Shown here: positions 1 to 64,000 of the stretch, piece by piece
How the letters are laid out: every line of letters starts with the position of its first letter
Position numbering within the stretch: the first letter of the stretch is position 1
NCBI GenBank assembly: GCA_037355855.1
Contig: CM074766.1
Coordinates: 1,054,001-1,118,000 of the forward strand
Source: Pseudo-nitzschia pungens
Lineage: Eukaryota > Bacillariophyta > Bacillariophyceae > Bacillariales > Bacillariaceae
DNA length: 64,000 nt
Direction of reading: 5' to 3'
Made by a program: the position numbers and the translations under genes
Notes under the pieces: model-generated
Told to the model about the DNA's origin: nothing
Seen by the model: the letters and a program-made list of their open reading frames with translations, nothing else
The model's database searches: none

Positions 1-841
1 CCTGGTACAGATCCATCGCCTTGAACGGATCGTACGGGATGCCCTTGCCGAGCGCGCCGGGGGGACTCAGGAGCATCTTGGCCTGGATGTGACACGCCCC
101 TGTCGAAACGATGCATCGATTCCCATACCCGATCCGGTGATCGACAGCCACAAGCACAGGCACATGCACATTCTAAAGTGTGAGACCCAGAAAGCCGAAA
201 TGGCTTGCTCGACATTTTTCACTCCGTCATTCTAGATCGGGTCCAACCATCTATCTACCTGAAATATAACATACGCCATCTATTCTACCAAATACCAAAC
301 AACGACCATCGTGCTCACCTCCGTGACCCGCACGACAAGCACGATCGAACACATCGTAGGCCCGTTTTCGATCGACGGGAACACCCCCCTTCCCCGTCAT
401 GAGCATCTTTGCCAGGTTGAAACACGCCGGTGGATAGGCCTTGGTTCCGTCCACCTCCTTTCCGTTTGGCGATTTGTCCGCCAGCGGCCGGAAGCAGGTG
501 TTTTCAAAGAGTTTGAAGGCCTCCAGGTGCTTCCGTTCGAACATGCTCAGGAATTCGGCAGTTGCAAAACAGGCGACCATCGGGCCCTTGCCGTTGTTGC
601 AGGCATCCTTGTAGTCGTCGACTTGTTGCTGGGATTCTTCGTCGATGATGGACGGCAGTTCCGCCTGCAACTTGTCGATGTGGTCGTATTCGTGGCCCGA
701 TGGAGTGGGGAAGATGGGCATTTCCTTTTTGCCACTCCCGGAATTGTTCCCGTCGCCGTCGCCGACCTCGGTCGAAAAGGTCTTTTCGCCTGTTCTGTTG
801 GACTCCGTGGTCGGTATCGGATGCGATTGATTGGTCCCCAT
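1..841 (-). CDS. COA7: COA7-like Sel1-repeat protein, partial
   Basis: Two exons are seen. Exon 1 runs from the ATG at 841 to 319; the intron 318-100 has a GTGAGC donor and a CAG acceptor; exon 2 runs from 99 off the left edge. Joining them keeps the frame and gives GHGGACHIQAKML across the junction. The visible protein has a disordered Ser/Gly-rich N-terminus of about 55 residues. Then come Sel1-type helical repeats with regularly spaced cysteines (DACNNGKGPMVACF, NTCFRPLAD, ACFNLAKMLMTGKGGVPVD, RACRAGHGG). This layout matches COA7/RESA1, a Cys-rich Sel1 protein of the mitochondrial intermembrane space needed for respiratory complex assembly. An open frame continues upstream to 886 but without an ATG, so 841 is the start. 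The family call rests on repeat and cysteine pattern; another Sel1 protein is possible. Confidence 0.7.
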
Positions 842-1881
842 GCTGTCGGCGTTGTGAAAGTCTTTCTCGTTCTGTGTCACTATCAATCGGTTGCGTGTGG
901 TTTTCCTTGTTGTCGCCTACGCACTGTCTGGTCTTGTTTTCTCACGAACATCCCACGCGAACTGAGCCTGCCGTACCGGTAATGGTGAACAGGAACGAGG
1001 AATGATCGTCGTTCGATCATCGATGATTCATTTGTGATTTTGAATGCGTCAACATGAACAAGTTTGTGTTCGAAGTTTCGGTCGTCGGCGGCAGTCGGAT
1101 TGAATCGACTCAGTCAAATCGAATATAGTATAGAGTAGGAAGTATCAGAGTATTAGAATATCCTATTGATCATACGATACGTAACATGGAACCTCTGCGG
1201 GAACACGTGGAACAAACTGCTCCTTGTGTACCTTGAAGTTGTTTTCGGAGCTCGGGGAGGGCGCGCGATTTATTGCGGTTTTCGATCTACCGCGCGAAGG
1301 AAAGGGTTCGTCCTTCGGATTCTGCTGCGCTGCTGCTGCTGCTGCTCCAAGATAGAACTTCTACGAGTAGCAGTTTGTAGTACGGTAAGGAATACCTGTA
1401 GCTAGAATCCGTGAGGTTAGTTCGTAAAAGAGCAGTTCTTCTTCTCTGTCGGTCGTAAGGTTTCCCGTACGTATAATTAAGTACGGGCAGCGCAGGTACT
1501 GGTACGGGTTTTTGTGTCTGCCAACTAACTACCGATGGCGAAGTACGTTATGTCGTGCGAGGATACGAGTATGTGAAGGAAAATGGCTTGTTGAACTGTG
1601 GTGAAGGTTGAATCCTGAACAAAGCGACAACAAAATTCTTTGCCGCAATCTCTGAAACCTAACAGCTGCCCTTGCTTGTCGCCACCGCAACGGCAACACC
1701 ACCCAAACTTTTGCATTGCATCCACCCCGGACTGTCACTCCTACCCATAGTCCAGTTGCTAGCTTTCTACACGGACCGAACTCGACCAAACGATTCATTC
1801 GCCCCACCCCGACTGAGATTGTTATCGCCCAAACCGAGTGCCAGAAATCCTATTCAGTTCAACACAAGAGAAATAGTAGCG
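842..1881. other. Intergenic, divergent upstream regions of COA7-like and HEMA
   Basis: No credible gene is seen. It holds a short CTG trinucleotide run near 1325-1350, a GTAAGGTT motif at 1455, and an inverted repeat at 1464-1487 whose CCCGTAC/GTACGGG arms flank a 10-base AT-rich loop. Confidence 0.6.
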
Positions 1882-3734
1882 ATGAAATACCAATCCGCAA
1901 TCACTAGTTTGGCCGCCGTTGTCTTGGCGTCTTCGTCCAATTTGGAGAGCGCTTCCGCCTTTGTCCCCGCATCGAATACCGCACGAGTGGTGAAGGGCAC
2001 GCAAGCTCTCGCCACTCCGCAGAGCACGCGCTTGTCCGTTGCCTCCTCGGACATTGCCGACAATGAAACAACGAGGAAGAAGACGAGAGAGGTAGGTACA
2101 AAGGGAACGAAAAACTAGGAATTCTTTTCGGTATCGCTGTTTTCCCTTTATCCATCACCGCCATGGCTGTTTCCTCTAATTGCTTTATTTTGCTTCGTTT
2201 TGTGTCGTTTTGTCTCGCCTCGTCTCCGATTGCTTGTCTCTCCCATATTCCACCACAGGAACGACTGGAGGCCGCCTCGAAGGGACTCCAAGTTCACTGT
2301 GTCGGCCTCTCCATTCACCACGCCGATGTAGAGGTCCGTGAAAAGCTCGCCGTTGCCGAGTGCGACTGGAACACCGCATCGAACGAGATCTGCGACGCGG
2401 GCGACGTCGCCGAGGCCGCCGTTCTGAGCACCTGCAACCGCTTCGAGATCTACTACGCCGCCTCGGATCCCCGGGCTGCCATGGCCTCCGTGACCAAGTT
2501 CCTGGCCAAGCGCTCCGGACTCCCCGTGGCCGAGCTCCGCAAGAACCTGTTCATGTTGTCCGGGGACGACGCCGTCTGGCACATTATGCGGGTCGCCGGT
2601 GGACTGGACTCGCTCATCGTCGGAGAGGGACAGATCCTGTCTCAGGTCCGCCAGTGCCATCTCCACTCCATCGAGGAGGACGGTTGCGGTGGAAAGGTCC
2701 TGTCCCGTTTGCTAAACAACGCCGTCGCCGCCGGAAAACGCGTCCGATCCGAAACGGGCATCTCCAAGGGATCCGTGTCCGTCTCGTCGGCGGCCGTTGA
2801 GCTCACCGAGATGCTCTCCGTCCAGGACCTCAACCTGCCCTTTTCCCAGGCCCGTCTGGCGGTGGTCGGAGCCGGAACCATGACCCGGTTGCTGGTGACC
2901 CACCTGGCCTCGCGTGGACTCGAGAAAATCACCATTGTCAACCGTTCCATGCAGCGCCCACAGGAGCTCGCGGATCAATTCCCCGACGTGGATATCGAGA
3001 TCAAGCTCATGGACGACCTCTGGGACGTTGTCGGACGATCCGACATTGTTTACACCGCGACGTCGAGCGTCGACTACGTCATTGACCAAGAAAAGATGGA
3101 GGCCAACGGACTTGCCGGCGGACGTCCGATGATGCTGGTCGATATCTCGGTTCCCAGAAACATCGGCGAGGACTGCAAGAACGTAAGTAGTCCCGACCTG
3201 GTTCGGTTTATTATATTTTTGGAGCTGATTTTTGGATGGTCAACCTACTATCGTTTCTTACCTTTTGCAACGATCTTTCCCTTTTTCGCTCTGCCTCCGC
3301 AGCTCCCCAACGCCCACGTGTACAACGTCGACGACCTCAAGGCCGTCGTCGCAAAGAACACGGCCATGCGCCAGAAGGAAATGATCGAGGCCGAAAACCT
3401 TCTCAAGGAGGAGGCCTTCCAGTTCAGTGCCTGGCGCGAATCCCTCTCGGCCATCCCCACCATCAACCAGCTGCAGGAGCGGGCCAACAGCTTCCGCGAG
3501 GAGGAATTGGCCAAGGCCACCCGAAAACTCGCCAACGCCAACCTCACCGACAAGGAAATGGAAGCGGTGGAACGCCTGTCCAGGGGGATTGTCAACAAGC
3601 TCCTCCACGGACCGATGGCGCACCTGCGAAAAACAGAGAGCATCGAGGGGAAGCAACAAACGCTCAAGGAATTGAATTCCATGTTCCGATTAGACGAGGA
3701 GGAGGTCGGAAGAGGCCGTGGTCGCCGTCGCTAG
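1882..3734 (+). CDS. HEMA: Glutamyl-tRNA reductase, plastid-targeted
   Basis: Three exons, 1882-2091, 2259-3182 and 3303-3734, all joined in phase 0, encode 521 residues. GluTR reduces glutamyl-tRNA to glutamate-1-semialdehyde with NADPH, the first committed step of the C5 route to chlorophyll and heme. Exon 1 carries a signal peptide (MKYQSAITSLAAVVLASSS) ending at an SASAFVP motif. This is the bipartite leader of diatom plastid proteins. The enzyme shows the GLSIHHADVEVREK block, LSTCNR with the catalytic Cys near residue 128, GEGQILSQV near 192, the NADPH loop GAGTM near 274, and YNVDDL at the start of the C-terminal dimerisation domain. Splice sites are GTAGGT/ACAG and GTAAGT/GCAG. The ATG at 1882 is the only start that puts the signal peptide at the N-terminus. 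The stop is followed by AATAAA at 3891. No breaks are seen. Confidence 0.95.
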
Positions 3735-4162
3735 GCGGTGTGCGACCGATGGATGAATCGATGGATTCATTCATTCCCTCGCGTACTGTTGCGTTGGCGG
3801 TTGTCGACGAACGAACACGAGAAGACGAGCGATGCCGCTGCTTCTTTTGATATTATTTGCGGAAGCACATAGTAGAACTGTACACTAACGAATAAAGAAA
3901 TAATAAATTACTAGTAAGATACAACATAATTTTTGCAGAGTAATTTTAAGCAGGTCATGTTCTTCAAGATGCTTTCCGTACTGTTAGTCCGTTTTTCGAC
4001 GAGGTTGTCGACGTCGGAAACTCGTCTCATTCACGAGAACACGTAGGATTTAGTTTGAAAGCAGCCAAACACCTCGAAAACCATGATTGTTACCAAGCTT
4101 ATGGAATAATTATAATAATTACATTGTATAATAAAATTATAATGTTATTATTTCATTTGTGA
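3735..4162. other. Convergent intergenic region, HEMA and APC7 3' ends
   Basis: It holds the two facing 3' ends. The stretch is AT-rich, especially 4100-4160, and would serve 3'-end formation on both strands. Nothing else is seen. Confidence 0.5.
3891..3896 (+). promoter_or_regulatory. Candidate poly(A) signal of HEMA
   Basis: AATAAA lies about 157 bases after the HEMA stop, in an AT-rich stretch. It is a good polyadenylation candidate, but position and sequence are the only evidence. Confidence 0.45.
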
Positions 4163-5869
4163 TTAATACGAGGGTCTCCCATCCCCGTAACCTCTGGGCG
4201 AATCTTCCACAATTTCGTCCGTGTGATCGCTGGCATCGACGCCCCGAACGTTTTGTTCCAGTTTTTCGAGCAGCTGCTGGACCTCCGTGCTCATGGGATT
4301 CAACGCCAGAGCCACGTGAAAGGCAGCAATCGCGTCCTTGTAGTTTTCCGCGGCCATGTATATCTCTCCGAGCTTGGTCTGCAAAATATCTTGTCCCCGG
4401 AGCGAACCCTTCGATTCGGTCATGCCCTCGATGCCCTGCCGGAGCAGATCGATGCAGGTATCGTAGTCCTTTTCCTGCGAGTGGAGCTGGACCAGGGACA
4501 GCAGGGGTCGCAGGGCGGATGGATCCAGCGCAAGGGCCTTGCGGAGTGCCCTCTTTGCCTTGTCCATCCCGTCCATGCTGTTGGATCCTCCCTGGCCTTG
4601 TTGCAGGGCCAGTCCCACCAGCGTGACCGCTCTCGGATCCCGTGGAGCAGCAGTGATCGCCTCCTTTGCCGTGCAAATGGCCTCCTTGTATTTTCCGGCC
4701 AGCAGATAGGAGTCCACGAGGCCCTCGTAGCTCGAGACGTCTCGCTTGAATTCGTTCGATTTGAAAAAGGAAACCGCGGCGTGATCGGGACGATTGTCGG
4801 CAAGCAATATGGCTCCCTTGAGGCGGTGGGCAAAGGCATTTCGCTGGTCCATGGAGATTGCCTTTTCCACAAAGGCCAAGGCCTTCTCGTGGTCCTGCCG
4901 TGCCTCGTGAAAGAGGGCCAGGGTCGACCAGGCCTCGGGGCGTTTGTCGTCGACATCCAGAAGGGTCGAAGCGAGCTGATTCAATGCGTCGAGATTGTTT
5001 TGTCGCGCCAATATCTGGCCGTAGAGATCCATGCAATCGATGTTGGTCGGATCCAGTTGCCTCACCTTGTCAAAGGTCGCTCCGGCGCTTTCTTCGTCGT
5101 TGGTTTGGTTCTGCAGATCGGCGATTTTGAGCATCAGATAGACATTGTTCGGAAACAACTTTTCCAGCGCGGTGAAGAGCTGGAGCGCGGACGCCGTCTG
5201 GTGGCGAGCCTTGGCAAACTGGGCCGTCACGAATTCCTTGACCGGTATCGTTGCCGACCAATCGTTCGCGCTGCTTCCGCTTCCGCCGCCGCCGCCACCG
5301 CCCCCCATCTGTTTCTTCGCTCCCTTTTCCACCGCGTCGAGCACCACGGCCTTGTCCGTTGTCCCCAGGACGGCCAGCCACTCGATCGCTTCCAGCGCCA
5401 GGGGGTTTTCCATGAGGCTTCGAACAAAGCACTCGGACGCGGAGCTGGTTCGCCCACTAGCGACGTAGAGCTGCCCCAGAGTCATGTGGATTGTCAGGTT
5501 TCGCTCGTGGTGGGGAATCAATTCAAGCACCGACGATGCTTCCACCACGTTCCCCAGTGCCCGGAGGCACTGCGCCTCTTTCAGGCGATACTTGTAGGAG
5601 CCAAACTGTTGGATCTGACGGTAATACGACACGGCCTTGTTGTACTGGTTCGTGAGCTGGGCGCATTCTCCCAGGAACGCCCACGCCACCCGGGTATCGC
5701 GGCCTTCCTTCTCTGCCGCCGAGAGTTCCATGCGAGTCAGAATTTCGCAGCTCTTGTATTGTTTTGCCTGCAGGAGGCGGTAGCATTCTTCCTGGAGAGG
5801 CGTCAGTGGCGTCGAGAACGCTTGCTGTTGTTGCGGATGATGATGTTGGTGTTGGTGATGATCCATCAT
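4163..5869 (-). CDS. APC7: Anaphase-promoting complex subunit 7 (TPR protein)
   Basis: One intact exon encodes 568 residues, close to the usual APC7 length of about 565. It opens with a His/Gln-rich tract ([16 protein letters not shown]). TPR helices follow through almost the whole length, for example [60 protein letters not shown] and [20 protein letters not shown]. The tail is acidic. The order of motifs, including the [20 protein letters not shown] and [18 protein letters not shown] blocks, fits APC7, a scaffold subunit of the APC/C ubiquitin ligase that marks mitotic cyclins and securin. A nine-Gly run near residue 195 sits in a loop between TPRs. The start is the first of two consecutive ATGs. 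Another TPR subunit (CDC27/APC3, CDC16/APC6) is less likely because of length and motif order. Confidence 0.85.
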
Positions 5870-6989
5870 GGCAAAGTCGGTGCTCGGTGGCGATGCATAT
5901 ATTGTACTGTAATGTATACAAATATAACACGAAGTGATAGTATACTAGTAATGCAATGATAGCCGGGTCGTTGGCGCTTTAAGGATGGTTGAAATCCGCC
6001 TCCGATGTCAATATTCGTTGACAAATCTCTTCGGTTTGCTCTTTCTCGAAAGGATACAGGCACTCGTATTCGTATCCGGTGGGGAACAGATGGAAAAGAC
6101 GGAAGAGGACGAGGTTGGATGTCGTATTGTTGAGAGTTTGTTGAGAGTTGAGAATGGAAAACGAAGAGATATTCGTTAGGTAAGGTTTATTGCAAACAAT
6201 CTCGAACGGATAAAAATGGGCTCGATTTTGAAATTGAAAATGGGCTTGGTACGGAACGCCTGCCGCGTTGGACAGGTCATACTAATTGTTTTGTTGAGTC
6301 CTGTCACAGAATGAACGATGAATCGAGAATCAATCATCGTCACGAATGAATCGAATCTGTTCTTTTTGTTGATATGTTCTTCGTAAGGTTAAAAACCTTA
6401 CCGGTACATCATAATATTACATAGCGTTCCGTACGAAAAGCAACTCCTACGGATACAAGTACATACGGGTATGAATACGATAGGGCACTTCTTGTGGTAA
6501 GGTTTAATCTTACATCATGTATTGTAACTTATTCAGTGTCGTGTGCGAAGACAGAGGATGTAAACCTTACCGTACGGTACAAAGGAAGGAAGGAAGGAAT
6601 CGTGTGGTTCCACGCGGCAGAGGGGATCGAAAAGAGAAAAAGTAACTAGGACAAGATTTGAAGATTGGCGGAGAATAACTTTCACATCGCACCTCATAAG
6701 GTTTACCTACAGTAACGAACTCGTACCGGTAATCCAACGAGCAAGGCTAGCTTCACGACAATTACCTAACTTACCGTAAGGTTACCGCAAACGCTCGGCC
6801 TCCGATTCCGAAACTTGCATCCCGCATTACAAGTAACCTACCCCACTTGTACTCGCACTAGTAGACCACCACCAACCCCGATTGCGTCGATACACGCCCA
6901 CGACTACCCCAATCCAAGACGTTCAAAGACGGAACAGAAACGAATCCATCCCGACAACCACCACCACCAGCAACAACAACACCCACAAA
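5870..6989. promoter_or_regulatory. Divergent promoter region with clustered GTAAGGTT motifs
   Basis: This 1.1 kb lies between divergent APC7 and FARSA and has no gene. GTAAGGTT or its complement AACCTTAC occurs at 6180, 6383, 6394, 6497, 6563 and 6776, with a near match at 6695. The 6383/6394 pair forms a small inverted repeat. The clustering next to a housekeeping gene suggests a regulatory motif or residues of a mobile element; neither is shown. Confidence 0.45.
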
Positions 6990-8622
6990 ATGAGCACAGA
7001 AGACAGCGAAACCGCCATCCTGACCTTTTTGTCGTCGTCCCCGGATGCCGTCATTGCCGACACGCACCCATGGGCCGCTAGCAACAATCTCGACCACGCC
7101 AAGGTGGTGGGTGCCATCAAGTCACTCCTGGTCGAGCAATACGTCTTGGCGGAGGACCTCAAATCGAGCTTTTTCGAGCTGACCGCGGAGGGAGAGTCCG
7201 TCGTGGCGAACGGATCGCAGGAAATCATCGTGCTCAAGGCGATCAACGAGGTCGGAAAGATGTCGATGGGAGATCTCCAGGCAAAGGTCGGAAAGGACGT
7301 GGCCAAGATTGGTATGGGCAACTGCATGAAGTCCAAGTGGATCAAGAAGGACGGAGGTGATCTGGTGGCACTGAAAAAGGACGACGAGGTCGAGGATTCC
7401 GTTCAAAAACTGCTTCTGGACCTCAAGTCGATCGACGACAAGGTAAGTCTTTCGACAATATAGTGAATAGAATCCAACGCAGAAAGCGAAACAATTTTTG
7501 GATCGGTCGGTCTAACGTTTGTGGTCAATTTTTGTCGATTGGACGTGCGAGCAGACCGCGAAAGACCTGAAGAGGCGAAAACTCATCAGTCTGGTCACTC
7601 TCAAGTCCCACAAGGTGACCCGGGGACCACAATATAAACCCCAGAGAGTGAAAAAGGCGGCCGATTTGACAAAGGAAATGCTGGATTCCGGATCCTGGCA
7701 AACCACGGAGTTCAAACCCTACAATTTCTTGGTTCTGGGAGAGAAGGTCGGAGGCGGTTACCTCCATCCGCTCCTCAAGGTACGAGCGGAATTTCGAAAG
7801 ATTCTCATGGAAATGGGATTCCAAGAGATGCCCACCAACAAGTGGGTCGAATCGTCCTTCTGGAACTTTGATTCTCTCTTCCAACCCCAGTCGCATCCGG
7901 CGCGGGATGCGCACGACACCTTTTTCATCAAAAACCCCGCCCAAACAATCAGCGTCCCGGAGGACTACTACGAGCGCGTCAAAGACATGCACGAGAAGGG
8001 AGGCCACGGGTCCATCGGATACCGGTACGACTTTAAGAAGGAAGAAGCCTTCAAGAACCTGCTCCGAACGCACACCACCGCCGTGTCCTCCCAGATGCTG
8101 TACAAACTGGCGAACCAGCCCGGTGGCTTCAAGCCGGCCCGGTACTTTTCGGTCGACCGCGTCTTCCGAAACGAGACCATGGATGCCACGCATCTGTGCG
8201 AGTTCCACCAGGTGGAAGGATGGGTGGCCGATTACAACCTCTCCCTCGGCGACCTGATCGGAACCATCGAAACCTTTTTGAACAAGATCGGAATCACCGA
8301 GCTCCGTTTCAAACCCGCCTTCAACCCCTACACGGAACCCTCCATGGAGATTTTCGGGTACCACCCCGATCTGAAAAAATGGACCGAGATTGGAAACTCG
8401 GGAATGTTCCGCCCAGAGATGCTCCGACCCATGGGCCTGCCGGAGGACGTCCGGGTCATTGCCTGGGGATTGTCGCTGGAGCGTCCTACTATGATCAAGT
8501 ACCGCATCAACAACATTCGAGATCTCTTTGGACACAAGGTAGAAATGGCCAGAACCCGAACGGTCCCCATCAGTCGGTACGACTATTCCGTGGGTGCCGC
8601 CAAGCCCACTGCAACGGCTTAG
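6990..8622 (+). CDS. FARSA: Phenylalanyl-tRNA synthetase alpha subunit, cytosolic type
   Basis: Two exons, 6990-7442 and 7555-8622, joined in phase 0 at a GTAAGT donor and a GCAG acceptor, encode 506 residues. The enzyme charges tRNA-Phe as an alpha2-beta2 tetramer with the beta subunit. The first about 150 residues form the winged-helix-like N-terminal domain of eukaryotic and archaeal alpha subunits. The class II core begins in exon 2: motif 1 region [20 protein letters not shown], motif 2 with [20 protein letters not shown] near residue 355, and motif 3 with GLSLERPTM near 456. The length fits the eukaryotic cytosolic form, and no targeting leader precedes the ATG. The intron separates the N-terminal domain from the catalytic domain almost exactly. 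The reading frame is intact. Confidence 0.95.
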
Positions 8623-10448
8623 GCGAGCGCGACTCATTGTGGCGTTGGAGCGAGAGATCGGGATGGCCCACGGCAAGAAACGACCCTGTAACGGCTTCGA
8701 CACACCAATCGGTAAATCTATCATTTACTTCTCTGCATTATTTTGTCAAAAGGATCTGATGTATTGTACCACTATGCGTTCGAGTTCCCCTCGGAAACAG
8801 GATACGGCACAGCAACAACAATTTTGACCGGAAACTATGTTTGAATTGTCGGGGCTGCTCCCATGATCTGTAGGTTGGTGCCAGCGCCGGGATTTCTCCC
8901 CGACTATAGTACAGCTTCTCGTCCTTAGACTCTCTGAGCTACTACTAGTAGTAGTAGAAGCTGTATACTGTTTTTCACGAACCAATTTCACAATTCCTGA
9001 CTTGCTGCGTCGAAAACTGAGCATGGATCCGGGATACTACCGACGACATCCCCTGGTTTCGGATTCCTCCATCGCTCCGTTGCCGCCGTCGCCAAAGAAA
9101 GGTTCGTTAGTGCCTTCACCGGGACAAGTGCACAGCAACAAAACGGTATGTTCTTACGGTTCCAACCCATAACCATCCCGCACGATAGTGACAACAACAA
9201 CGAGGGGCATGGTTCTGGTGGTCGCCGCCATTTGCTGCCTTCAACTTTAAACCCGGATTCTTGCTTCGTTCGCTTCTGCGTTCTGTTGCATTCTGTAATA
9301 CGTAGGAAGAAATAGATGAGGGTTTGCCGGAATGGTGAGAGCCGCGATGAATGAAGATACCATCCTGCGAATAGTGATTCTTCGTTCGCCGAGGCCTTCT
9401 GAGAAAGAATTTCAAATGACGTGAGAGAGCAGAGAGCAGTCCCAGTGACTAGTGAATTATACCAGTATTGATCCAAGACTCCTCGAATTAGCGGATAGGA
9501 TGTGAGACGTGTAAGGTTACCTCCAAGACCGACCACCCAATCGCACTTAGGATAGAAAATAAATGATAAAATGCCTTGTAGTTTTTTGATTACTAGTAGT
9601 TTTTATCAATCGGTAGAAATAGAAATATCATCATGCGTTAAGGAATTTTGCGAATTATCTGAAATCTACTTTTGATTAATTCCATAGCATACCACTGAAC
9701 TATATGTTACACCACGACCAGTACACGAATAAATCGACAAAATAATATTAAAATTGTATTTTTGATGATAGATTTAGTTGGTAGTTTTGTAAAAGAATGT
9801 TTTAGAACAGGTTGAAAGTTCGATCAAGATTACAATGGCAATGAAAACCACCGCTATTTACAACTCTCAAAGAACTTTAATCATGGAACGGTTCGCTTTT
9901 TCCTTGTCCGGGGCTGGGGCCTCATATTCTTGTTTGTCTCCGTCACCTTTGGATAATGGAGATAAAAATAAAAATATTATTGCATTCAATTTTTGTCATT
10001 TGGACCGGGGCGCGCAAGCCGGGCAATTTCTCCGTATTATCATTTCTGTCTGATATACATACACCCTGTAACTTAATGTTACATCCTTTTTTAACAATAC
10101 GCTATTTTGATATTTCGATGGTACGCAAGCTTAAACATCGTCATCACAATACGAATGTCATATTTTACTGTAATCATTCATGCATAGTCGAAGTCGTAAA
10201 TTAGTTCCGAACTCAACCATTGTGTAAGCCTTATCACATTTGGTTCCGTCAGTAGACTTCTTCGCGCCCACAGAGAAGTGATGAAAACCGATCATTTCAG
10301 TGTTAGAGTAGATCACCACCATTTTGATTGATCCGATCGCGTCCACAACTCAGCCCGATTCTACAGCCACAAAATTTGCAACATCTTCTGCACATTCTCA
10401 TTCATCAAGAAAAATAAAAGAAATCAATACAGCTAGCCATATTCCACT
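8623..10448. other. Intergenic, FARSA to NADPH oxidase
   Basis: No supported gene in 1.8 kb. A CTACTACTAGTAGTAGTAG near-palindrome lies near 8940. The part from about 9540 to 9850 is strongly AT-rich. Open frames on the minus strand at 8988-9536 lack an ATG and any recognisable domain. Confidence 0.5.
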
Positions 10449-13400
10449 ATGGCGCCACATTCCGAGAAAACATCAAGAACCCATCTCGAAGGGCCTTTCC
10501 ATTCAGACTCAGATGGAAGCAACAAGAACAACATAGACCTCGAGCAGAACACAGATATAGTACCTGGAGTGGATCCCAAACCCAGGACCAAGTCCAAGAA
10601 AAAATCCTCCGAAAACTCTACGAAACGGAGGTCGAGGTCCAAGTCGAAACAGAGAGCCTCCACGAAAGTACCCAAAGAAACCGATGATTACGGTGACCAG
10701 AAAATAGACGAAAAGACCAAACCAAGGTCGAAATCTAAGTCAAAGCGAAAGTCCACTTCAAAAGCGACAAAAACGAGTAGTGACAACAGCGGTGTTCTAC
10801 CACGTAACAACGAAGAGCAACCAAAAGAGCAATCCGTTCCAAAAAGTGACTCCAAACCAAAAAAGGTATCCAAGCCAAAGAAGAAGAAGGAGGAGGAGAA
10901 ATCTTCAGTCAAAGAAGTTGTGCAACCCGAGCCAGTCAATACCCTTGAACGATTTCTACAAGATTCCTTCACCACTCTCAGTGACGACAATGACTGCTAT
11001 GCCAAGACTAAAAAAACCACGACTAAAAAAACCAAGGCCAAGACCAAGAAACGAGAGACTACAAAACGCTCTTCCACAAAATCTCCAAAAAGAAGATCAA
11101 ACTCGAAGAGCAACAGGTCGAGTCGATCATCCGCGAAATCACCAGCAGACATTCCACAAAGCGTATCGGAACGAGACAAAAAGAAGCCCAAGAAATCCAA
11201 GAAACGATCCTCTACAAGATCTCCTACCCCGAATTCCCGTCCCTCCGAAAACGACGATTCTTCAATGGCAAGCTTAGAACCTACTGCCGAGGATAGGGTA
11301 GCGCTCGTAAGGAATGACAAGCCCAAGCGAACGTCAAAACTTCGCTATTCCGATTCGAACATTGTCTTTGACAAACGCGACATTACCAGCAAAAGTGAAG
11401 TATCCCTCACGCTCAACTTTAGCGATAGCGATAGTACCATCAACCACGACCCTAAACCTTTAACTGTGAGGGCATCGGAGGACCAAGAAAAACGCCGATC
11501 GACTTTTGCATCAACACGTAAGCAAAGCAATTTTCGCATCAGCAACAATCCCGAGTCGTGGGATCGCATCGAGACATTTTTCTACAACCACGGAATGGAA
11601 ATCGCCCTGGGGGTTCTGTTTTTGTGCCTAAATGTTTTAGCCGCGGCACACGGAGCCTATCAATTCACTGAGGCCGGCGGATTTACTACGGACAGTGCAA
11701 TTCTGAGGATTACGCTGCCGATTGCCCGCGCCGGGGGGAGGTTGGTGACAGTCAACTGTGCCATTTTGTTGCTGACCGCCTGCAAGTATCTGTGGACATT
11801 GGTGCGGACCTACATCACACCGGTGGTTCCGGTTGGTTTTCCGATCGACCACATCATGCCCAAGTACCATCGCATCGTTGCGCTAACGATTATTGTGTCG
11901 GGATGCATCATCCACACCTTGCCACAGATTGTAAACTACGCTACCAAGGCCATTACCTTCGACCACAAGGGAATTCGGTTTTGGACTTTCGGCGATGGTT
12001 TTGCCACCAAGCAGCTGCTGATCACCGGCACATTGCTGACCATAATCTTTTCCACCTTCTATTTGACCACACTCCAAGCCTTTAGGCGCACCACAGCCGG
12101 TTTTCGCTGGTTCTGGTTCTTCCACATGGGGGGCATTGCCACGGCGTACCCATTGCTCCTGCTGCACGGGACCTGCAAGGGCCATCCTGTCTTTTTGTAC
12201 GCGGCCCTGGTGCCTTTGATCTTGTACCTCTTCGACGTGGTCATGCGACGATCCAAAGCTGTCACTGCCAAGGTAGTGAAGTGGAGGGTCCACGATGACG
12301 AAGGGCAGGAGATCACCGAGCTGGTAATTGAATGCCCTCCCCACTTTACGTACACCCCCGGTCAGTATGCGGAACTGAAATTCGCTCCGATCTCTCGCTC
12401 TGAATGGCATCCCTTCACAATTGCTAGCGCCCCCGACGAAGAGGATGAGAAGAAGGATGATGAAAAACTAATCATCTGGGAACGAAATTCCAACAGCGAA
12501 GACGAGGACGCGGCTGAGGATGAGCCGTCTCTTCAAAGCAAGCCCAAGAGGGTCACCTTTTACATTAAAAATGTGGGGCGTTGGACCTCGGCTTTTTACG
12601 AGTATGCGGCGGCCTACGACCTGACCAAGTCGCGCAGGCCACCGGAGATTCAGATCCGAGGCCCTCATGGGGCGCCGGCAATGAACTACTTCGAGTACAA
12701 GCACATCCTGGTTGTAGGATCCGGTGTTGGTGTCACGCCGTTGCTTATCCATCTGGAACTATTTGTTTGCCAAGGGAAAGCACTTGCATCTCAACGACGT
12801 TGAATCCGGTCGCACCGCCAGAGATGACACCTTACTGTGCTGGCACAAACCTCCACGATAGCATCGTGAGTTTTTGCTCGAGAGCTGACAGTAACGTCTC
12901 AAGTGTGCGCAATCTCCACAACAGTAACTTGTTCCGTTCAACGAAAGGTCTAGGAGTGCCATCATTGGACACATTCAACGACGAGTTCAGCGACTACGTC
13001 AACTACGAGGCCGATACATTAAAGTCTCCGCTTCGCCAGCGATGCCTGTCGCTGGAAAGCATACTGGAATCGATGACGGTCTCGATGAGCCTCTTCATTT
13101 TCTTCTTGTTGGGAGAAACTATTACAATTGTAATGCAGCTGCTTGGAGCCATAGTTTCTGCCAACATGATTGCTGCCACCCTTTCGTCGAATTGCCCTAT
13201 TGGTACACGGGACGACGGCCATCGTCTCATCCATCGCAGTAGGCTTGTCTCGGTACATTAAGCTATTCCGATGCTGGGTTGAGTGCTCGATTCTCTTGGT
13301 GGACAGCTTTGCCCTGTGGATTAGTGTCAAGACTCTGCTTGTTGCAGCACACGGCGAAAAATCCACCACTGACAGTTCGTATCTGGTATTTTTTGGCATG

Positions 13401-14154
13401 GTAGTGTTTTTGCAGGCCCTGCGCATCTTTCACATCTTCTACATTACCCTCAAACCTACCTCAAACGAATCCGCCAAAAACCCCAATAGCAGCAACAGCG
13501 ATACTCCTCATTCTAGCCGTCGTAGGAGTTCGATCCAAATCAATCGAACTTCCATTGTTTCTTCGAATGGAAATACAGGAGCTCCTGAAATTTATTCCAT
13601 CGAGGGTATTATTATCAATCGCATGTTTTCCAACATGCGCTTTGCCGCTCGCAATCTTTTGCCCCCCATGTTGGAACAGGAGAAAGTAACCGATATCTTT
13701 TCAATGACCTTTTTCGGGACGCGGGAGAAACCCAAGGACTGTCGCTCCCAAAGGAGACGACAATCAAGAAGACAACGATGATGACCAGCACTCGGAGTGC
13801 GGATTGATCACCGATATGATGGGAAGCGTCATTCAGGGGTTAGACATCCGCTCTAACCTGATAAAGCAACGGCAATCCCTGCAGGAATCAGCACCGCAGT
13901 GCACGCCTGTCAGGGATACCAGTAACCACAGCCGTACGGGCAGTGACCGTTTCTTTCATCCCGGCCGGCCCGACTGGAACACAATCTTTTTGCGGGCACT
14001 CTCCAGGGCCCACGCCACCAATCCGAAGGGGGAATCGGTGGGGGTCTTTTTCTGCGGGAGCCCAGCGATTGCCAAGGACCTTCAGGTGCAGGCGGCCAAG
14101 GTGACCGCTCAGCACCAATACGCCATCCGGCATTTCGAAAGGCAGGTCCTGTAA
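10449..14154 (+). CDS. NADPH oxidase / ferric reductase-like flavocytochrome, four +1 frameshifts
   Basis: The first open frame is 10449-12803. Coding then continues in the next frames to 14154. Residues 1-360 form a highly basic Ser/Lys/Arg-rich, probably disordered tail. From about 371 come membrane helices with paired heme histidines (YHRIV..CIIH, FFHMGGIATAYPLLLLH), then the FAD motif HPFTIAS near 654, RGPHGAP, and the NADPH motif VVGSGVGVTP. These are the ferric-reductase/NOX domains, which pass electrons from NADPH through FAD and two hemes across the membrane. Past 12741 the frame must shift +1 near 12745, 12848, 13180 and 13731-13750. The last piece has the NOX end RPDWNTIFLRA and VGVFFCGSPAIA. 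Between shifts the frames stay open, and a further hydrophobic segment follows (MSLFIFFLLGETITIVMQLL). AATAAA lies at 14232. The gene may be a recent pseudogene, an assembly with extra bases, or recoded. Ferric reductase rather than superoxide-producing NOX remains possible. Confidence 0.75.
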
Positions 14155-14881
14155 GTGTAAGGATCATTGTGCACTCGGAAAACTTCTGAGCACAATACGA
14201 GCCTAAATTGTAAGACATGAATTGGAAGTAAAATAAACGTACAATATACACGTAGCCCAGACTTGCCAAGTTTTATAATGAAGATTTGTTCACTTCCACA
14301 CGCATACACATATTGGCCAGTATTTACACATCTCTTCAGATTTTTCGAAATGCTATCAACTTTCTTTGAGATGACGTTGGTTGAAAGAGCGTTTCAGAAA
14401 GCGTTTCAGTTATTCCAGTCGTCATTTTCTTCGCCATTTCCTTTCTCACCCATTACGATTTATCCCAAGACTAGATGCCAAAAGGTTCCCTATTGGAAGT
14501 ATCAAGACTAGTTTACAATGAAGAGTGAGCTACTCGGGAATCATCCTCACTGAAAGGTTTCAGGGTTCAAGCACTGCCATCTGTTGTGGAAGAATCCGTT
14601 TGAAGGGGTGTGAATCTCTCCTTCATCGCAGGAGAAGAAGTGGTTCCAACCAACTTCGTTTGGAACCTGAGAATAAGACTTTCACGACGGCAAAAAGAAG
14701 TACTAGCGACTACCAACTCCCGTACAAGTAATGATAGATAGGTTATGCTGGTGTACGCGCTTTTCTTTAGTCACACATCAAAAAGAATATAAAATTCGTA
14801 TCGTGCTATCGTACCGTACTTTGACACAATGGGGAAGGGTTCCCTCAAAAGCGAAGCAGACCGCCAAAGGGTTGGGTTCTC
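14155..14881. other. Convergent intergenic region
   Basis: It lies between the 3' ends of the NADPH oxidase-like and FUT8-like genes. A poly(A)-like AATAAA at 14232 suits the upstream gene. I see nothing else. Confidence 0.5.
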
Positions 14882-17137
14882 TCACAGCATAGTCGCCAGC
14901 GGGCACGCCCCCCAATGGAAACAAGTGGTCATGTAGACCAGCTCGGAGACGGTGCTGATATGGTGTCCGACAAAGACCCTGCAGGATCTGGCCAGGTGCA
15001 GGCTCTCCAGGAAGAGATCCCAGTCGCGGTAGCTCTCGAGGCTCGGCTGGTGATGTCCGGCGCTAACCTCCAAGACGTAACCCTTTTCGGTCCACGGTTT
15101 CAATTCCTTGGCAACGGAAGGATCGTCCGTCATGACATACACGTGCCTCGTTTTGTTGCTGTCGTTGCTGCTACCAGCCAGTCGCGCCATCAGCGGCACC
15201 GCCGTTTCCATGTAGTCTGCTAGGGTCTTGTCCATTCCACAAAATTGATTTTCCCCGTTTTGACAGCGGTCGATGTTGTCCCGCCTCCGAATGTGCAGCG
15301 TCGCGCACCGGCCCGTGGCCAGGGCCTGCTTCCACGAATCTCCGAGAGTTTTCAGCCGGGGTTGGTTTATCGCGGAGATCCGCTTGCGGCTGGCGCGGTT
15401 GAAGCGCGTGACAAAACTGCCGAGGGCGCTCTTGATGACTGAATCTTTTTCAAGGCCTGGAGGAGAAGTGGTGATACCGGTGGTGCTCCGGGACTGCGAC
15501 AATGCGCTGTCGCTCTGGTCCGCAATCGGGAGACTTCCGAGCTCGTTGTAGCAACAGGTGTGGGAAACTTTCCCGAACTTGGTTGCATCGCATCGCAGCG
15601 GGGGGATTTCCAGTGAGCACACCGATGACGCTTTTGAATGTGTTTGGGTATCGTTGTGACCGGCAGAAATGTACTCGGACAGTGGGAGGCCCTCGATCCG
15701 CAGCAAGTCGTCGCGACCCAGCGCGAGGCGCGGATCGTTCACTTCTGCGGGAGTGGGCACCGTTCCCCGAGGACTGTCGACGCCACAATGGGGACACCAC
15801 TCGGTCCAGGCCGACGGAGGCCCCTGCCCGTGTGGATAGTGATCCAGATCGAAGACGTTCTCGTGCAGGGCATTCGCGCGGGGAGAGTGGCCCCCCTCCC
15901 TCAAAATCGGGGCCGGCAGCTCCTGCCGAGCGGCCCGGCAGATCTTTTTGGGAATCCCGTCTCGGGGAAGGGCCAGGGCCTGATAGTCTCCCATGGCCAC
16001 CCCCGCGAGGCAATCCAGGGTCGGAGCCAGTCGCGTAGATTGCTCGAGGCAGGTTCCCCCGTACGTCGGCAAAAACCCGCAATGCAGGCCGTTGGGGGTG
16101 ACCGCCGACTGACACTCACGAAACTGGTAGACGCCGGCCCAGACCTTGGGCAGGACCGGGATGTGCGGGATTCCTGCTGTCAGTGCCTTTGTGAGACCCG
16201 CGACGGATCGGTTCGTCCAGGCACCCAAAGACTCGTTGGATCCCCCGTAGTCCACCATGGTCCGGCCGCCGGTCCGCTCGATCCATGACTCGCAGTTTTT
16301 ACTCGGGAACTGGTGGCTTCGGAGTGCCCGGGAGAGGGCCTCGAGGGTCGGGTCTGTGATGCGGGTCAGCACAAAGTCGACCCCCGCTTTTCCCAAGAGG
16401 GATTCGTCGTCGTCGTCCTGCAGATCCGAGGTGATTTGGTTTCGGAGCTGCTGCAGGATCGCCGAGCGCGCGCGGAACGCCGGCGCAACGATGGACCCGG
16501 CGGGGGCACTGGTGGTGGTGGCAATCATCGAGGGATCGCTGTACCACAGTTCCTCGTGAGATGGATCCATCCGCTCCGCCACCAGGCGCCATTGCAGGCG
16601 GGGTGTCAGCAAGTGGTCGACGGTGGCGGCGAGTCGCTCCAGGGAGCGCCGAGACTCGAAAGTCACGGAAGCGGTTCTCGCTCTACCGAGGCCCACAACT
16701 CCCACGGATTCGTGTTTCTTTCTGCCCGGAACCACCACGCCACGATCCAGGATTTCGTCCAGGGCGTTCTCGAGAGAGGTTGAATTGCCCTCAAGTGTGT
16801 GATCGGACACAATCTTGGTTCCGTTTCGGTTCAGGGCAAAGATCCGGACCGAAAATATCTGGTTGGAGTTAGTGGAGTGCGAATGGTGGTGCTTGTGCTT
16901 GTGCTTGTTTGTGTGTTTGTGCTTGGGTTCCTCATCCTCTTGGGAGATTGTGGTGAGGATCCAACCCATGCCGACAAGAGTCGCCACGGCCCAGAACACC
17001 ACCACCCAGCGCCGAAACCGGCCATGATGGGATTTGTTCGATTCCTGGTTTTTTCTGATGTTTCTGTCATCAGCGTCATCAGTATATTCCACCAATCGCC
17101 CCAGTTCTATCTCGTCCGATTCGGATTCGCGAGCCAT
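14882..17137 (-). CDS. Type II membrane protein with FUT8-like fucosyltransferase domain
   Basis: One intact exon encodes 751 residues from the ATG at 17137 (MARESESDEIELG). An acidic and basic cytosolic tail of about 43 residues is followed by one membrane anchor (WVVVFWAVATLVGMGWIL, about 44-62). A His/Lys-rich stem follows (KHKHTNKHKHKHHHSH), then a large lumenal part with many cysteines. The C-terminal 140 residues resemble the nucleotide-sugar domain of alpha-1,6-fucosyltransferases: LHIRRRDNI near 614, HVYVMTDDPS near 665, and WDLFLESLHLARSCRVFVG near 706. These match the conserved HxRRxD, ATDDP and late-strand blocks of FUT8 and NodZ. A Golgi glycosyltransferase is the likely role; acceptor and linkage are unknown. 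The frame is open 42 codons further upstream, but only through a 10-bp repeat, so the later ATG is preferred. Confidence 0.7.
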   Translation of the reverse strand: MARESESDEIELGRLVEYTDDADDRNIRKNQESNKSHHGRFRRWVVVFWAVATLVGMGWILTTISQEDEEPKHKHTNKHKHKHHHSHSTNSNQIFSVRIFALNRNGTKIVSDHTLEGNSTSLENALDEILDRGVVVPGRKKHESVGVVGLGRARTASVTFESRRSLERLAATVDHLLTPRLQWRLVAERMDPSHEELWYSDPSMIATTTSAPAGSIVAPAFRARSAILQQLRNQITSDLQDDDDESLLGKAGVDFVLTRITDPTLEALSRALRSHQFPSKNCESWIERTGGRTMVDYGGSNESLGAWTNRSVAGLTKALTAGIPHIPVLPKVWAGVYQFRECQSAVTPNGLHCGFLPTYGGTCLEQSTRLAPTLDCLAGVAMGDYQALALPRDGIPKKICRAARQELPAPILREGGHSPRANALHENVFDLDHYPHGQGPPSAWTEWCPHCGVDSPRGTVPTPAEVNDPRLALGRDDLLRIEGLPLSEYISAGHNDTQTHSKASSVCSLEIPPLRCDATKFGKVSHTCCYNELGSLPIADQSDSALSQSRSTTGITTSPPGLEKDSVIKSALGSFVTRFNRASRKRISAINQPRLKTLGDSWKQALATGRCATLHIRRRDNIDRCQNGENQFCGMDKTLADYMETAVPLMARLAGSSNDSNKTRHVYVMTDDPSVAKELKPWTEKGYVLEVSAGHHQPSLESYRDWDLFLESLHLARSCRVFVGHHISTVSELVYMTTCFHWGACPLATML

Positions 17138-17164
17138 GATCGATCGATTTTGCCTCACAATGTT

Positions 17165-17251
17165 TCGATTCGATGCGATTCGATGCGATTCGATGCGATT
17201 CGATGCGATTCGATGCGATACAATGCGATACGATGCGATACGATGCGATAA
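17165..17251. repeat. 10-bp tandem repeat just upstream of the FUT8-like gene
   Basis: About nine copies of CGATGCGATT, turning into CGATGCGATA, lie 28 bases before the start codon, so probably in the 5' UTR or core promoter. Because 10 is not a multiple of 3, translating it gives an artificial Arg/Ser/His/Ile-rich peptide. Confidence 0.85.
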
Positions 17252-20200
17252 GAGTGGATACAATTTATGAAAGATGCATGCCGGTGTTCAGTACACGAAG
17301 CGCTTAGTGCTAAAGATGTTGGCAGCTAGAGATGGTTGTTCCGTCGACAAGCAATGTAACGTAGCGCAATAGATTGGCAGAATATTTTTTGTCTGATTTT
17401 GTGGGACGGAATCAATTCTTGGGTGTCAAACGAATTTATCATTCGAAGGCTTTTCTGATGTTACGACTATGAATCTTTGATTGATACTGAATACGTTCAT
17501 TTTTCAAATCAACGACTCAAATTATGGTAAGGTTTTACTAATAGTAGATCATGGGAAGGATCTTCAATCTCAATTCTAAATTTTCATTGACTCACTCCTC
17601 GCGTTCCTCCAGAAGATATCATAACCTTACCGCGACCACCACATTATGCCGTTGCCGTGTACAGTAAGACTGAGTGTTTGTCAATCGATTTTGTCATTGC
17701 AGTACACGTACGGTACGGTATGTAAAAACATACCTCGCAAAGTAACCTTACGTGTACACGTAACTGGCCTCAAAAATTCTTTGTGTCCTACGGAAGAACT
17801 GCTTTTGATGCTGGTGCTATCAAAATGTCTTCGTGTGCTTTCTTAAAAAATGTACTAGTATCCTTTTTCGTTGGTCGTGTGACAAAAGCCTTCGATATTT
17901 CGGACAGAATTGATTGATTGATTGATTCTGATGTTCAGCACGAATACGGTACCTTACGTGCACCGGTTCGCATTTCATTTTTTTAGGACATACCGTACGG
18001 GCATACACCTTTCATCAATTCAGTCGCATGTTCGCAACTTGTTTTCTTTCCGTGGGACACTCCCATCGAGACCAGATACTGGGTGGATTGCGGTCCGGAT
18101 AAAGCAGAGATTTGACCTGATAGTAGTCCCCACCGCGCAACGAAGTACCTGCGTGCCTGCTGGGATCCCCCCGAAGCAAGAACGATTTGCATGGTGTGGC
18201 AACTCCAATACAGTGCGAACGATACGCCCGACCAGAGTCGGATCGCGCAGAATTGCTAATGTCCATTGACGCCGGGCGACTCGAGTCCAGTGCGAACCGT
18301 CTCCGACGGAGAAACCGGAGGCATTGTTTTTCGATTTGATCCATTCACGGTCAACATCAATTCGAACCAAACGAATGAATCAATCCCGCTTTGTTGAGTT
18401 ATTGCAATACACACAGCGAGACACAAAATCGTTGCTATTCTATGCTTCCAAACAAAGGTTCTCGCACCACGTGGTGATCTGTAGTTTCCCCCCTTGTTTA
18501 TGTCATGACAATCGGCCGCCTCTCTTCGTACCGATCCATCCATTATCGTACCATGCAGGCTGCGGCGACCCCTGGGAACAACACCTCCACATTCGTGTTC
18601 CCAGTCGTTTCGTGGACTGCCACACGCTAAAAGTCATTGTGTTGGGTGGCATCATGCGCTTGGTTGCGTTGCGTGGCATGTGATGTCATATGTCATGGCA
18701 TGACATGGCATGTGTGGAACGAGCACGACAGGTTCAAGCAAGGAACATGACGAACACGACCGCAGCGTAACCTCCGCTGCAGGGGGGTTCCATTCCGACA
18801 TCGTGTTGTGTTGACTGGTTGGTACGGAACTTTGCAGCATGGCACCTCATACATACTAAGTGGCACCCGAACAGAAATAATAACCATAAAATGAATAGTG
18901 TATGGCACTCTTACCCTTTTTTTGCTTTTGTCGTGTGTGTCTGTATCTGTGTCTGTCACAACAAGTTTCTCATTCGGGTTTGACCGAGAATGGTCCTTCG
19001 ACTCTGTATTGTCGGCAACGAAAATTCACGCGACGAACAGAGACCGATTGTGTTTTGATCCTTTATTGGTCTTCAAAAGCAAGCTCAATTGCCCTTCAAC
19101 CAAGTCCACTCCAAGAAGTTACGCGAAATTCTTTATTTTGATTTATTTTAAAATTAAATCCCCCGCTCCAGAAAGGAAACAGTGTCCAATCTTGTCAATC
19201 GTAATTTCAAAAAATACAGCATAAGTTACTGAAAGGTGCATAAAAATGATGAAGCCCTCTCCATTAAATTTGGTAAGGAAGTAGTAGTAAGTGTAGTCTG
19301 GTGGGAGGGATGGTGAAAAGATGAAGTATGTTTTGGAAAAGCGGGCATGTCAGAAGTAATTTGTGACTCACTCGGGCGCACATGCACTTGGAAGAGGTTT
19401 GTCGGTGGTGATGATTTGTGACTGACTCTGTCACACCGAGGTCGGAAGCAGTCTCCCTGACTCATAACCTGTAAACAACACAGGATTTCGTAAAAAATCA
19501 TATGTTGTTTATGTAGAGCTACGTGGATAGAAAGATCCTTGAATTCGTTGGAAGTTCGCACCGTTATATACTCGTGTCATCCCTCCCATTGAAGTCCCAT
19601 TAGATTTCTATATTGATAATACTTTTTTGGTTGCGCTGGGATGGATCTTACTACCTTCAACTTGATCGGCATTCCGATCAGCCGTCATCGTTCAGACATT
19701 CTGGACTATCGAACTGATAATTTTGTTGAGATTTTAAAAGTTTCCTCTTCAACAAAATAATGTTGATCATGAAACTACTATGCTGAAGGAAACTAGGATC
19801 TTCCGAAGTTTGAAACAACATAATTACATTAAGTAACCTTACAAATAATCGTAGTAAGCCCAAACAACAGGAGATCCGCCAAGAATTCTCCAGCGACATC
19901 AAAATTTTCTTGCTCTCCTTTGCAACAGTTTTTTCTTTTCGGGAATGATACCCGCAGCCGCAACGCTCAACGCTCAGTTGCTCGAACACACGCTTGATTG
20001 GTTTCTTCTTTGCGTTCGTTGCGAGCATTATAGTTCATTAGTCATGGCGGGTGAGGCTGAACTATACTAAGGTGTTCAAAAAACTTGTTGCTTTACTTTG
20101 TTGAAATTATATGTATGAGTTCTAGTCTAGTTGATAAAATATAACAGTCTTGGCGAAGATCGGGACGGTTCTGCCCAGACTCGGTGTCTGCATTCATGAC

Positions 20201-20411
20201 GCGAACACTGGGTTTGGACAGATTCGTTCCGATAGTTCGTTCTCCAATTTTGTTTAGTAGCATTGTGCTGGTTCGTAGTGTATTTTAGGGTGCAGGGTGC
20301 AGGGTGCTGGATGGATTTTACGGTATAGTGCAGAGCAGAGCAGAAGGAAGGGTAATCCAACGTTGTTCCAACAGTGCAGTGTCGCGTAGCAAATGAGAGA
20401 ACGATATACCG
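17252..20411. other. Intergenic, 3.2 kb without a supported gene
   Basis: No open frame here has a domain, a clear start or a convincing length. It holds GTAAGGTT-type motifs near 17526, 17630 and 17740, a (GATT)n run near 17909-17927, and a CATG-rich imperfect palindrome near 18670-18715. Confidence 0.5.
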
Positions 20412-22517
20412 TTATCTCGAGCAAGGGCCAAGTCCCACCAGGGCACAGATTTTTGGGCAGTAAGACCAGACCCGTTTTCCATCCTGAAACTTTCGGCACC
20501 GTCTCTTGATCCTCTTGATGTTTCTTCCGGTCAGATTGTTCATGCCCCGTCCGACCCAACGCTTGCACGTTTTTCGAGAGTCGTCGTTGTATCGAAAGTC
20601 CGGGTCGTCCTCACAGCCGGCTTTGGTGGGGGCCTGGGTAGGAGCTTTGGTGGGGGCCTGGGTAGGAGCGTTGCCGCTGGACACGCAGAAGGAACGCGAT
20701 TCGGTCTTCCCGAACTGTCCACCGCTCAAGATTTGCGAGCCGTCCAGGAACAACTTGTAATATCCCTCGCCCTGGTTGCAGCACATGCCATCACCAAAGC
20801 TGTCCTGGATCTCGAACTTGTAGCATTCTCCCGCCTGCAAGCAGACAGAACCGCTGTCGTCGGGGTACAAGTAAATCCGGTTGCCTTCGTATTGTTGGTC
20901 GCTTTCCGCCACCACCGCTCCCGATCCCTGCTCCCTGACGGCCCAGGATGTTTCTACGCCATAAATGTCTGTCCTCAATTCGAGTCTCAGCCGTCCGCTG
21001 CCGGCATTACCACACGAGGTGGTCGGAGCCTGAGTAGGATAGCCTCCGGACGTGGAAATGGTCACTTGGGCATCCCGCTTGTTGCCAGAAAGGTATTTAA
21101 ACTTGATTTCTACGTCGTAGATGGAATCTTTGTACTTCTCAATAACAAAAGATTGTCCCACATCGAGGTCGGCCACCCGGTAGCTTGGCCCGAAGATGTC
21201 TGGTCCGCCCTTTTTTTTAAATATCACTATTCGGTCGGCCGCGTGGAGGGTGCCGCTATTCGGACCCATCTTACCGTTGAACCCGATGTAAAAGTCGGTT
21301 CCGCCGTAGTCACCGTTGCTTTCTAGTCTCAGTGTGATGAGTTTTGATTTGTTCGATCCGTTGGGAACGTAGTCGTCAATTCCAGTCATGGTGTATGTCT
21401 TGGGTGAAGTGGCGGCCACAACCAGGGGATTGATAGATTGCTTTTGCAGATCGTACCAACCGAGTTGATAGTTTTTGGCCGCGTTAAAGCACATGATAGG
21501 GCCGTCATCGTCATTATAAGAGTACCCCATTATAGATGACATGTCGCCGTACTCGTTGGCACCTTTGCCGCTGTGCGCCAATCCCAAATTATGCCCGACC
21601 TCGTGCATCTGAGCCGACACCCTCTGGCACCAGTGGGCGTTGTAAAAACTGTCCCAGCGATTGATATAAGCGTAGGCGACCCAGGGACCAGATCCCGGAG
21701 GCTGGCAGAATAGAACCAGATCATACTTGCTTGCCAGACCGCCCGAGCCCCCATACATTGACTCCGCTTTGACCTTGGCAGCGATTTCCAGCGACGACGA
21801 GTCGGAATTTTTGGCGTACAAGCTCGATGGGTATGTCGACGACGCCCCCGTTTCCGACGCCGGCAGGCTGGATATTCAACTGGTTGTGAGAGCAGGCCGC
21901 ATACTGTGTCTTCAGACTAACGCGGTCCGTGAAAATGTCATCGATCAATTCCTTGGTGCTGGCTGGGGCTTTTTGGTTCACGTCCACCACACGTAGCACA
22001 AGCGTTTCTAGGGTCCCTGACTTTGAAGTAGCCAGATTACGCCGCCTCTGGCGTCGTTGTCGGTGGTGGCGTGGATCGGTGTCCGGTAGGTTTTTGATCT
22101 CGACCGACGCTGCGGTAGGAACGACCATAGCGAAGTGATGGGTGGCAATGAACTGCTCCACAAAGGCCCCCCTTGTTTTCATGACGGCTTGTCCCGAAAT
22201 GACATTCATCGATTCGAATACTTCTTCCGGAACTCCCTCGATGTCCATGATGTCGATACCGCCAAATCGTTGTGCTTGTTCCCTCGTGAATTCGCAGGCC
22301 CATACTTCTTTGTGCAGTTGTGTGGTCCTCGAACTGCATGTCCTTGAGGTAGAGAACACACTCTTCTTCCTCGTCGAGAAGGTGGCGTCGAGTCTGTTTT
22401 TCTTTGTCTTCGTGGCTGTTGTTTCCTCTTCGGACTGGGGATGATCCAATCGCAAAATCTGCCATGGCTGAGAGCGACAGCAACCATAAAGATGACATAC
22501 CAGTTGCAATTCGTCAT
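20412..22517 (-). CDS. Secreted gametolysin-like metalloprotease (peptidase M11), three +1 frameshifts
   Basis: From the ATG at 22517 the gene encodes a signal peptide (MTNCNWYVIFMVAVALSHG), a propeptide region (CVLYLKDMQFED, EVWACEFTREQAQRF) and a metzincin catalytic domain. The zinc site HEVGHNLGLAH lies at about 21575-21605 and fits HExxHxxGxxH exactly. A SSIMGYS Met-turn and a structural FNAAKNYQLGWY block follow. After a PTQAPT linker comes a Cys-rich beta domain with DSFGDGMCC, a second PTQAPTKAPT linker, and a Cys-rich C-terminal module ending PKICALVGLGPC. M11 enzymes digest cell-wall glycoproteins in green algae, and diatoms carry expanded sets. Reading needs +1 shifts near 22455, 22310 and 21810, each at a run of A or T (4, 3 and 5 long). 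Otherwise no stops occur. The first shift is less certain, because translation could start at a later ATG after the signal peptide. Confidence 0.8.
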
Positions 22518-24194
22518 CTTCTCAAAGTATTGGACGAGAAATTTCTGATGTTATGGGGTGGTTGTATTTTATTTGTCTTGGTTATGTTATTTAGCGTGGG
22601 GGAAGATTGGGAGGAGACCTCGTTGATACTCTCGGTTGAAATGATATTCTTCTCAGAATATCTTTCCAATTTGTTCTCAAATGTTTTCTGTTTTGAGATA
22701 AATCTTCGTTTTTTTATGAGACGAACCCTTGGTTCTGTTGTCCGTCTCTGACATCTCAGGTTATTTTTTAACATACTGTTTCGGTCATGGACAATTGCAC
22801 ACGATTTCACGATTGTCAAGGTTATTTCGGGACATTCAAGTGATGTATAGTCATTGATAAATAGACGTCAATAGCGTTTCTGGACCTGTCGTAGGAAGTG
22901 CTCATGGAACACGAGAAGTACACTAATTCAATAGCTCTACGACTCTGACTAGAGCTTCTTTCGGAATCTTATTCGGAACGATTGATGGAAAATTCGACTA
23001 CGTGACGAAGGATCCCATCAACCACGAATCATCCAATTAAGATTTATGAGAAAGAGATTCTTTTAGCACATTAAAGGATTCTTTCAATAAAACTTAAGGA
23101 TGGTACATCATTATGATCAACATGTGCAACTGATAATTTATAGTATCGTCGGTGAGACATTTCCTCTTGAAATAGCCCACATTCCCGGATCATCGGCATC
23201 GTCCCAATGAATTTTCATTACATTAGGTGGAACAAAGTCCGACGACAGAAAATACAAATGCCGATACTACCGAAAACCGAGTCCACAGATGCATTTCAAT
23301 CGCACAATCGTAAGATTTAATCTCTCAACGCCTAAAATTTTTGTGTCAATACCGTATTATTTTGTAAATGTTCTTACAGTCTTCTTTTTTATAAGACGGG
23401 ACTACTAATAGGTATTGGACTCCGATCGGACTTGGTAACTGCTGAAAGTCATTCCAAGGTAATCAACAATAATTACGGTAAGTTACCCAAACAATTCTGC
23501 GATAAGACCGAACCAAGTCTTGGTTCAGTGATGTGTGAATGATGTAAACGATGCACTCGTACTCATAATGCATCGAATTTAGAATCCACCCATAAACACC
23601 TTTCTTTTCCATCGGCGTTTACGTCGAATGCGAACCGCGATTCAGAGTCATCGATGAGACAGATTTAGAGGTGGGTGGGTGTCTTATGCTGTTGTGACCG
23701 TCATATGCCATGCTATCCGATCGATCATACGGGATCCGATTCATGTGTTTGGTTCGTCCTCGCTACGAACGAGGTGATTGGTACTGGTAGGATTATGCTT
23801 TTCGGAAAGCATCGATCCCTAACCGCGTCATGTTTAGTGGACAAAGGTTTCCGCACGATTGAAGGCGAAGGGGGATTAGGTCGATGAGTGGCATGCCTCA
23901 ACACTTGTTGATGGTTCACACTAATCGATTCGAAGCAGTGAACTCACCACTCACGGCAACACTCACGGAACAAATAATCAATCAAAAATTCTGGTGACTT
24001 CTAGAGGATAAAACAGTCTAATTATCCTTTATTCCATTGAATAGGAGACAAAAGTAAGGGATGAATAACTGCTTTTTATTTTTTTGTTTTGACAAACAGT
24101 AATGTGATATTATAATGAAAAAAGAGGATTGTAAATCAATGGATCTTTCGTTCCGTACGTTCAAATGAAAGTTGCTGCTCAAAGCTGGCTATTT
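22518..24194. other. Intergenic, 1.7 kb
   Basis: It separates the 5' end of the M11 gene from the 3' end of the ATRX-like gene. I see no gene, array or strong repeat. Confidence 0.5.
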
Positions 24195-27100
24195 TCATAC
24201 TGTCCCACATCCGACTTTAACCAATTCCTCGTCTTCCGGCAAAACTATCGAGTGTGATGCATGTCTTTTCATTTCTACCACGGTGCGAAGTGGTGAGTGT
24301 GGTCGTTTCCGACCATTCGTTCCTTGTTTGTCGCCCGTTCCGTCGTCCCTTGTTTCTATGGTAGAGGATCTTGCACTATTGCCATCCGTTTCTGTGGCCG
24401 TGTCCTTCGTAGGCGATATACAATTCTTCACCGCAGTGTCGATATCCGTCACGAGAGCGTCGTGGAAGTAATGCTTGCTCACAATTCGCATTGGATTCTC
24501 ACCTTGAGTGACAATCGTTACCAGTTTGTCTAACACATCGAAACTGTTCGTTTATAGCCTCCTTTCCAAGTTGTGACACGGTGCTAGGAGTCTGAAGGCG
24601 AACAGCTCCATTTTCGTTGTAGTTGCCACATTGAACTTTGGCCGAGGTATTCTTCCGATTCGGTTTTCGAAAGTGACCGTGGTACCATGCTGAATCGTAT
24701 TCCGGAATACTGCACGTCCAGTGGAGTCGAGCGTCGTGTTCGTTCATAAGTTCACAATGCCAATTCTTGGGAAGTTTGGCAATACTAGCCGTGTGATCTG
24801 TTGGAAACATGCGCCACCTGTGGCACCGGACGCACTCGACCCAGTCGTCCTCCCGCACCAGCGAGTCTATTTCATCGGTCGTGAAGCAGCGACGCAACTC
24901 CTTCCCGTCCACTACGCGATTCCCAAGGCCAATTTTGGTCACGGCGCGGGAATACACCCTCTCTTCCATCGACCCTTGCGTCAGTAGCCGGTACGCGAAG
25001 ACTCTCCTCTTCTGACCGTACCGATAGCAGCGATAAATGGCTTGCAAATCAATGGAAGGGTTGAAATGACTATCGAATCTGCATGTGTACCCCAGAGCAT
25101 GAACACAACGGTTCATGTGCCATGAGAGGATGGTTAGAATATTTACGTAATTTTGCAGCAGTCGGATTCCAGTCCCAGTATCACACAATGCCCCGTGCAA
25201 TGGTCCCCTCAAGCCACTTACAGCACCACGTGATTGGCAGATACCAAATTTATACCGATGCCTCCGGCAACTGAGCTTATAAGGAATAGCTTCAAGCGTT
25301 TGTCCCACTTAAAATCATTCAACTGATCTCCTCGTTCGGTACAACTCGTGGCTCCATCAAGGCGAAGAAAGTCTCTTCCCTTCAACCAGCCTCCGATCGA
25401 TAAATCAGGGAACGATCTGCACAGCGATGGGCACATCTCAAGCCAATCCTCGGACGCCAAGAGTTTCGCCAAAAAATCAAGAGTCTAAATAAATAATATC
25501 CGGTCAGCACCATGCATCGAATCGGTACGAATGATCCGATTCTGTAGCGTTGGCGTACATACCTTCAGACTTTGGCTGAAAACGACGGTTTTTTCACCAA
25601 GAATAGTTGCGTGTGCCAAAATGTGCAGAAGAATGATGCATTTGTTTCCGCTGGCAATCGAATGCGTGTTGCAAGAGGAAAAGGGTAAGAAACGTGTTGC
25701 AAGGGTGAGAACGTACGAAACGTGTTCCCAGAGTGCCAGGGTTGTCGATTTCTCGAGAGCAAATAGTTACCTTTGCGTATCTGTCATATTTACGGTACCA
25801 AATTTCTCGGCAGTTTTTCTCCACCATTCAATACTATTTTCTTCACTCCCGTTATCATCGTCACTATAATCATCGTCATCATCGTCGCTGCTATCGTCAT
25901 CAGAGCTAAACGGCAAATCCAAAGAAAACTTTGCTTCTTGGTCGTTGCTACTACCATTTGATGGAATTCTTGCAGAAAATCTCCTGTTGTTGTCGCCACC
26001 AGCTTCGTAGCCTTCCTTGGGAAGGAGAGTTACCCGGGTGATTGTGGACGAGACGAAGGCACGCGTATTGTTTGAGAAAATTGTAATCGTCCGTGGCCCT
26101 TTTGTGCTCCTTGTATGCCCGATAAAGAGAGCGCTGCAATGTTGTTGGTCGCAAATGCAGGCAGACTTGTTTGAGAGGGGGCAGGTCTCTTTGCAATAGC
26201 GAGGCATCCTTTCGATTCACAAAGGACTTGAGCCTTGCACAAAGAGATTCCAACCGTTCGTCAGCGATAGCTTTCATCTCGGCAGGAGCATCCGTACCCA
26301 TACCCGCATTTATTGGGTCGATGTATTCGTTTTGAAACTCTGTCTGCGATGCACCCAATAGGTTCGGGCGAATGTAGGAGACCATGAGATAGTATTCCAG
26401 CAGATTATTTTGAAAGGGTGTGCCAGTCAAACAAATCCTTCTCTTTGTTCTAATTCCCATAAAAGCCTTGGAGACTTGATTGTCTTTTTTCTTCAGCATT
26501 CTGTGGCTATTGTGGAAGTTTTTGAAGTCAAACAGACACTAGTAAGTATAGGCAAAGCCTCTTCGGTTTGCAAATGCTGCAGAAAACCAGCTAGACACCT
26601 ACCTTTCGTCCAAAACAATTGCATCGGCGTCCGCGATTAATTTTTGAATTGTCTCGACCCTCGCCATGATGCGAAACATTGCATCAGAAGTGAGAAGTAT
26701 ACCTCCTTCATGTGACCAGCACTGGGCCACTGCATCCCGCCGAAGCATTGCTGAACTGGAAATATTGAAAATATTGAGTTTGTTCCGCAGCGTTTTGGTC
26801 CATTTACTAAACTCGTTTTCCCAATTAACGAGGGTGTTGACTGGAACCACCAACTACGGTCTTGCAAATCGTTCCACGTCCTGTCATGGGATTCATGAGT
26901 GACGGTTGCAACATAATTGTATGCAAAAGAGCAATGCATGAAAGTGATTTCCCTAATTGTACATGTCGCGGAAGAATGTCAGCAAGAAGGATGGTTCAGT
27001 CGACCGGGGCAATTCGATGCAATGACAACAAAGACAACGAATCACGTCCGCCAAACAACTGTATATTGAGAGAAAACAGATTTTCTTTCGCAACACTCAC

Positions 27101-29126
27101 CGAGTCCCATGGAATGGGCTAGGATGCAACCCCCAATTTGAGTCGACTCGTGGGGATCATCTCCCCCTAGATCTGCAAAGGAATTTCTATACATGAATCG
27201 GATTGCCTCCTTTTGGTGCTCCTTCAGATTCGTCTCAATGCGTCTGTCGACGGCGATGAGAGGATCGTGGGATAGAACCAGGGAGGAAGGCTGAAAATCG
27301 TCGACGTAGTTATTCCGGGATCTCCCAACCGCCATATTGAGTCGGTCTGTGTGGCCCCTCCGTTGTGTACCGGTAGTTGTCGTTCTGACCACGCCTGACG
27401 TTGTCTCGGTAGAATTCTGTTTCAGTCCGGCATCCCACTGTTGAATATCTTGCCGGTCAGCTTTATTCGAATGGACTATGAGCGATGTCTTTCCCTCTTC
27501 TCGTCGACGCATGTCTTCCGATTCTGTTGCAGCTGCTATTTGCTCGTCCGAGGCTCGAATGGGATGATTCCGCCAACCGAGATCGAACAAGTCGGGTATA
27601 TTGCTGTCTTTATTGACACTCCCACCGTCGTAACTCTCAAGCTCCTCTGCATAGTCTTCGAGTTCTAAGGCGTAACGAGGGTCTAGATTCTGCTTCATCT
27701 CGTCTTTTTTTCGGTCTGATTTTTCGGCCATTTTCCGTTTCGCAATCGCCCTGTCCGCAGACACTTTCCACGACGGCTCGTTTTCGGATGTATCACTTTC
27801 GGAACTGCTATCGTCTGAAGTAGAGTCGTCGAAAAAGCGTGATCCCATTTTACCCTTCGATAGCTTTTTCTGAATCATGCGAAATACTGCGTGGGCTTCG
27901 ATCCCATGGTCGGCCTTCAATTTGTCTTGCAATATTCCGATACGATCTAGCAAGCGCGTGTGATGATCTATCCATTGTTGGTGTACTTTGCGGACACGGC
28001 GTTCCAAACGATCCTCACTCTCATTCCTTTTCGTTTTCGTTCGCCTCGCTTATGAGGTCCCGTCGTGTAACGGTAAGCAGCATCTCTTCGTGATCCAGTG
28101 TGGACTCGCAGTTTTGTTTTTCCATTTCTAGACATTGCAATTCTCCGATTGCATCCTCGACGGATTGCCTGCGCTTGTCCGGTTTCTGTGTGCTTGTCGA
28201 AAAGAGTTTTTGCGTATTCCTTCGCAACGCACGAAGCAAGGATGGGAGGTCGCTTTCGGGTTTCGCACAGGTTCCACAAAAGCACCGCCAAGCGTTTCGC
28301 AACTGAGGGCATATTTTCCGGCCATCGCCCCGATAGGCCTGCTCGAAGCATTGGGGACAGATAGTCCTTTTACAAACCGTACAGGACCAAGAGTCTTGTT
28401 TCTCTTCTTCCATTTCTTCGGTGTCTTCGTGCTGTCGCTTCCCACACGCGCTGCAGGCATTGGAGAGCGTTCCGTCGCCTTGTGTCTGGTGCGAGGTCTG
28501 AGGTGGCTTGCGCAGTGTCTTTTGCCCCGTCCTGATGTCTATGGTTACCTTCATCTTGCTGCCGTTTGCGTTCCACCGCCTCGATTCCGTCCGCACAGAC
28601 CACGCAGACAGGCACTCCCAGCAATGGATGTAGATGCAGAGCCGCGCAGCAGATTAGCTCATCTTCGCTTTCGGCCTCGGCTTCAGCACCAAGGCAAGTA
28701 GTACGTGTGCTCCCCGGAGGGGAGTCCGGGATGCTGGATCCACGTGTGGCATCCCCAGCAATGGTTCCTGAAAAAGTTCAGGGTGGAAACCGCGTCTTCG
28801 TCGTCGGACTCGTCTCGATCGGCATCTCCAACTGTTGCAACGGCACCGTCGTGCGTAGAAGGTGCCATGGAGCGATATTTGGACGCAATTCGTGTCACCA
28901 AAACCTCTTCTTCCTGATTCCTCGAGGGACTCGATGCCACGACTTCCTTCTCCGACGAAGGGGATGAGGAGGGCGATGACGCAGTAGGAGATACAGCGGA
29001 CGACGATGTTGAAACTGTCTCTGGCACACGTGTCACTGCGCTTCTTCCCCTCACCATCTCTCGTAAGAAGTCCTTTGCAGAACGTTCGGTGACTCCGTCG
29101 TATGCTATGTTCATGGTCGATTGCAT
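24195..29126 (-). CDS. ATRX: ATRX-like SNF2 chromatin remodeler with ADD-like and CW zinc fingers, six +1 frameshifts
   Basis: The six exons are 29126-27101, 26952-26603, 26506-25771, 25650-25563, 25484-25222 and 25078-24195. Introns are 148, 96, 120, 78 and 143 bases, all GT-AG. The N-terminal half has a GATA/PHD-like cysteine cluster (CWGC, CVVC, CSACGK, CTVCKRTICPQC, CFCGTC) arranged like the ATRX ADD histone reader. Then come the SNF2 blocks: GCILAHSMGLGKS (Walker A, across intron 1), VPVNTLVNWENEF, VLDESHRM (DExH, across intron 2), ICLTGTPFQNN, an acidic insert, TVVFSQSL, SSVAGGIGINLVSA and YRYGQKRRVFAYRL. A CW finger follows (WVECVRCHRWR, NWHCELMNE). The likely role is ATP-driven nucleosome remodelling in the nucleus. 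+1 shifts are needed near 28691, 28566, 28029, 26852, 26030 and 24542. A closer match to the ARIP4 branch is possible. Confidence 0.8.
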
Positions 29127-31142
29127 CCTACCAAATCTGTTCAAGAGCTTAAAAACATCCAAGCGTTTCGCAGAAAGAAAATGAAAATGGAAAGAACGAG
29201 AGAGCCCTCGCTGAGTTCATGCTGCGAAACAATTGCAAAGGGATCCCGAATTTCTTCGACCGTGGAGCAGAATCGATTCCATTCAAGCAGTTCCATGAAC
29301 CCACCACGGGCAATTTTGGTTTGTGGAGAGCCTCAACCGATCAGTCCCACGTTGATCTGTCCATTCCCAGGTGTTGGAATGGGATGATTATTGATTCGAT
29401 ATATCCAATCAAGAGAAGTCTTTTCGGTTTGTGGACGTTCTCAACTGACGAGTCTTGGAAAATTGGTTTGTGGGTTCCCGGTACTGAAAGGACTATCGGA
29501 CGCTGGGCATGTGACCGACGACTACTCCCAACACGATAGTGTGCTCTGGTGGGAAAAAATGAGTCGCAACTTCCCAACGTGCCGGAGTACATAGCATAAC
29601 ATCGCAGAGACCGAAACCACTCCGGCAGGCAAACCGAAAAAACAAGGCAGACAATCCCAAATTTTCGATTTCATCCCCTCCTGGCTGTTGAACGCCACTG
29701 TTGCTACAGGCGCTCCATTTCTACTATCGTAATTTACGCAGCAGGACGAATTCGAACAGACAAAAATCTGTGCCGAGACACCAGCCAATACCTTGCGCTC
29801 CACAGCAGAGGAGACAAACATCACGCCCCCTTGATGCTCCCTTCTGTATTCGGATCTGAGGGGAGTGTGACGTTTGATTACTATGAGGTGTACAACATAA
29901 TATGTCTGCGAATGATATGGTTGTGGTTACAAGGTATGAAATGGATCAAGGCTTCATGCCAACTGAACGTTGGACTTGGGCGTCTCTACCGTAAGTTACG
30001 GTGTCATTTGCTTCCAACCAGTCGAAAAGCCAAAAAACTGATCAAAAATGAGGCATGTCGCAGGAAAACTCCCAGTACGGTAACTTACCTGGTACTGTAG
30101 ATGCTGTAGATGCTGTAGATGCTACCGGTATGTCAGGGTGAACTGGTGAAACACGAATCCGTGATCCATTCTGGTTCGTCGAACAGAGCGAGTAATTACG
30201 TAAGGTTTTACCCGTGAAATGTAAGTCGACAAATTGAAAAATAAGGTGGAAGGAATGAAAACTACGAGTAAGTTACGTAAATCTTACGTGTACTGAATGA
30301 GGGTGCATTCTTACTTGTATCGGAGAATATGCTGGGGCTAAATTACTTGCGGGTCTTGGTTGATCCAGAACCAAATCCAACTGATGACAGCGAGGCGCGT
30401 CTCATTCGTCATCTGCATCGTTCCAGGTTTTGAAGTGACGAGAAAGCAGACCGATTGAGTCAGTCGCGTGGAGCTTGGTTGCGCGCAAGTGGTAGTCAAA
30501 ACAACGAAGGAAACACGAACGATTTAGTGATTAGTTGGCACACAAACCCACACACTCACACACAAAAGGAATGTTCTCGGTCTCTGCGAGTCCATCGGTC
30601 TCAATCGTGACTGGAAAACATCGGAAAGAAATTGATCCATGACTCCTTAACGCATCTACCAAGCCCCCATGGAAAGTAAGGTTTACTAGATGGAATGAAT
30701 CCCACTTTCCGGGCACGATTGATTGATTGATTTGCGGATTGATTCGTAGGGCATGTCGCTGGCAATTTATGTGGATGGATGGATTCATTCATCATCGTTC
30801 CATCCTTTGTTCCGTCTCATGCATCTCATTTCATCAAATCCTAACGGGCTCATCCGACACCGAGCACCCTGTCGGGTGTCGGCGATGAATGCCATTACGG
30901 CTAGAACCTGTCAAACACGATAGAGATTGTCGCTAATACTGCATGCCGAGCCAAATCATACCCATACCATTTTGAATGCTCTGCATAGTTGTTTCGGCTC
31001 TATGATCCTCACAACACAAAACTTCACAATAACAAGACGAGAGACAAGGATCGAAATTCACCGTCCACATTCATTTTTCAAGTGCTGTCCAGCTTTGTTC
31101 CGTTTTTGCCAGATCTCTACTGGCACGAGTTATTGATACAAC
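29127..31142. other. Intergenic, 2 kb
   Basis: It lies between divergent genes, so it should hold both promoters. GTAAGGTT-type motifs occur near 30200 and 30676. Short repeats of TGTAGATGC lie near 30100-30122. No gene is supported. Confidence 0.5.
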
Positions 31143-32249
31143 ATGATTCGCCGGTTGGAGATTGACTATTTTTCCTGCATGGACCATAGCAAGCCTCAAA
31201 TTGCCATGGAAACACGGACGGTGCGCATCGGACCCCTGCCCAATCGGGACGGAATGAACTGCAGCATCCGGGATCCACCTGCCAACGACACCGACACCGA
31301 ACTCCTGTCCAAAACGAAACATCCAAGCACCGAGTCGTTGCGAGCGAACGGCGCCGGGAATCCGAGCCGTCCGCGGACCCACTGGAGGCCACAACCGGAG
31401 CCACCGGCACCACCACAACTGGAAAAAGAGCAGCAGCAGCAGCAGCAACAGCAACAACGCGCTACTCATTGTGCACCAAGAACAACAAGCAGCGAGACCG
31501 AGCGCCGCATCTCGCAGCTGCGAAGGGCTGGACTGTCGATCTCGTCGGCGTGCTCCGCCCGGTGGTCTCCCCCCTCCTCCCCGCGGGTGGTTCCGCTCTG
31601 GAAAAGGCCCCTGCGGTCCTTTTCCTCGCGAGCGCAACGCGAGGGGCCACCACCGACGGCGCTTGTGCCGGTGCCGGTGCCAGTGGATCCCGTTTTGGGA
31701 GCCCGTCCCAACTACCGGGGCAAGCGGGTCTCCCGCAAGGAGTACCCCGATCCGACCACCTGTCAGTGGACCTTTGTCGGGGCCTGCGAGGAGCAGGCGG
31801 TGGAAGCCTTTGAAAAGGACCTCGGTGGAAGCATCGGTGTCGTGCAGCTGGAATTCGAGTACACGACAGGGGCCTTTTGTGTGGAACGCAGGGGGGATCC
31901 CCCGGCTTTTTCCGAGCCACGCCTCGTGTCACCCTCGGGTTCCAGTACCAATAGGAATAGGAATGTGAACACGAACACGAACACGAACATGAACATCAAT
32001 GCCACAAGCGTGGTCCTGGTGCCGGCCACGACCACCAGGGGCGGCGATCGCTCGCTGTCGTCGTCGCTGTCGCCGTCACGACCGCCATCGCCGCGGACCT
32101 ACCGTCGCATGCTGCTGCATCCCCTCGAGTATATACAAACACAAACACAAATGCACCACCCATCGAGGGCGTGGTGCGGGGAGCCGGACCACGAAACAGG
32201 TCCCCTGGGCATATCCCGCGTGATCACGCCATTCGGATACGGCCGGTAA
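31143..32249 (+). CDS. Orphan protein, Pro/Ser/Arg-rich, function unknown
   Basis: An open frame of 368 codons starts at an ATG at 31143. I do not recognise it. It has a polar first part, a Gln run near residues 96-105 coded by mixed CAG/CAA, and a basic Pro/Ser-rich stretch. A more structured block near residues 190-250 (YPDPTTCQWTFVGACEEQ, SIGVVQLEFEY, GAFCVERRG) is followed by an Asn/Thr repeat and Ser/Pro-rich sequence. Overlapping frames on both strands are also open here because of GC-rich composition, which weakens the case. The TCQWTFVGACEEQA block looks least like chance coding and would be the part to search with. An unannotated intron or a spurious ORF is possible. Confidence 0.45.
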   Translation: MIRRLEIDYFSCMDHSKPQIAMETRTVRIGPLPNRDGMNCSIRDPPANDTDTELLSKTKHPSTESLRANGAGNPSRPRTHWRPQPEPPAPPQLEKEQQQQQQQQQRATHCAPRTTSSETERRISQLRRAGLSISSACSARWSPPSSPRVVPLWKRPLRSFSSRAQREGPPPTALVPVPVPVDPVLGARPNYRGKRVSRKEYPDPTTCQWTFVGACEEQAVEAFEKDLGGSIGVVQLEFEYTTGAFCVERRGDPPAFSEPRLVSPSGSSTNRNRNVNTNTNTNMNINATSVVLVPATTTRGGDRSLSSSLSPSRPPSPRTYRRMLLHPLEYIQTQTQMHHPSRAWCGEPDHETGPLGISRVITPFGYGR

Positions 32250-33521
32250 CTGCCAACCAGATTTGGGTGGAACCGCTTTCCAGTTCTACCGAGCAGTGAC
32301 AACAAAGAGCGGCGGGCAACTGTCGAAGAAACAACAAACAGCATACTATAGATGCATTTTCGAATGTTTTCACCTGTGAAGCGTTAGGTACAAGAAGTAC
32401 GATGGTGCTTGTACCAATAGATATTGTCACCTTTTCCTTTTGGAATCGTCCTCCTTCATTCAAAAACGATGAGCAAGCGTTGCATCGCATGACAGATAAA
32501 AGACTTAAACTTATACCTTAGTTATTGAAACCTTTCTTTGATCATCGCAAGTTTCACGTTATTGCTTTGTCAGCAAATAGTAAGGATGAGCAAGAATATT
32601 CTGGGGTTGATTCAGAACTACTTGATTAAAAACATCCTCGGTACCAGCAGCCATCTCCTCCTCGACCCCACCACCAGTCTTGACTATGGTGGTGGTGGTT
32701 TGCTTGTTGTTCTTCTTGTGCTGGTGGTGCTGGTGCTGGAGGAGGTGTCATGATGACACGACAACGGTACTTCTTCTGGATACCCGACGAGGGACTAGTA
32801 ATACAAGAAGGAAGAGGAAATAATAATACTAGTACTAACCTTACTACTACTACATGCTGGCCGATTTGGACCAATCGAGTTATGAATGGGATTGATCCGC
32901 ACACCAAGAGGCAATCGTAGACACTGAACAGTGAAATCCGCACACCAAGAGGCAATAGACAATCATGGACGCTGGACACTTAACACTGAACGCAGGTGGC
33001 CGTGAACGCCGCCTCCTTCGAGTGGTACAATTATGTCGCACACTGCATAATCAATAATCACATCATAGGTTGTCAGAGTAAGATGCATACAAGGAACTTG
33101 ACGAATGGATGAACCCCAACCGTATCCTTGTTTCCCTTTCGACTTTAAAGCGTCCTCCATTGCCCGGCGTGTAATTACCGTATGTGAATGGATCCTGGAT
33201 CCCATCCCATACCGGTAACTACCGTAACACAAAACGCATGAAACATTCCTCCCCGAACGACACAGATGGAAGATACAGTAAACCTTACGAGTAACTTATT
33301 TGTCAACTTGATTGTGTCCAAACCATTGAGTTTCTTGTCTCAATTGTGATCGAAACCGAACATCCCTTTTTGCCATCGTTGGGAATGGGCGTTTTCCAGA
33401 GAGTGTAACCAACCAACCAACCAACGAACCAATCAACCCAACATCGAATCTCATCTCATCTCATCCCATCTCCTTCCATCCCATTGCATCGCATGTTGGT
33501 TGCTGCCGAGGAGGACCAACG
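32250..33521. other. Intergenic, 1.3 kb
   Basis: No gene is supported. GTAAACCTTACGAGTAAC-type motif near 33280, GGTGGTGGTT-like and TGCTGGTGG runs near 32690-32745, and a direct repeat ATCCGCACACCAAGAGGCAA near 32894 and 32937. Confidence 0.5.
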
Positions 33522-36500
33522 ATGGACGATTCGCAACAGGAACGGGGGGACCGCCAGTGGGAGGGGGACGAAACAATCGGGAATGATTCGGATCCATTTG
33601 CGGTGCAACATGGATTGAACTGCTGGTCTCGCTGGTGTTTGGGAGAAGAGGAAGGGGAAAATGGAAATGAAATTGAAATTGAAAATACCGGCAATGATTT
33701 GGATAACGAGGAGGAGGAACCGAATTGGATCACGCAGCGTCGATACCCGACGCAAACCGTGAACCTTGACCGGTCCATCGGGGAACAATGGTTGTGCATT
33801 CGTCGCAATGCTCCGGGGTTTCCTTCCAACGGAGGTAACCAACGAGAGAACGACGCGAAAGTGGAGATCCACCGAGCAGCAAGGACAAAAAATTCTGGAT
33901 CTGGTCTGCCGGAAGTCACTACTGCCGAAACCCAGGATACGTCCGATACGAACCAAATGTCGCTGCTGGCCTACCTCAATCAGCCCGAATCGCAGTCACA
34001 AACGCAGTCTGGAGGTCCGTCGCGAACCAACAGCCCAACGTCGTCGCAATCGCAATCCGATTCGCAATCGCAATCCGAATCGGAGAACGGATCGGTACAA
34101 ACATCCGAGACGCGATCGCCGCTGTCCGTGGAGCTCATGCCAGCGGACGACGCACTGAAGGGCCACCGTACTCCTCGGGGACGTGCCTTTCCATTTTCAA
34201 GCACCGACGGGCAGCCCCTGCTGGGGTTGATCCTGGAGCCGATTTTGGTTCCACCGCGAGTCCTCCCCGGCCGAGACAGTCCCGAGGCAGCGACGTGGCT
34301 CTGGACCCTCAGGGATGAGAGACCTCTTTCGGGGCATGACCCTCCTGCTGCCGCTGTGGCGGACAGCAGCAGTGGCAACGGAACGCAAGCTCTGCTGCCC
34401 GATGGTGCATGCGAAGACTCGTCGGTGGAGCTCTGGAGGCGGACGGAATTTGTTCGTACCCCTACATGTACCGAACCGGATGCAAAATCAACAACGAGGA
34501 GGAAGCGCATCCGGCTTCCGTTGCCGAGGCGCCGGCTGACGATTCTGTGTCCGGGAGACGCGATTCGCATTCGAACTCGAATTCAATTGCGGCGGCGACC
34601 GCAGCCTCTCCACCACGGCGGGCATGCCCGGGACCGGGACGTGTGCCCTCAATCGTCCGCCATGCTGTGCCTGGAATTTTTCGAGACCCGTGCAAATGAC
34701 TCGAGCTGCGCCATCCCGGCAGCAGCAGCGGCAGCAAATGCAACAACAGTTGATTCCCCCGCGGCGATGGAGGCGGTCCATTGCGAGGGACACGACGGCA
34801 TTGCCGAAATCGTGCGTCCTTTGGATGACCCGGATCTCGACAAACACAATGACGGAGACGAGGACGAGGACGAGAACGAGGAGTACCGCCTTCCCGAGGC
34901 CCCGCAACGGTGCGAGGCCGCCGACGATCCCCCCAACACGTTTTGCGGGACCGTCGTTCCGGTCGGAGCTGCCGCCCACGACTCGGCCCGGAGCGTGGCG
35001 GTCGACAGCACGGTCCATCCGGTCCAGGAATCCCTGCGTTCGGAGCGACTCGAGCTGCTGCGAGCTCGCGGCGAACATCGGCCTCGTCCCGTGGGTTCTG
35101 TCGAAGCTGCTGCTGCTGCTGCTGCTTCCGAGGATCTCATTCCAGCTGCCGACACGAATGCGGAAGCGAGAACGAGAACGAGTGCCTCCGAGAATCGGTC
35201 ATCGGATCCGACCGGTGGAGAAGCCTCCGATGCCACGGCCCAAAAGTCCCATCACTCGAACCGCCCGCAATCCCAGAACGTCCGAGCCCTGGAAGAGAGC
35301 GGCCGTCCGTCGTTCCTTCGCACCCAGACGCAGCCGGAGAAGACTCACCGCCCGCGATCTCCGCCGCATCCGACGGGAATAAACACCAAATGTAACGGCA
35401 ACCACAACGACAATGATAATGATAATGTTCCAAACCATGAGAGTGCCGCAACAAAACCCCGACTTCCCTTGCCCCTGCCGTCTTTGCCCTTTGATGTGGT
35501 CACTACGAAACCAACGGAGCGATCCGTCCTCCCTCCGGACGACGAGGGATTGACCCAAGACGAATTTTTCTCACAGACGCAAAGCCAAATCCAAACTCCG
35601 TCGCAGACGCAGACACCATCGCACTCGCACTCGCAGCTTGGACGATCTCGTTCCATGCCGGTTATTTGTGGTCTATCTCCCGAGTCCACCGCTCGGCAAC
35701 ACGGAGAGGATCCACTGGAAACGACTGCGGCGGCGTTCACGCCGAAAACAACAGCTACAATCGCAGAGAATGCCAACGACGCAAAACCGGTGGCTGCCGG
35801 TGCTGCGGCTGCTGCCGAGTCTCCACCAGACAGCTTCGGTAATGCTACTGCAAAACAAATCATCGATAGAGGGGCTCGATCGCAGGAGACGACCCGTGCT
35901 TCCGCCGACGGCGACGAAGCCTCCCTCGACGAAAGCTTTTGCACCCAACCAAGTGCCGCGCTCGACATAAAATGTGGAACCGGTGACACTCCGGATCGGC
36001 GCCGATCGGATCACGAATCCATGTCGGAAGTTGCGGCGGAGGACACTCGCAAGGAACTTGTAACTACGACCGAGACGGAAGCGGAAACCTCGGCAAAACG
36101 GGAGCGTGCGACGGAAATCGGTAACGAAGCTGCAGAGTCTGTACCAAGCAGGAGCATTCCGAGCACTGACAAGACCAACGACGATGAGATCGCCGCCGAA
36201 AAACCCATCACACGGCAATCCAGCGGGGAAGATTGCAACGATCGGGAGTGTACTGCGGATGAGCTTGGTTCTGATGCAGATGCCATTGCCCAAAAGGATA
36301 AGAACGAAGATCCTGCAGGCATTGACGGCGAGGAGAACAACTTTGACTATGGTTCTGCCGATGACGATTCGGACGCTACGATTCCAGTGTATTATTCTCA
36401 ACCGATACTAGCACCACTATGTGATCCCGCCAACCACAACAGTCCAGACCGCAACCGCAATTCGTTGGAATCTTGCAATACGACTCTCCCGCTGTTGACC

Positions 36501-39050
36501 CAACCCGATAGCGATTCCAAGACAAAGAACAATCAAAACTCTCTCGACGATGGAAATACCGGGAAAACAAAAGCAAGGATCGACGAGCAGAGAGAAAATT
36601 TCGAAAAGCAAATCACTGATGCTAATATTGCAGCCAATCATTGCGACAATGCCACCCAAGCTGCAGGAAATGGGGACCTTTCTTGCGAAAAAGCGTCCAA
36701 GGACGACGCAACTCCGGCTACGAAACATGAGCTCGACACTTATCCAAACGAAATCGTTCATGAACAGGAACAGGAACATGAAGGTGGAAGCTGCGATCCC
36801 CGGAGTCAATTGCTACTGTCCATGGATAGCGAAACCGAAGAGTGCGAACACAAACTCGGGAAAGACGACGACAACAACGAGGCTTGTCCCACACCGCGCC
36901 ATTTGCAAGAACAACGAGTTGAGTCCGGCCATCAAGAAAAGGACAAACCAACAACTACTGGCAAAAACGACGATGCTCCGAAAGCGGGCTGGGACAACGA
37001 GGCTTGCCCCGTACCGCGTCATTCGCAAGAACAAGGACTTGAGTCTAGCGATCAAAAAACGGACAAAGCTATAGCTAGTGACAAAATCAATGGAGGTCAG
37101 AAAGAGGGCTGCGATAACGATGCTTGCCCTGTGCCATGCCATTCGCAGCAACAAAGACAGAAGTCCAGCGATCAAGAAAAGGAGAAATCTATCACTTGTG
37201 AAAGCAAAAGTCCAAACACAGAGGTCGACGAAGCAGCAACCCAGGCTGGCGTTGCAGCAAAGACGATTTTGACAGAGGGAGCAGAAAGCACTCAATCGGA
37301 TCAAGAGGATCCGGTGGACAAGGCTCCGATGGACGATGAAAATGCAGAAGAAACAGTCTTTGATACGTACCGTACGAACTTCATTGGTAGCAACATGAGT
37401 CCTAGCTTGCTGCGCAATACCGGCGAAAGCATCCTCGACCATCACTCCGATGTCGACAATGATCCACCAACTGACGATAAGATCAATGCTAGCAGTGTCA
37501 AGAATCAAGCAACGGTATTGGATGAGAGTTCCGCCGTAAATCCCCTGAAAGATTCAATTACAGATTCGGCAAATCCGAGCGCGACTGCAGTTGGGGTTGA
37601 AAACGAGGGCATCGAAACGCATGAGAAAATGCCAGTGGATGCCAATCGCATCGGCAACATCGAGAGTCATTCGGTCATTCAAAAGCTTTCAGAGGTTCCC
37701 TTCACTTTCGAACCACAAATAAATACGGCCAAAGTCTCTACAAAAGAGCAACAGCAAGGGGAAACTTTCCGTCAGAGCAGAAAGCGAAAGTCACCGGCTA
37801 CCGAAGCCGAAACCAATGACAACAATCAATCGGAGAGTGGGAGAGAACAGGGAAAAAAGCCTAGAAGAGTAGACGTAGACAGCAACATAATGTTGCAGAA
37901 AGGGGAAACAGAGAACTTGAACAGAATGAGGACACGGAGATCTGCGACACACACAGCCGATACCGCGAACAAACATCAGTCGGGCAGCCAGAAAGCGCAG
38001 AATTGTACTACCGCGACCGTTGAAGCACAGGATACGATACACGTACAGTTTTCAAAAGAGAATACGATTGCTACCAATCGCGCCCAAACCCGAAAGTGCA
38101 AGTCGTCAACAATCGGGACCACAATCGGAGCGTCACCCAGTGCCGGTGCCAACATCGGACAAAAGAGACGTCGGACTCGTGAAGCAGATAGCGATAGTGC
38201 ATCCGCTGCCTGCAGGGAGGCGGATGCGTGTTACGAAAGACGATTTATTGCTGCCATCGACAGCCGGGTTGTGTTTATAGTGGTCTCAGGTGTCGAACCA
38301 AGGAACATGACCTGTGTGACCGATCTTTGTTCTATCACACCAACGAATGGAATCGAAGTCATACTGCAAGAGACTGTAGATCCTGCGACAACGATATGCG
38401 TCATGCCCACTGCACCCGGAGACGAGGGAGAAGCTCGTGCTCGTACACTGAAAGCTTTGGAATGCTCACTGCTGGGCATACCGATCGTCTCTCTCAAGTG
38501 GGTAAGAGAGTGCGTCCGGAGAGATAGGATTGTTGTTCCAAACAACTTCATACGGACATTGCCCTTGACTTCAGGAAGTCGGTCCAGGAACAAGGAGTCG
38601 CGGCATGGAGTGGCACGCTTAGCTGTGATGCGAGGCAGCGAGCCAAGAAATCTGCTGTTCCAAAACACGAGCGTTGTCTTTTGTGGTGTGTATTCCAACG
38701 AGAAGAAGAAAAGCATCATCAAATTGTTAGAACAAGGCGGTGCGAATGTCATTTCCACGTCGAGAGATGCCTGCACGCGGCTGAAATCAATTGTGGAGTC
38801 CTCGCTCACACCACACGCACCGGAGAACAAATTCGTTCTGTTGGTAGGAGATCGCGGGAAAGCGATACCGAAAACTCTGTACAAGGCGACGAAGGAAACG
38901 CTTTACGCGATCCAGTCATCAAACGTTTACGTTGTGGATTCCAATTGGGTGAGTCTTTCAATTGCATGTGCCCAGATGTTGCCACCGATTGACTTCAAAC
39001 CAATGGATGGAAGGGATTTGTGGCATCTGAGCAAGGTTCTTTGCGAGTAG
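33522..39050 (+). CDS. Giant BRCT-domain protein with SQ/TQ clusters, MDC1-like
   Basis: One intact exon of 1842 codons starts at an ATG at 33522. The last 260 residues look like tandem BRCT repeats: VVFIVVSGVEP, GIPIVSLKWVRECV with the conserved Trp of BRCT helix 3, VVFCGVYSNEKKK, LLEQGGANVIS, and VYVVDSNWVSLSIA. The long middle is acidic and disordered. It carries dense SQ/TQ clusters near residues 150-190 and 680-710 (SQTQSQIQTPSQTQTP), the kind of site used by ATM/ATR kinases. Residues near 1120-1220 hold three degenerate repeats built on the core DNEACP.PRHSQEQ. Tandem BRCTs plus SQ/TQ clusters describe DNA-damage adaptors such as MDC1 or PTIP, which bind phosphorylated proteins at breaks. 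Orthology is not shown; I see no clear FHA domain at the N-terminus. Confidence 0.75.
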   Translation: MDDSQQERGDRQWEGDETIGNDSDPFAVQHGLNCWSRWCLGEEEGENGNEIEIENTGNDLDNEEEEPNWITQRRYPTQTVNLDRSIGEQWLCIRRNAPGFPSNGGNQRENDAKVEIHRAARTKNSGSGLPEVTTAETQDTSDTNQMSLLAYLNQPESQSQTQSGGPSRTNSPTSSQSQSDSQSQSESENGSVQTSETRSPLSVELMPADDALKGHRTPRGRAFPFSSTDGQPLLGLILEPILVPPRVLPGRDSPEAATWLWTLRDERPLSGHDPPAAAVADSSSGNGTQALLPDGACEDSSVELWRRTEFVRTPTCTEPDAKSTTRRKRIRLPLPRRRLTILCPGDAIRIRTRIQLRRRPQPLHHGGHARDRDVCPQSSAMLCLEFFETRANDSSCAIPAAAAAANATTVDSPAAMEAVHCEGHDGIAEIVRPLDDPDLDKHNDGDEDEDENEEYRLPEAPQRCEAADDPPNTFCGTVVPVGAAAHDSARSVAVDSTVHPVQESLRSERLELLRARGEHRPRPVGSVEAAAAAAASEDLIPAADTNAEARTRTSASENRSSDPTGGEASDATAQKSHHSNRPQSQNVRALEESGRPSFLRTQTQPEKTHRPRSPPHPTGINTKCNGNHNDNDNDNVPNHESAATKPRLPLPLPSLPFDVVTTKPTERSVLPPDDEGLTQDEFFSQTQSQIQTPSQTQTPSHSHSQLGRSRSMPVICGLSPESTARQHGEDPLETTAAAFTPKTTATIAENANDAKPVAAGAAAAAESPPDSFGNATAKQIIDRGARSQETTRASADGDEASLDESFCTQPSAALDIKCGTGDTPDRRRSDHESMSEVAAEDTRKELVTTTETEAETSAKRERATEIGNEAAESVPSRSIPSTDKTNDDEIAAEKPITRQSSGEDCNDRECTADELGSDADAIAQKDKNEDPAGIDGEENNFDYGSADDDSDATIPVYYSQPILAPLCDPANHNSPDRNRNSLESCNTTLPLLTQPDSDSKTKNNQNSLDDGNTGKTKARIDEQRENFEKQITDANIAANHCDNATQAAGNGDLSCEKASKDDATPATKHELDTYPNEIVHEQEQEHEGGSCDPRSQLLLSMDSETEECEHKLGKDDDNNEACPTPRHLQEQRVESGHQEKDKPTTTGKNDDAPKAGWDNEACPVPRHSQEQGLESSDQKTDKAIASDKINGGQKEGCDNDACPVPCHSQQQRQKSSDQEKEKSITCESKSPNTEVDEAATQAGVAAKTILTEGAESTQSDQEDPVDKAPMDDENAEETVFDTYRTNFIGSNMSPSLLRNTGESILDHHSDVDNDPPTDDKINASSVKNQATVLDESSAVNPLKDSITDSANPSATAVGVENEGIETHEKMPVDANRIGNIESHSVIQKLSEVPFTFEPQINTAKVSTKEQQQGETFRQSRKRKSPATEAETNDNNQSESGREQGKKPRRVDVDSNIMLQKGETENLNRMRTRRSATHTADTANKHQSGSQKAQNCTTATVEAQDTIHVQFSKENTIATNRAQTRKCKSSTIGTTIGASPSAGANIGQKRRRTREADSDSASAACREADACYERRFIAAIDSRVVFIVVSGVEPRNMTCVTDLCSITPTNGIEVILQETVDPATTICVMPTAPGDEGEARARTLKALECSLLGIPIVSLKWVRECVRRDRIVVPNNFIRTLPLTSGSRSRNKESRHGVARLAVMRGSEPRNLLFQNTSVVFCGVYSNEKKKSIIKLLEQGGANVISTSRDACTRLKSIVESSLTPHAPENKFVLLVGDRGKAIPKTLYKATKETLYAIQSSNVYVVDSNWVSLSIACAQMLPPIDFKPMDGRDLWHLSKVLCE

Positions 39051-40354
39051 ATCTTTGTGTGCTCACCACTGTCTTGGAAGCATCACAAATCAGTGGAGTT
39101 GAAGTGAATGCTCTATGGGATGTGGAAGTGAAACTAGAACTACACAATAATCTACTGAACGTAACAGACTAGGAGGTTAGATGTCACAAAAATATACTGT
39201 ATATTTGATCCGGTTCAAAACAAATACTAGAAGGTATTATCGCGAGAATAGGTTATGTTCAATACAGCATGGCAGACATTAGGGGCTTTATTCGCCATCT
39301 TTCGGGAACAAAATCCCAGTCTTCTCTATTTGTTTCTTTCTATTTAGTTGACAAGAATGCGAATGTTGCTTCACTTACTTTGTTTGTTTCAATGATAACG
39401 GTTATAGATTCAGTTGAGTTCATCTTGGATTGATCAACCATTTATAGCAGAAAAAAAATGTGGTTTCTTCGAGCTACCGTACGAATGTGATCCCGGATCT
39501 ACCTTTAAGTTTAGCGTCTCTTGCTATTGATAATCTTGATCCAGGTTTTCCTCAATTTGACTACAACGGGAGACAAAGCCCTAGAAACTAGTCTCAGTAC
39601 GTATGGGGATTTTTTTTCTTCCAACCTAGAGAACGCACGTTACCAGAAAAAACGGCTTCACCAGGAACAAACTGCCTTTTCCAGTTCAACTGATCGTAAA
39701 GTTCGAGTAAGATTTTGGGATCACTACCCGCCTTTCTTGATACGATTGCAATATTAGCATTCCCGTTTCTTTTCAACGAAACTTTGGTCCACAACACGTC
39801 AGCAAAACGAATTTTCATTCCCAAATACGTTGTTGTATTATGTTCTTCTTTGAGCGCGACGGTATCACAAAGATGTTAGACAAGATGATCTAATCACATT
39901 ATGCAAAGTTATCGACATTGGTGTATACTGTACCGTACCAGCCTTCTCTAGGGACAAGGGAATGAAAACTCAATGAAAAGCATCTGCTGCCCAAAATTAG
40001 TGGAGTTGTAAGTGATTATCCTTAACTTTAATAATGCTTACAACGTAACTTTAACTTCGGTAAGAAGAGGAAGAGTGTGAGAAACCGGGTTTTGGTAAAA
40101 ACAGGATATTAGTGTTTTTTGTGCGTAGCTTTGGTAGGATTTCAACGCTTAAAAACCATGTAGTTCTTTGCAGTGAAAATAGATAAATAGCTATATTAAT
40201 TGATCAAATAGCTATATTAATCGACCGGTTTTTGAATCAATCAGCATATTTTATTTTCGTCGGAGTTGTCGTATTGTAGTATTATTGTTTTTTAATGAGA
40301 AATTGGCATAATATATTTTCGTCGGAGTTGCTGTAATGCTAGTTTTTGGTGACA
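39051..40354. other. Intergenic, AT-rich
   Basis: 1.3 kb with no supported gene. It leads into the repeat block. A short direct repeat with ATAGCTATATTAAT occurs twice near 40188-40220. Confidence 0.5.
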
Positions 40355-40890
40355 CAGACTTGGAATCGGAATGAATACCACACAGACTTGGAATCGATCA
40401 TAGCGGGAATGTATTCCACACAGACTTGGAATCGATCGTAGTGGGAATGTATACAACACAGACTTGGAATCGATCGTAGGGGGAATGAATACCACACAGA
40501 CTTGGAATCGATCGATCATAAGGGGGAATGACTACCACGCCGGCTTGGAATTCATCGTAGAGGGAATGAATACAACACAGACTTGGAATCGATCGGTCGT
40601 AGCGGGAATGAATAAAACACCGGCTTGGAATCGATTGTGGGGGGAATGAATACCACACCGGCTTGGAATCGATCGATCATAAGGGGGAATATATACCACA
40701 CCAACTTGGAATCGATCGATCATAAGGGGGAATGTATACCACACAGGCTTGGAATCGATCTATCACACCGGCTTGGAATCGATCGTAGGGGGAATAAATA
40801 CCACACAGGCTTGGAATCGATCGTAGGGGGAATGAATACCACATACCACACCGGCTTGGAATTGATCGATCGTAGGGGGATTAATACCTT
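40355..40890. repeat. Minisatellite array A, unit about 38-45 bp
   Basis: About 15 degenerate copies of a unit built on CACACAGACTTGGAATCGAT and then a GTAGGGGGAATGAATAC-like part. Units vary in length through extra GATC or GATCGATC steps. There are no unique spacers, so this is a tandem array and not a CRISPR. Open frames across it are repeat artefacts. Confidence 0.9.
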
Positions 40891-41077
40891 GCTGCTTTGC
40901 TTGCTGCTTTGTTGGGATTGTAAACAAACAAACCTCCAGCTTGGATTGAAGGATCGTAGGGAATGAAGGGAGACAAACAACGCATCCAGTTACAAGGGAG
41001 ATAAAGAACGCGTCGAGTTAGTACAAGGGAGATCTACAACGCTGCGGCCTACTTTAAATTATCGTTTAATATTAAAA

Positions 41078-42032
41078 TCGTAGGGTTGCTGAATCGATGG
41101 GGGTTTGGAAAAATCGTAGTAGGGTTGCTGAATCGATGGGGGTTTGGAAAAATCGTAGTAGGGTTGCTGAATCGATCGGGGTTTGGGATGAACCGTAGTA
41201 GGGTTGCTGAATCGATCGGGGTTTGGGATGAACCGTAGTAGGGTTGCTGAATCGATCGGGTTTTGGGATGAATCATAGTAGGGTTGCTGAATCGATCGGG
41301 GTTTGGGATGAATCATAGTAGGGTTGCTGAATCGATCGGGGTTTGGGATGAACCGTAGTAGGGTTGCTGAATCGATCGGGGTTGGGTGAATCGTAGGGTT
41401 GCTGAATCGATCGGGGTTTGGAAAAATCGTAGAGTTGCTGAATCGATCGGGGTTTGGAAAAATCGTAGGGTTGCTGAATCGATCGGGGTTTGGGATGAAT
41501 CGTAGTAGGGTTGCTGAATCGATCGGGGTTTGGGATGAATCATAGTAGGGTTTCTGAATCGATCGGGGTTTGGAAAAATCGTAGTAGGGTTGCTGAATCG
41601 ATCGGGGTTTGGGATGAATCATAGTAGGGTTGCTGAATCGATCGGGGTTTGGGATGAATCATAGTAGGGTTGCTGAATCGATCGGGGTTTGGAAAAATCG
41701 TAGTAGGGTTGCTGAATCGATCGGGGTTTGGAAAAATCGTAGTAGGGTTGCTGAATCGATCGGGGTTTGGGATGAATCGTAGTAGGGTTGCTGAATCGAT
41801 CGGGGTTTGGGATGAATCATAGTAGGGTTGCTGAATCGATCGCGGTTTGGAAAAATCGTAGGGTTGCTGAATCGATCGGGGTTTGGGATGAATCGTAGTA
41901 GGGTTGCTGAATCGATCGGGGTTTGGGATGAATCGTAGTAGGGTTGCTGAATCGATCGGGGTTTGGGATGAATCATAGTAGGGTTGCTGAATCGATCGGG
42001 GTTTGGGATGAATCATAGTAGGGTTGCTGAAG
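41078..42032. repeat. Minisatellite array B, unit 40 bp
   Basis: About 24 copies of a 40-bp unit containing GGGTTGCTGAATCGATCGGG and a TTTGGGATGAATC part, with shorter variants where the second part is TTTGGAAAAATC. The cores AATCGATCG and GGGATGAAT resemble parts of array A 200 bases away, suggesting a common origin. All three frames stay open on the minus strand because 40 bp steps through the frames; these are not genes. Confidence 0.92.
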
Positions 42033-42394
42033 AACACCGACGTTCTCTTCTTAATCCTTCGACGCGAAAACAAAGAACTTGAGCGTGTTGAAGTGTTTAC
42101 CAATCGGTATTCCTTCTTTTTCCACTTCAAGGAGGTTATTCGGACTAAAATACAATGAGCAAAAGAGCCTACCGTAGGGTGGGTTCTCTGCGTTCTCGAA
42201 CGGAGTGCAATAAAGCAACTCTACTCAAAATAAGTCGGATTGTGAATCGAAACAGCAGTGATTTGTGTTATTCCTGAAGAAAATAGTGAGTGGAGCACAA
42301 AAAAAAGTGATTACGGGAAGGAGCAAAATACAGTGATTCAAAATACAGTGATTTGCAAAAGAAAAATACAGTGAATTAATACAGAGATTTGCAA

Positions 42395-42645
42395 AACCGG
42401 TGGGTGTCGTCGGGTCGGGTCGTTTTTGACACCCATATATTCATAATGACGTAAAAGATACCAAATAATAGTAGTAATAAATAAAATTGAGATACCAAAT
42501 ATTGTCGTAATGACGTACCGAAAAATCGAATTTTTTGATTGGCTCAACCGGTGGGTGTCGTCGGGTCGGGTCATTATTTACACCCATATTGTCATAATGA
42601 CGTAAAAGATACCAAAAATAATAATAATAATATTGAGCGATACGA
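42395..42645. repeat. Direct repeat pair of about 100 bp
   Basis: A segment starting AACCGGTGGGTGTCGTCGGG at 42395 recurs at 42546, a step of 151 bases. The similarity continues through CACCCATAT, CATAATGACGTAAAAGATAC and an AT-rich tail. Confidence 0.8.
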
Positions 42646-42758
42646 TACAGCGTTACAACCCTTAACCCTAATGGTGCTAGCTAGATTGCTTGCGCTTGCG
42701 ATAACTCTAACGCGCTTGCGCTAGCGCTAGCTCGTATTAGAGTTAGCTCGTCGCTTAA

Positions 42759-43693
42759 TAACTGTTTGGGTCAGGTACGAATCCGGTCATAGTAAACCTT
42801 ACATATTGTACTATGATGACCCGACCCCGGCGGTAGCATAGTATCTTAGCAATGGTATCATGGTAGGTTAGCATCTCCAGTATTTCGTAGCATTAGCAAC
42901 CCTAACCTTGTAGCACTCAGCTACACTGTTACCAAATACAGTATCTCGTAAACAGTTAGCGCTACGATACAGCGCTACGATACAGCGCTACGATACAGCG
43001 CTACGCTACAGCGCTACGCTACAGCGCTACGCTACAGCGCTATCGACGCGTTGCTGCTGCTTGCTGTTTGCAGTCCCCCCCTGTATTATCGACGCGTTGC
43101 TGCTGCTTGCTGCTTGCTGTCCCCCCCCCCTGTATTATCGATGCGTTGCTGCTACAGCGCTACAGGGGATACAGCGCTGCAGGGGATACAGCGCTGCAGG
43201 GGATACAGCGCTACAGCGCTGAAGGGATACAGGACGAGGGATACAGCGAGGATACAGCGCTGCAGGGGATACAGCGCTGCAGGGGATACAGCGCTGCAGG
43301 GGATACAGCGCTACAGGGGATACAGCGTTACAGGGGATACAGCGCTACAGCGCTACAGGGGATGAGCGCAGCTCAGCTCTGTATCGTACGGTATCGTGAC
43401 AGCGCTCCGCTAACTCGTAAAATAACAGAGCTCTGTAGCTCCAGTACTGTATTCTACGGGTAGCGTAGTGTGTGCGGAGTAGCGTAGCGTAGCTCCGCTT
43501 AATTAGATTCAAAGGTGTGCTAGCGCGTTGGGTAACTGTCTGGGTCAGGTATCCGGTAATAGTACATATTATACACCAATGACCCGACCCCGGCGGTAGC
43601 ATAGTATCTTAGCATGGTAGCATGGTAGTAGGTTAAAATATCCAGTATTTCGTAGCATTAGCAACCCTAACCTTGTAGCACTCAGCTACACTG
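42759..43693. repeat. Duplicated segment of about 165 bp flanking a 17-bp minisatellite
   Basis: 42759-42930 and 43533-43693 are near-identical. Shared blocks include GGGTCAGGTA, GACCCGACCCCGGCGGTAGC, CCAGTATTTCGTAGCATTAG and TTGTAGCACTCAGCTACACT. Between them lie repeats built on GATACAGCGCTACAGGG and a duplicated part with C-runs near 43075 and 43120. A few more units follow at 43800-43860. Confidence 0.82.
42955..43372. repeat. Minisatellite array C, unit 15-17 bp
   Basis: Many copies of GATACAGCGCTAC (15-bp step) turn into GGATACAGCGCTGCAGG (17-bp step). The array is interrupted at 43040-43150 by a duplicated segment with GACGCGTTGCTGCTGCTTGC and long C-runs. Confidence 0.85.
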
Positions 43694-43860
43694 TATTAGT
43701 ACGGATGCTATATCCGGGGTACGTACAACTGGTACAAATCGTACGCGAAACGCCTGGTATCTCTGGAGTTAGCACCCCATACCGGTACAACACGTTCGCT
43801 ACAGGGATACAGGGGATACAGCGCTACAGGGATACAGGGATACAGCGCTACAGCGTTACA

Positions 43861-44115
43861 ACCATTAACCCTAATGGTGGTTCAACAACGAATTTTGACC
43901 CCGGCTGTTAATTTTTCGACCCAAATATTCGAGTTTGGAGCAAAAAATAAATTTTTGGAGCCAAAAAATAATAATTCGAGCTTAAGAAAGGCGCTTTCGC
44001 TCCAAATAATAAAAATATTGGAGCTAAAAACATCTAAAAAAAAAGAGGGGGGTGGTCGAAACGGGTCAAAATGGTCGAAAATCAGTTATTAGACGTATTA
44101 GATGGCATGAGTGCG
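43861..44115. other. Spacer between repeat arrays
   Basis: AT-rich single-copy-looking DNA between arrays C and D, with several GGAGC(C/T)AAAAAATAA-like phrases near 43935-44030. No gene is seen. Confidence 0.4.
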
Positions 44116-45812
44116 GCGGTAATACAGGGCTGCTAAGAGTTGGGGTATGCAAATCTGGTACAAATCCTACGTGAGGGGCCTAGCATCCTTTCTAGCATCC
44201 TGTTTTGTATCGCCTTCTTGATTCTTCAAGTTCGTTCTTATCTTAGCATCCTGTATATCTTCTAATATAGGGCTGCTAGGAGTTGGGGTATGTAGATTTG
44301 GTACAAATCCTACTTGAGGGGCCTAGCATCCTGTCTAGCATCCTGTTTAGTATTGCCTTTTTGGTTCTACAGTTCCGTTCTTATCTTAGCATCTTGTATA
44401 TCTTATAATACAGGGCTGCTAAGAGTTGGGGTATGTAAATATGGTACAAATCCTACTTGAGGGGCCTAGCATCCTTTCTAGCATCCTGTTTAGTATTGCC
44501 TTCTTGGTTCTTCAGTTCCGTTCTTATCATAGCATCCTGTATATCTTATAATACAGGGCTGCTAGGAGTTGGGGTATGTAAATCTGGTACAAATCCTACT
44601 GGAAGGGCCTAGCATCCTGTCTAGCATCCTGTTTAGTATTGCCTTTTTGGTTCTACAGTTCCGTTCTCATCTTAGCATCCTGTATATCTTATAATATAGG
44701 GTTGCTAAGAGTTGGGGTATGTAGATCTGGTACAAATCCTACTGGAAAGGCCTAGCATTCTGTCTAGCATCCTGTTTAGTATCGCCTTTTCACATCTACA
44801 GTTCCGTTCTCATCATAGCATCCTGTATATCTTATAATATAGGGTTGCTAAGAGTTGGGGTATGTAGATTTGGTACAAATCCTACTTGAAGGGCCTAGCA
44901 TCCTGTCTAGCATCCTGTTTAGTATTGCCTTTTTGGTTCTTCAGTTCCGTTCTTATCTTAGCATCCTGTATATCTTCTAATATAAAGCTGCTAGGAGTTG
45001 GGGTATGTAGATCTGGTACAAATCCTACTTGAGGGGCCTAGCATCCTGTCTAGCATCCTGTTTAGTATCGCCTTTTTGGTTCTTCGGTTCCATTCTTATC
45101 TTAGCATCCTGTATATCTTATAATATAGGGCTGCTAATGCTAACTGATGTTCTTGTCACCCGTCTCTTGTACGCTTCGCAACAGCAGTGTCTGTTGTGCT
45201 CTGGACTGGTTCATTTTTCCCCTGTTTCTTACCAAGGTTCGTTTGCAAAATAGTCGTCCTTACAACCTGGGGCATAATCCCCCATGGTTGAGGCGACGCG
45301 TCGTTCTACAACTTGGGGCCTAACCTCTCTTCGATTGAGGCGACGATAAAGTCTGGTTACAGACTGAGTAGCTTTTAACCACCTTCGGTGGATTTTCCTA
45401 CTTAAATAAGTATATTAATATTATAATATAGGGCTGCTAAGAAGTGGGGTATGTAAATCTGGTACAAATCCTACTGGAAGGGCCTAGCATCCTGTCTAGC
45501 ATCCTGTTTAGTATCACCTTTTTGGTTGTTCTATAGTTCCGTTCTTATCCTAGCATCCTGTATATGATCTTATATTATATGGCTGCTAAAAGTTGGGGTA
45601 TGTAAATATGGTACAAATCCTACTGGAAGGGCCTAGCATCCTGTCTAGCATCCTGTTTAGTATCGCCTTTTTGGTTCTACAGTTCCGTTCTTATCTTAGC
45701 ACCCTGTATCTCTAATAATATGGGGGGTGCTAAGAGTTGGGGTATGTAAATATGGTACAAATCCTACTGCAGGGGCCTAGCATCCTGTCTAGCATCGTGT
45801 TTAGTAAAGTAT
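44116..45812. repeat. Satellite array D, unit 143 bp
   Basis: Ten copies are seen. The phrase TTGGGGTATG starts at 44140, 44283, 44426, 44569, 44712, 44855 and 44998, an exact 143-base step. It resumes near 45444, 45593 and 45737 with steps of 144-149. Each unit also holds TGGTACAAATCCTAC, GGCCTAGCATCCTGTCTAGC and CCTGTATATCTTATAAT. The array is broken by an insertion at 45138-45420. Confidence 0.93.
45138..45420. mobile_element. Insertion inside satellite array D, type unknown
   Basis: 283 bases unlike the satellite sit between two exact 20-base direct repeats, 45118-45137 and 45421-45440, both of satellite sequence. The insert holds two related blocks of about 45 bases, each with a (C/T)TGGGGC core and ending TTGAGGCGACG, and a hairpin with CCACC/GGTGG arms near 45380. 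It may be a small non-autonomous element or a recombined segment. Confidence 0.5.
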
Positions 45813-46576
45813 TAGGTAAAACAAATCCCTAAAAAACAAGCATAATTAAAAAACATCCAAGGATGAGCCTAGAATCAATAAATAATACAAAAGTGTAATA
45901 GTACTGGTTTTAAATGAAAAATTGGCAATAATATGAAAGTGTAGTTAGTACTGGTTTTAAATGAAAAATTGGCATTAAATAGAGGCACTGATCGCGAAAA
46001 CAACTCCACTACCCCCCCCGAGGTCCAATTTCGATTACCCCAAAATGAAAAATTCAAGGTATTAATACCTTATTTATCCCTTCCTATCAACAATAAGTTA
46101 TGTTCTTCCATACGGAAGAGATAGTGTATGGTACGTATTCTTTTCGTGGGTCCTGAAAATTTCAGTTGAATTCTCAAAAGCTTGCGAACATGGCGAAAGC
46201 ATGCATAGTGCGTAGTATGAGAAAATAATATATGCCTTGGCGCAATCCAAATCACAGTAACATTGAAACACTATCGCTGGCAAGGACCATCAATCTCAAA
46301 ACAATTTTAAAATGCACATTACAATAACGAGCATAATAAAAATGCTGGCCTATGTATACCATAGACACAATACAACCCGTATTCATACGTACGGAACGTA
46401 TTTAAATTCAGAATACACGCCCTTTTCCATACGAGTTTCTAGGTTCCATACCATAACGTCAACCGTCGTTTGGAGCTCATTATTTGCTGCTTTCTGCTCA
46501 ATCCCCACAACGACGCAAGTGTACAAGCCTTTCCCGAAACTTTCCGTAAGCCCGAACCGAAAAGGTCGGTGATAAA
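45813..46576. other. Intergenic upstream of the glutamate receptor-like gene
   Basis: AT-rich, no gene seen. A 35-base direct repeat with ACTGGTTTTAAATGAAAAATT occurs at about 45903 and 45951. Confidence 0.45.
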
Positions 46577-48707
46577 ATGATATACAGCTCCAATATACAA
46601 AAAGGACACAGATCTCGGGACCCTGAGAGGCGAAGATGCCGTCGGATTCCGAGGTCAAGTCTCCTCTGTCGACTCCCTGTCGTAATCCTGTGGATAACAT
46701 TTGCTGTTTCGGTGAGAGCGGCAGCAACAAATCCCCCACTGGACAACGTCAGAGCGACCATTAGCGACGGAGGAACATTTTCGGAAACCGGAAATAACTT
46801 TCGCCAGGACTTTTGCGGGCGGTATTCGAAAGAATCCACGATCGAGGACATCAGCGTCGCATTGAACGGGACACAGTTGAACGTGTTTGCCAAAGCAGGG
46901 AAATACTTTCTTTACGACAAAGCGACAGGATTGAATCCGGAGTATCCGGGGATCCATGCTCGGATGATGGATCACATTGCCCAGAAAGGAGGCTTTACCT
47001 GGAGAAATTCCTTCGGCGAATGGGGCGAGGAGGAAAAGGGAGATCGCTCGTTCACGGAACTCTTGCAGTGGGGAACGGAAAAGTATGATTTGTTGATTGG
47101 AACATACACTCCTTCTACAGAACGCATGAAAAGTGGTGTATCATTCGTGAAAGGGCATTTCGACGGAAGCCTCATCTTGGTACGAGATGTTCATCCCCCC
47201 GACATCAAAATCAATTGGATCAATTGGACCAAACCCTTCACCCCTTGGGTCTGGATTGTCATCCTTGCGGTTATCGTTTTCTCGGCATTTGCCTATCAGC
47301 TTGTGGAATCATTGGGTGCCAACGGAAGGCGGGTGAAGGAAAAATCGGCCAGGGTCTGGCTCATGGAAAACTTTTATCTAAGCTTCATCAACTTTACTGG
47401 CAACTACTCCTACGAGCCAGAAACTTTTGGAGGTTGTGTCTTTGTCGTTGTGTTCGCCTTTTGGGCAATGCTAGTCACTGGTGGGTATTGTGTGCATTCC
47501 GTTGAGTGTCTCGCTGCCTGTACGCTGTGCGTATCAGGATATAATCGTTTGTTGAATTCACTCATCATTGCGATTGTGACTCGGTGCCTTCCGGTTTCCG
47601 TTTTCATTTTCAGCTGCCTACACTGCCAATTTGGCCTCGCTCTTGGTAGGAAAAGCTAAAGGTCATGAACCAGTTCAGGACATACAAGATGCCATTCGTA
47701 ACGAACTTACAATCTGTGTCCATGAAACTTCCTACTCACACAACCTTCTAATAGGAGAAGAGTATAAACGTCTAGGAATTGAACCCTTTTTGGTTCCTGT
47801 GGCCAAGAGTGACATGTACAGCTCACTCAGCAGAGGAGATTGCGAAGTCCTAGTTGCGTACAAACAAGATTTTGAAACTTCCAAGAAGCAGAAAGCTTCC
47901 AATCCGGATTGCACTCTGAGGTGGGAAGGGAAAATGGTAAAAAACCTGGCTGACAGTTTTGCTACAAAGCACGATGCTGGAGTATATTGCACGGACCTGG
48001 TCAGTGAAGTCTTCTCGTACTACGTAACTGAGATGGAGGACGACGGTACCCTCGAAAAATTATGGAGAGAACACGACGAGTACTATTCGGACGAAGGACA
48101 CTGCGACGCTTCGACAATGGAGGGCAGGAGACGCCTTGGTCCTGCTGGAAAGAAAGGGGCAGCATCGGCTGCTGCAGTCGTTGGAGAAATGGAGGATGCG
48201 GAATCGGAATCTTTGTCCCTCCTAGACATGGCTGGAACCATGCTCTTTCAGGTTGTCGGAACCGTGGTTGCTCTTGCCGTCGCCTTTGTTTCCGGTTTCG
48301 ATCCTAAGACCAAAGGCAAGCGACACTTGCGCCGAGAAAAGACGAAACGAAAGGTATCTATGGATACATGTGCTGATTTCTATGGCGATAGCGACGACGA
48401 AAAGCGAGCGGATTCGGAGTCGGTCCGGAATGAGCTCCGACAACTGAACCAACGAATCGATGTTTTGACGGAGATGTTGCAACTGGCGGTAAAAGACAAA
48501 CTAACGGAAGACATGCAACAGATGATGCGAGACAAAGTAACCGTAGATACGTGGAAGAATAGCAACAACAGCAATGAAGGAAAGTTGGACCACCCCACGT
48601 CAATCATATCCGGACGCTTTGGAGATAGAGACAGCGACGACGAAAGTTATCATTCGGCCTCCAGTACCAGACCGGTTAGCTGGCGGGCTCGTTTTTTGGG
48701 GGTTTAG
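46577..48707 (+). CDS. Ionotropic glutamate receptor-like ligand-gated channel
   Basis: Exons 46577-47480 and 47614-48707 joined at GTGGGT/TCAG encode 665 residues. A basic leader and hydrophobic stretch (LPVVILWITFAVSVRAAA) act as signal peptide. The ligand-binding half S1 ends at KPFTPWVWIVILAVIVFSAF, the first membrane helix. A pore loop (ENFYLSFINFTGNY) and the M3 signature VTAAYTANLASLL follow; this is the SYTANLAAF motif of glutamate receptors and is rebuilt exactly across the intron. S2 then leads to the last helix near 506-530 and a cytosolic tail with a probable coiled coil (LRQLNQRIDVLTEMLQL). There is no N-terminal LIVBP-like domain, unlike plant GLRs and animal iGluRs. The channel would sit in the plasma membrane; ligand and ion choice cannot be read from sequence. 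Confidence 0.85.
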
Positions 48708-49042
48708 CTGGACCAATCGTGATGATAATTATCCAACATCTTATGTCACCGCGTGTCGCAAGATCTGGATCGCCGGTCTCCGAAACAACTCAACCAATAC
48801 CTCGGTCGTCTTCAGTATTTTTGAGATTTAGCACTCTATTGTAGATAGTACAACCATTTAAGATCACAATTCGTTTTCTCCGTGAATGCGTTTCCCGTGC
48901 ACATTATTTTTATATTCCAATGAATTTCTACATAGAAAACGATTGTTTGGATCTGTTCACTTTCTGTAAAACATCCAAGAGAAAGCATTGCTCGGTCGTG
49001 AACAAGCCATCACGTTTGGATTCGTGCGGCAATTCGAGTCTG
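48708..49042. other. Convergent intergenic region
   Basis: 335 bases between two facing 3' ends. I see nothing in it. Confidence 0.5.
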
Positions 49043-52000
49043 CTAGGAATCGTATTTGGATTCCCAGTCATCTTCTGGCCGGTCATTACGAAGGTTGAGC
49101 TCGTCGCGGACTAGGTCCAAGGTTGGTGGTCCACAAGCATAGTCACTGCCTACCATCGGCATTTCCTTGTTGCTAAAAATGTCCCAGACCGAATCGAGGT
49201 CACTGCTCGGGACAATGTTGTAGGGAGCCTTGTTCGCTCTCGACAGCAACCGGATGGCACCATCGCGTACTGGAAGGATTGCATTATCGATGGTCTTGAA
49301 CGTTGTCGACAAGGCCACACTACTGGCCTCTATAGGTTTCTCTTGCTCTTGTTGCAATTCTTCCGACAACAATCCTTTATAGGTGTTGCCGTCAAGAATG
49401 TGCTCCGCTTCCCCTGCTGACATCCGTGACTCATCGTTTTCTTTCCCCCGTTCGTTCCCACAATCGTCATCGTCCTGGCATAACATTTCCCAGTCTTCGG
49501 GTGGATCGTGATGATCCGAGGACGAAGCTTCGTCCGTTGGCACAGGTGTATAGATACTAGATCTCAGCATGGTCGTCAGATCCTCCACGCCATGAGAAGT
49601 CATGTCCCATATGGAACCATATTGCTGGACGGGATTGCTTCGAGAGGGCAAAAGAACTGGTAAAATAACTCCTTCCTTTGCGATTTCCTTGGACGGTTTG
49701 GGAGTCCCTGTGACCTCTTCTGTCGGTTTGTTTTGCATCTGGCTGGAAGTGGCAATGGGCATTGGCAATAGTAACGCAGTTATTGTTTTGTCCTCTTCGG
49801 GGTCAAGGTCATTTGTTTCGTTTTCGTCTGGCAGGAGCAGCTCCCAGTGTTCTGGCGGATCAGAATGGAATGGTAAAGTCTCTTCTTTTGCTCGAGACGG
49901 GCCTTCGTTCGACGCTTCGTTTGTTTGCAAAGGAATGCCGAGGCTGCCTCGCAGCATGGTCGGCAATTCCTCGGCGCCCTGGGAAGCCATGTCCCAGATG
50001 GAACCATATTCCATGCGCAGCATTGGCGAGAGAACTGGTGGAACCCCTCCTTCCTTGGGGCTTTCCTTGGGCGGTTTGAGAGTCCCTGTTATTTCTTCTT
50101 TGTTTTTTTGGTTTTGCATCTGGTTGGACGACAAAATCGGCATTGGCAATAGTGATGCAGTGATAGTTTCGTCGTTTTGTGGGATGATGTCGTCGTTTTC
50201 GTCGTCGTCTGGCAGCAGCAGCTCCCAGTGTTCTGGGGGATCAGAATCGAAGGAAAAAGATCCCTCCTTTGTTAGAGGTGCTGCTTCTTCGTCCCACGGT
50301 GCATCGACGTCTTTGCTGTCCTTGGAAGATCGAAATTCCCATATCGGGCTATTTGTCGAGGGAGGCACTTCCTGGCTTGCTGGTGTCAACACAAGTCCAC
50401 TGTCGTGTTTGTGGTTGGTGACGGTGCAAGTGGTGCCTGTCACGCAGACCGGTTTCCTTGTGTGCTGTTCAAGGTTTCGTTCCTTGGGTGTTTCGTCTTT
50501 GACCCGCATTTGTTGCGCGTTCTGTGCCGTTGAATTCTGTTGCTTGGAACCTGCTGAAATGATTGTTGGCTCCTGTGCGTCGCCACTATGGATGCAATTC
50601 GTTGATGAAGGAACGGTTTCGCTCTCTAGTGGATAAGACGGTGAATCCGAAAAGGATCTTCCGGCCGGACCAGTACGTGGACGAGTACTATTTTGAGAAG
50701 CCTCCGTAGATAGTGGAAGTCGCAGTGAAGACCTGCCAGGTAACGGAGCATTTGGAAGCTGTTTCACCGGACGGTGGAAGCATACAGAGTTGGATCGGGG
50801 ATTGAAAGTCCATTTTGAATTGGAAAGACTCTTGGTTCTGGGATTTGAGCGCTGTCGATCGCTAGGAGGGGAAACCGCAGAAACATTACCCGCATGGCTC
50901 GCGGGATTTGTAGAATTCTTGTGTTGGATTCCCGTCGAAAGCGACGACGCGTTTTTGGTTTCGGGATTGGCTTCTGCCTTGGTTTCGTACAGCGCTGCGC
51001 ACCGGAGATGATTGCTGTCGACTTGTAACCTGCCGTCGGACGTTACGACACTAGTGGCGATTGTATGTGTGATTCTCTCGAAAGACTTCTTGGAATCCCC
51101 GGCATTGCCATCCACATTCGCATCCGCATTCTCATTGACATTGACATCTTTTTCAAAGTTATCCTTCGATTGCTCCTCAACGTCATTGGCGTCGTCCTTT
51201 TCATTGTTTGTAGTCGTGCTATCCTTCGCTGCCTTCGTGTCGTCTCCCCACTCGGTGGTGGGTTTGGTCAGGAGGGCTAGTCGCAGCTTCAGGTCTCTCG
51301 TTTCCTCTCTGGTCCTGGAGTTTTCGGATGCGCTGACGACGCTCCCGTCGTCTCCAAATAGCTCGTCCCATTCTTCCAAGGACGACGATGAAAGGCCGGT
51401 GCTCTGACTGGAATCGTCGTCACAATATGTGCCGATCGATGGTGAAGAAGAAGACGACGACGACGAAGAAGACGAAGCACCGCTAGAAGCGGTTTCGCCG
51501 TTCTCGCAGCGGTCATCGGAGCCCGAGCCAGCATCTTTCGAGGACAATGAGCCTGTGGTGCTGGGAGTCTGTGGTTCGCTTGAGCAACCATGCTCAATTT
51601 CGAGGGTATCTCTCACAGAATTCAACGTTGGTAGCTGTACCGTCGCACTGCGATTCGCAGCGTTTTCCTTGCTATTGGGTTTTTTTTTGTTACTGCTGTT
51701 GTTGTTATCGTCTTCGTTATCGTTATCGTCTTCGTCGTCGTTGTCGGGAAGGACACAAAACTTATCCGAGAGTAATTTCAGTTGTTTTAGCAACCATTGG
51801 TGGGTGACTTGTTTGTGGATGTCGGCATCCGCGACACCGGTGGTATCACCGTTGCGTTCCGGCTCCTCGCTTCCCTTGGTGCGCTTCCGGCGGGAAAGTC
51901 GTTTCGGTCGCTTGGTGCCTTGTTCGGGGCCCGGCTCCACCGCGCGGGTGCCCTGGATCACTCGCCTGTGGAATTCCTCCCGCAATTCAATGGCGCACTC

Positions 52001-52642
52001 CAGGTTCTTGCGAATCGACCGGGGCATCGGCACTCCTCGCCGTTTCAAATCAAACAGCCTCTGGATCAGCGCTCGCAGCGACGTCGCGCTCGCGGACGTT
52101 TCCCGGCACTTGTTCTTGCCGTGGTGCTCGATCCACGTGGCGTTTCCCCAGTGGACGACCGTGTTAGTGTGTTTTTTGTATTCGGAATACAGGGCATCCT
52201 CGTCGGCCCTCTGTTGTGTGGCTTCTCGGTCGTGTTCCAGTGTGTCCATTTCCTTCCACCAGTGTTCGTCGCCGCTGTCGTAGTCCCCGGTCGGGTTCCA
52301 TCGGAGATAGTAGGGATCGTCGTGCTGTTTGACCAGGAGGTCCTCCAGCTTTGGGTGTTTCTTGCGCCTGCGGCGGCGGCGACGGCGGGAGCGGTCCTTG
52401 CTGCTGTTGCGAGCACGGCGATGGCTCCTTCTTGGCTTGGGTTGGAGTCGGCTGAGGGGAGATGATGCTTCGGTCTGCCTTTTGTCGGGACGATCTTGTT
52501 TGGAAGCATCGCTCGAAGAAACACGGTGACGATGATGATGATGATGATGATAATGATTCTTGATGTCGTTTCCTGGACACGACGGAGCTACGGATGTCGA
52601 TTCTTCCATGGGAGGCGGTGGAGACATCGAGGAAAGTTTCAT
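49043..52642 (-). CDS. Orphan acidic protein with WELL/SIWDM repeats, function unknown
   Basis: One intact exon encodes 1199 residues from the ATG at 52642 (MKLSSMSPPPPMEE). It is not recognised. The first 100 residues are basic (RRRRRRRKKHPKLEDLL) and could be a nuclear signal. A more ordered block at about 105-250 holds YYLRWNPTGDYDSGDEHWW and WGNATWIEHHGKNKCRETS. A long acidic Ser/Asn-rich middle follows. The C-terminal 450 residues hold a degenerate module repeated about three times: DPPEHWELLLPD, then LLPMPI, then YGSIWDMASQGAEEL.TMLR. A final copy reads DPPEDWEMLCQ and DSVWDIFSN. Short acidic motifs around Trp are typical of docking sites. The open frame upstream of 52642 has no ATG and is a GAAT repeat. 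Confidence 0.65.
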   Translation of the reverse strand: MKLSSMSPPPPMEESTSVAPSCPGNDIKNHYHHHHHHRHRVSSSDASKQDRPDKRQTEASSPLSRLQPKPRRSHRRARNSSKDRSRRRRRRRRKKHPKLEDLLVKQHDDPYYLRWNPTGDYDSGDEHWWKEMDTLEHDREATQQRADEDALYSEYKKHTNTVVHWGNATWIEHHGKNKCRETSASATSLRALIQRLFDLKRRGVPMPRSIRKNLECAIELREEFHRRVIQGTRAVEPGPEQGTKRPKRLSRRKRTKGSEEPERNGDTTGVADADIHKQVTHQWLLKQLKLLSDKFCVLPDNDDEDDNDNEDDNNNSSNKKKPNSKENAANRSATVQLPTLNSVRDTLEIEHGCSSEPQTPSTTGSLSSKDAGSGSDDRCENGETASSGASSSSSSSSSSSPSIGTYCDDDSSQSTGLSSSSLEEWDELFGDDGSVVSASENSRTREETRDLKLRLALLTKPTTEWGDDTKAAKDSTTTNNEKDDANDVEEQSKDNFEKDVNVNENADANVDGNAGDSKKSFERITHTIATSVVTSDGRLQVDSNHLRCAALYETKAEANPETKNASSLSTGIQHKNSTNPASHAGNVSAVSPPSDRQRSNPRTKSLSNSKWTFNPRSNSVCFHRPVKQLPNAPLPGRSSLRLPLSTEASQNSTRPRTGPAGRSFSDSPSYPLESETVPSSTNCIHSGDAQEPTIISAGSKQQNSTAQNAQQMRVKDETPKERNLEQHTRKPVCVTGTTCTVTNHKHDSGLVLTPASQEVPPSTNSPIWEFRSSKDSKDVDAPWDEEAAPLTKEGSFSFDSDPPEHWELLLPDDDENDDIIPQNDETITASLLPMPILSSNQMQNQKNKEEITGTLKPPKESPKEGGVPPVLSPMLRMEYGSIWDMASQGAEELPTMLRGSLGIPLQTNEASNEGPSRAKEETLPFHSDPPEHWELLLPDENETNDLDPEEDKTITALLLPMPIATSSQMQNKPTEEVTGTPKPSKEIAKEGVILPVLLPSRSNPVQQYGSIWDMTSHGVEDLTTMLRSSIYTPVPTDEASSSDHHDPPEDWEMLCQDDDDCGNERGKENDESRMSAGEAEHILDGNTYKGLLSEELQQEQEKPIEASSVALSTTFKTIDNAILPVRDGAIRLLSRANKAPYNIVPSSDLDSVWDIFSNKEMPMVGSDYACGPPTLDLVRDELNLRNDRPEDDWESKYDS

Positions 52643-54277
52643 GGTCCTATTTGTTTGTTGGAGGTTTGCGTTGGCTGTATCGAGACAAATTGTATCGTTT
52701 ACTTTCGAATGAATGAATGAATGAATCAAGATACGGAAAAGCGAATGACGGGCAGCTCACTCCGAAGAGTAAAAAAAACTAACTCTGCGTATCGTTGTTT
52801 TCTGTTGTGAGAATTGGACGCCGTGCTATTGCTGCTATTTCTGCTGTTGCTGCTGTTGCTGCTATTTTCTGTCCTGCAAATGGCACCGTCTTGGCGAACC
52901 GAGCAAGATGTTGTTGTTGGATTGGTTATTCAAGTGTTGGTGGGTCTGGTTCACGGTTTGGTGTTGGTTTGTTGCAATCCATTCATTCCAATTTCCAACC
53001 CATTGGTTACCCAGTCCGGCAACGGAGGAAGCAAACTGGACTGCGCAGTCCAAGATATCCAGCGGGAGAAGACAATTAATTATTGGTTCGATGCGATGGA
53101 TGAGGATGGATACCAGGTGCTAGAGTGAAGAGTATGGTTGATGTACCGTACTGGTGTTGAATACCAGTATCGTATCGATTGTCTGGTCGATTGACTGGTC
53201 GATTGACTGATCGATTATTCTTCGCGTTGCTGGTGTTCTTGCCGCGCGCACCGGCGAGAGAGGTTGTTATTATTATTTGTGTCAGTCTCATGGGCAACTT
53301 GCCAGCCTCGCCCTTGGCGGTTGCCTGGCAATCCGGTAGAGTTGGACGCGCGATCGAACTATTCAACACAACAAATGAACCGATGGATGAATGAAAATCA
53401 ATGAAGTTCGAGAGCTGTGCTCCGGCAATTCGATTGAACTATGAATGATAGAAGTAATCGGAAACCTGGATTGCCGGCTGCTTTGCTTTTTCACTTTCTG
53501 CAAAGAGTGAAGGTTGAATGCAGGGATATAATTTATAGCGTGATATCTCGAACAACCGGGTTGCTGTCGTTATCGATTTGATTCTAAAGCTGCTCTTGTG
53601 TTTTACGACGTACGTACAGTGTGTATGTAATTCGTAATTTTTCGTTGTCCGAACTACATGTCAATGTACGTATTAATCTCTGAGTAGTGGGACTGCAAAC
53701 GGTTACTCCGTCGCGCACAGATGCAAACGATCACAAATGGACGACTCACTCACTCACTCACTCACTCACTCGTAAGCCTATGATCATCTATTCACGTTGA
53801 TGCTTTTGTTCCGGTAATCATGTCTCATGTAGTGTACCGGTATGTGCTGATACGGTACAAGGTTCTTACGAATAACGGGACGGAGGACGTACTTTACTCG
53901 TTCTAAGTGTCGACTGGCAATATCTTGTACGGTGAACGAGGCACAAATTTTGTGATAGTTTGTTTGGGTTTTGATTCATTCTTTCTGTTTTTACCATGCG
54001 GTACGAACACAGGGAGCCATTCGGAGTGGAAAGGATTTTTAGCGAACCGAGTGATTCGTCTGTTCATGGGTGGGGTCGTAGTAGTACAATAAAAATGTTA
54101 TACCTTTATTTCTTCAAACCAAAGAATAGCCTATTTGTCAAATTAATCGACGAGTAAGATCCTTCCTTCTTTTCTGATCATTTCACTAAGTAATTACTAC
54201 GTATTATTTATTTGGTGTGTGGCTTCGGTCTCAGGCTGTACGGTAACAAAACGAACACGGATAAGGGGACAATATTA
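52643..54277. other. Intergenic, 1.6 kb
   Basis: It holds a (GAAT)n run at about 52707-52725 next to the orphan gene start, a CTG-rich stretch at 52820-52865 that gives a false Leu-rich ORF, and a (CACT)n run at 53743-53770. No gene is supported. Confidence 0.5.
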
Positions 54278-55671
54278 TTAGAAGTCATCATCGAATCCAT
54301 CATCGGTTCCATCATCGGTTCCATCATCGGTTTCCGGTGGATCGGTTTGCGGGGGGTCGGTTTCCGGTGGATCGGTTTCCGGTGGATCAGTTTCCGGTGG
54401 ATCGGTCTCCGGGGGATCGGTCTCCGGGGGATCGGTTTCCGGTGGATCGGTTTCCGGTGGATCGGTTTCCGGTGGATCGGTTTCCGGTGGATCGGTTTCC
54501 GGTGGATCGGTTTCCGGGGGATCGGTTTCCGGGGGATCGGTTTCCGGTGGATCGGTTTTCGGTGGATCGGTCTCCGGGGGATCGGTTCTCCGGTGGATCG
54601 GTTTCCGGTGGATCGGTTTCCGGTGGATCGGTTTCCGGTGGATCGGTTTTCGGTGGATCGGTTTCCGGTGGATCGGTTTCCGGTAGGGCAAGAGTTGGTG
54701 GATCGGTTTCCGGTAGGGCAACAGTTGGTGGATCGGTTTCCGGTAGGGGCAACAGTTGGTGGATTGGTTTCCGGTGGGGCAACAGTTGGTGGATCGGTTT
54801 CCGGTAGAACAGCAGTTGGTGTATCAGTTCCCGGTATGGTAAAAATGAAAGAAAACAAAAAAGTTGGAGCATCGGTCGGAGATTGAGTAGGTTTGCGAGT
54901 AGGTCTGCTCGTAGGTTTGCTCGTCGGTTTGCTAGTAGGTTGGCTGGTTGGCGCGACCTTGCATGGAAGCGAGACTCCCATATTGCCGTACATGTATCCG
55001 TCGGATTCAGTGGGGTTGTGACAAGCGATCTCACAGAGCTGTTCTGTTCCAACGATCCAAGGATCTTCCTCTTCTGATGGGTCGCATGACAAATACTGAA
55101 CGATAGCCCGGTTCATTTCTTCAACAACACTGGATGCTGTTGGTCCAGCACACATGCATGTTTCGCTGTCGTCCACAGAGGTCATGTTGAAGCCCTCTTC
55201 GCTGTAGAGATCTACACCACAAAAGGGGTCATCGTTGAAGTATGATCTGGAGTTGCAATAGGATGAAACTTTCAACAAAAACGTAAATTCGTCAGAGGCG
55301 ACCACTTCGACATCGGCAGACAAGCAATAGGTACCGGAGTTGCAGGAGGCGCTCCAGTATATCTCAGAGAATGCTTCGGCAATACCAGAAAGTGTGGACA
55401 AATCTTCGGGGTCGACGCAGTCGGGAGTGACTTTCTCATTGTATAAGAAGACAACATATTGGGAATCGTAAAAGTCGTCCGTGAAGTCCGGGTCGCAAAC
55501 CGAAGATTCAGTGTCTGGAAGGTCGATGGGCATGAATCCAGGGGGCAGGCGTTTGTGCTCTTTTTCCAGCTGACGCCGCAAACCATTCTTGGCGGCGTTG
55601 GACGTCGCGGCAACGAGCGCGAGTACAACTCCAGATGCAAATTTCATCTTTTGCACAATGTGTTCTTTCAT
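54278..55671 (-). CDS. Secreted protein with PT-rich linker and PETDP repeat tail, two +1 frameshifts
   Basis: The ATG at 55671, or a second one at 55647 (MKFASGVVLALVAATSNAA), begins a signal peptide. A Cys-rich globular part of about 210 residues follows (SVCDPDFTDDFYDSQYVVF, SASCNSGTYCLSADVEV, CMCAGPTASS). Next is a PTSKPTSRPT linker of the kind seen in diatom secreted and wall proteins, then about 25 copies of the five-residue unit PETDP, and an acidic end (DDGTDDGTDDGFDDDF) at the stop 54278. The function of the globular part is unknown. Two single-base insertions in the repeat, near 54745 and 54588, throw the frame off. Sister repeat units lack the extra base, so the +1 direction is certain. 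Extracellular matrix or frustule-associated location is an inference from the linker style. Confidence 0.65.
54335..54800. repeat. 15-bp coding minisatellite (PETDP)
   Basis: Tandem copies of GGATCGGTTTCCGGT with silent and near-silent variants (GTCTCCGGG, GTTTTCGGT). Longer units with CAACAGTTGGT mark the 5' part of the coding array. The unit length of 15 keeps the frame, except where extra bases occur. Confidence 0.92.
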
Positions 55672-56232
55672 GAGGACGGGCGAAGAAATGAAACAAGGGA
55701 TGGTGAACTTGTGAGATACATCATGATGGAAACGCCCAAAACGTCCTTGAACTCCAGGTGGATGTTGTTGTTATTGTCTCAAATCTAGTCATGGTCAGTT
55801 CAACACCGAGCATTGTCTAGCAATCTATCTGCTCTCCATCCAGGGATATACTCTCGATGCAGTTTGATCTGAATGGCTTCGCCCTACGTGATCATAGTAT
55901 GTTCTGGTCTTACGTACCTCAGTGATGCAAATACAAAACTGTGAGAAATGCCAATGGTGATTGTATTGATCACAACTTGAACAATACTATGAGAAGAGTG
56001 AGGACAAGGTGAGAAGAGCATCGTGTAAGACAGAACGAATAATGCATTTTTACGGGATGCAATATCTCATTAATCGTAGTAGAAATACTACGACATTGCA
56101 CTGAGACTGTTCGGCCGGAGTGAAACAGAATCGGAGGAAAATTTCTGGATCTTTTTGGATATTTCCGTAACGCGGGAATTATAAGCAATGTACCGGTAAT
56201 TAAGATTACTTCTAAGCTTACCTTTCATACTA
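55672..56232. other. Intergenic before the transposon
   Basis: Nothing recognisable is seen apart from a TAATTAAGATTACT phrase at 56197 that recurs near 61983. Confidence 0.45.
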
Positions 56233-56358
56233 TTTTTGTCGAAATGCCAACCTTACTTTCCGTTCTGTTTAAAAACACGTCGGCATGCTTATTCATAGAA
56301 GGTATTCCCAAAAAACTTGACACCACCGTAAGATTTACTTATCGTTTAGCTGCGGCGG

Positions 56359-56592
56359 GGTTCTAAAACTGCAGATATGCGCATTTTTTTTTTGGAGTAA
56401 TCATAACTTCTAAAGTATAGATCCAATAGCAACAAGTAATGGCTTGTTAGAAAGCTCTCACTCTCCTCTTTCCATAGGTATATGGTTCTATATACTTCAG
56501 AGGTGCTCTTGTTGTTGCAAATACTCACTGAAGTTGACACATGTAATTTTGGCATATGCGCATATGCGCATTTTTAGAACCACTTTAGAACC
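56359..56592. mobile_element. Small inverted-repeat element (MITE-like) in the left arm
   Basis: About 234 bases bounded by GGTTCTAAA at the left and TTTAGAACC at the right, with ATATGCGCA/TGCGCAT just inside both ends. No coding capacity. It sits right after the shared TIR sequence of the larger transposon. Confidence 0.5.
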
Positions 56593-57022
56593 ACACGCAT
56601 TTACTAGTAATGACTAATTCGATTCAAGTTTTATTTTGGCCAATTTTAGCCAGGTTTTTCTTTTTTTCTGTGGGAAAGAACCATCATCGACACACTGTCT
56701 TCTCATCTTTCTCAAATTGGTATGTGTTCTCGTTCCGGACAAATCGACGACGGTGTGTTCATGATGGTTAGATCCGATGGTGTCAAAGAATCACCTATCC
56801 ATTCTTATGGAGAGTATCGAATAATCATTCAATCAACAACAATCCAATAAAATTTGGAATAACAATCTGTTCATATCCTTCTGTGTCAAATTTTCGTGTC
56901 AAGAGTAAAGAAATGTTCCGACGTCGAATCTATTTTGTATTGGAGAGGTGTTGTTATCCAAATATGCCATTTGTCCTTATCCTTCCCTTTCCCAAAAAAA
57001 AGAAAAGAAAAGAAAAACAACC

Positions 57023-58297
57023 ATGCCAATTCAAACACCGGAATTTAAAGTCGATGATCTTTACCCCGATCTTAAAAAAAGGGAAGAGGATGTATCTCCT
57101 TTATCGGCGCCACCTTTCGACACTCCCCCTTGTCCCGATTCGTGGAAACAGAACAACAAAGCTGCAACTGATTACAAGGCTAGAGGACTTGCTTCTCGGA
57201 CCGTTTTTAAAGCTAGAAAATTATTCGATAGGGAGAGAACCAAGAATAGAATCAAAAAGAGAATCCACAAGAAAAGGAATATGAAATTGAAATGGTATCC
57301 TGCTTCGAAGGCTCGTCAAGTAGAGCAAGCTGTCAAGTTTCTAGATCCAGGTTATGGTTGGAAAGTCGAAGTCGTCAGGGATATTTCTGTTCCACCACCT
57401 CCGCAACCCCCTACTCCACCTTTAACACCGTCACCCGAGCTTCCTAATATCAATACAGTTTTGATGAAAGGTGCGGAATTGTTGCATCAAAGATCAAAGT
57501 TAATGAAAGAAGCCAAAGCAAAGGCAAGAGCACTTTTTGATACCAAAAATAAACAAGAACAACCGGACAATATCAAAAGCGAGGACGATTCAGAGGATAG
57601 AAAGCCACCAGCGATTAACAAATCCGGAAGTAAGAACAAAAGGCAATCCAAGAAAAGAAAGGAAGAAACGACACCCGAAAGAAAAAAAGAACAAACTCTT
57701 CCGAAAAAAAAAAGCCGAAGTGCGTTGTTCTATGATCCACCAGAAGATCTAATACTCGAAGGAGCCGCCCGTTACTTTTACAAAGAAGCTAAGGCATTAT
57801 CGAAACAGGAGCCTATCGATTTATATAAAGAACATCCATCCCTAGGCCATTTCGCAGAGAAACATTGTTTAGGATGTGGATTAGGGACTTGCCTTCAGAA
57901 GAGTTACATTGCTACTACAGTTGCAATGGCTCGAAGCGCTATCGCATCGGAGCTTGGAGAATTAGAGGGAATGTCGTTTCGACAGAAGAAACAATGGTTT
58001 ATTGGTCTATATCATAAGGTGAGAGGTTGGGAAGTACAATCACATGCAACTCACCATTCTTGTGCTATTAAATTTGCTTATAAAGAGTGGGGTATTGGGT
58101 GGAATTCCAAAGCAATTGCTTTAGAAGAGAAAGAAAGAGCCGAACGATTGATGAATTATGGTATCGTTTACGATCCATTCAACCTTGTCAATAGTGAGTG
58201 TCCAGTTTCGTCCGAATCGAAAGAAGAACAACAACGCCGTACTAGTAGTGATAAAGATAACAAACAAAGTTGGAAATCCATCCAAAAAAGAAATTAA
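57023..58297 (+). CDS. Accessory ORF of the piggyBac-type element, function unknown
   Basis: An intact frame of 424 residues starts at the ATG at 57023 (MPIQTPEFKVDDLYPDLKK). The first 130 residues are basic. A Pro-rich spacer follows (VPPPPQPPTPPLTPSPELP), then a very Lys-rich stretch, probably a nuclear signal. The last 180 residues look folded: YDPPEDLILEGAARYFYKEA, HCLGCGLGTCLQKSY, FRQKKQWFIGLYHKVRGW, HHSCAIKFAYKEWG. The conserved-looking Cys and His could bind zinc. Its codon use is AT-rich like that of the transposase and unlike the GC-rich host genes. The gene faces the transposase, with 47 bases between stops, and lies inside the same TIRs. A DNA-binding or regulatory helper is an inference. 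Confidence 0.7.
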   Translation: MPIQTPEFKVDDLYPDLKKREEDVSPLSAPPFDTPPCPDSWKQNNKAATDYKARGLASRTVFKARKLFDRERTKNRIKKRIHKKRNMKLKWYPASKARQVEQAVKFLDPGYGWKVEVVRDISVPPPPQPPTPPLTPSPELPNINTVLMKGAELLHQRSKLMKEAKAKARALFDTKNKQEQPDNIKSEDDSEDRKPPAINKSGSKNKRQSKKRKEETTPERKKEQTLPKKKSRSALFYDPPEDLILEGAARYFYKEAKALSKQEPIDLYKEHPSLGHFAEKHCLGCGLGTCLQKSYIATTVAMARSAIASELGELEGMSFRQKKQWFIGLYHKVRGWEVQSHATHHSCAIKFAYKEWGIGWNSKAIALEEKERAERLMNYGIVYDPFNLVNSECPVSSESKEEQQRRTSSDKDNKQSWKSIQKRN

Positions 58298-58344
58298 GTT
58301 AGGAATACATACCACCATTAATAATCTTCTATTGTTCTTTATTT

Positions 58345-61300
58345 TTAGATAATTCCACTACATTTGATATCTACCGAATCGGTCGACTCCTGTGTATTGA
58401 ATAGTATCTCTTCTGTGTCAATGGTCATGATAGTCTCTTGTGATTGTTGTTTGTCTTCCTGTATCGATATCGATTTGTTTGTAATATCAGTTTTCTTTTT
58501 CTTCTTTTCTTTTTCTTTCGATTCTTTTATCGATTGGATTATTTGTTCTTGTTCTTGTTCTTTCTTTAACAAGTCGTCTCTTCCGAGCAGATAGTACACA
58601 TACTCCCTATTAGTTTGTATATCATCTTCTGTTTGTACTTCAATCCATTTCTTTTCATCACTCCTGATAGATTTAAAATCTTTTCTGCCGAGTCCAAAGT
58701 AAGCCGGATCATGGTATTCGTGATAACACCATCGAGGATGTTGTGTAATAGTAGTAGAGTCAGAAGACCAGTCTCTTGATGACATACAACATAAAGTAAT
58801 CGGATTGCCGTTATTGTCGGTGCATTTAGAACAACAAGTATAACATCTTCTTCCACACATATAACAAAGTCTTCCACTCTTATTTGTTATTTTCTCCATA
58901 CCATGGTATTTCAGAACTTGACCTTCTAGACATAGACGTCCATTAACCAGCGCTTGGTTCACCACTTCACGAGATAGATAGTCACATACTACTCCATTTG
59001 CGACGTAAATGGACCTATGGCTCCTCCTATATCTCTTTCGAATTCTTAGAGACCATTTGTTCCGACTTCTTCTATCTTTCATTTCTTGCATCGATTTCCT
59101 TAACATTATGTCGCCAGGGTATTTGTTTTCGAGAGGGTTGTAAGTAAGCATCTGTAACGCCAATTTAGATTGAAATTGGTGTGCTGTTAAAATTTTTTTT
59201 TTTGCCCAAGTTGGGTCAAGACTTCCTTCTGTACATTCTTTGTACATGTCATAAGCAACAGCTATACTCAGTGCTTTGGCATGATTAATCGCCGCGTGAT
59301 AGTATTTCCATGATCGATACTGAAGACGTGCTCTTGCGATCATCGAATCGGCTTGATCTATCTTTCCGTATGTATGTAGATATAACTCTCTACTTTGATT
59401 CATTTCAATGCACCAGTTTCTTTTGTTATTTCCTTGTCCCCTACTTTTCCGTTGGACATAACATTCTGAGGAAGATATGGAATTTACGGATCCTATATTC
59501 GTCGATCCGGTGCTCTGAAAGCTACAATGGACTCTAGTATATAATGGTAATGGTGGTAGAGTCGAGGTGTTCCTTCCTGTGTGTTCTTCATCGATTGTTC
59601 CTTCTTCAACATTTGTAATCGATCCCCCTTTTTTGTCGGTCGATGGAACGTGATTTTTCGAATCGGGTTGTCTATAAAATCGATCAAATGGTGGAGGTCG
59701 AGTAGTTGGGTATTTCGGTGGTACAGTGGTCGTTGTATGTGATTTTTTGTTTGCTGGGGAAACAAGTGGTATTTTTGTTGAGGATAACTGGGGTTTTTGT
59801 TGTTCCGGTTTTTTCTTGTCCCCTTTTTCTGGGAAGAAAAACCTTTTCACTAAAGTGATAGGATTCGTAAGCCGGGCAACCCTAGACTTTTGTTTCTTAC
59901 TTGGTGGAGCGTTGTCTTTATGTAAATAAAGAGATGGAACACCTTTCGGAAGACACGATCTCGAAACAGTACCTAGCATAGACAAACCTTTGCTTCCCAT
60001 CCAATCCAAGATGACATCACCATTGAAAAAATTATCAACAGTCAAATGTGGTGGTTGAACCCATAGTTTATCTGGACCAATCTGTGGTAGAACACCATTC
60101 GTCACTAGTTCAAATACTTCCGACTGACCCCTTCTGGTAAAACCGGGAGCGCATTTATACTTTCCAACCCGGTGTATATATGCTCTCGGACGTATCCTAT
60201 AACAGTCAAATAAGAGAGTTGTTTGACCACCTCTACTTGTCCTTTTCCCTGGAGTGAAATAAACGTTCGAACCCCCGTAACCACCAAATGCCCAAGTGGT
60301 TTCATCTACCACCAGATCTTGATCTGCTCTTTTTGTTATATAATTAGTGTTGTGAACAAGCACTTTGTAAATATAATCGAACTTATTGGAAGGATTGAAT
60401 GGTACCCTGTGTTCTTCCTCATAATTGTTCGATACCTTTAAGTTCTCTTTAATCTCTCGCCACCTCCATAGGCTCATAGTTTTATGGATAGTTTTATTGT
60501 ACATACAATCCTTGGGATCCCATCGATTTTTAATATCTTGAGAACTCCCTCCACCACAAGCACCATGCATGAATAAACAACCATCGAATTTGACTACTTC
60601 TTCATGGGAAATAGATTTTATCTGATGTCCATAACCATCGTTCTTCCGATTGGCATAAAGATTACTGAACCAAGTAACAAGAGGGAAGTAAGGCATCCTC
60701 TCATCTCCTTCAATTCCGGATCGATCTGGGTAGTGTAATGGGATGATAAGCTGATAGAAAAACAGAGCATCATCATCGCGAATCCTCTCGACAGTTAGTC
60801 CGTGCTTTATCAACTTATCTTTGTCAAGGCATCCTTTCCTATTTGTAGGAAAGAGATTATTTTCTGTTCCAGTTCTGTATTTATCTATTCCCTTTTCTGC
60901 ATTCCATCCTTTGTAGTGGAACGTCCATCCACTGTCTTTGTGGAATCTAACAGGGCCGGCGTCAATACCTTCAGGTATCGACTGATCCCGAAATGGAATA
61001 CAGCCGCTGGGCATACAATGATAAAGATATTTCCCTTCTTTGAATTTCGGTTCAAAGTAGTACCTGTTCCATGATCCAGGATTGTCCACTTTTTCAAATG
61101 GAGGCTCCCCTTTCTTCAAACCGGAAGGTATGAAATCAAAAGGTACCTTAGGATAATCGATATTGTGTTCATTTAGAATTCCATTCTTACATTCATAAAG
61201 CTCGTAATCGAAGATAGAATCCGAATGATTTGCATTGTTGTGTTGTTTTTCTATGTTTAAAGACGCTAGCACATCAAATGATCTTGCTTCTGAACCATCT

Positions 61301-61557
61301 TCGTCACTGTCTCCTCCGTCACGACATATATGGTCTTGGGCGTATTGTTGTTCGAAGTATTTGTTTTGAGCATCGATTATTTCTTGTGAAGAAAATTGTG
61401 TGGGTTGGATATTATCATCAATGCCGACAACAGTAGTGGTATCAGTAGTATCTTCTTGTGTTGTGGTACGAGTAATCGTGCTAACATCAGAATGCATGTT
61501 GCGAGAAAGTCTCACCACCGGCATCGGGGAAGGAGTGTCGTCGTCGTTGGTATTCAT
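58345..61557 (-). CDS. PiggyBac-like transposase
   Basis: One intact exon encodes 1070 residues from the ATG at 61557. The N-terminal 180 residues are acidic and variable. The DDE_Tnp_1_7 fold follows: FPLVTWFSNLYANRK, QDLVVDETTWAFGG with the first catalytic Asp, LTVDNFFNGDVILDW with the second, GTVSRSCLPKG, and after a Lys/Pro/Thr-rich insert of about 120 residues, YGKIDQADSMIARARLQYRS with the third Asp and RSWKYYHAAINHAKAL. The end has a Cys-rich zinc finger (CYMCGRRCYTCCSKC). PiggyBac enzymes excise the element precisely and insert it at TTAA. All three Asp are present and the frame is whole, so the protein could be active. The long insert before the third Asp and the length (usual about 600) are odd. 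Confidence 0.88.
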   Translation of the reverse strand: MNTNDDDTPSPMPVVRLSRNMHSDVSTITRTTTQEDTTDTTTVVGIDDNIQPTQFSSQEIIDAQNKYFEQQYAQDHICRDGGDSDEDGSEARSFDVLASLNIEKQHNNANHSDSIFDYELYECKNGILNEHNIDYPKVPFDFIPSGLKKGEPPFEKVDNPGSWNRYYFEPKFKEGKYLYHCMPSGCIPFRDQSIPEGIDAGPVRFHKDSGWTFHYKGWNAEKGIDKYRTGTENNLFPTNRKGCLDKDKLIKHGLTVERIRDDDALFFYQLIIPLHYPDRSGIEGDERMPYFPLVTWFSNLYANRKNDGYGHQIKSISHEEVVKFDGCLFMHGACGGGSSQDIKNRWDPKDCMYNKTIHKTMSLWRWREIKENLKVSNNYEEEHRVPFNPSNKFDYIYKVLVHNTNYITKRADQDLVVDETTWAFGGYGGSNVYFTPGKRTSRGGQTTLLFDCYRIRPRAYIHRVGKYKCAPGFTRRGQSEVFELVTNGVLPQIGPDKLWVQPPHLTVDNFFNGDVILDWMGSKGLSMLGTVSRSCLPKGVPSLYLHKDNAPPSKKQKSRVARLTNPITLVKRFFFPEKGDKKKPEQQKPQLSSTKIPLVSPANKKSHTTTTVPPKYPTTRPPPFDRFYRQPDSKNHVPSTDKKGGSITNVEEGTIDEEHTGRNTSTLPPLPLYTRVHCSFQSTGSTNIGSVNSISSSECYVQRKSRGQGNNKRNWCIEMNQSRELYLHTYGKIDQADSMIARARLQYRSWKYYHAAINHAKALSIAVAYDMYKECTEGSLDPTWAKKKILTAHQFQSKLALQMLTYNPLENKYPGDIMLRKSMQEMKDRRSRNKWSLRIRKRYRRSHRSIYVANGVVCDYLSREVVNQALVNGRLCLEGQVLKYHGMEKITNKSGRLCYMCGRRCYTCCSKCTDNNGNPITLCCMSSRDWSSDSTTITQHPRWCYHEYHDPAYFGLGRKDFKSIRSDEKKWIEVQTEDDIQTNREYVYYLLGRDDLLKKEQEQEQIIQSIKESKEKEKKKKKTDITNKSISIQEDKQQSQETIMTIDTEEILFNTQESTDSVDIKCSGII

Positions 61558-61995
61558 GATTGTCGTGTCGATATCGATTCTTTCAGGTTGATTGTTGTGT
61601 TACAAAGAAAAGAAAAATCAAACGCTACTACTGAGTAAATCAACAAACTCAACAAACAGTCTTACTATTGTCTTGACAAGAATTCTGAAGATCCAATAAC
61701 AATACAATTGTCATCGGACCATTTGTTCCTGACACCACCTTTTATGCTTTTCCGTAAGTGTTCGGTACATTTTAGATTGTGGAAACACAGGAAAAGAAGC
61801 CAAAATCCGATGTCGGTTAGATTGTTTTTGGCGCACCAGAATATATTTCGAAATTTGAGTAAAATAAGACTCATCAGATTAACATTAAACTGTTATTTGA
61901 CTAATACGATCAGGAATATAGGATGGTCCTAAAACAACTGGTTTTCAGTAGATTTTTCCGCCGCAGCTAAACGATAGTAAGGTTAATTAAGATTA

Positions 61996-62574
61996 CTCAT
62001 ACGTACTGAAATCGTTATGTGACGTTCTTCTCTGAAAATGCGTACTCATAAGTTACCGGTAGGTAACGCGGGTCCCAAAATTACTTCGAACATTACATAC
62101 ATTATTTTGTTCGGCTAAGGGGTAAGATTACCGTAGCAATGAAATCTTACTTCTATCCCTTAGCAAAACGAAATACTACCGTACCGGTACGTACTACAAA
62201 ATTCTGATCAGCTGTCCCCCGGTTCTACGTCCCCGACTACTAATTTCTACTGAAACCCGGGGACAGCTGATACGTACTACAAAATTCTTATCAGCTGTCC
62301 CCCGGTTCTACGTCCCCGACTACTAATTTCTACTGAAACCCGGGGACAGCTAATAAGAATTCAGTAGCAATGTGCTAAAATATTCCTAACAGCTGTCGTC
62401 CATTGATTTTTAATTATTTCTACGTGGAATGGAGGACAGCTGTTCGGAATTTCGTAGTAAGGCTTATCCATAATTTTCGAAAGAATTTTGGTACCCGGAC
62501 TAATTACCTACCGTACCCGTATCTTACACAATTTACAAGAGAAGAACGTCAGACAAGGATTTCACTACTATGAG
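61996..62574. mobile_element. Nested MITE, hAT-like 8-bp target duplication
   Basis: A 579-bp element splits the right TIR of the larger transposon. Its ends are inverted repeats of about 40 bases that begin CTCATA and share TGAAATC and GACGTTCTTCTCT. It is flanked by TAAGATTA (61988-61995) and TAAGGTTA (62575-62582), an 8-base target duplication with one change. Removing it restores continuity with the left TIR. No coding capacity; it contains three strong hairpins. Confidence 0.75.
62189..62450. repeat. Three consecutive hairpins inside the MITE
   Basis: Hairpin 1 (62207-62271) has 18-base arms with one mismatch. Hairpin 2 (62284-62360) is part of an 82-bp tandem copy of the first and has longer arms. 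Hairpin 3 (62388-62444) keeps the ACAGCTGTC arm ends but has a different inner stem and loop, still paired. The loops of 1 and 2 are about 29 bases. Confidence 0.85.
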
Positions 62575-62678
62575 TAAGGTTACGGTGGAGTCAAGTTTTA
62601 CCGTAGGCTAGCTAGTAGGACAGTCATGCCGATAACACTAAATCCGAACGGAATGTAAGGTTGGCATTTTGACAAAAT

Positions 62679-63737
62679 AATTCGTAATATCAGCTTCGAA
62701 GATATCACAAAAAGTAATGTCATGTACGGTAATTACTGTGTTTTCCCTTGTTGTCTCCTGCTGGTTAGTGCTGTTTGCATGATGATAGCAACTTATTATG
62801 GGTTCTGGATTCAGCACCAGCCAACAATTACTGTAGGTAGTACCTTGTGCACTTCAGATTGTGTCTTGTTACTTTAACAAAAGGCAATTGAATAGAGACT
62901 TTGAGCATGCATTTTTACTAGAAGAAGTAACTAGTAGTATTACTTCTCACGTAATACTACTTTCTTATCTAGGGATATAGTCCTACTATATCAAAATGAC
63001 TTCTTGTTGTTGCAAGCGCATCACATTGAAAGATTCAATTGGTTGTTTTGCCCTTGAGAAAGTTCTCACAGAAAAATTAATTGTTTTTCTTTCACAGAGA
63101 GCAGTCATTCTTTGCAGCTACTACTACTACTATCCTGAGAGCAGTCATTCTTTGCAGCTACTACTACTACTATCCTCCCCTTGCATAGTCCAAGCAAATC
63201 CATTCCAATCACTGTCCATTTGAAAAAGATGATGGGGATATTTTACCGTTGTTGTCCTCCCACCAAAGCGTTCAAAGTCCTTTCCTATTTTTGCCATCTT
63301 CCAAATAGTGGTTGAAAATCGCGACCTGTACTTCTTTCTCTCGTATAGTTATATAATCTGCTGCTGTTATGTTGTTAGTAAAAATATATGCCAATTCAAA
63401 ACAATAGGCTGCAAAATAGTATTTTGTATCCATAGTGTCTCCTTCACACTAAAGTAAGTTATCGATCATCGTCCTTTTGTAGTAAGGATAGCGCGTGGTT
63501 CTTGAGCGTTACTAATTTCTCCCGACCATTCTTCATCACTCAAATTTTCAATTCATTCTGAACTTTCTCAGTTGTCAGAATTGGTTGCAAGTGTTCAAGA
63601 CGTACAGTCTTTTTTGTTCGAAAGACACGATACTACTTTCCCGAGCAAATTTTTCGTTAAGTCTATAACCTGGAGTGTTTTAAAGCATCGTCTGTTACCT
63701 CACGTGGTTTCGGTGATCACCCCTCCCTTTGTTTCGC
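62679..63737. other. Intergenic, 1.1 kb
   Basis: No supported gene. A 40-base direct repeat with AGAGCAGTCATTCTTTGCAG and (CTA)n occurs twice at about 63098-63177. A TACTAGTAG-rich palindromic part lies near 62925-62970. Confidence 0.5.
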
Positions 63738-64000
63738 TCAGTGGAACGAAAGATAATTTAGTCTCCCTTCATGGTCATATTCACTCGCTGCGACCACATT
63801 TCCTGCGCCGTCGTAGAGGGTTATCGAGTTGTAAATATAACACCCACTACTGATGCACTGTATCGTGTTTGTAGATGGATTGACTCGACCTCGTGTGGCA
63901 GGTAGACACAGAGTAACCACCAAAAACAGTACTGCTACCGGAGACAATGTCGAGATTAACAAAAACCTTCGTATTATCCTCGCATTTATGGAAGGAATGC
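63738..64000 (-). CDS. 3' end of a small secreted-protein gene, partial
   Basis: The minus-strand frame is open from the right edge to a stop at 63738, so the start lies outside the window. It reads through a basic stretch (RIIRRF), then a hydrophobic core (LSPVAVLFLVVTLCLPATRG) that looks like a signal peptide, and about 50 residues of mature sequence with two Cys (CISSGC) and LYDGAGNVVAASEYDHEG. No family is recognised. An intron or a chance frame cannot be excluded at this length. Confidence 0.4.
   Translation of the reverse strand, partial: IPSINARIIRRFLLISTLSPVAVLFLVVTLCLPATRGRVNPSTNTIQCISSGCYIYNSITLYDGAGNVVAASEYDHEGRLNYLSFH

Follow-up and report, generated by a model that had tools for sequence, protein, structure and literature searches.

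How should one read four genes whose coding sense can be followed only by changing frame again and again, always in the same direction? Such genes lie in the 64,000 nucleotides of Pseudo-nitzschia pungens DNA analysed here (the window), and they could be decaying, recoded during translation, or simply carry extra bases that the organism does not have. We therefore determined the number, placement, and direction of the frame changes and weighed them against the rest of the assembly and the way in which it was made.

Frame changes in four genes of the window

Three-frame reading combined with frame-aware alignment showed that the four genes contain 16 frame changes, all of them of the +1 class. 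By three-frame reading, they were distributed as six in the NADPH oxidase gene (NOX), three in the M11 peptidase gene, five in the ATRX-like gene, and two in the PETDP gene, and the frames ran f0>f1>f2>f0>f1 in NOX, f2>f0>f1>f2 in M11, and f1>f2>f0 in PETDP. The sequence-only reading had described about 15 shifts, all +1; the direction held, as did its counts for M11 and PETDP, while NOX needs six rather than four and the ATRX-like gene five rather than six. The features, with their strand and the evidence for each, are as follows.

10449..14189, + strand: NADPH oxidase/ferric-reductase-like gene, NOX (frames, FAD-binding domain, homologs, aligner)
12744, + strand: NOX shift 1, +1 (with six of six orthologs, aligner)
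12830..12876, + strand: NOX shift 2, +1 class, in a variable loop at about 12838 (+1 with two of six references, -2 with one, intron with three)
13181..13190, + strand: NOX shift 3, +1 (with six of six orthologs)
13731..13755, + strand: NOX shift 4, +1 (with six of six orthologs)
14137..14140, + strand: NOX shift 5, +1, newly found here (three-frame reading; +1 with six of six orthologs)
14162, + strand: NOX shift 6, +1, newly found here (three-frame reading, base-level placement; +1 with six of six orthologs)
20412..22517, - strand: M11 (gametolysin-type) peptidase gene (frames, PF05548, aligner)
22425..22465, - strand: M11 shift 1, +1, approximate (frame continuity only)
22300..22335, - strand: M11 shift 2, +1, near 22315 (+1 with L029, L030, and L031)
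21801..21826, - strand: M11 shift 3, +1 class (+1 with paralogs L029 and L030, -2 with L031)
24195..28720, - strand: SNF2/ATRX-like helicase gene, gene start (5') approximate (PHD-like and CW-type zinc fingers, introns, five +1 changes)
28465..28560, - strand: ATRX shift 1, +1, approximate (frame continuity only)
28015..28050, - strand: ATRX shift 2, +1, approximate (frame continuity only)
26840..26870, - strand: ATRX shift 3, +1, near 26854 (paralog L032)
26020..26045, - strand: ATRX shift 4, +1, near 26031 (paralog L032)
24540..24565, - strand: ATRX shift 5, +1, near 24552 (paralog L032)
54281..55770, - strand: PETDP repeat protein gene (frames, repeat spacing, arrays)

As an independent check, we used our own protein-to-DNA aligner, in which +1 and -1 changes cost the same and an intron option is provided. 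Its bias was estimated on simulated events: 39 of 40 random insertions were returned in the +1 class (35 as +1 and 4 as -2) and one as +2 with -1, and all 40 random deletions in the -1 class (33 as -1 and 7 as +2). A -2 call was counted in the same class as +1. Frame continuity is the sole basis for the first M11 shift and for the two ATRX shifts at about 28500 and 28030, and the phase of the repeats is the basis for the PETDP pair.

In NOX, for which 83 homologs were found (the best from Pseudo-nitzschia multiseries, 52% identical), no shift occurs from 10449 to about 12740, and all six lie downstream, the last two near the C-terminus. The variable N-terminal part, where -1, -2, and intron calls disagreed between references, was set aside. 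Shift 2 is the least certain site, since the aligner preferred an intron there with half of its references. The third shift, previously put at 13179, was moved by the aligner to about 13181-13190. An intact NOX paralog gave no events with either of two references. The three M11 changes fall within the first 0.7 kb, and the last 1.4 kb has none; the aligner called two further +1 changes with the more distant L031 and one more with L029 in a repetitive tail. In the ATRX-like gene, the +1 changes are interspersed with GT-AG introns. Introns were considered as a cause, and several ATRX frame changes are indeed ordinary GT-AG introns and were left out of the counts; every non-intron change in the four genes is of the +1 class. 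Three of the five ATRX shifts were recovered as +1 by alignment with three pieces of paralog L032, whose DNA matches the gene piecewise at 70-85% identity. In PETDP, two repeat units, one of 30 bases and one of 15, each carry one base too many, which gives its two +1 changes.

The frames of all four genes can be followed without meeting stops. Of the other coding regions of the window, those for glutamyl-tRNA reductase, a TPR protein, pieces of phenylalanyl-tRNA synthetase, and frames of 801, 1906, and 1237 codons are open in single frames. It had been proposed that each shift could be undone by shortening a run of identical bases. This fits many sites, though base-level placement did not bear it out everywhere: valid at 10 of 11 sites, it gave as the best-scoring extra base one in a run only (three sites), one of either kind (three), or one outside a run only (four: NOX 2, 3, and 4 and M11 2, the option at NOX 3 introducing a stop). 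GC content and long runs were also considered as the reason for bad patches, and neither differed clearly between shifted and clean parts.

The same lesion elsewhere in the assembly

Outside the window, seven of seven resolved shifts were +1: three in a mitochondrial-type HSP70 gene at C11:2400684-2401379, two in an SNF2 gene at C1:1197.0-1197.35 Mb, one in a kinesin gene, and one in a kinase gene. Together with those of the window, 23 of 23 resolved shifts were +1, a count that omits undecided pairs and partial matches, an HSP70 relic on C5, an event at C9:1155341, and everything called by the HMM alone. The two-sided chance of a single direction would be 2^-15 for 16 of 16 and 2^-22 for 23 of 23, with the proviso that shifts within one gene may share a cause.

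The HSP70 gene is the only one of mitochondrial type that we found: it is 81-96% identical to P0084, and no other match exceeds 60%. An apparently single-copy essential gene is affected. It carries exactly three +1 shifts, placed identically by the aligner with all seven references, and at each of the three sites the incoming frame continues without a stop for more than 200 bases. The relic at C5:5852094-5853649 is of another kind, with many stops and changes in mixed directions (nine +1, three +2, and four -1).

These genes were reached through Pfam matches, whose pairs were judged by eye, intron-size gaps and partnerless partial matches being set apart from the counts. The candidates scored were 117 of 225 for kinases, 24 of 24 for kinesins, 49 of 49 for M11, 14 of 30 for AMP-binding, 63 of 63 for SNF2, and 35 of 35 for HSP70. 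The group set apart includes the divergent HSP70 genes at C6:583 kb and C1:2652 kb, each in pieces that do not share a frame. Most kinase domains were whole among the candidates scored, and of the 49 M11 matches, counting that of the window, 47 sit in open frames 350 codons or longer. Duplications and transposon copies were tried as a ruler for errors and were clean: three 5.6-kb transposon copies differed by 19 substitutions and one indel (in a T run), and two 3.5-kb duplicate pairs had no indels.

We also surveyed 264 kb around the window with an HMM. With strands unresolved, self-training degraded it, insertion and deletion calls going from 44 and 7 in the first round to 62 and 47, 70 and 56, and 70 and 55. 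With strands resolved, they were 32 and 3, 19 and 5, 17 and 7, and finally 18 and 7. At a lower cost of -6, there were 30 insertions and 11 deletions, or 21 and 6 with coding support on both sides. Inspection of the six supported deletions by eye showed that three pair with a nearby insertion, both members looking false, which leaves 18 and 3; of the further supported deletions, one lies within an insertion cluster and one follows two insertion calls beside a poly-Q stretch. The sixth, at C9:1155341 within a GAC repeat, seems to be a genuine shift outside the +1 class. Of 13 insertions and 13 deletions simulated, the HMM recovered 12 and 11, respectively. It missed most of the NOX and all of the M11 shifts and is thus a weak instrument.

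Assembly error and its rivals

The P. pungens assembly (BioProject PRJNA1054348) was built by Mecat2 from PacBio continuous long reads (CLR), and Pilon then polished it using short reads, at a depth of 261x CLR and 497x short reads, from a diploid strain with 0.82% heterozygosity; its authors report a BUSCO of 82.51% for the annotation and 80.53% for the assembly. Others discarded a sister assembly from this project over a mismatch between genome BUSCO (95%) and annotation BUSCO (72%). The frame changes are very probably single-base insertions left in poorly polished patches, and the broken-looking genes are most likely a data-quality problem and not new biology. Besides the uniform direction and the HSP70 lesions, this reading is favoured by the event-free NOX paralog, the open frames of most M11 matches, the different make-up of the C5 relic, the BUSCO mismatch of the sister assembly, and the 21 supported insertions to 6 deletions of the HMM survey. 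Insertions are reported by one source to dominate raw PacBio reads, and another dataset contradicts this; in stretches of about a kilobase that polishing would have failed to correct, the leftover errors would be extra bases, and each would shift the frame by +1. We infer that the extra bases are missing from the reads and that these patches escaped proper polishing. Of the three causes proposed earlier (over-calling of runs in poorly polished stretches, one-sided slippage in relaxed genes, or recoding), the combination of CLR, Mecat2, and Pilon and the lesions in mitochondrial-type HSP70 favour poorly polished stretches, although over-calling of runs in the strict sense was not borne out at every site. 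The earlier objection, by which sequencing error ought to have struck the remaining genes too, has less force than it seems to have, the errors being patchy, as the mostly whole kinase domains and the almost indel-free near-identical duplicates show.

Residual long-read indel errors of the kind treated in the Kastor (PMC12007338) and Polypolish (PMC8812927) papers are likewise frame-breaking single-base indels in otherwise normal genes, often in short runs, and they are patchy, occurring where polishing fails. The nanopore example of Kastor consists mostly of false deletions, whereas the resolved P. pungens events are all insertions, like the raw PacBio errors that PMC6879543 describes as "dominated by insertions". 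The direction of the 23 shifts agrees with that source and disagrees with Table 1 of PMC5964698, where deletions outnumber insertions in one CLR dataset. This excess of deletions counts against assembly error, as do the clean transposon copies and duplicates, an annotation BUSCO not below that of the assembly, the similar GC content and runs of shifted and clean parts, and the fact that duplication of a neighbour could not be demonstrated for every extra base. The high depth speaks against it too, since polishing should have removed such errors.

Real insertions under relaxed selection, in young pseudogenes or by one-sided slippage in dispensable genes, are a very unlikely source of the shifts. 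The shifts are clustered by gene, and NOX and M11 have paralogs, so that their loss would be tolerable; no such dispensability or intact copy was found for the sole mitochondrial-type HSP70, struck three times, and the same +1-only lesions there argue against relaxed genes. In-frame stops and mixed-direction indels are absent from the four genes, with their stop-free frames and 16 shifts in one direction. The C5 relic resembles them in being a recognisable gene with several frame changes, yet it alone, a real relic of the same assembly, has the many stops and mixed directions of decay. We hold it even less probable that the consensus fused alleles differing by indels, although the reported heterozygosity and the patchiness would suit this. 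A search for another copy of the NOX region gave nothing, and that for an allelic duplicate of 20400-28700 gave partial paralog matches only, none above about 85% identity, as collapsed alleles predict. Such mixing alone gives no reason to expect insertions without deletions, and functional coding alleles should rarely carry several frame changes.

To genuine +1 recoding, in which the mRNA would keep the extra bases and ribosomes would skip one base per site, we likewise give very little credence. The uniform direction, the preserved coding sense, and the apparently essential gene among those affected would fit it, and some sites would permit re-pairing, as had been pointed out; nothing specific speaks for it. 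Euplotes-type programmed +1 frameshifting acts at stop codons. It resembles the present case in that many genes need +1 changes and differs in that all three HSP70 sites lie in long stop-free frames and that no shared motif was seen on inspection of the site contexts. Ribosomes would have to shift as often as six times in a single gene and not at all in its paralog, and the proteins of identified relatives are continuous (at the protein level, where gene models can hide shifts). A general, stop-independent form, in which P. pungens would tolerate many one-base insertions throughout its genome because its ribosomes would efficiently skip bases at many places and express HSP70 (three skips) and NOX (six) as written, is more improbable still. 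Among the literature matches listed, none dealt with ribosomal frameshifting in diatoms by title or opening of the abstract, and the sole match for frameshifts in the P. pungens genome concerns RNA viruses by its title.

Consequences for the genes of P. pungens

Recoding, on the small chance that it is true, would be a discovery of great weight for the study of translation. Under the preferred reading, insertion-type assembly error, the organism itself probably has all four genes intact. A single direction of shift, the inclusion of essential genes, and intact paralogs together make a fast, read-free check for this kind of error. If the shifts are an artefact, gene models built on this assembly should be used with care, as genes would appear split, lost, or pseudogenised at stray bases, and claims on gene loss and family size would be biased.

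The +1 frame changes in the four window genes

Reading the following four genes of the window in all three frames gave 16 frame changes, all of the +1 class, in agreement with the sequence-only reading of about 15 changes, all +1 and none -1.

10449..14189 (+), NADPH oxidase/ferric-reductase-like gene (NOX)
20412..22517 (-), gametolysin-type peptidase gene (M11)
24195..28720 (-), SNF2/ATRX-like helicase gene
54281..55770 (-), PETDP repeat protein gene

NOX kept a single frame up to ~12740 and then changed frame six times; the proposed +1 direction was borne out, and two more changes lay near the C terminus, past the point where the earlier reading ended. M11 had three changes within its first 0.7 kb and was clean over the remaining 1.4 kb, the ATRX-like gene showed five +1 changes in addition to ordinary introns, and PETDP had one extra base in one 30-base and one in a 15-base repeat unit. 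That each shift can be undone by shortening a run of identical bases was too broad a claim, as the extra base need not copy a neighbor at every site. Elsewhere in the window, an open frame of 1906 codons (33330-39050, + strand), matching BRCT in its C-terminal part, kept one frame over its full length.

Independently of the reading by eye, the genes were compared with related proteins using a purpose-written protein-to-DNA aligner, in which +1 and -1 shifts cost the same and introns were allowed. Five NOX shifts were called +1 with all six orthologs. The remaining NOX shift, located in a variable loop, came out as +1 with two orthologs, -2 (the same class) with one, and an intron with three. 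Toward the N terminus of NOX, where the protein is variable, other kinds of calls were inconsistent across references and were left out of the count. Two M11 sites were +1 with paralogs L029 and L030, L029 giving one additional +1 call in the repetitive tail, while the more distant paralog L031 gave +1 at one site, -2 (the same class) at the other, and two additional +1 calls. Three sites of the ATRX-like gene were +1 against three pieces of its paralog L032. As controls, 40 random insertions in an intact gene yielded 39 +1-class calls and one +2 with -1, and 40 random deletions yielded -1-class calls only (40/40).

Shifts elsewhere in the assembly and the HSP70 genes

The shifts were not special to these genes. 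Pfam scans of the assembly, which covered 28 contigs (66.9 Mb, presumably the larger ones), found numerous whole domains; where adjoining domain fragments were separated by a small gap and read in different frames, every case that could be resolved was +1, as listed below.

Further +1 shifts in the assembly
C4:4187 kb, kinase, one shift
C2:1507 kb, kinesin, one shift
C1:1197 kb, SNF2 gene, two shifts
C11:2400-2401 kb (locus C11:2400300-2402500), HSP70, three shifts

In 264 kb around the window, a weak ab initio HMM survey supported 21 insertions versus 6 deletions, most of which appeared false on inspection; the one event that appears real yet not of the +1 class is at C9:1155341, within a GAC repeat. 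The NOX paralog on C11 had no event in alignments to both references, and 47 of the 49 M11 matches lay in frames open for 350 codons or more, which makes these relatives informative.

The C11 HSP70 belongs to the mitochondrial/DnaK type, with pieces that are 81-96% identical to P0084, a 683-residue protein from a public collection. All other P0084 matches in the assembly were at most 60% identical, and by sequence similarity it appears to be the only mitochondrial-type HSP70 found there. The aligner placed exactly three +1 shifts in it, identically with all seven references, and the incoming frame was stop-free for 200 bases at each site. In the eukaryotes that have been studied, mitochondrial HSP70 is an essential protein, so that, short of recoding, a sole copy broken three times cannot credibly be the real state of the gene. 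Real decay in this assembly looks different: an HSP70 relic at C5:5852 kb (C5:5851900-5853800) had many stops and, against P0084, frame changes in mixed directions (nine +1, three +2, and four -1). Three further HSP70 copies of equal score and frame length (C5:5971903-5973669, C5:5986854-5988620, and C7:5076679-5078445) are possibly a recent triplication.

Patchiness and origin of the shifts

The window carries a 5.6-kb DNA transposon (56340-61976) whose - strand encodes a DDE_Tnp_1_7 transposase. Near-identical copies lie at C3:4425923-4431558 and C11:1700210-1705849, and there are further copies at 96%. Short matches to its ends, ~305-318 bases long at one end and 125 bases at the other and mostly 92-98% identical, resemble derivatives with internal deletions. 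Three copies of the transposon showed 19 substitutions and a single indel, which fell in a T run. Around SNF2 genes, two pairs of 3.5-kb segments with 99.9% identity (C1:4233800-4237300 and C1:7540195-7543695; C11:1026900-1030400 and C11:1212555-1216055), which are either recent duplications or assembly duplicates, differed by five substitutions and no indel. Given such clean copies, errors would have to be strongly patchy. GC content and long runs showed no clear difference between shifted and clean parts.

The assembly (67.11 Mb, 62 scaffolds) is reported to be built from PacBio Sequel CLR reads with Mecat2, Pilon, and Hi-C, at 261x CLR and 497x short-read depth and a heterozygosity of 0.82% (PMC11499653). 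At such depth, residual errors should have been polished out, which counts against the error reading, as do the clean other parts. Support for a step from CLR reads to insertion errors is conflicting: one study describes insertions as the predominant error of PacBio reads (PMC6879543), whereas deletions exceeded insertions in one CLR dataset (PMC5964698, Table 1). The sister assembly of the same project, P. delicatissima, was left out of a 49-genome annotation for a mismatch between genome (95%) and annotation (72%) BUSCO, and P. pungens was retained (PMC12159174); the values its authors give for P. pungens, 80.53% for the assembly and 82.51% for the annotation, show no such drop (PMC11499653).

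Pseudogenes under relaxed selection fail as an explanation, being contradicted by the affected essential gene and by the absence of stops. Haplotype mixing may contribute, although it does not predict a single direction. Recoding by +1 shifts is improbable: no shared motif was seen at the sites inspected, the incoming frame met no stop at the three HSP70 sites, and the NOX paralog has no need of any shift. The +1 pattern is real in the sequence, and an assembly artefact is its most likely cause: such error would account for the single direction, the hit in an essential gene, the absence of stops, and a patchiness below the scale of genes.
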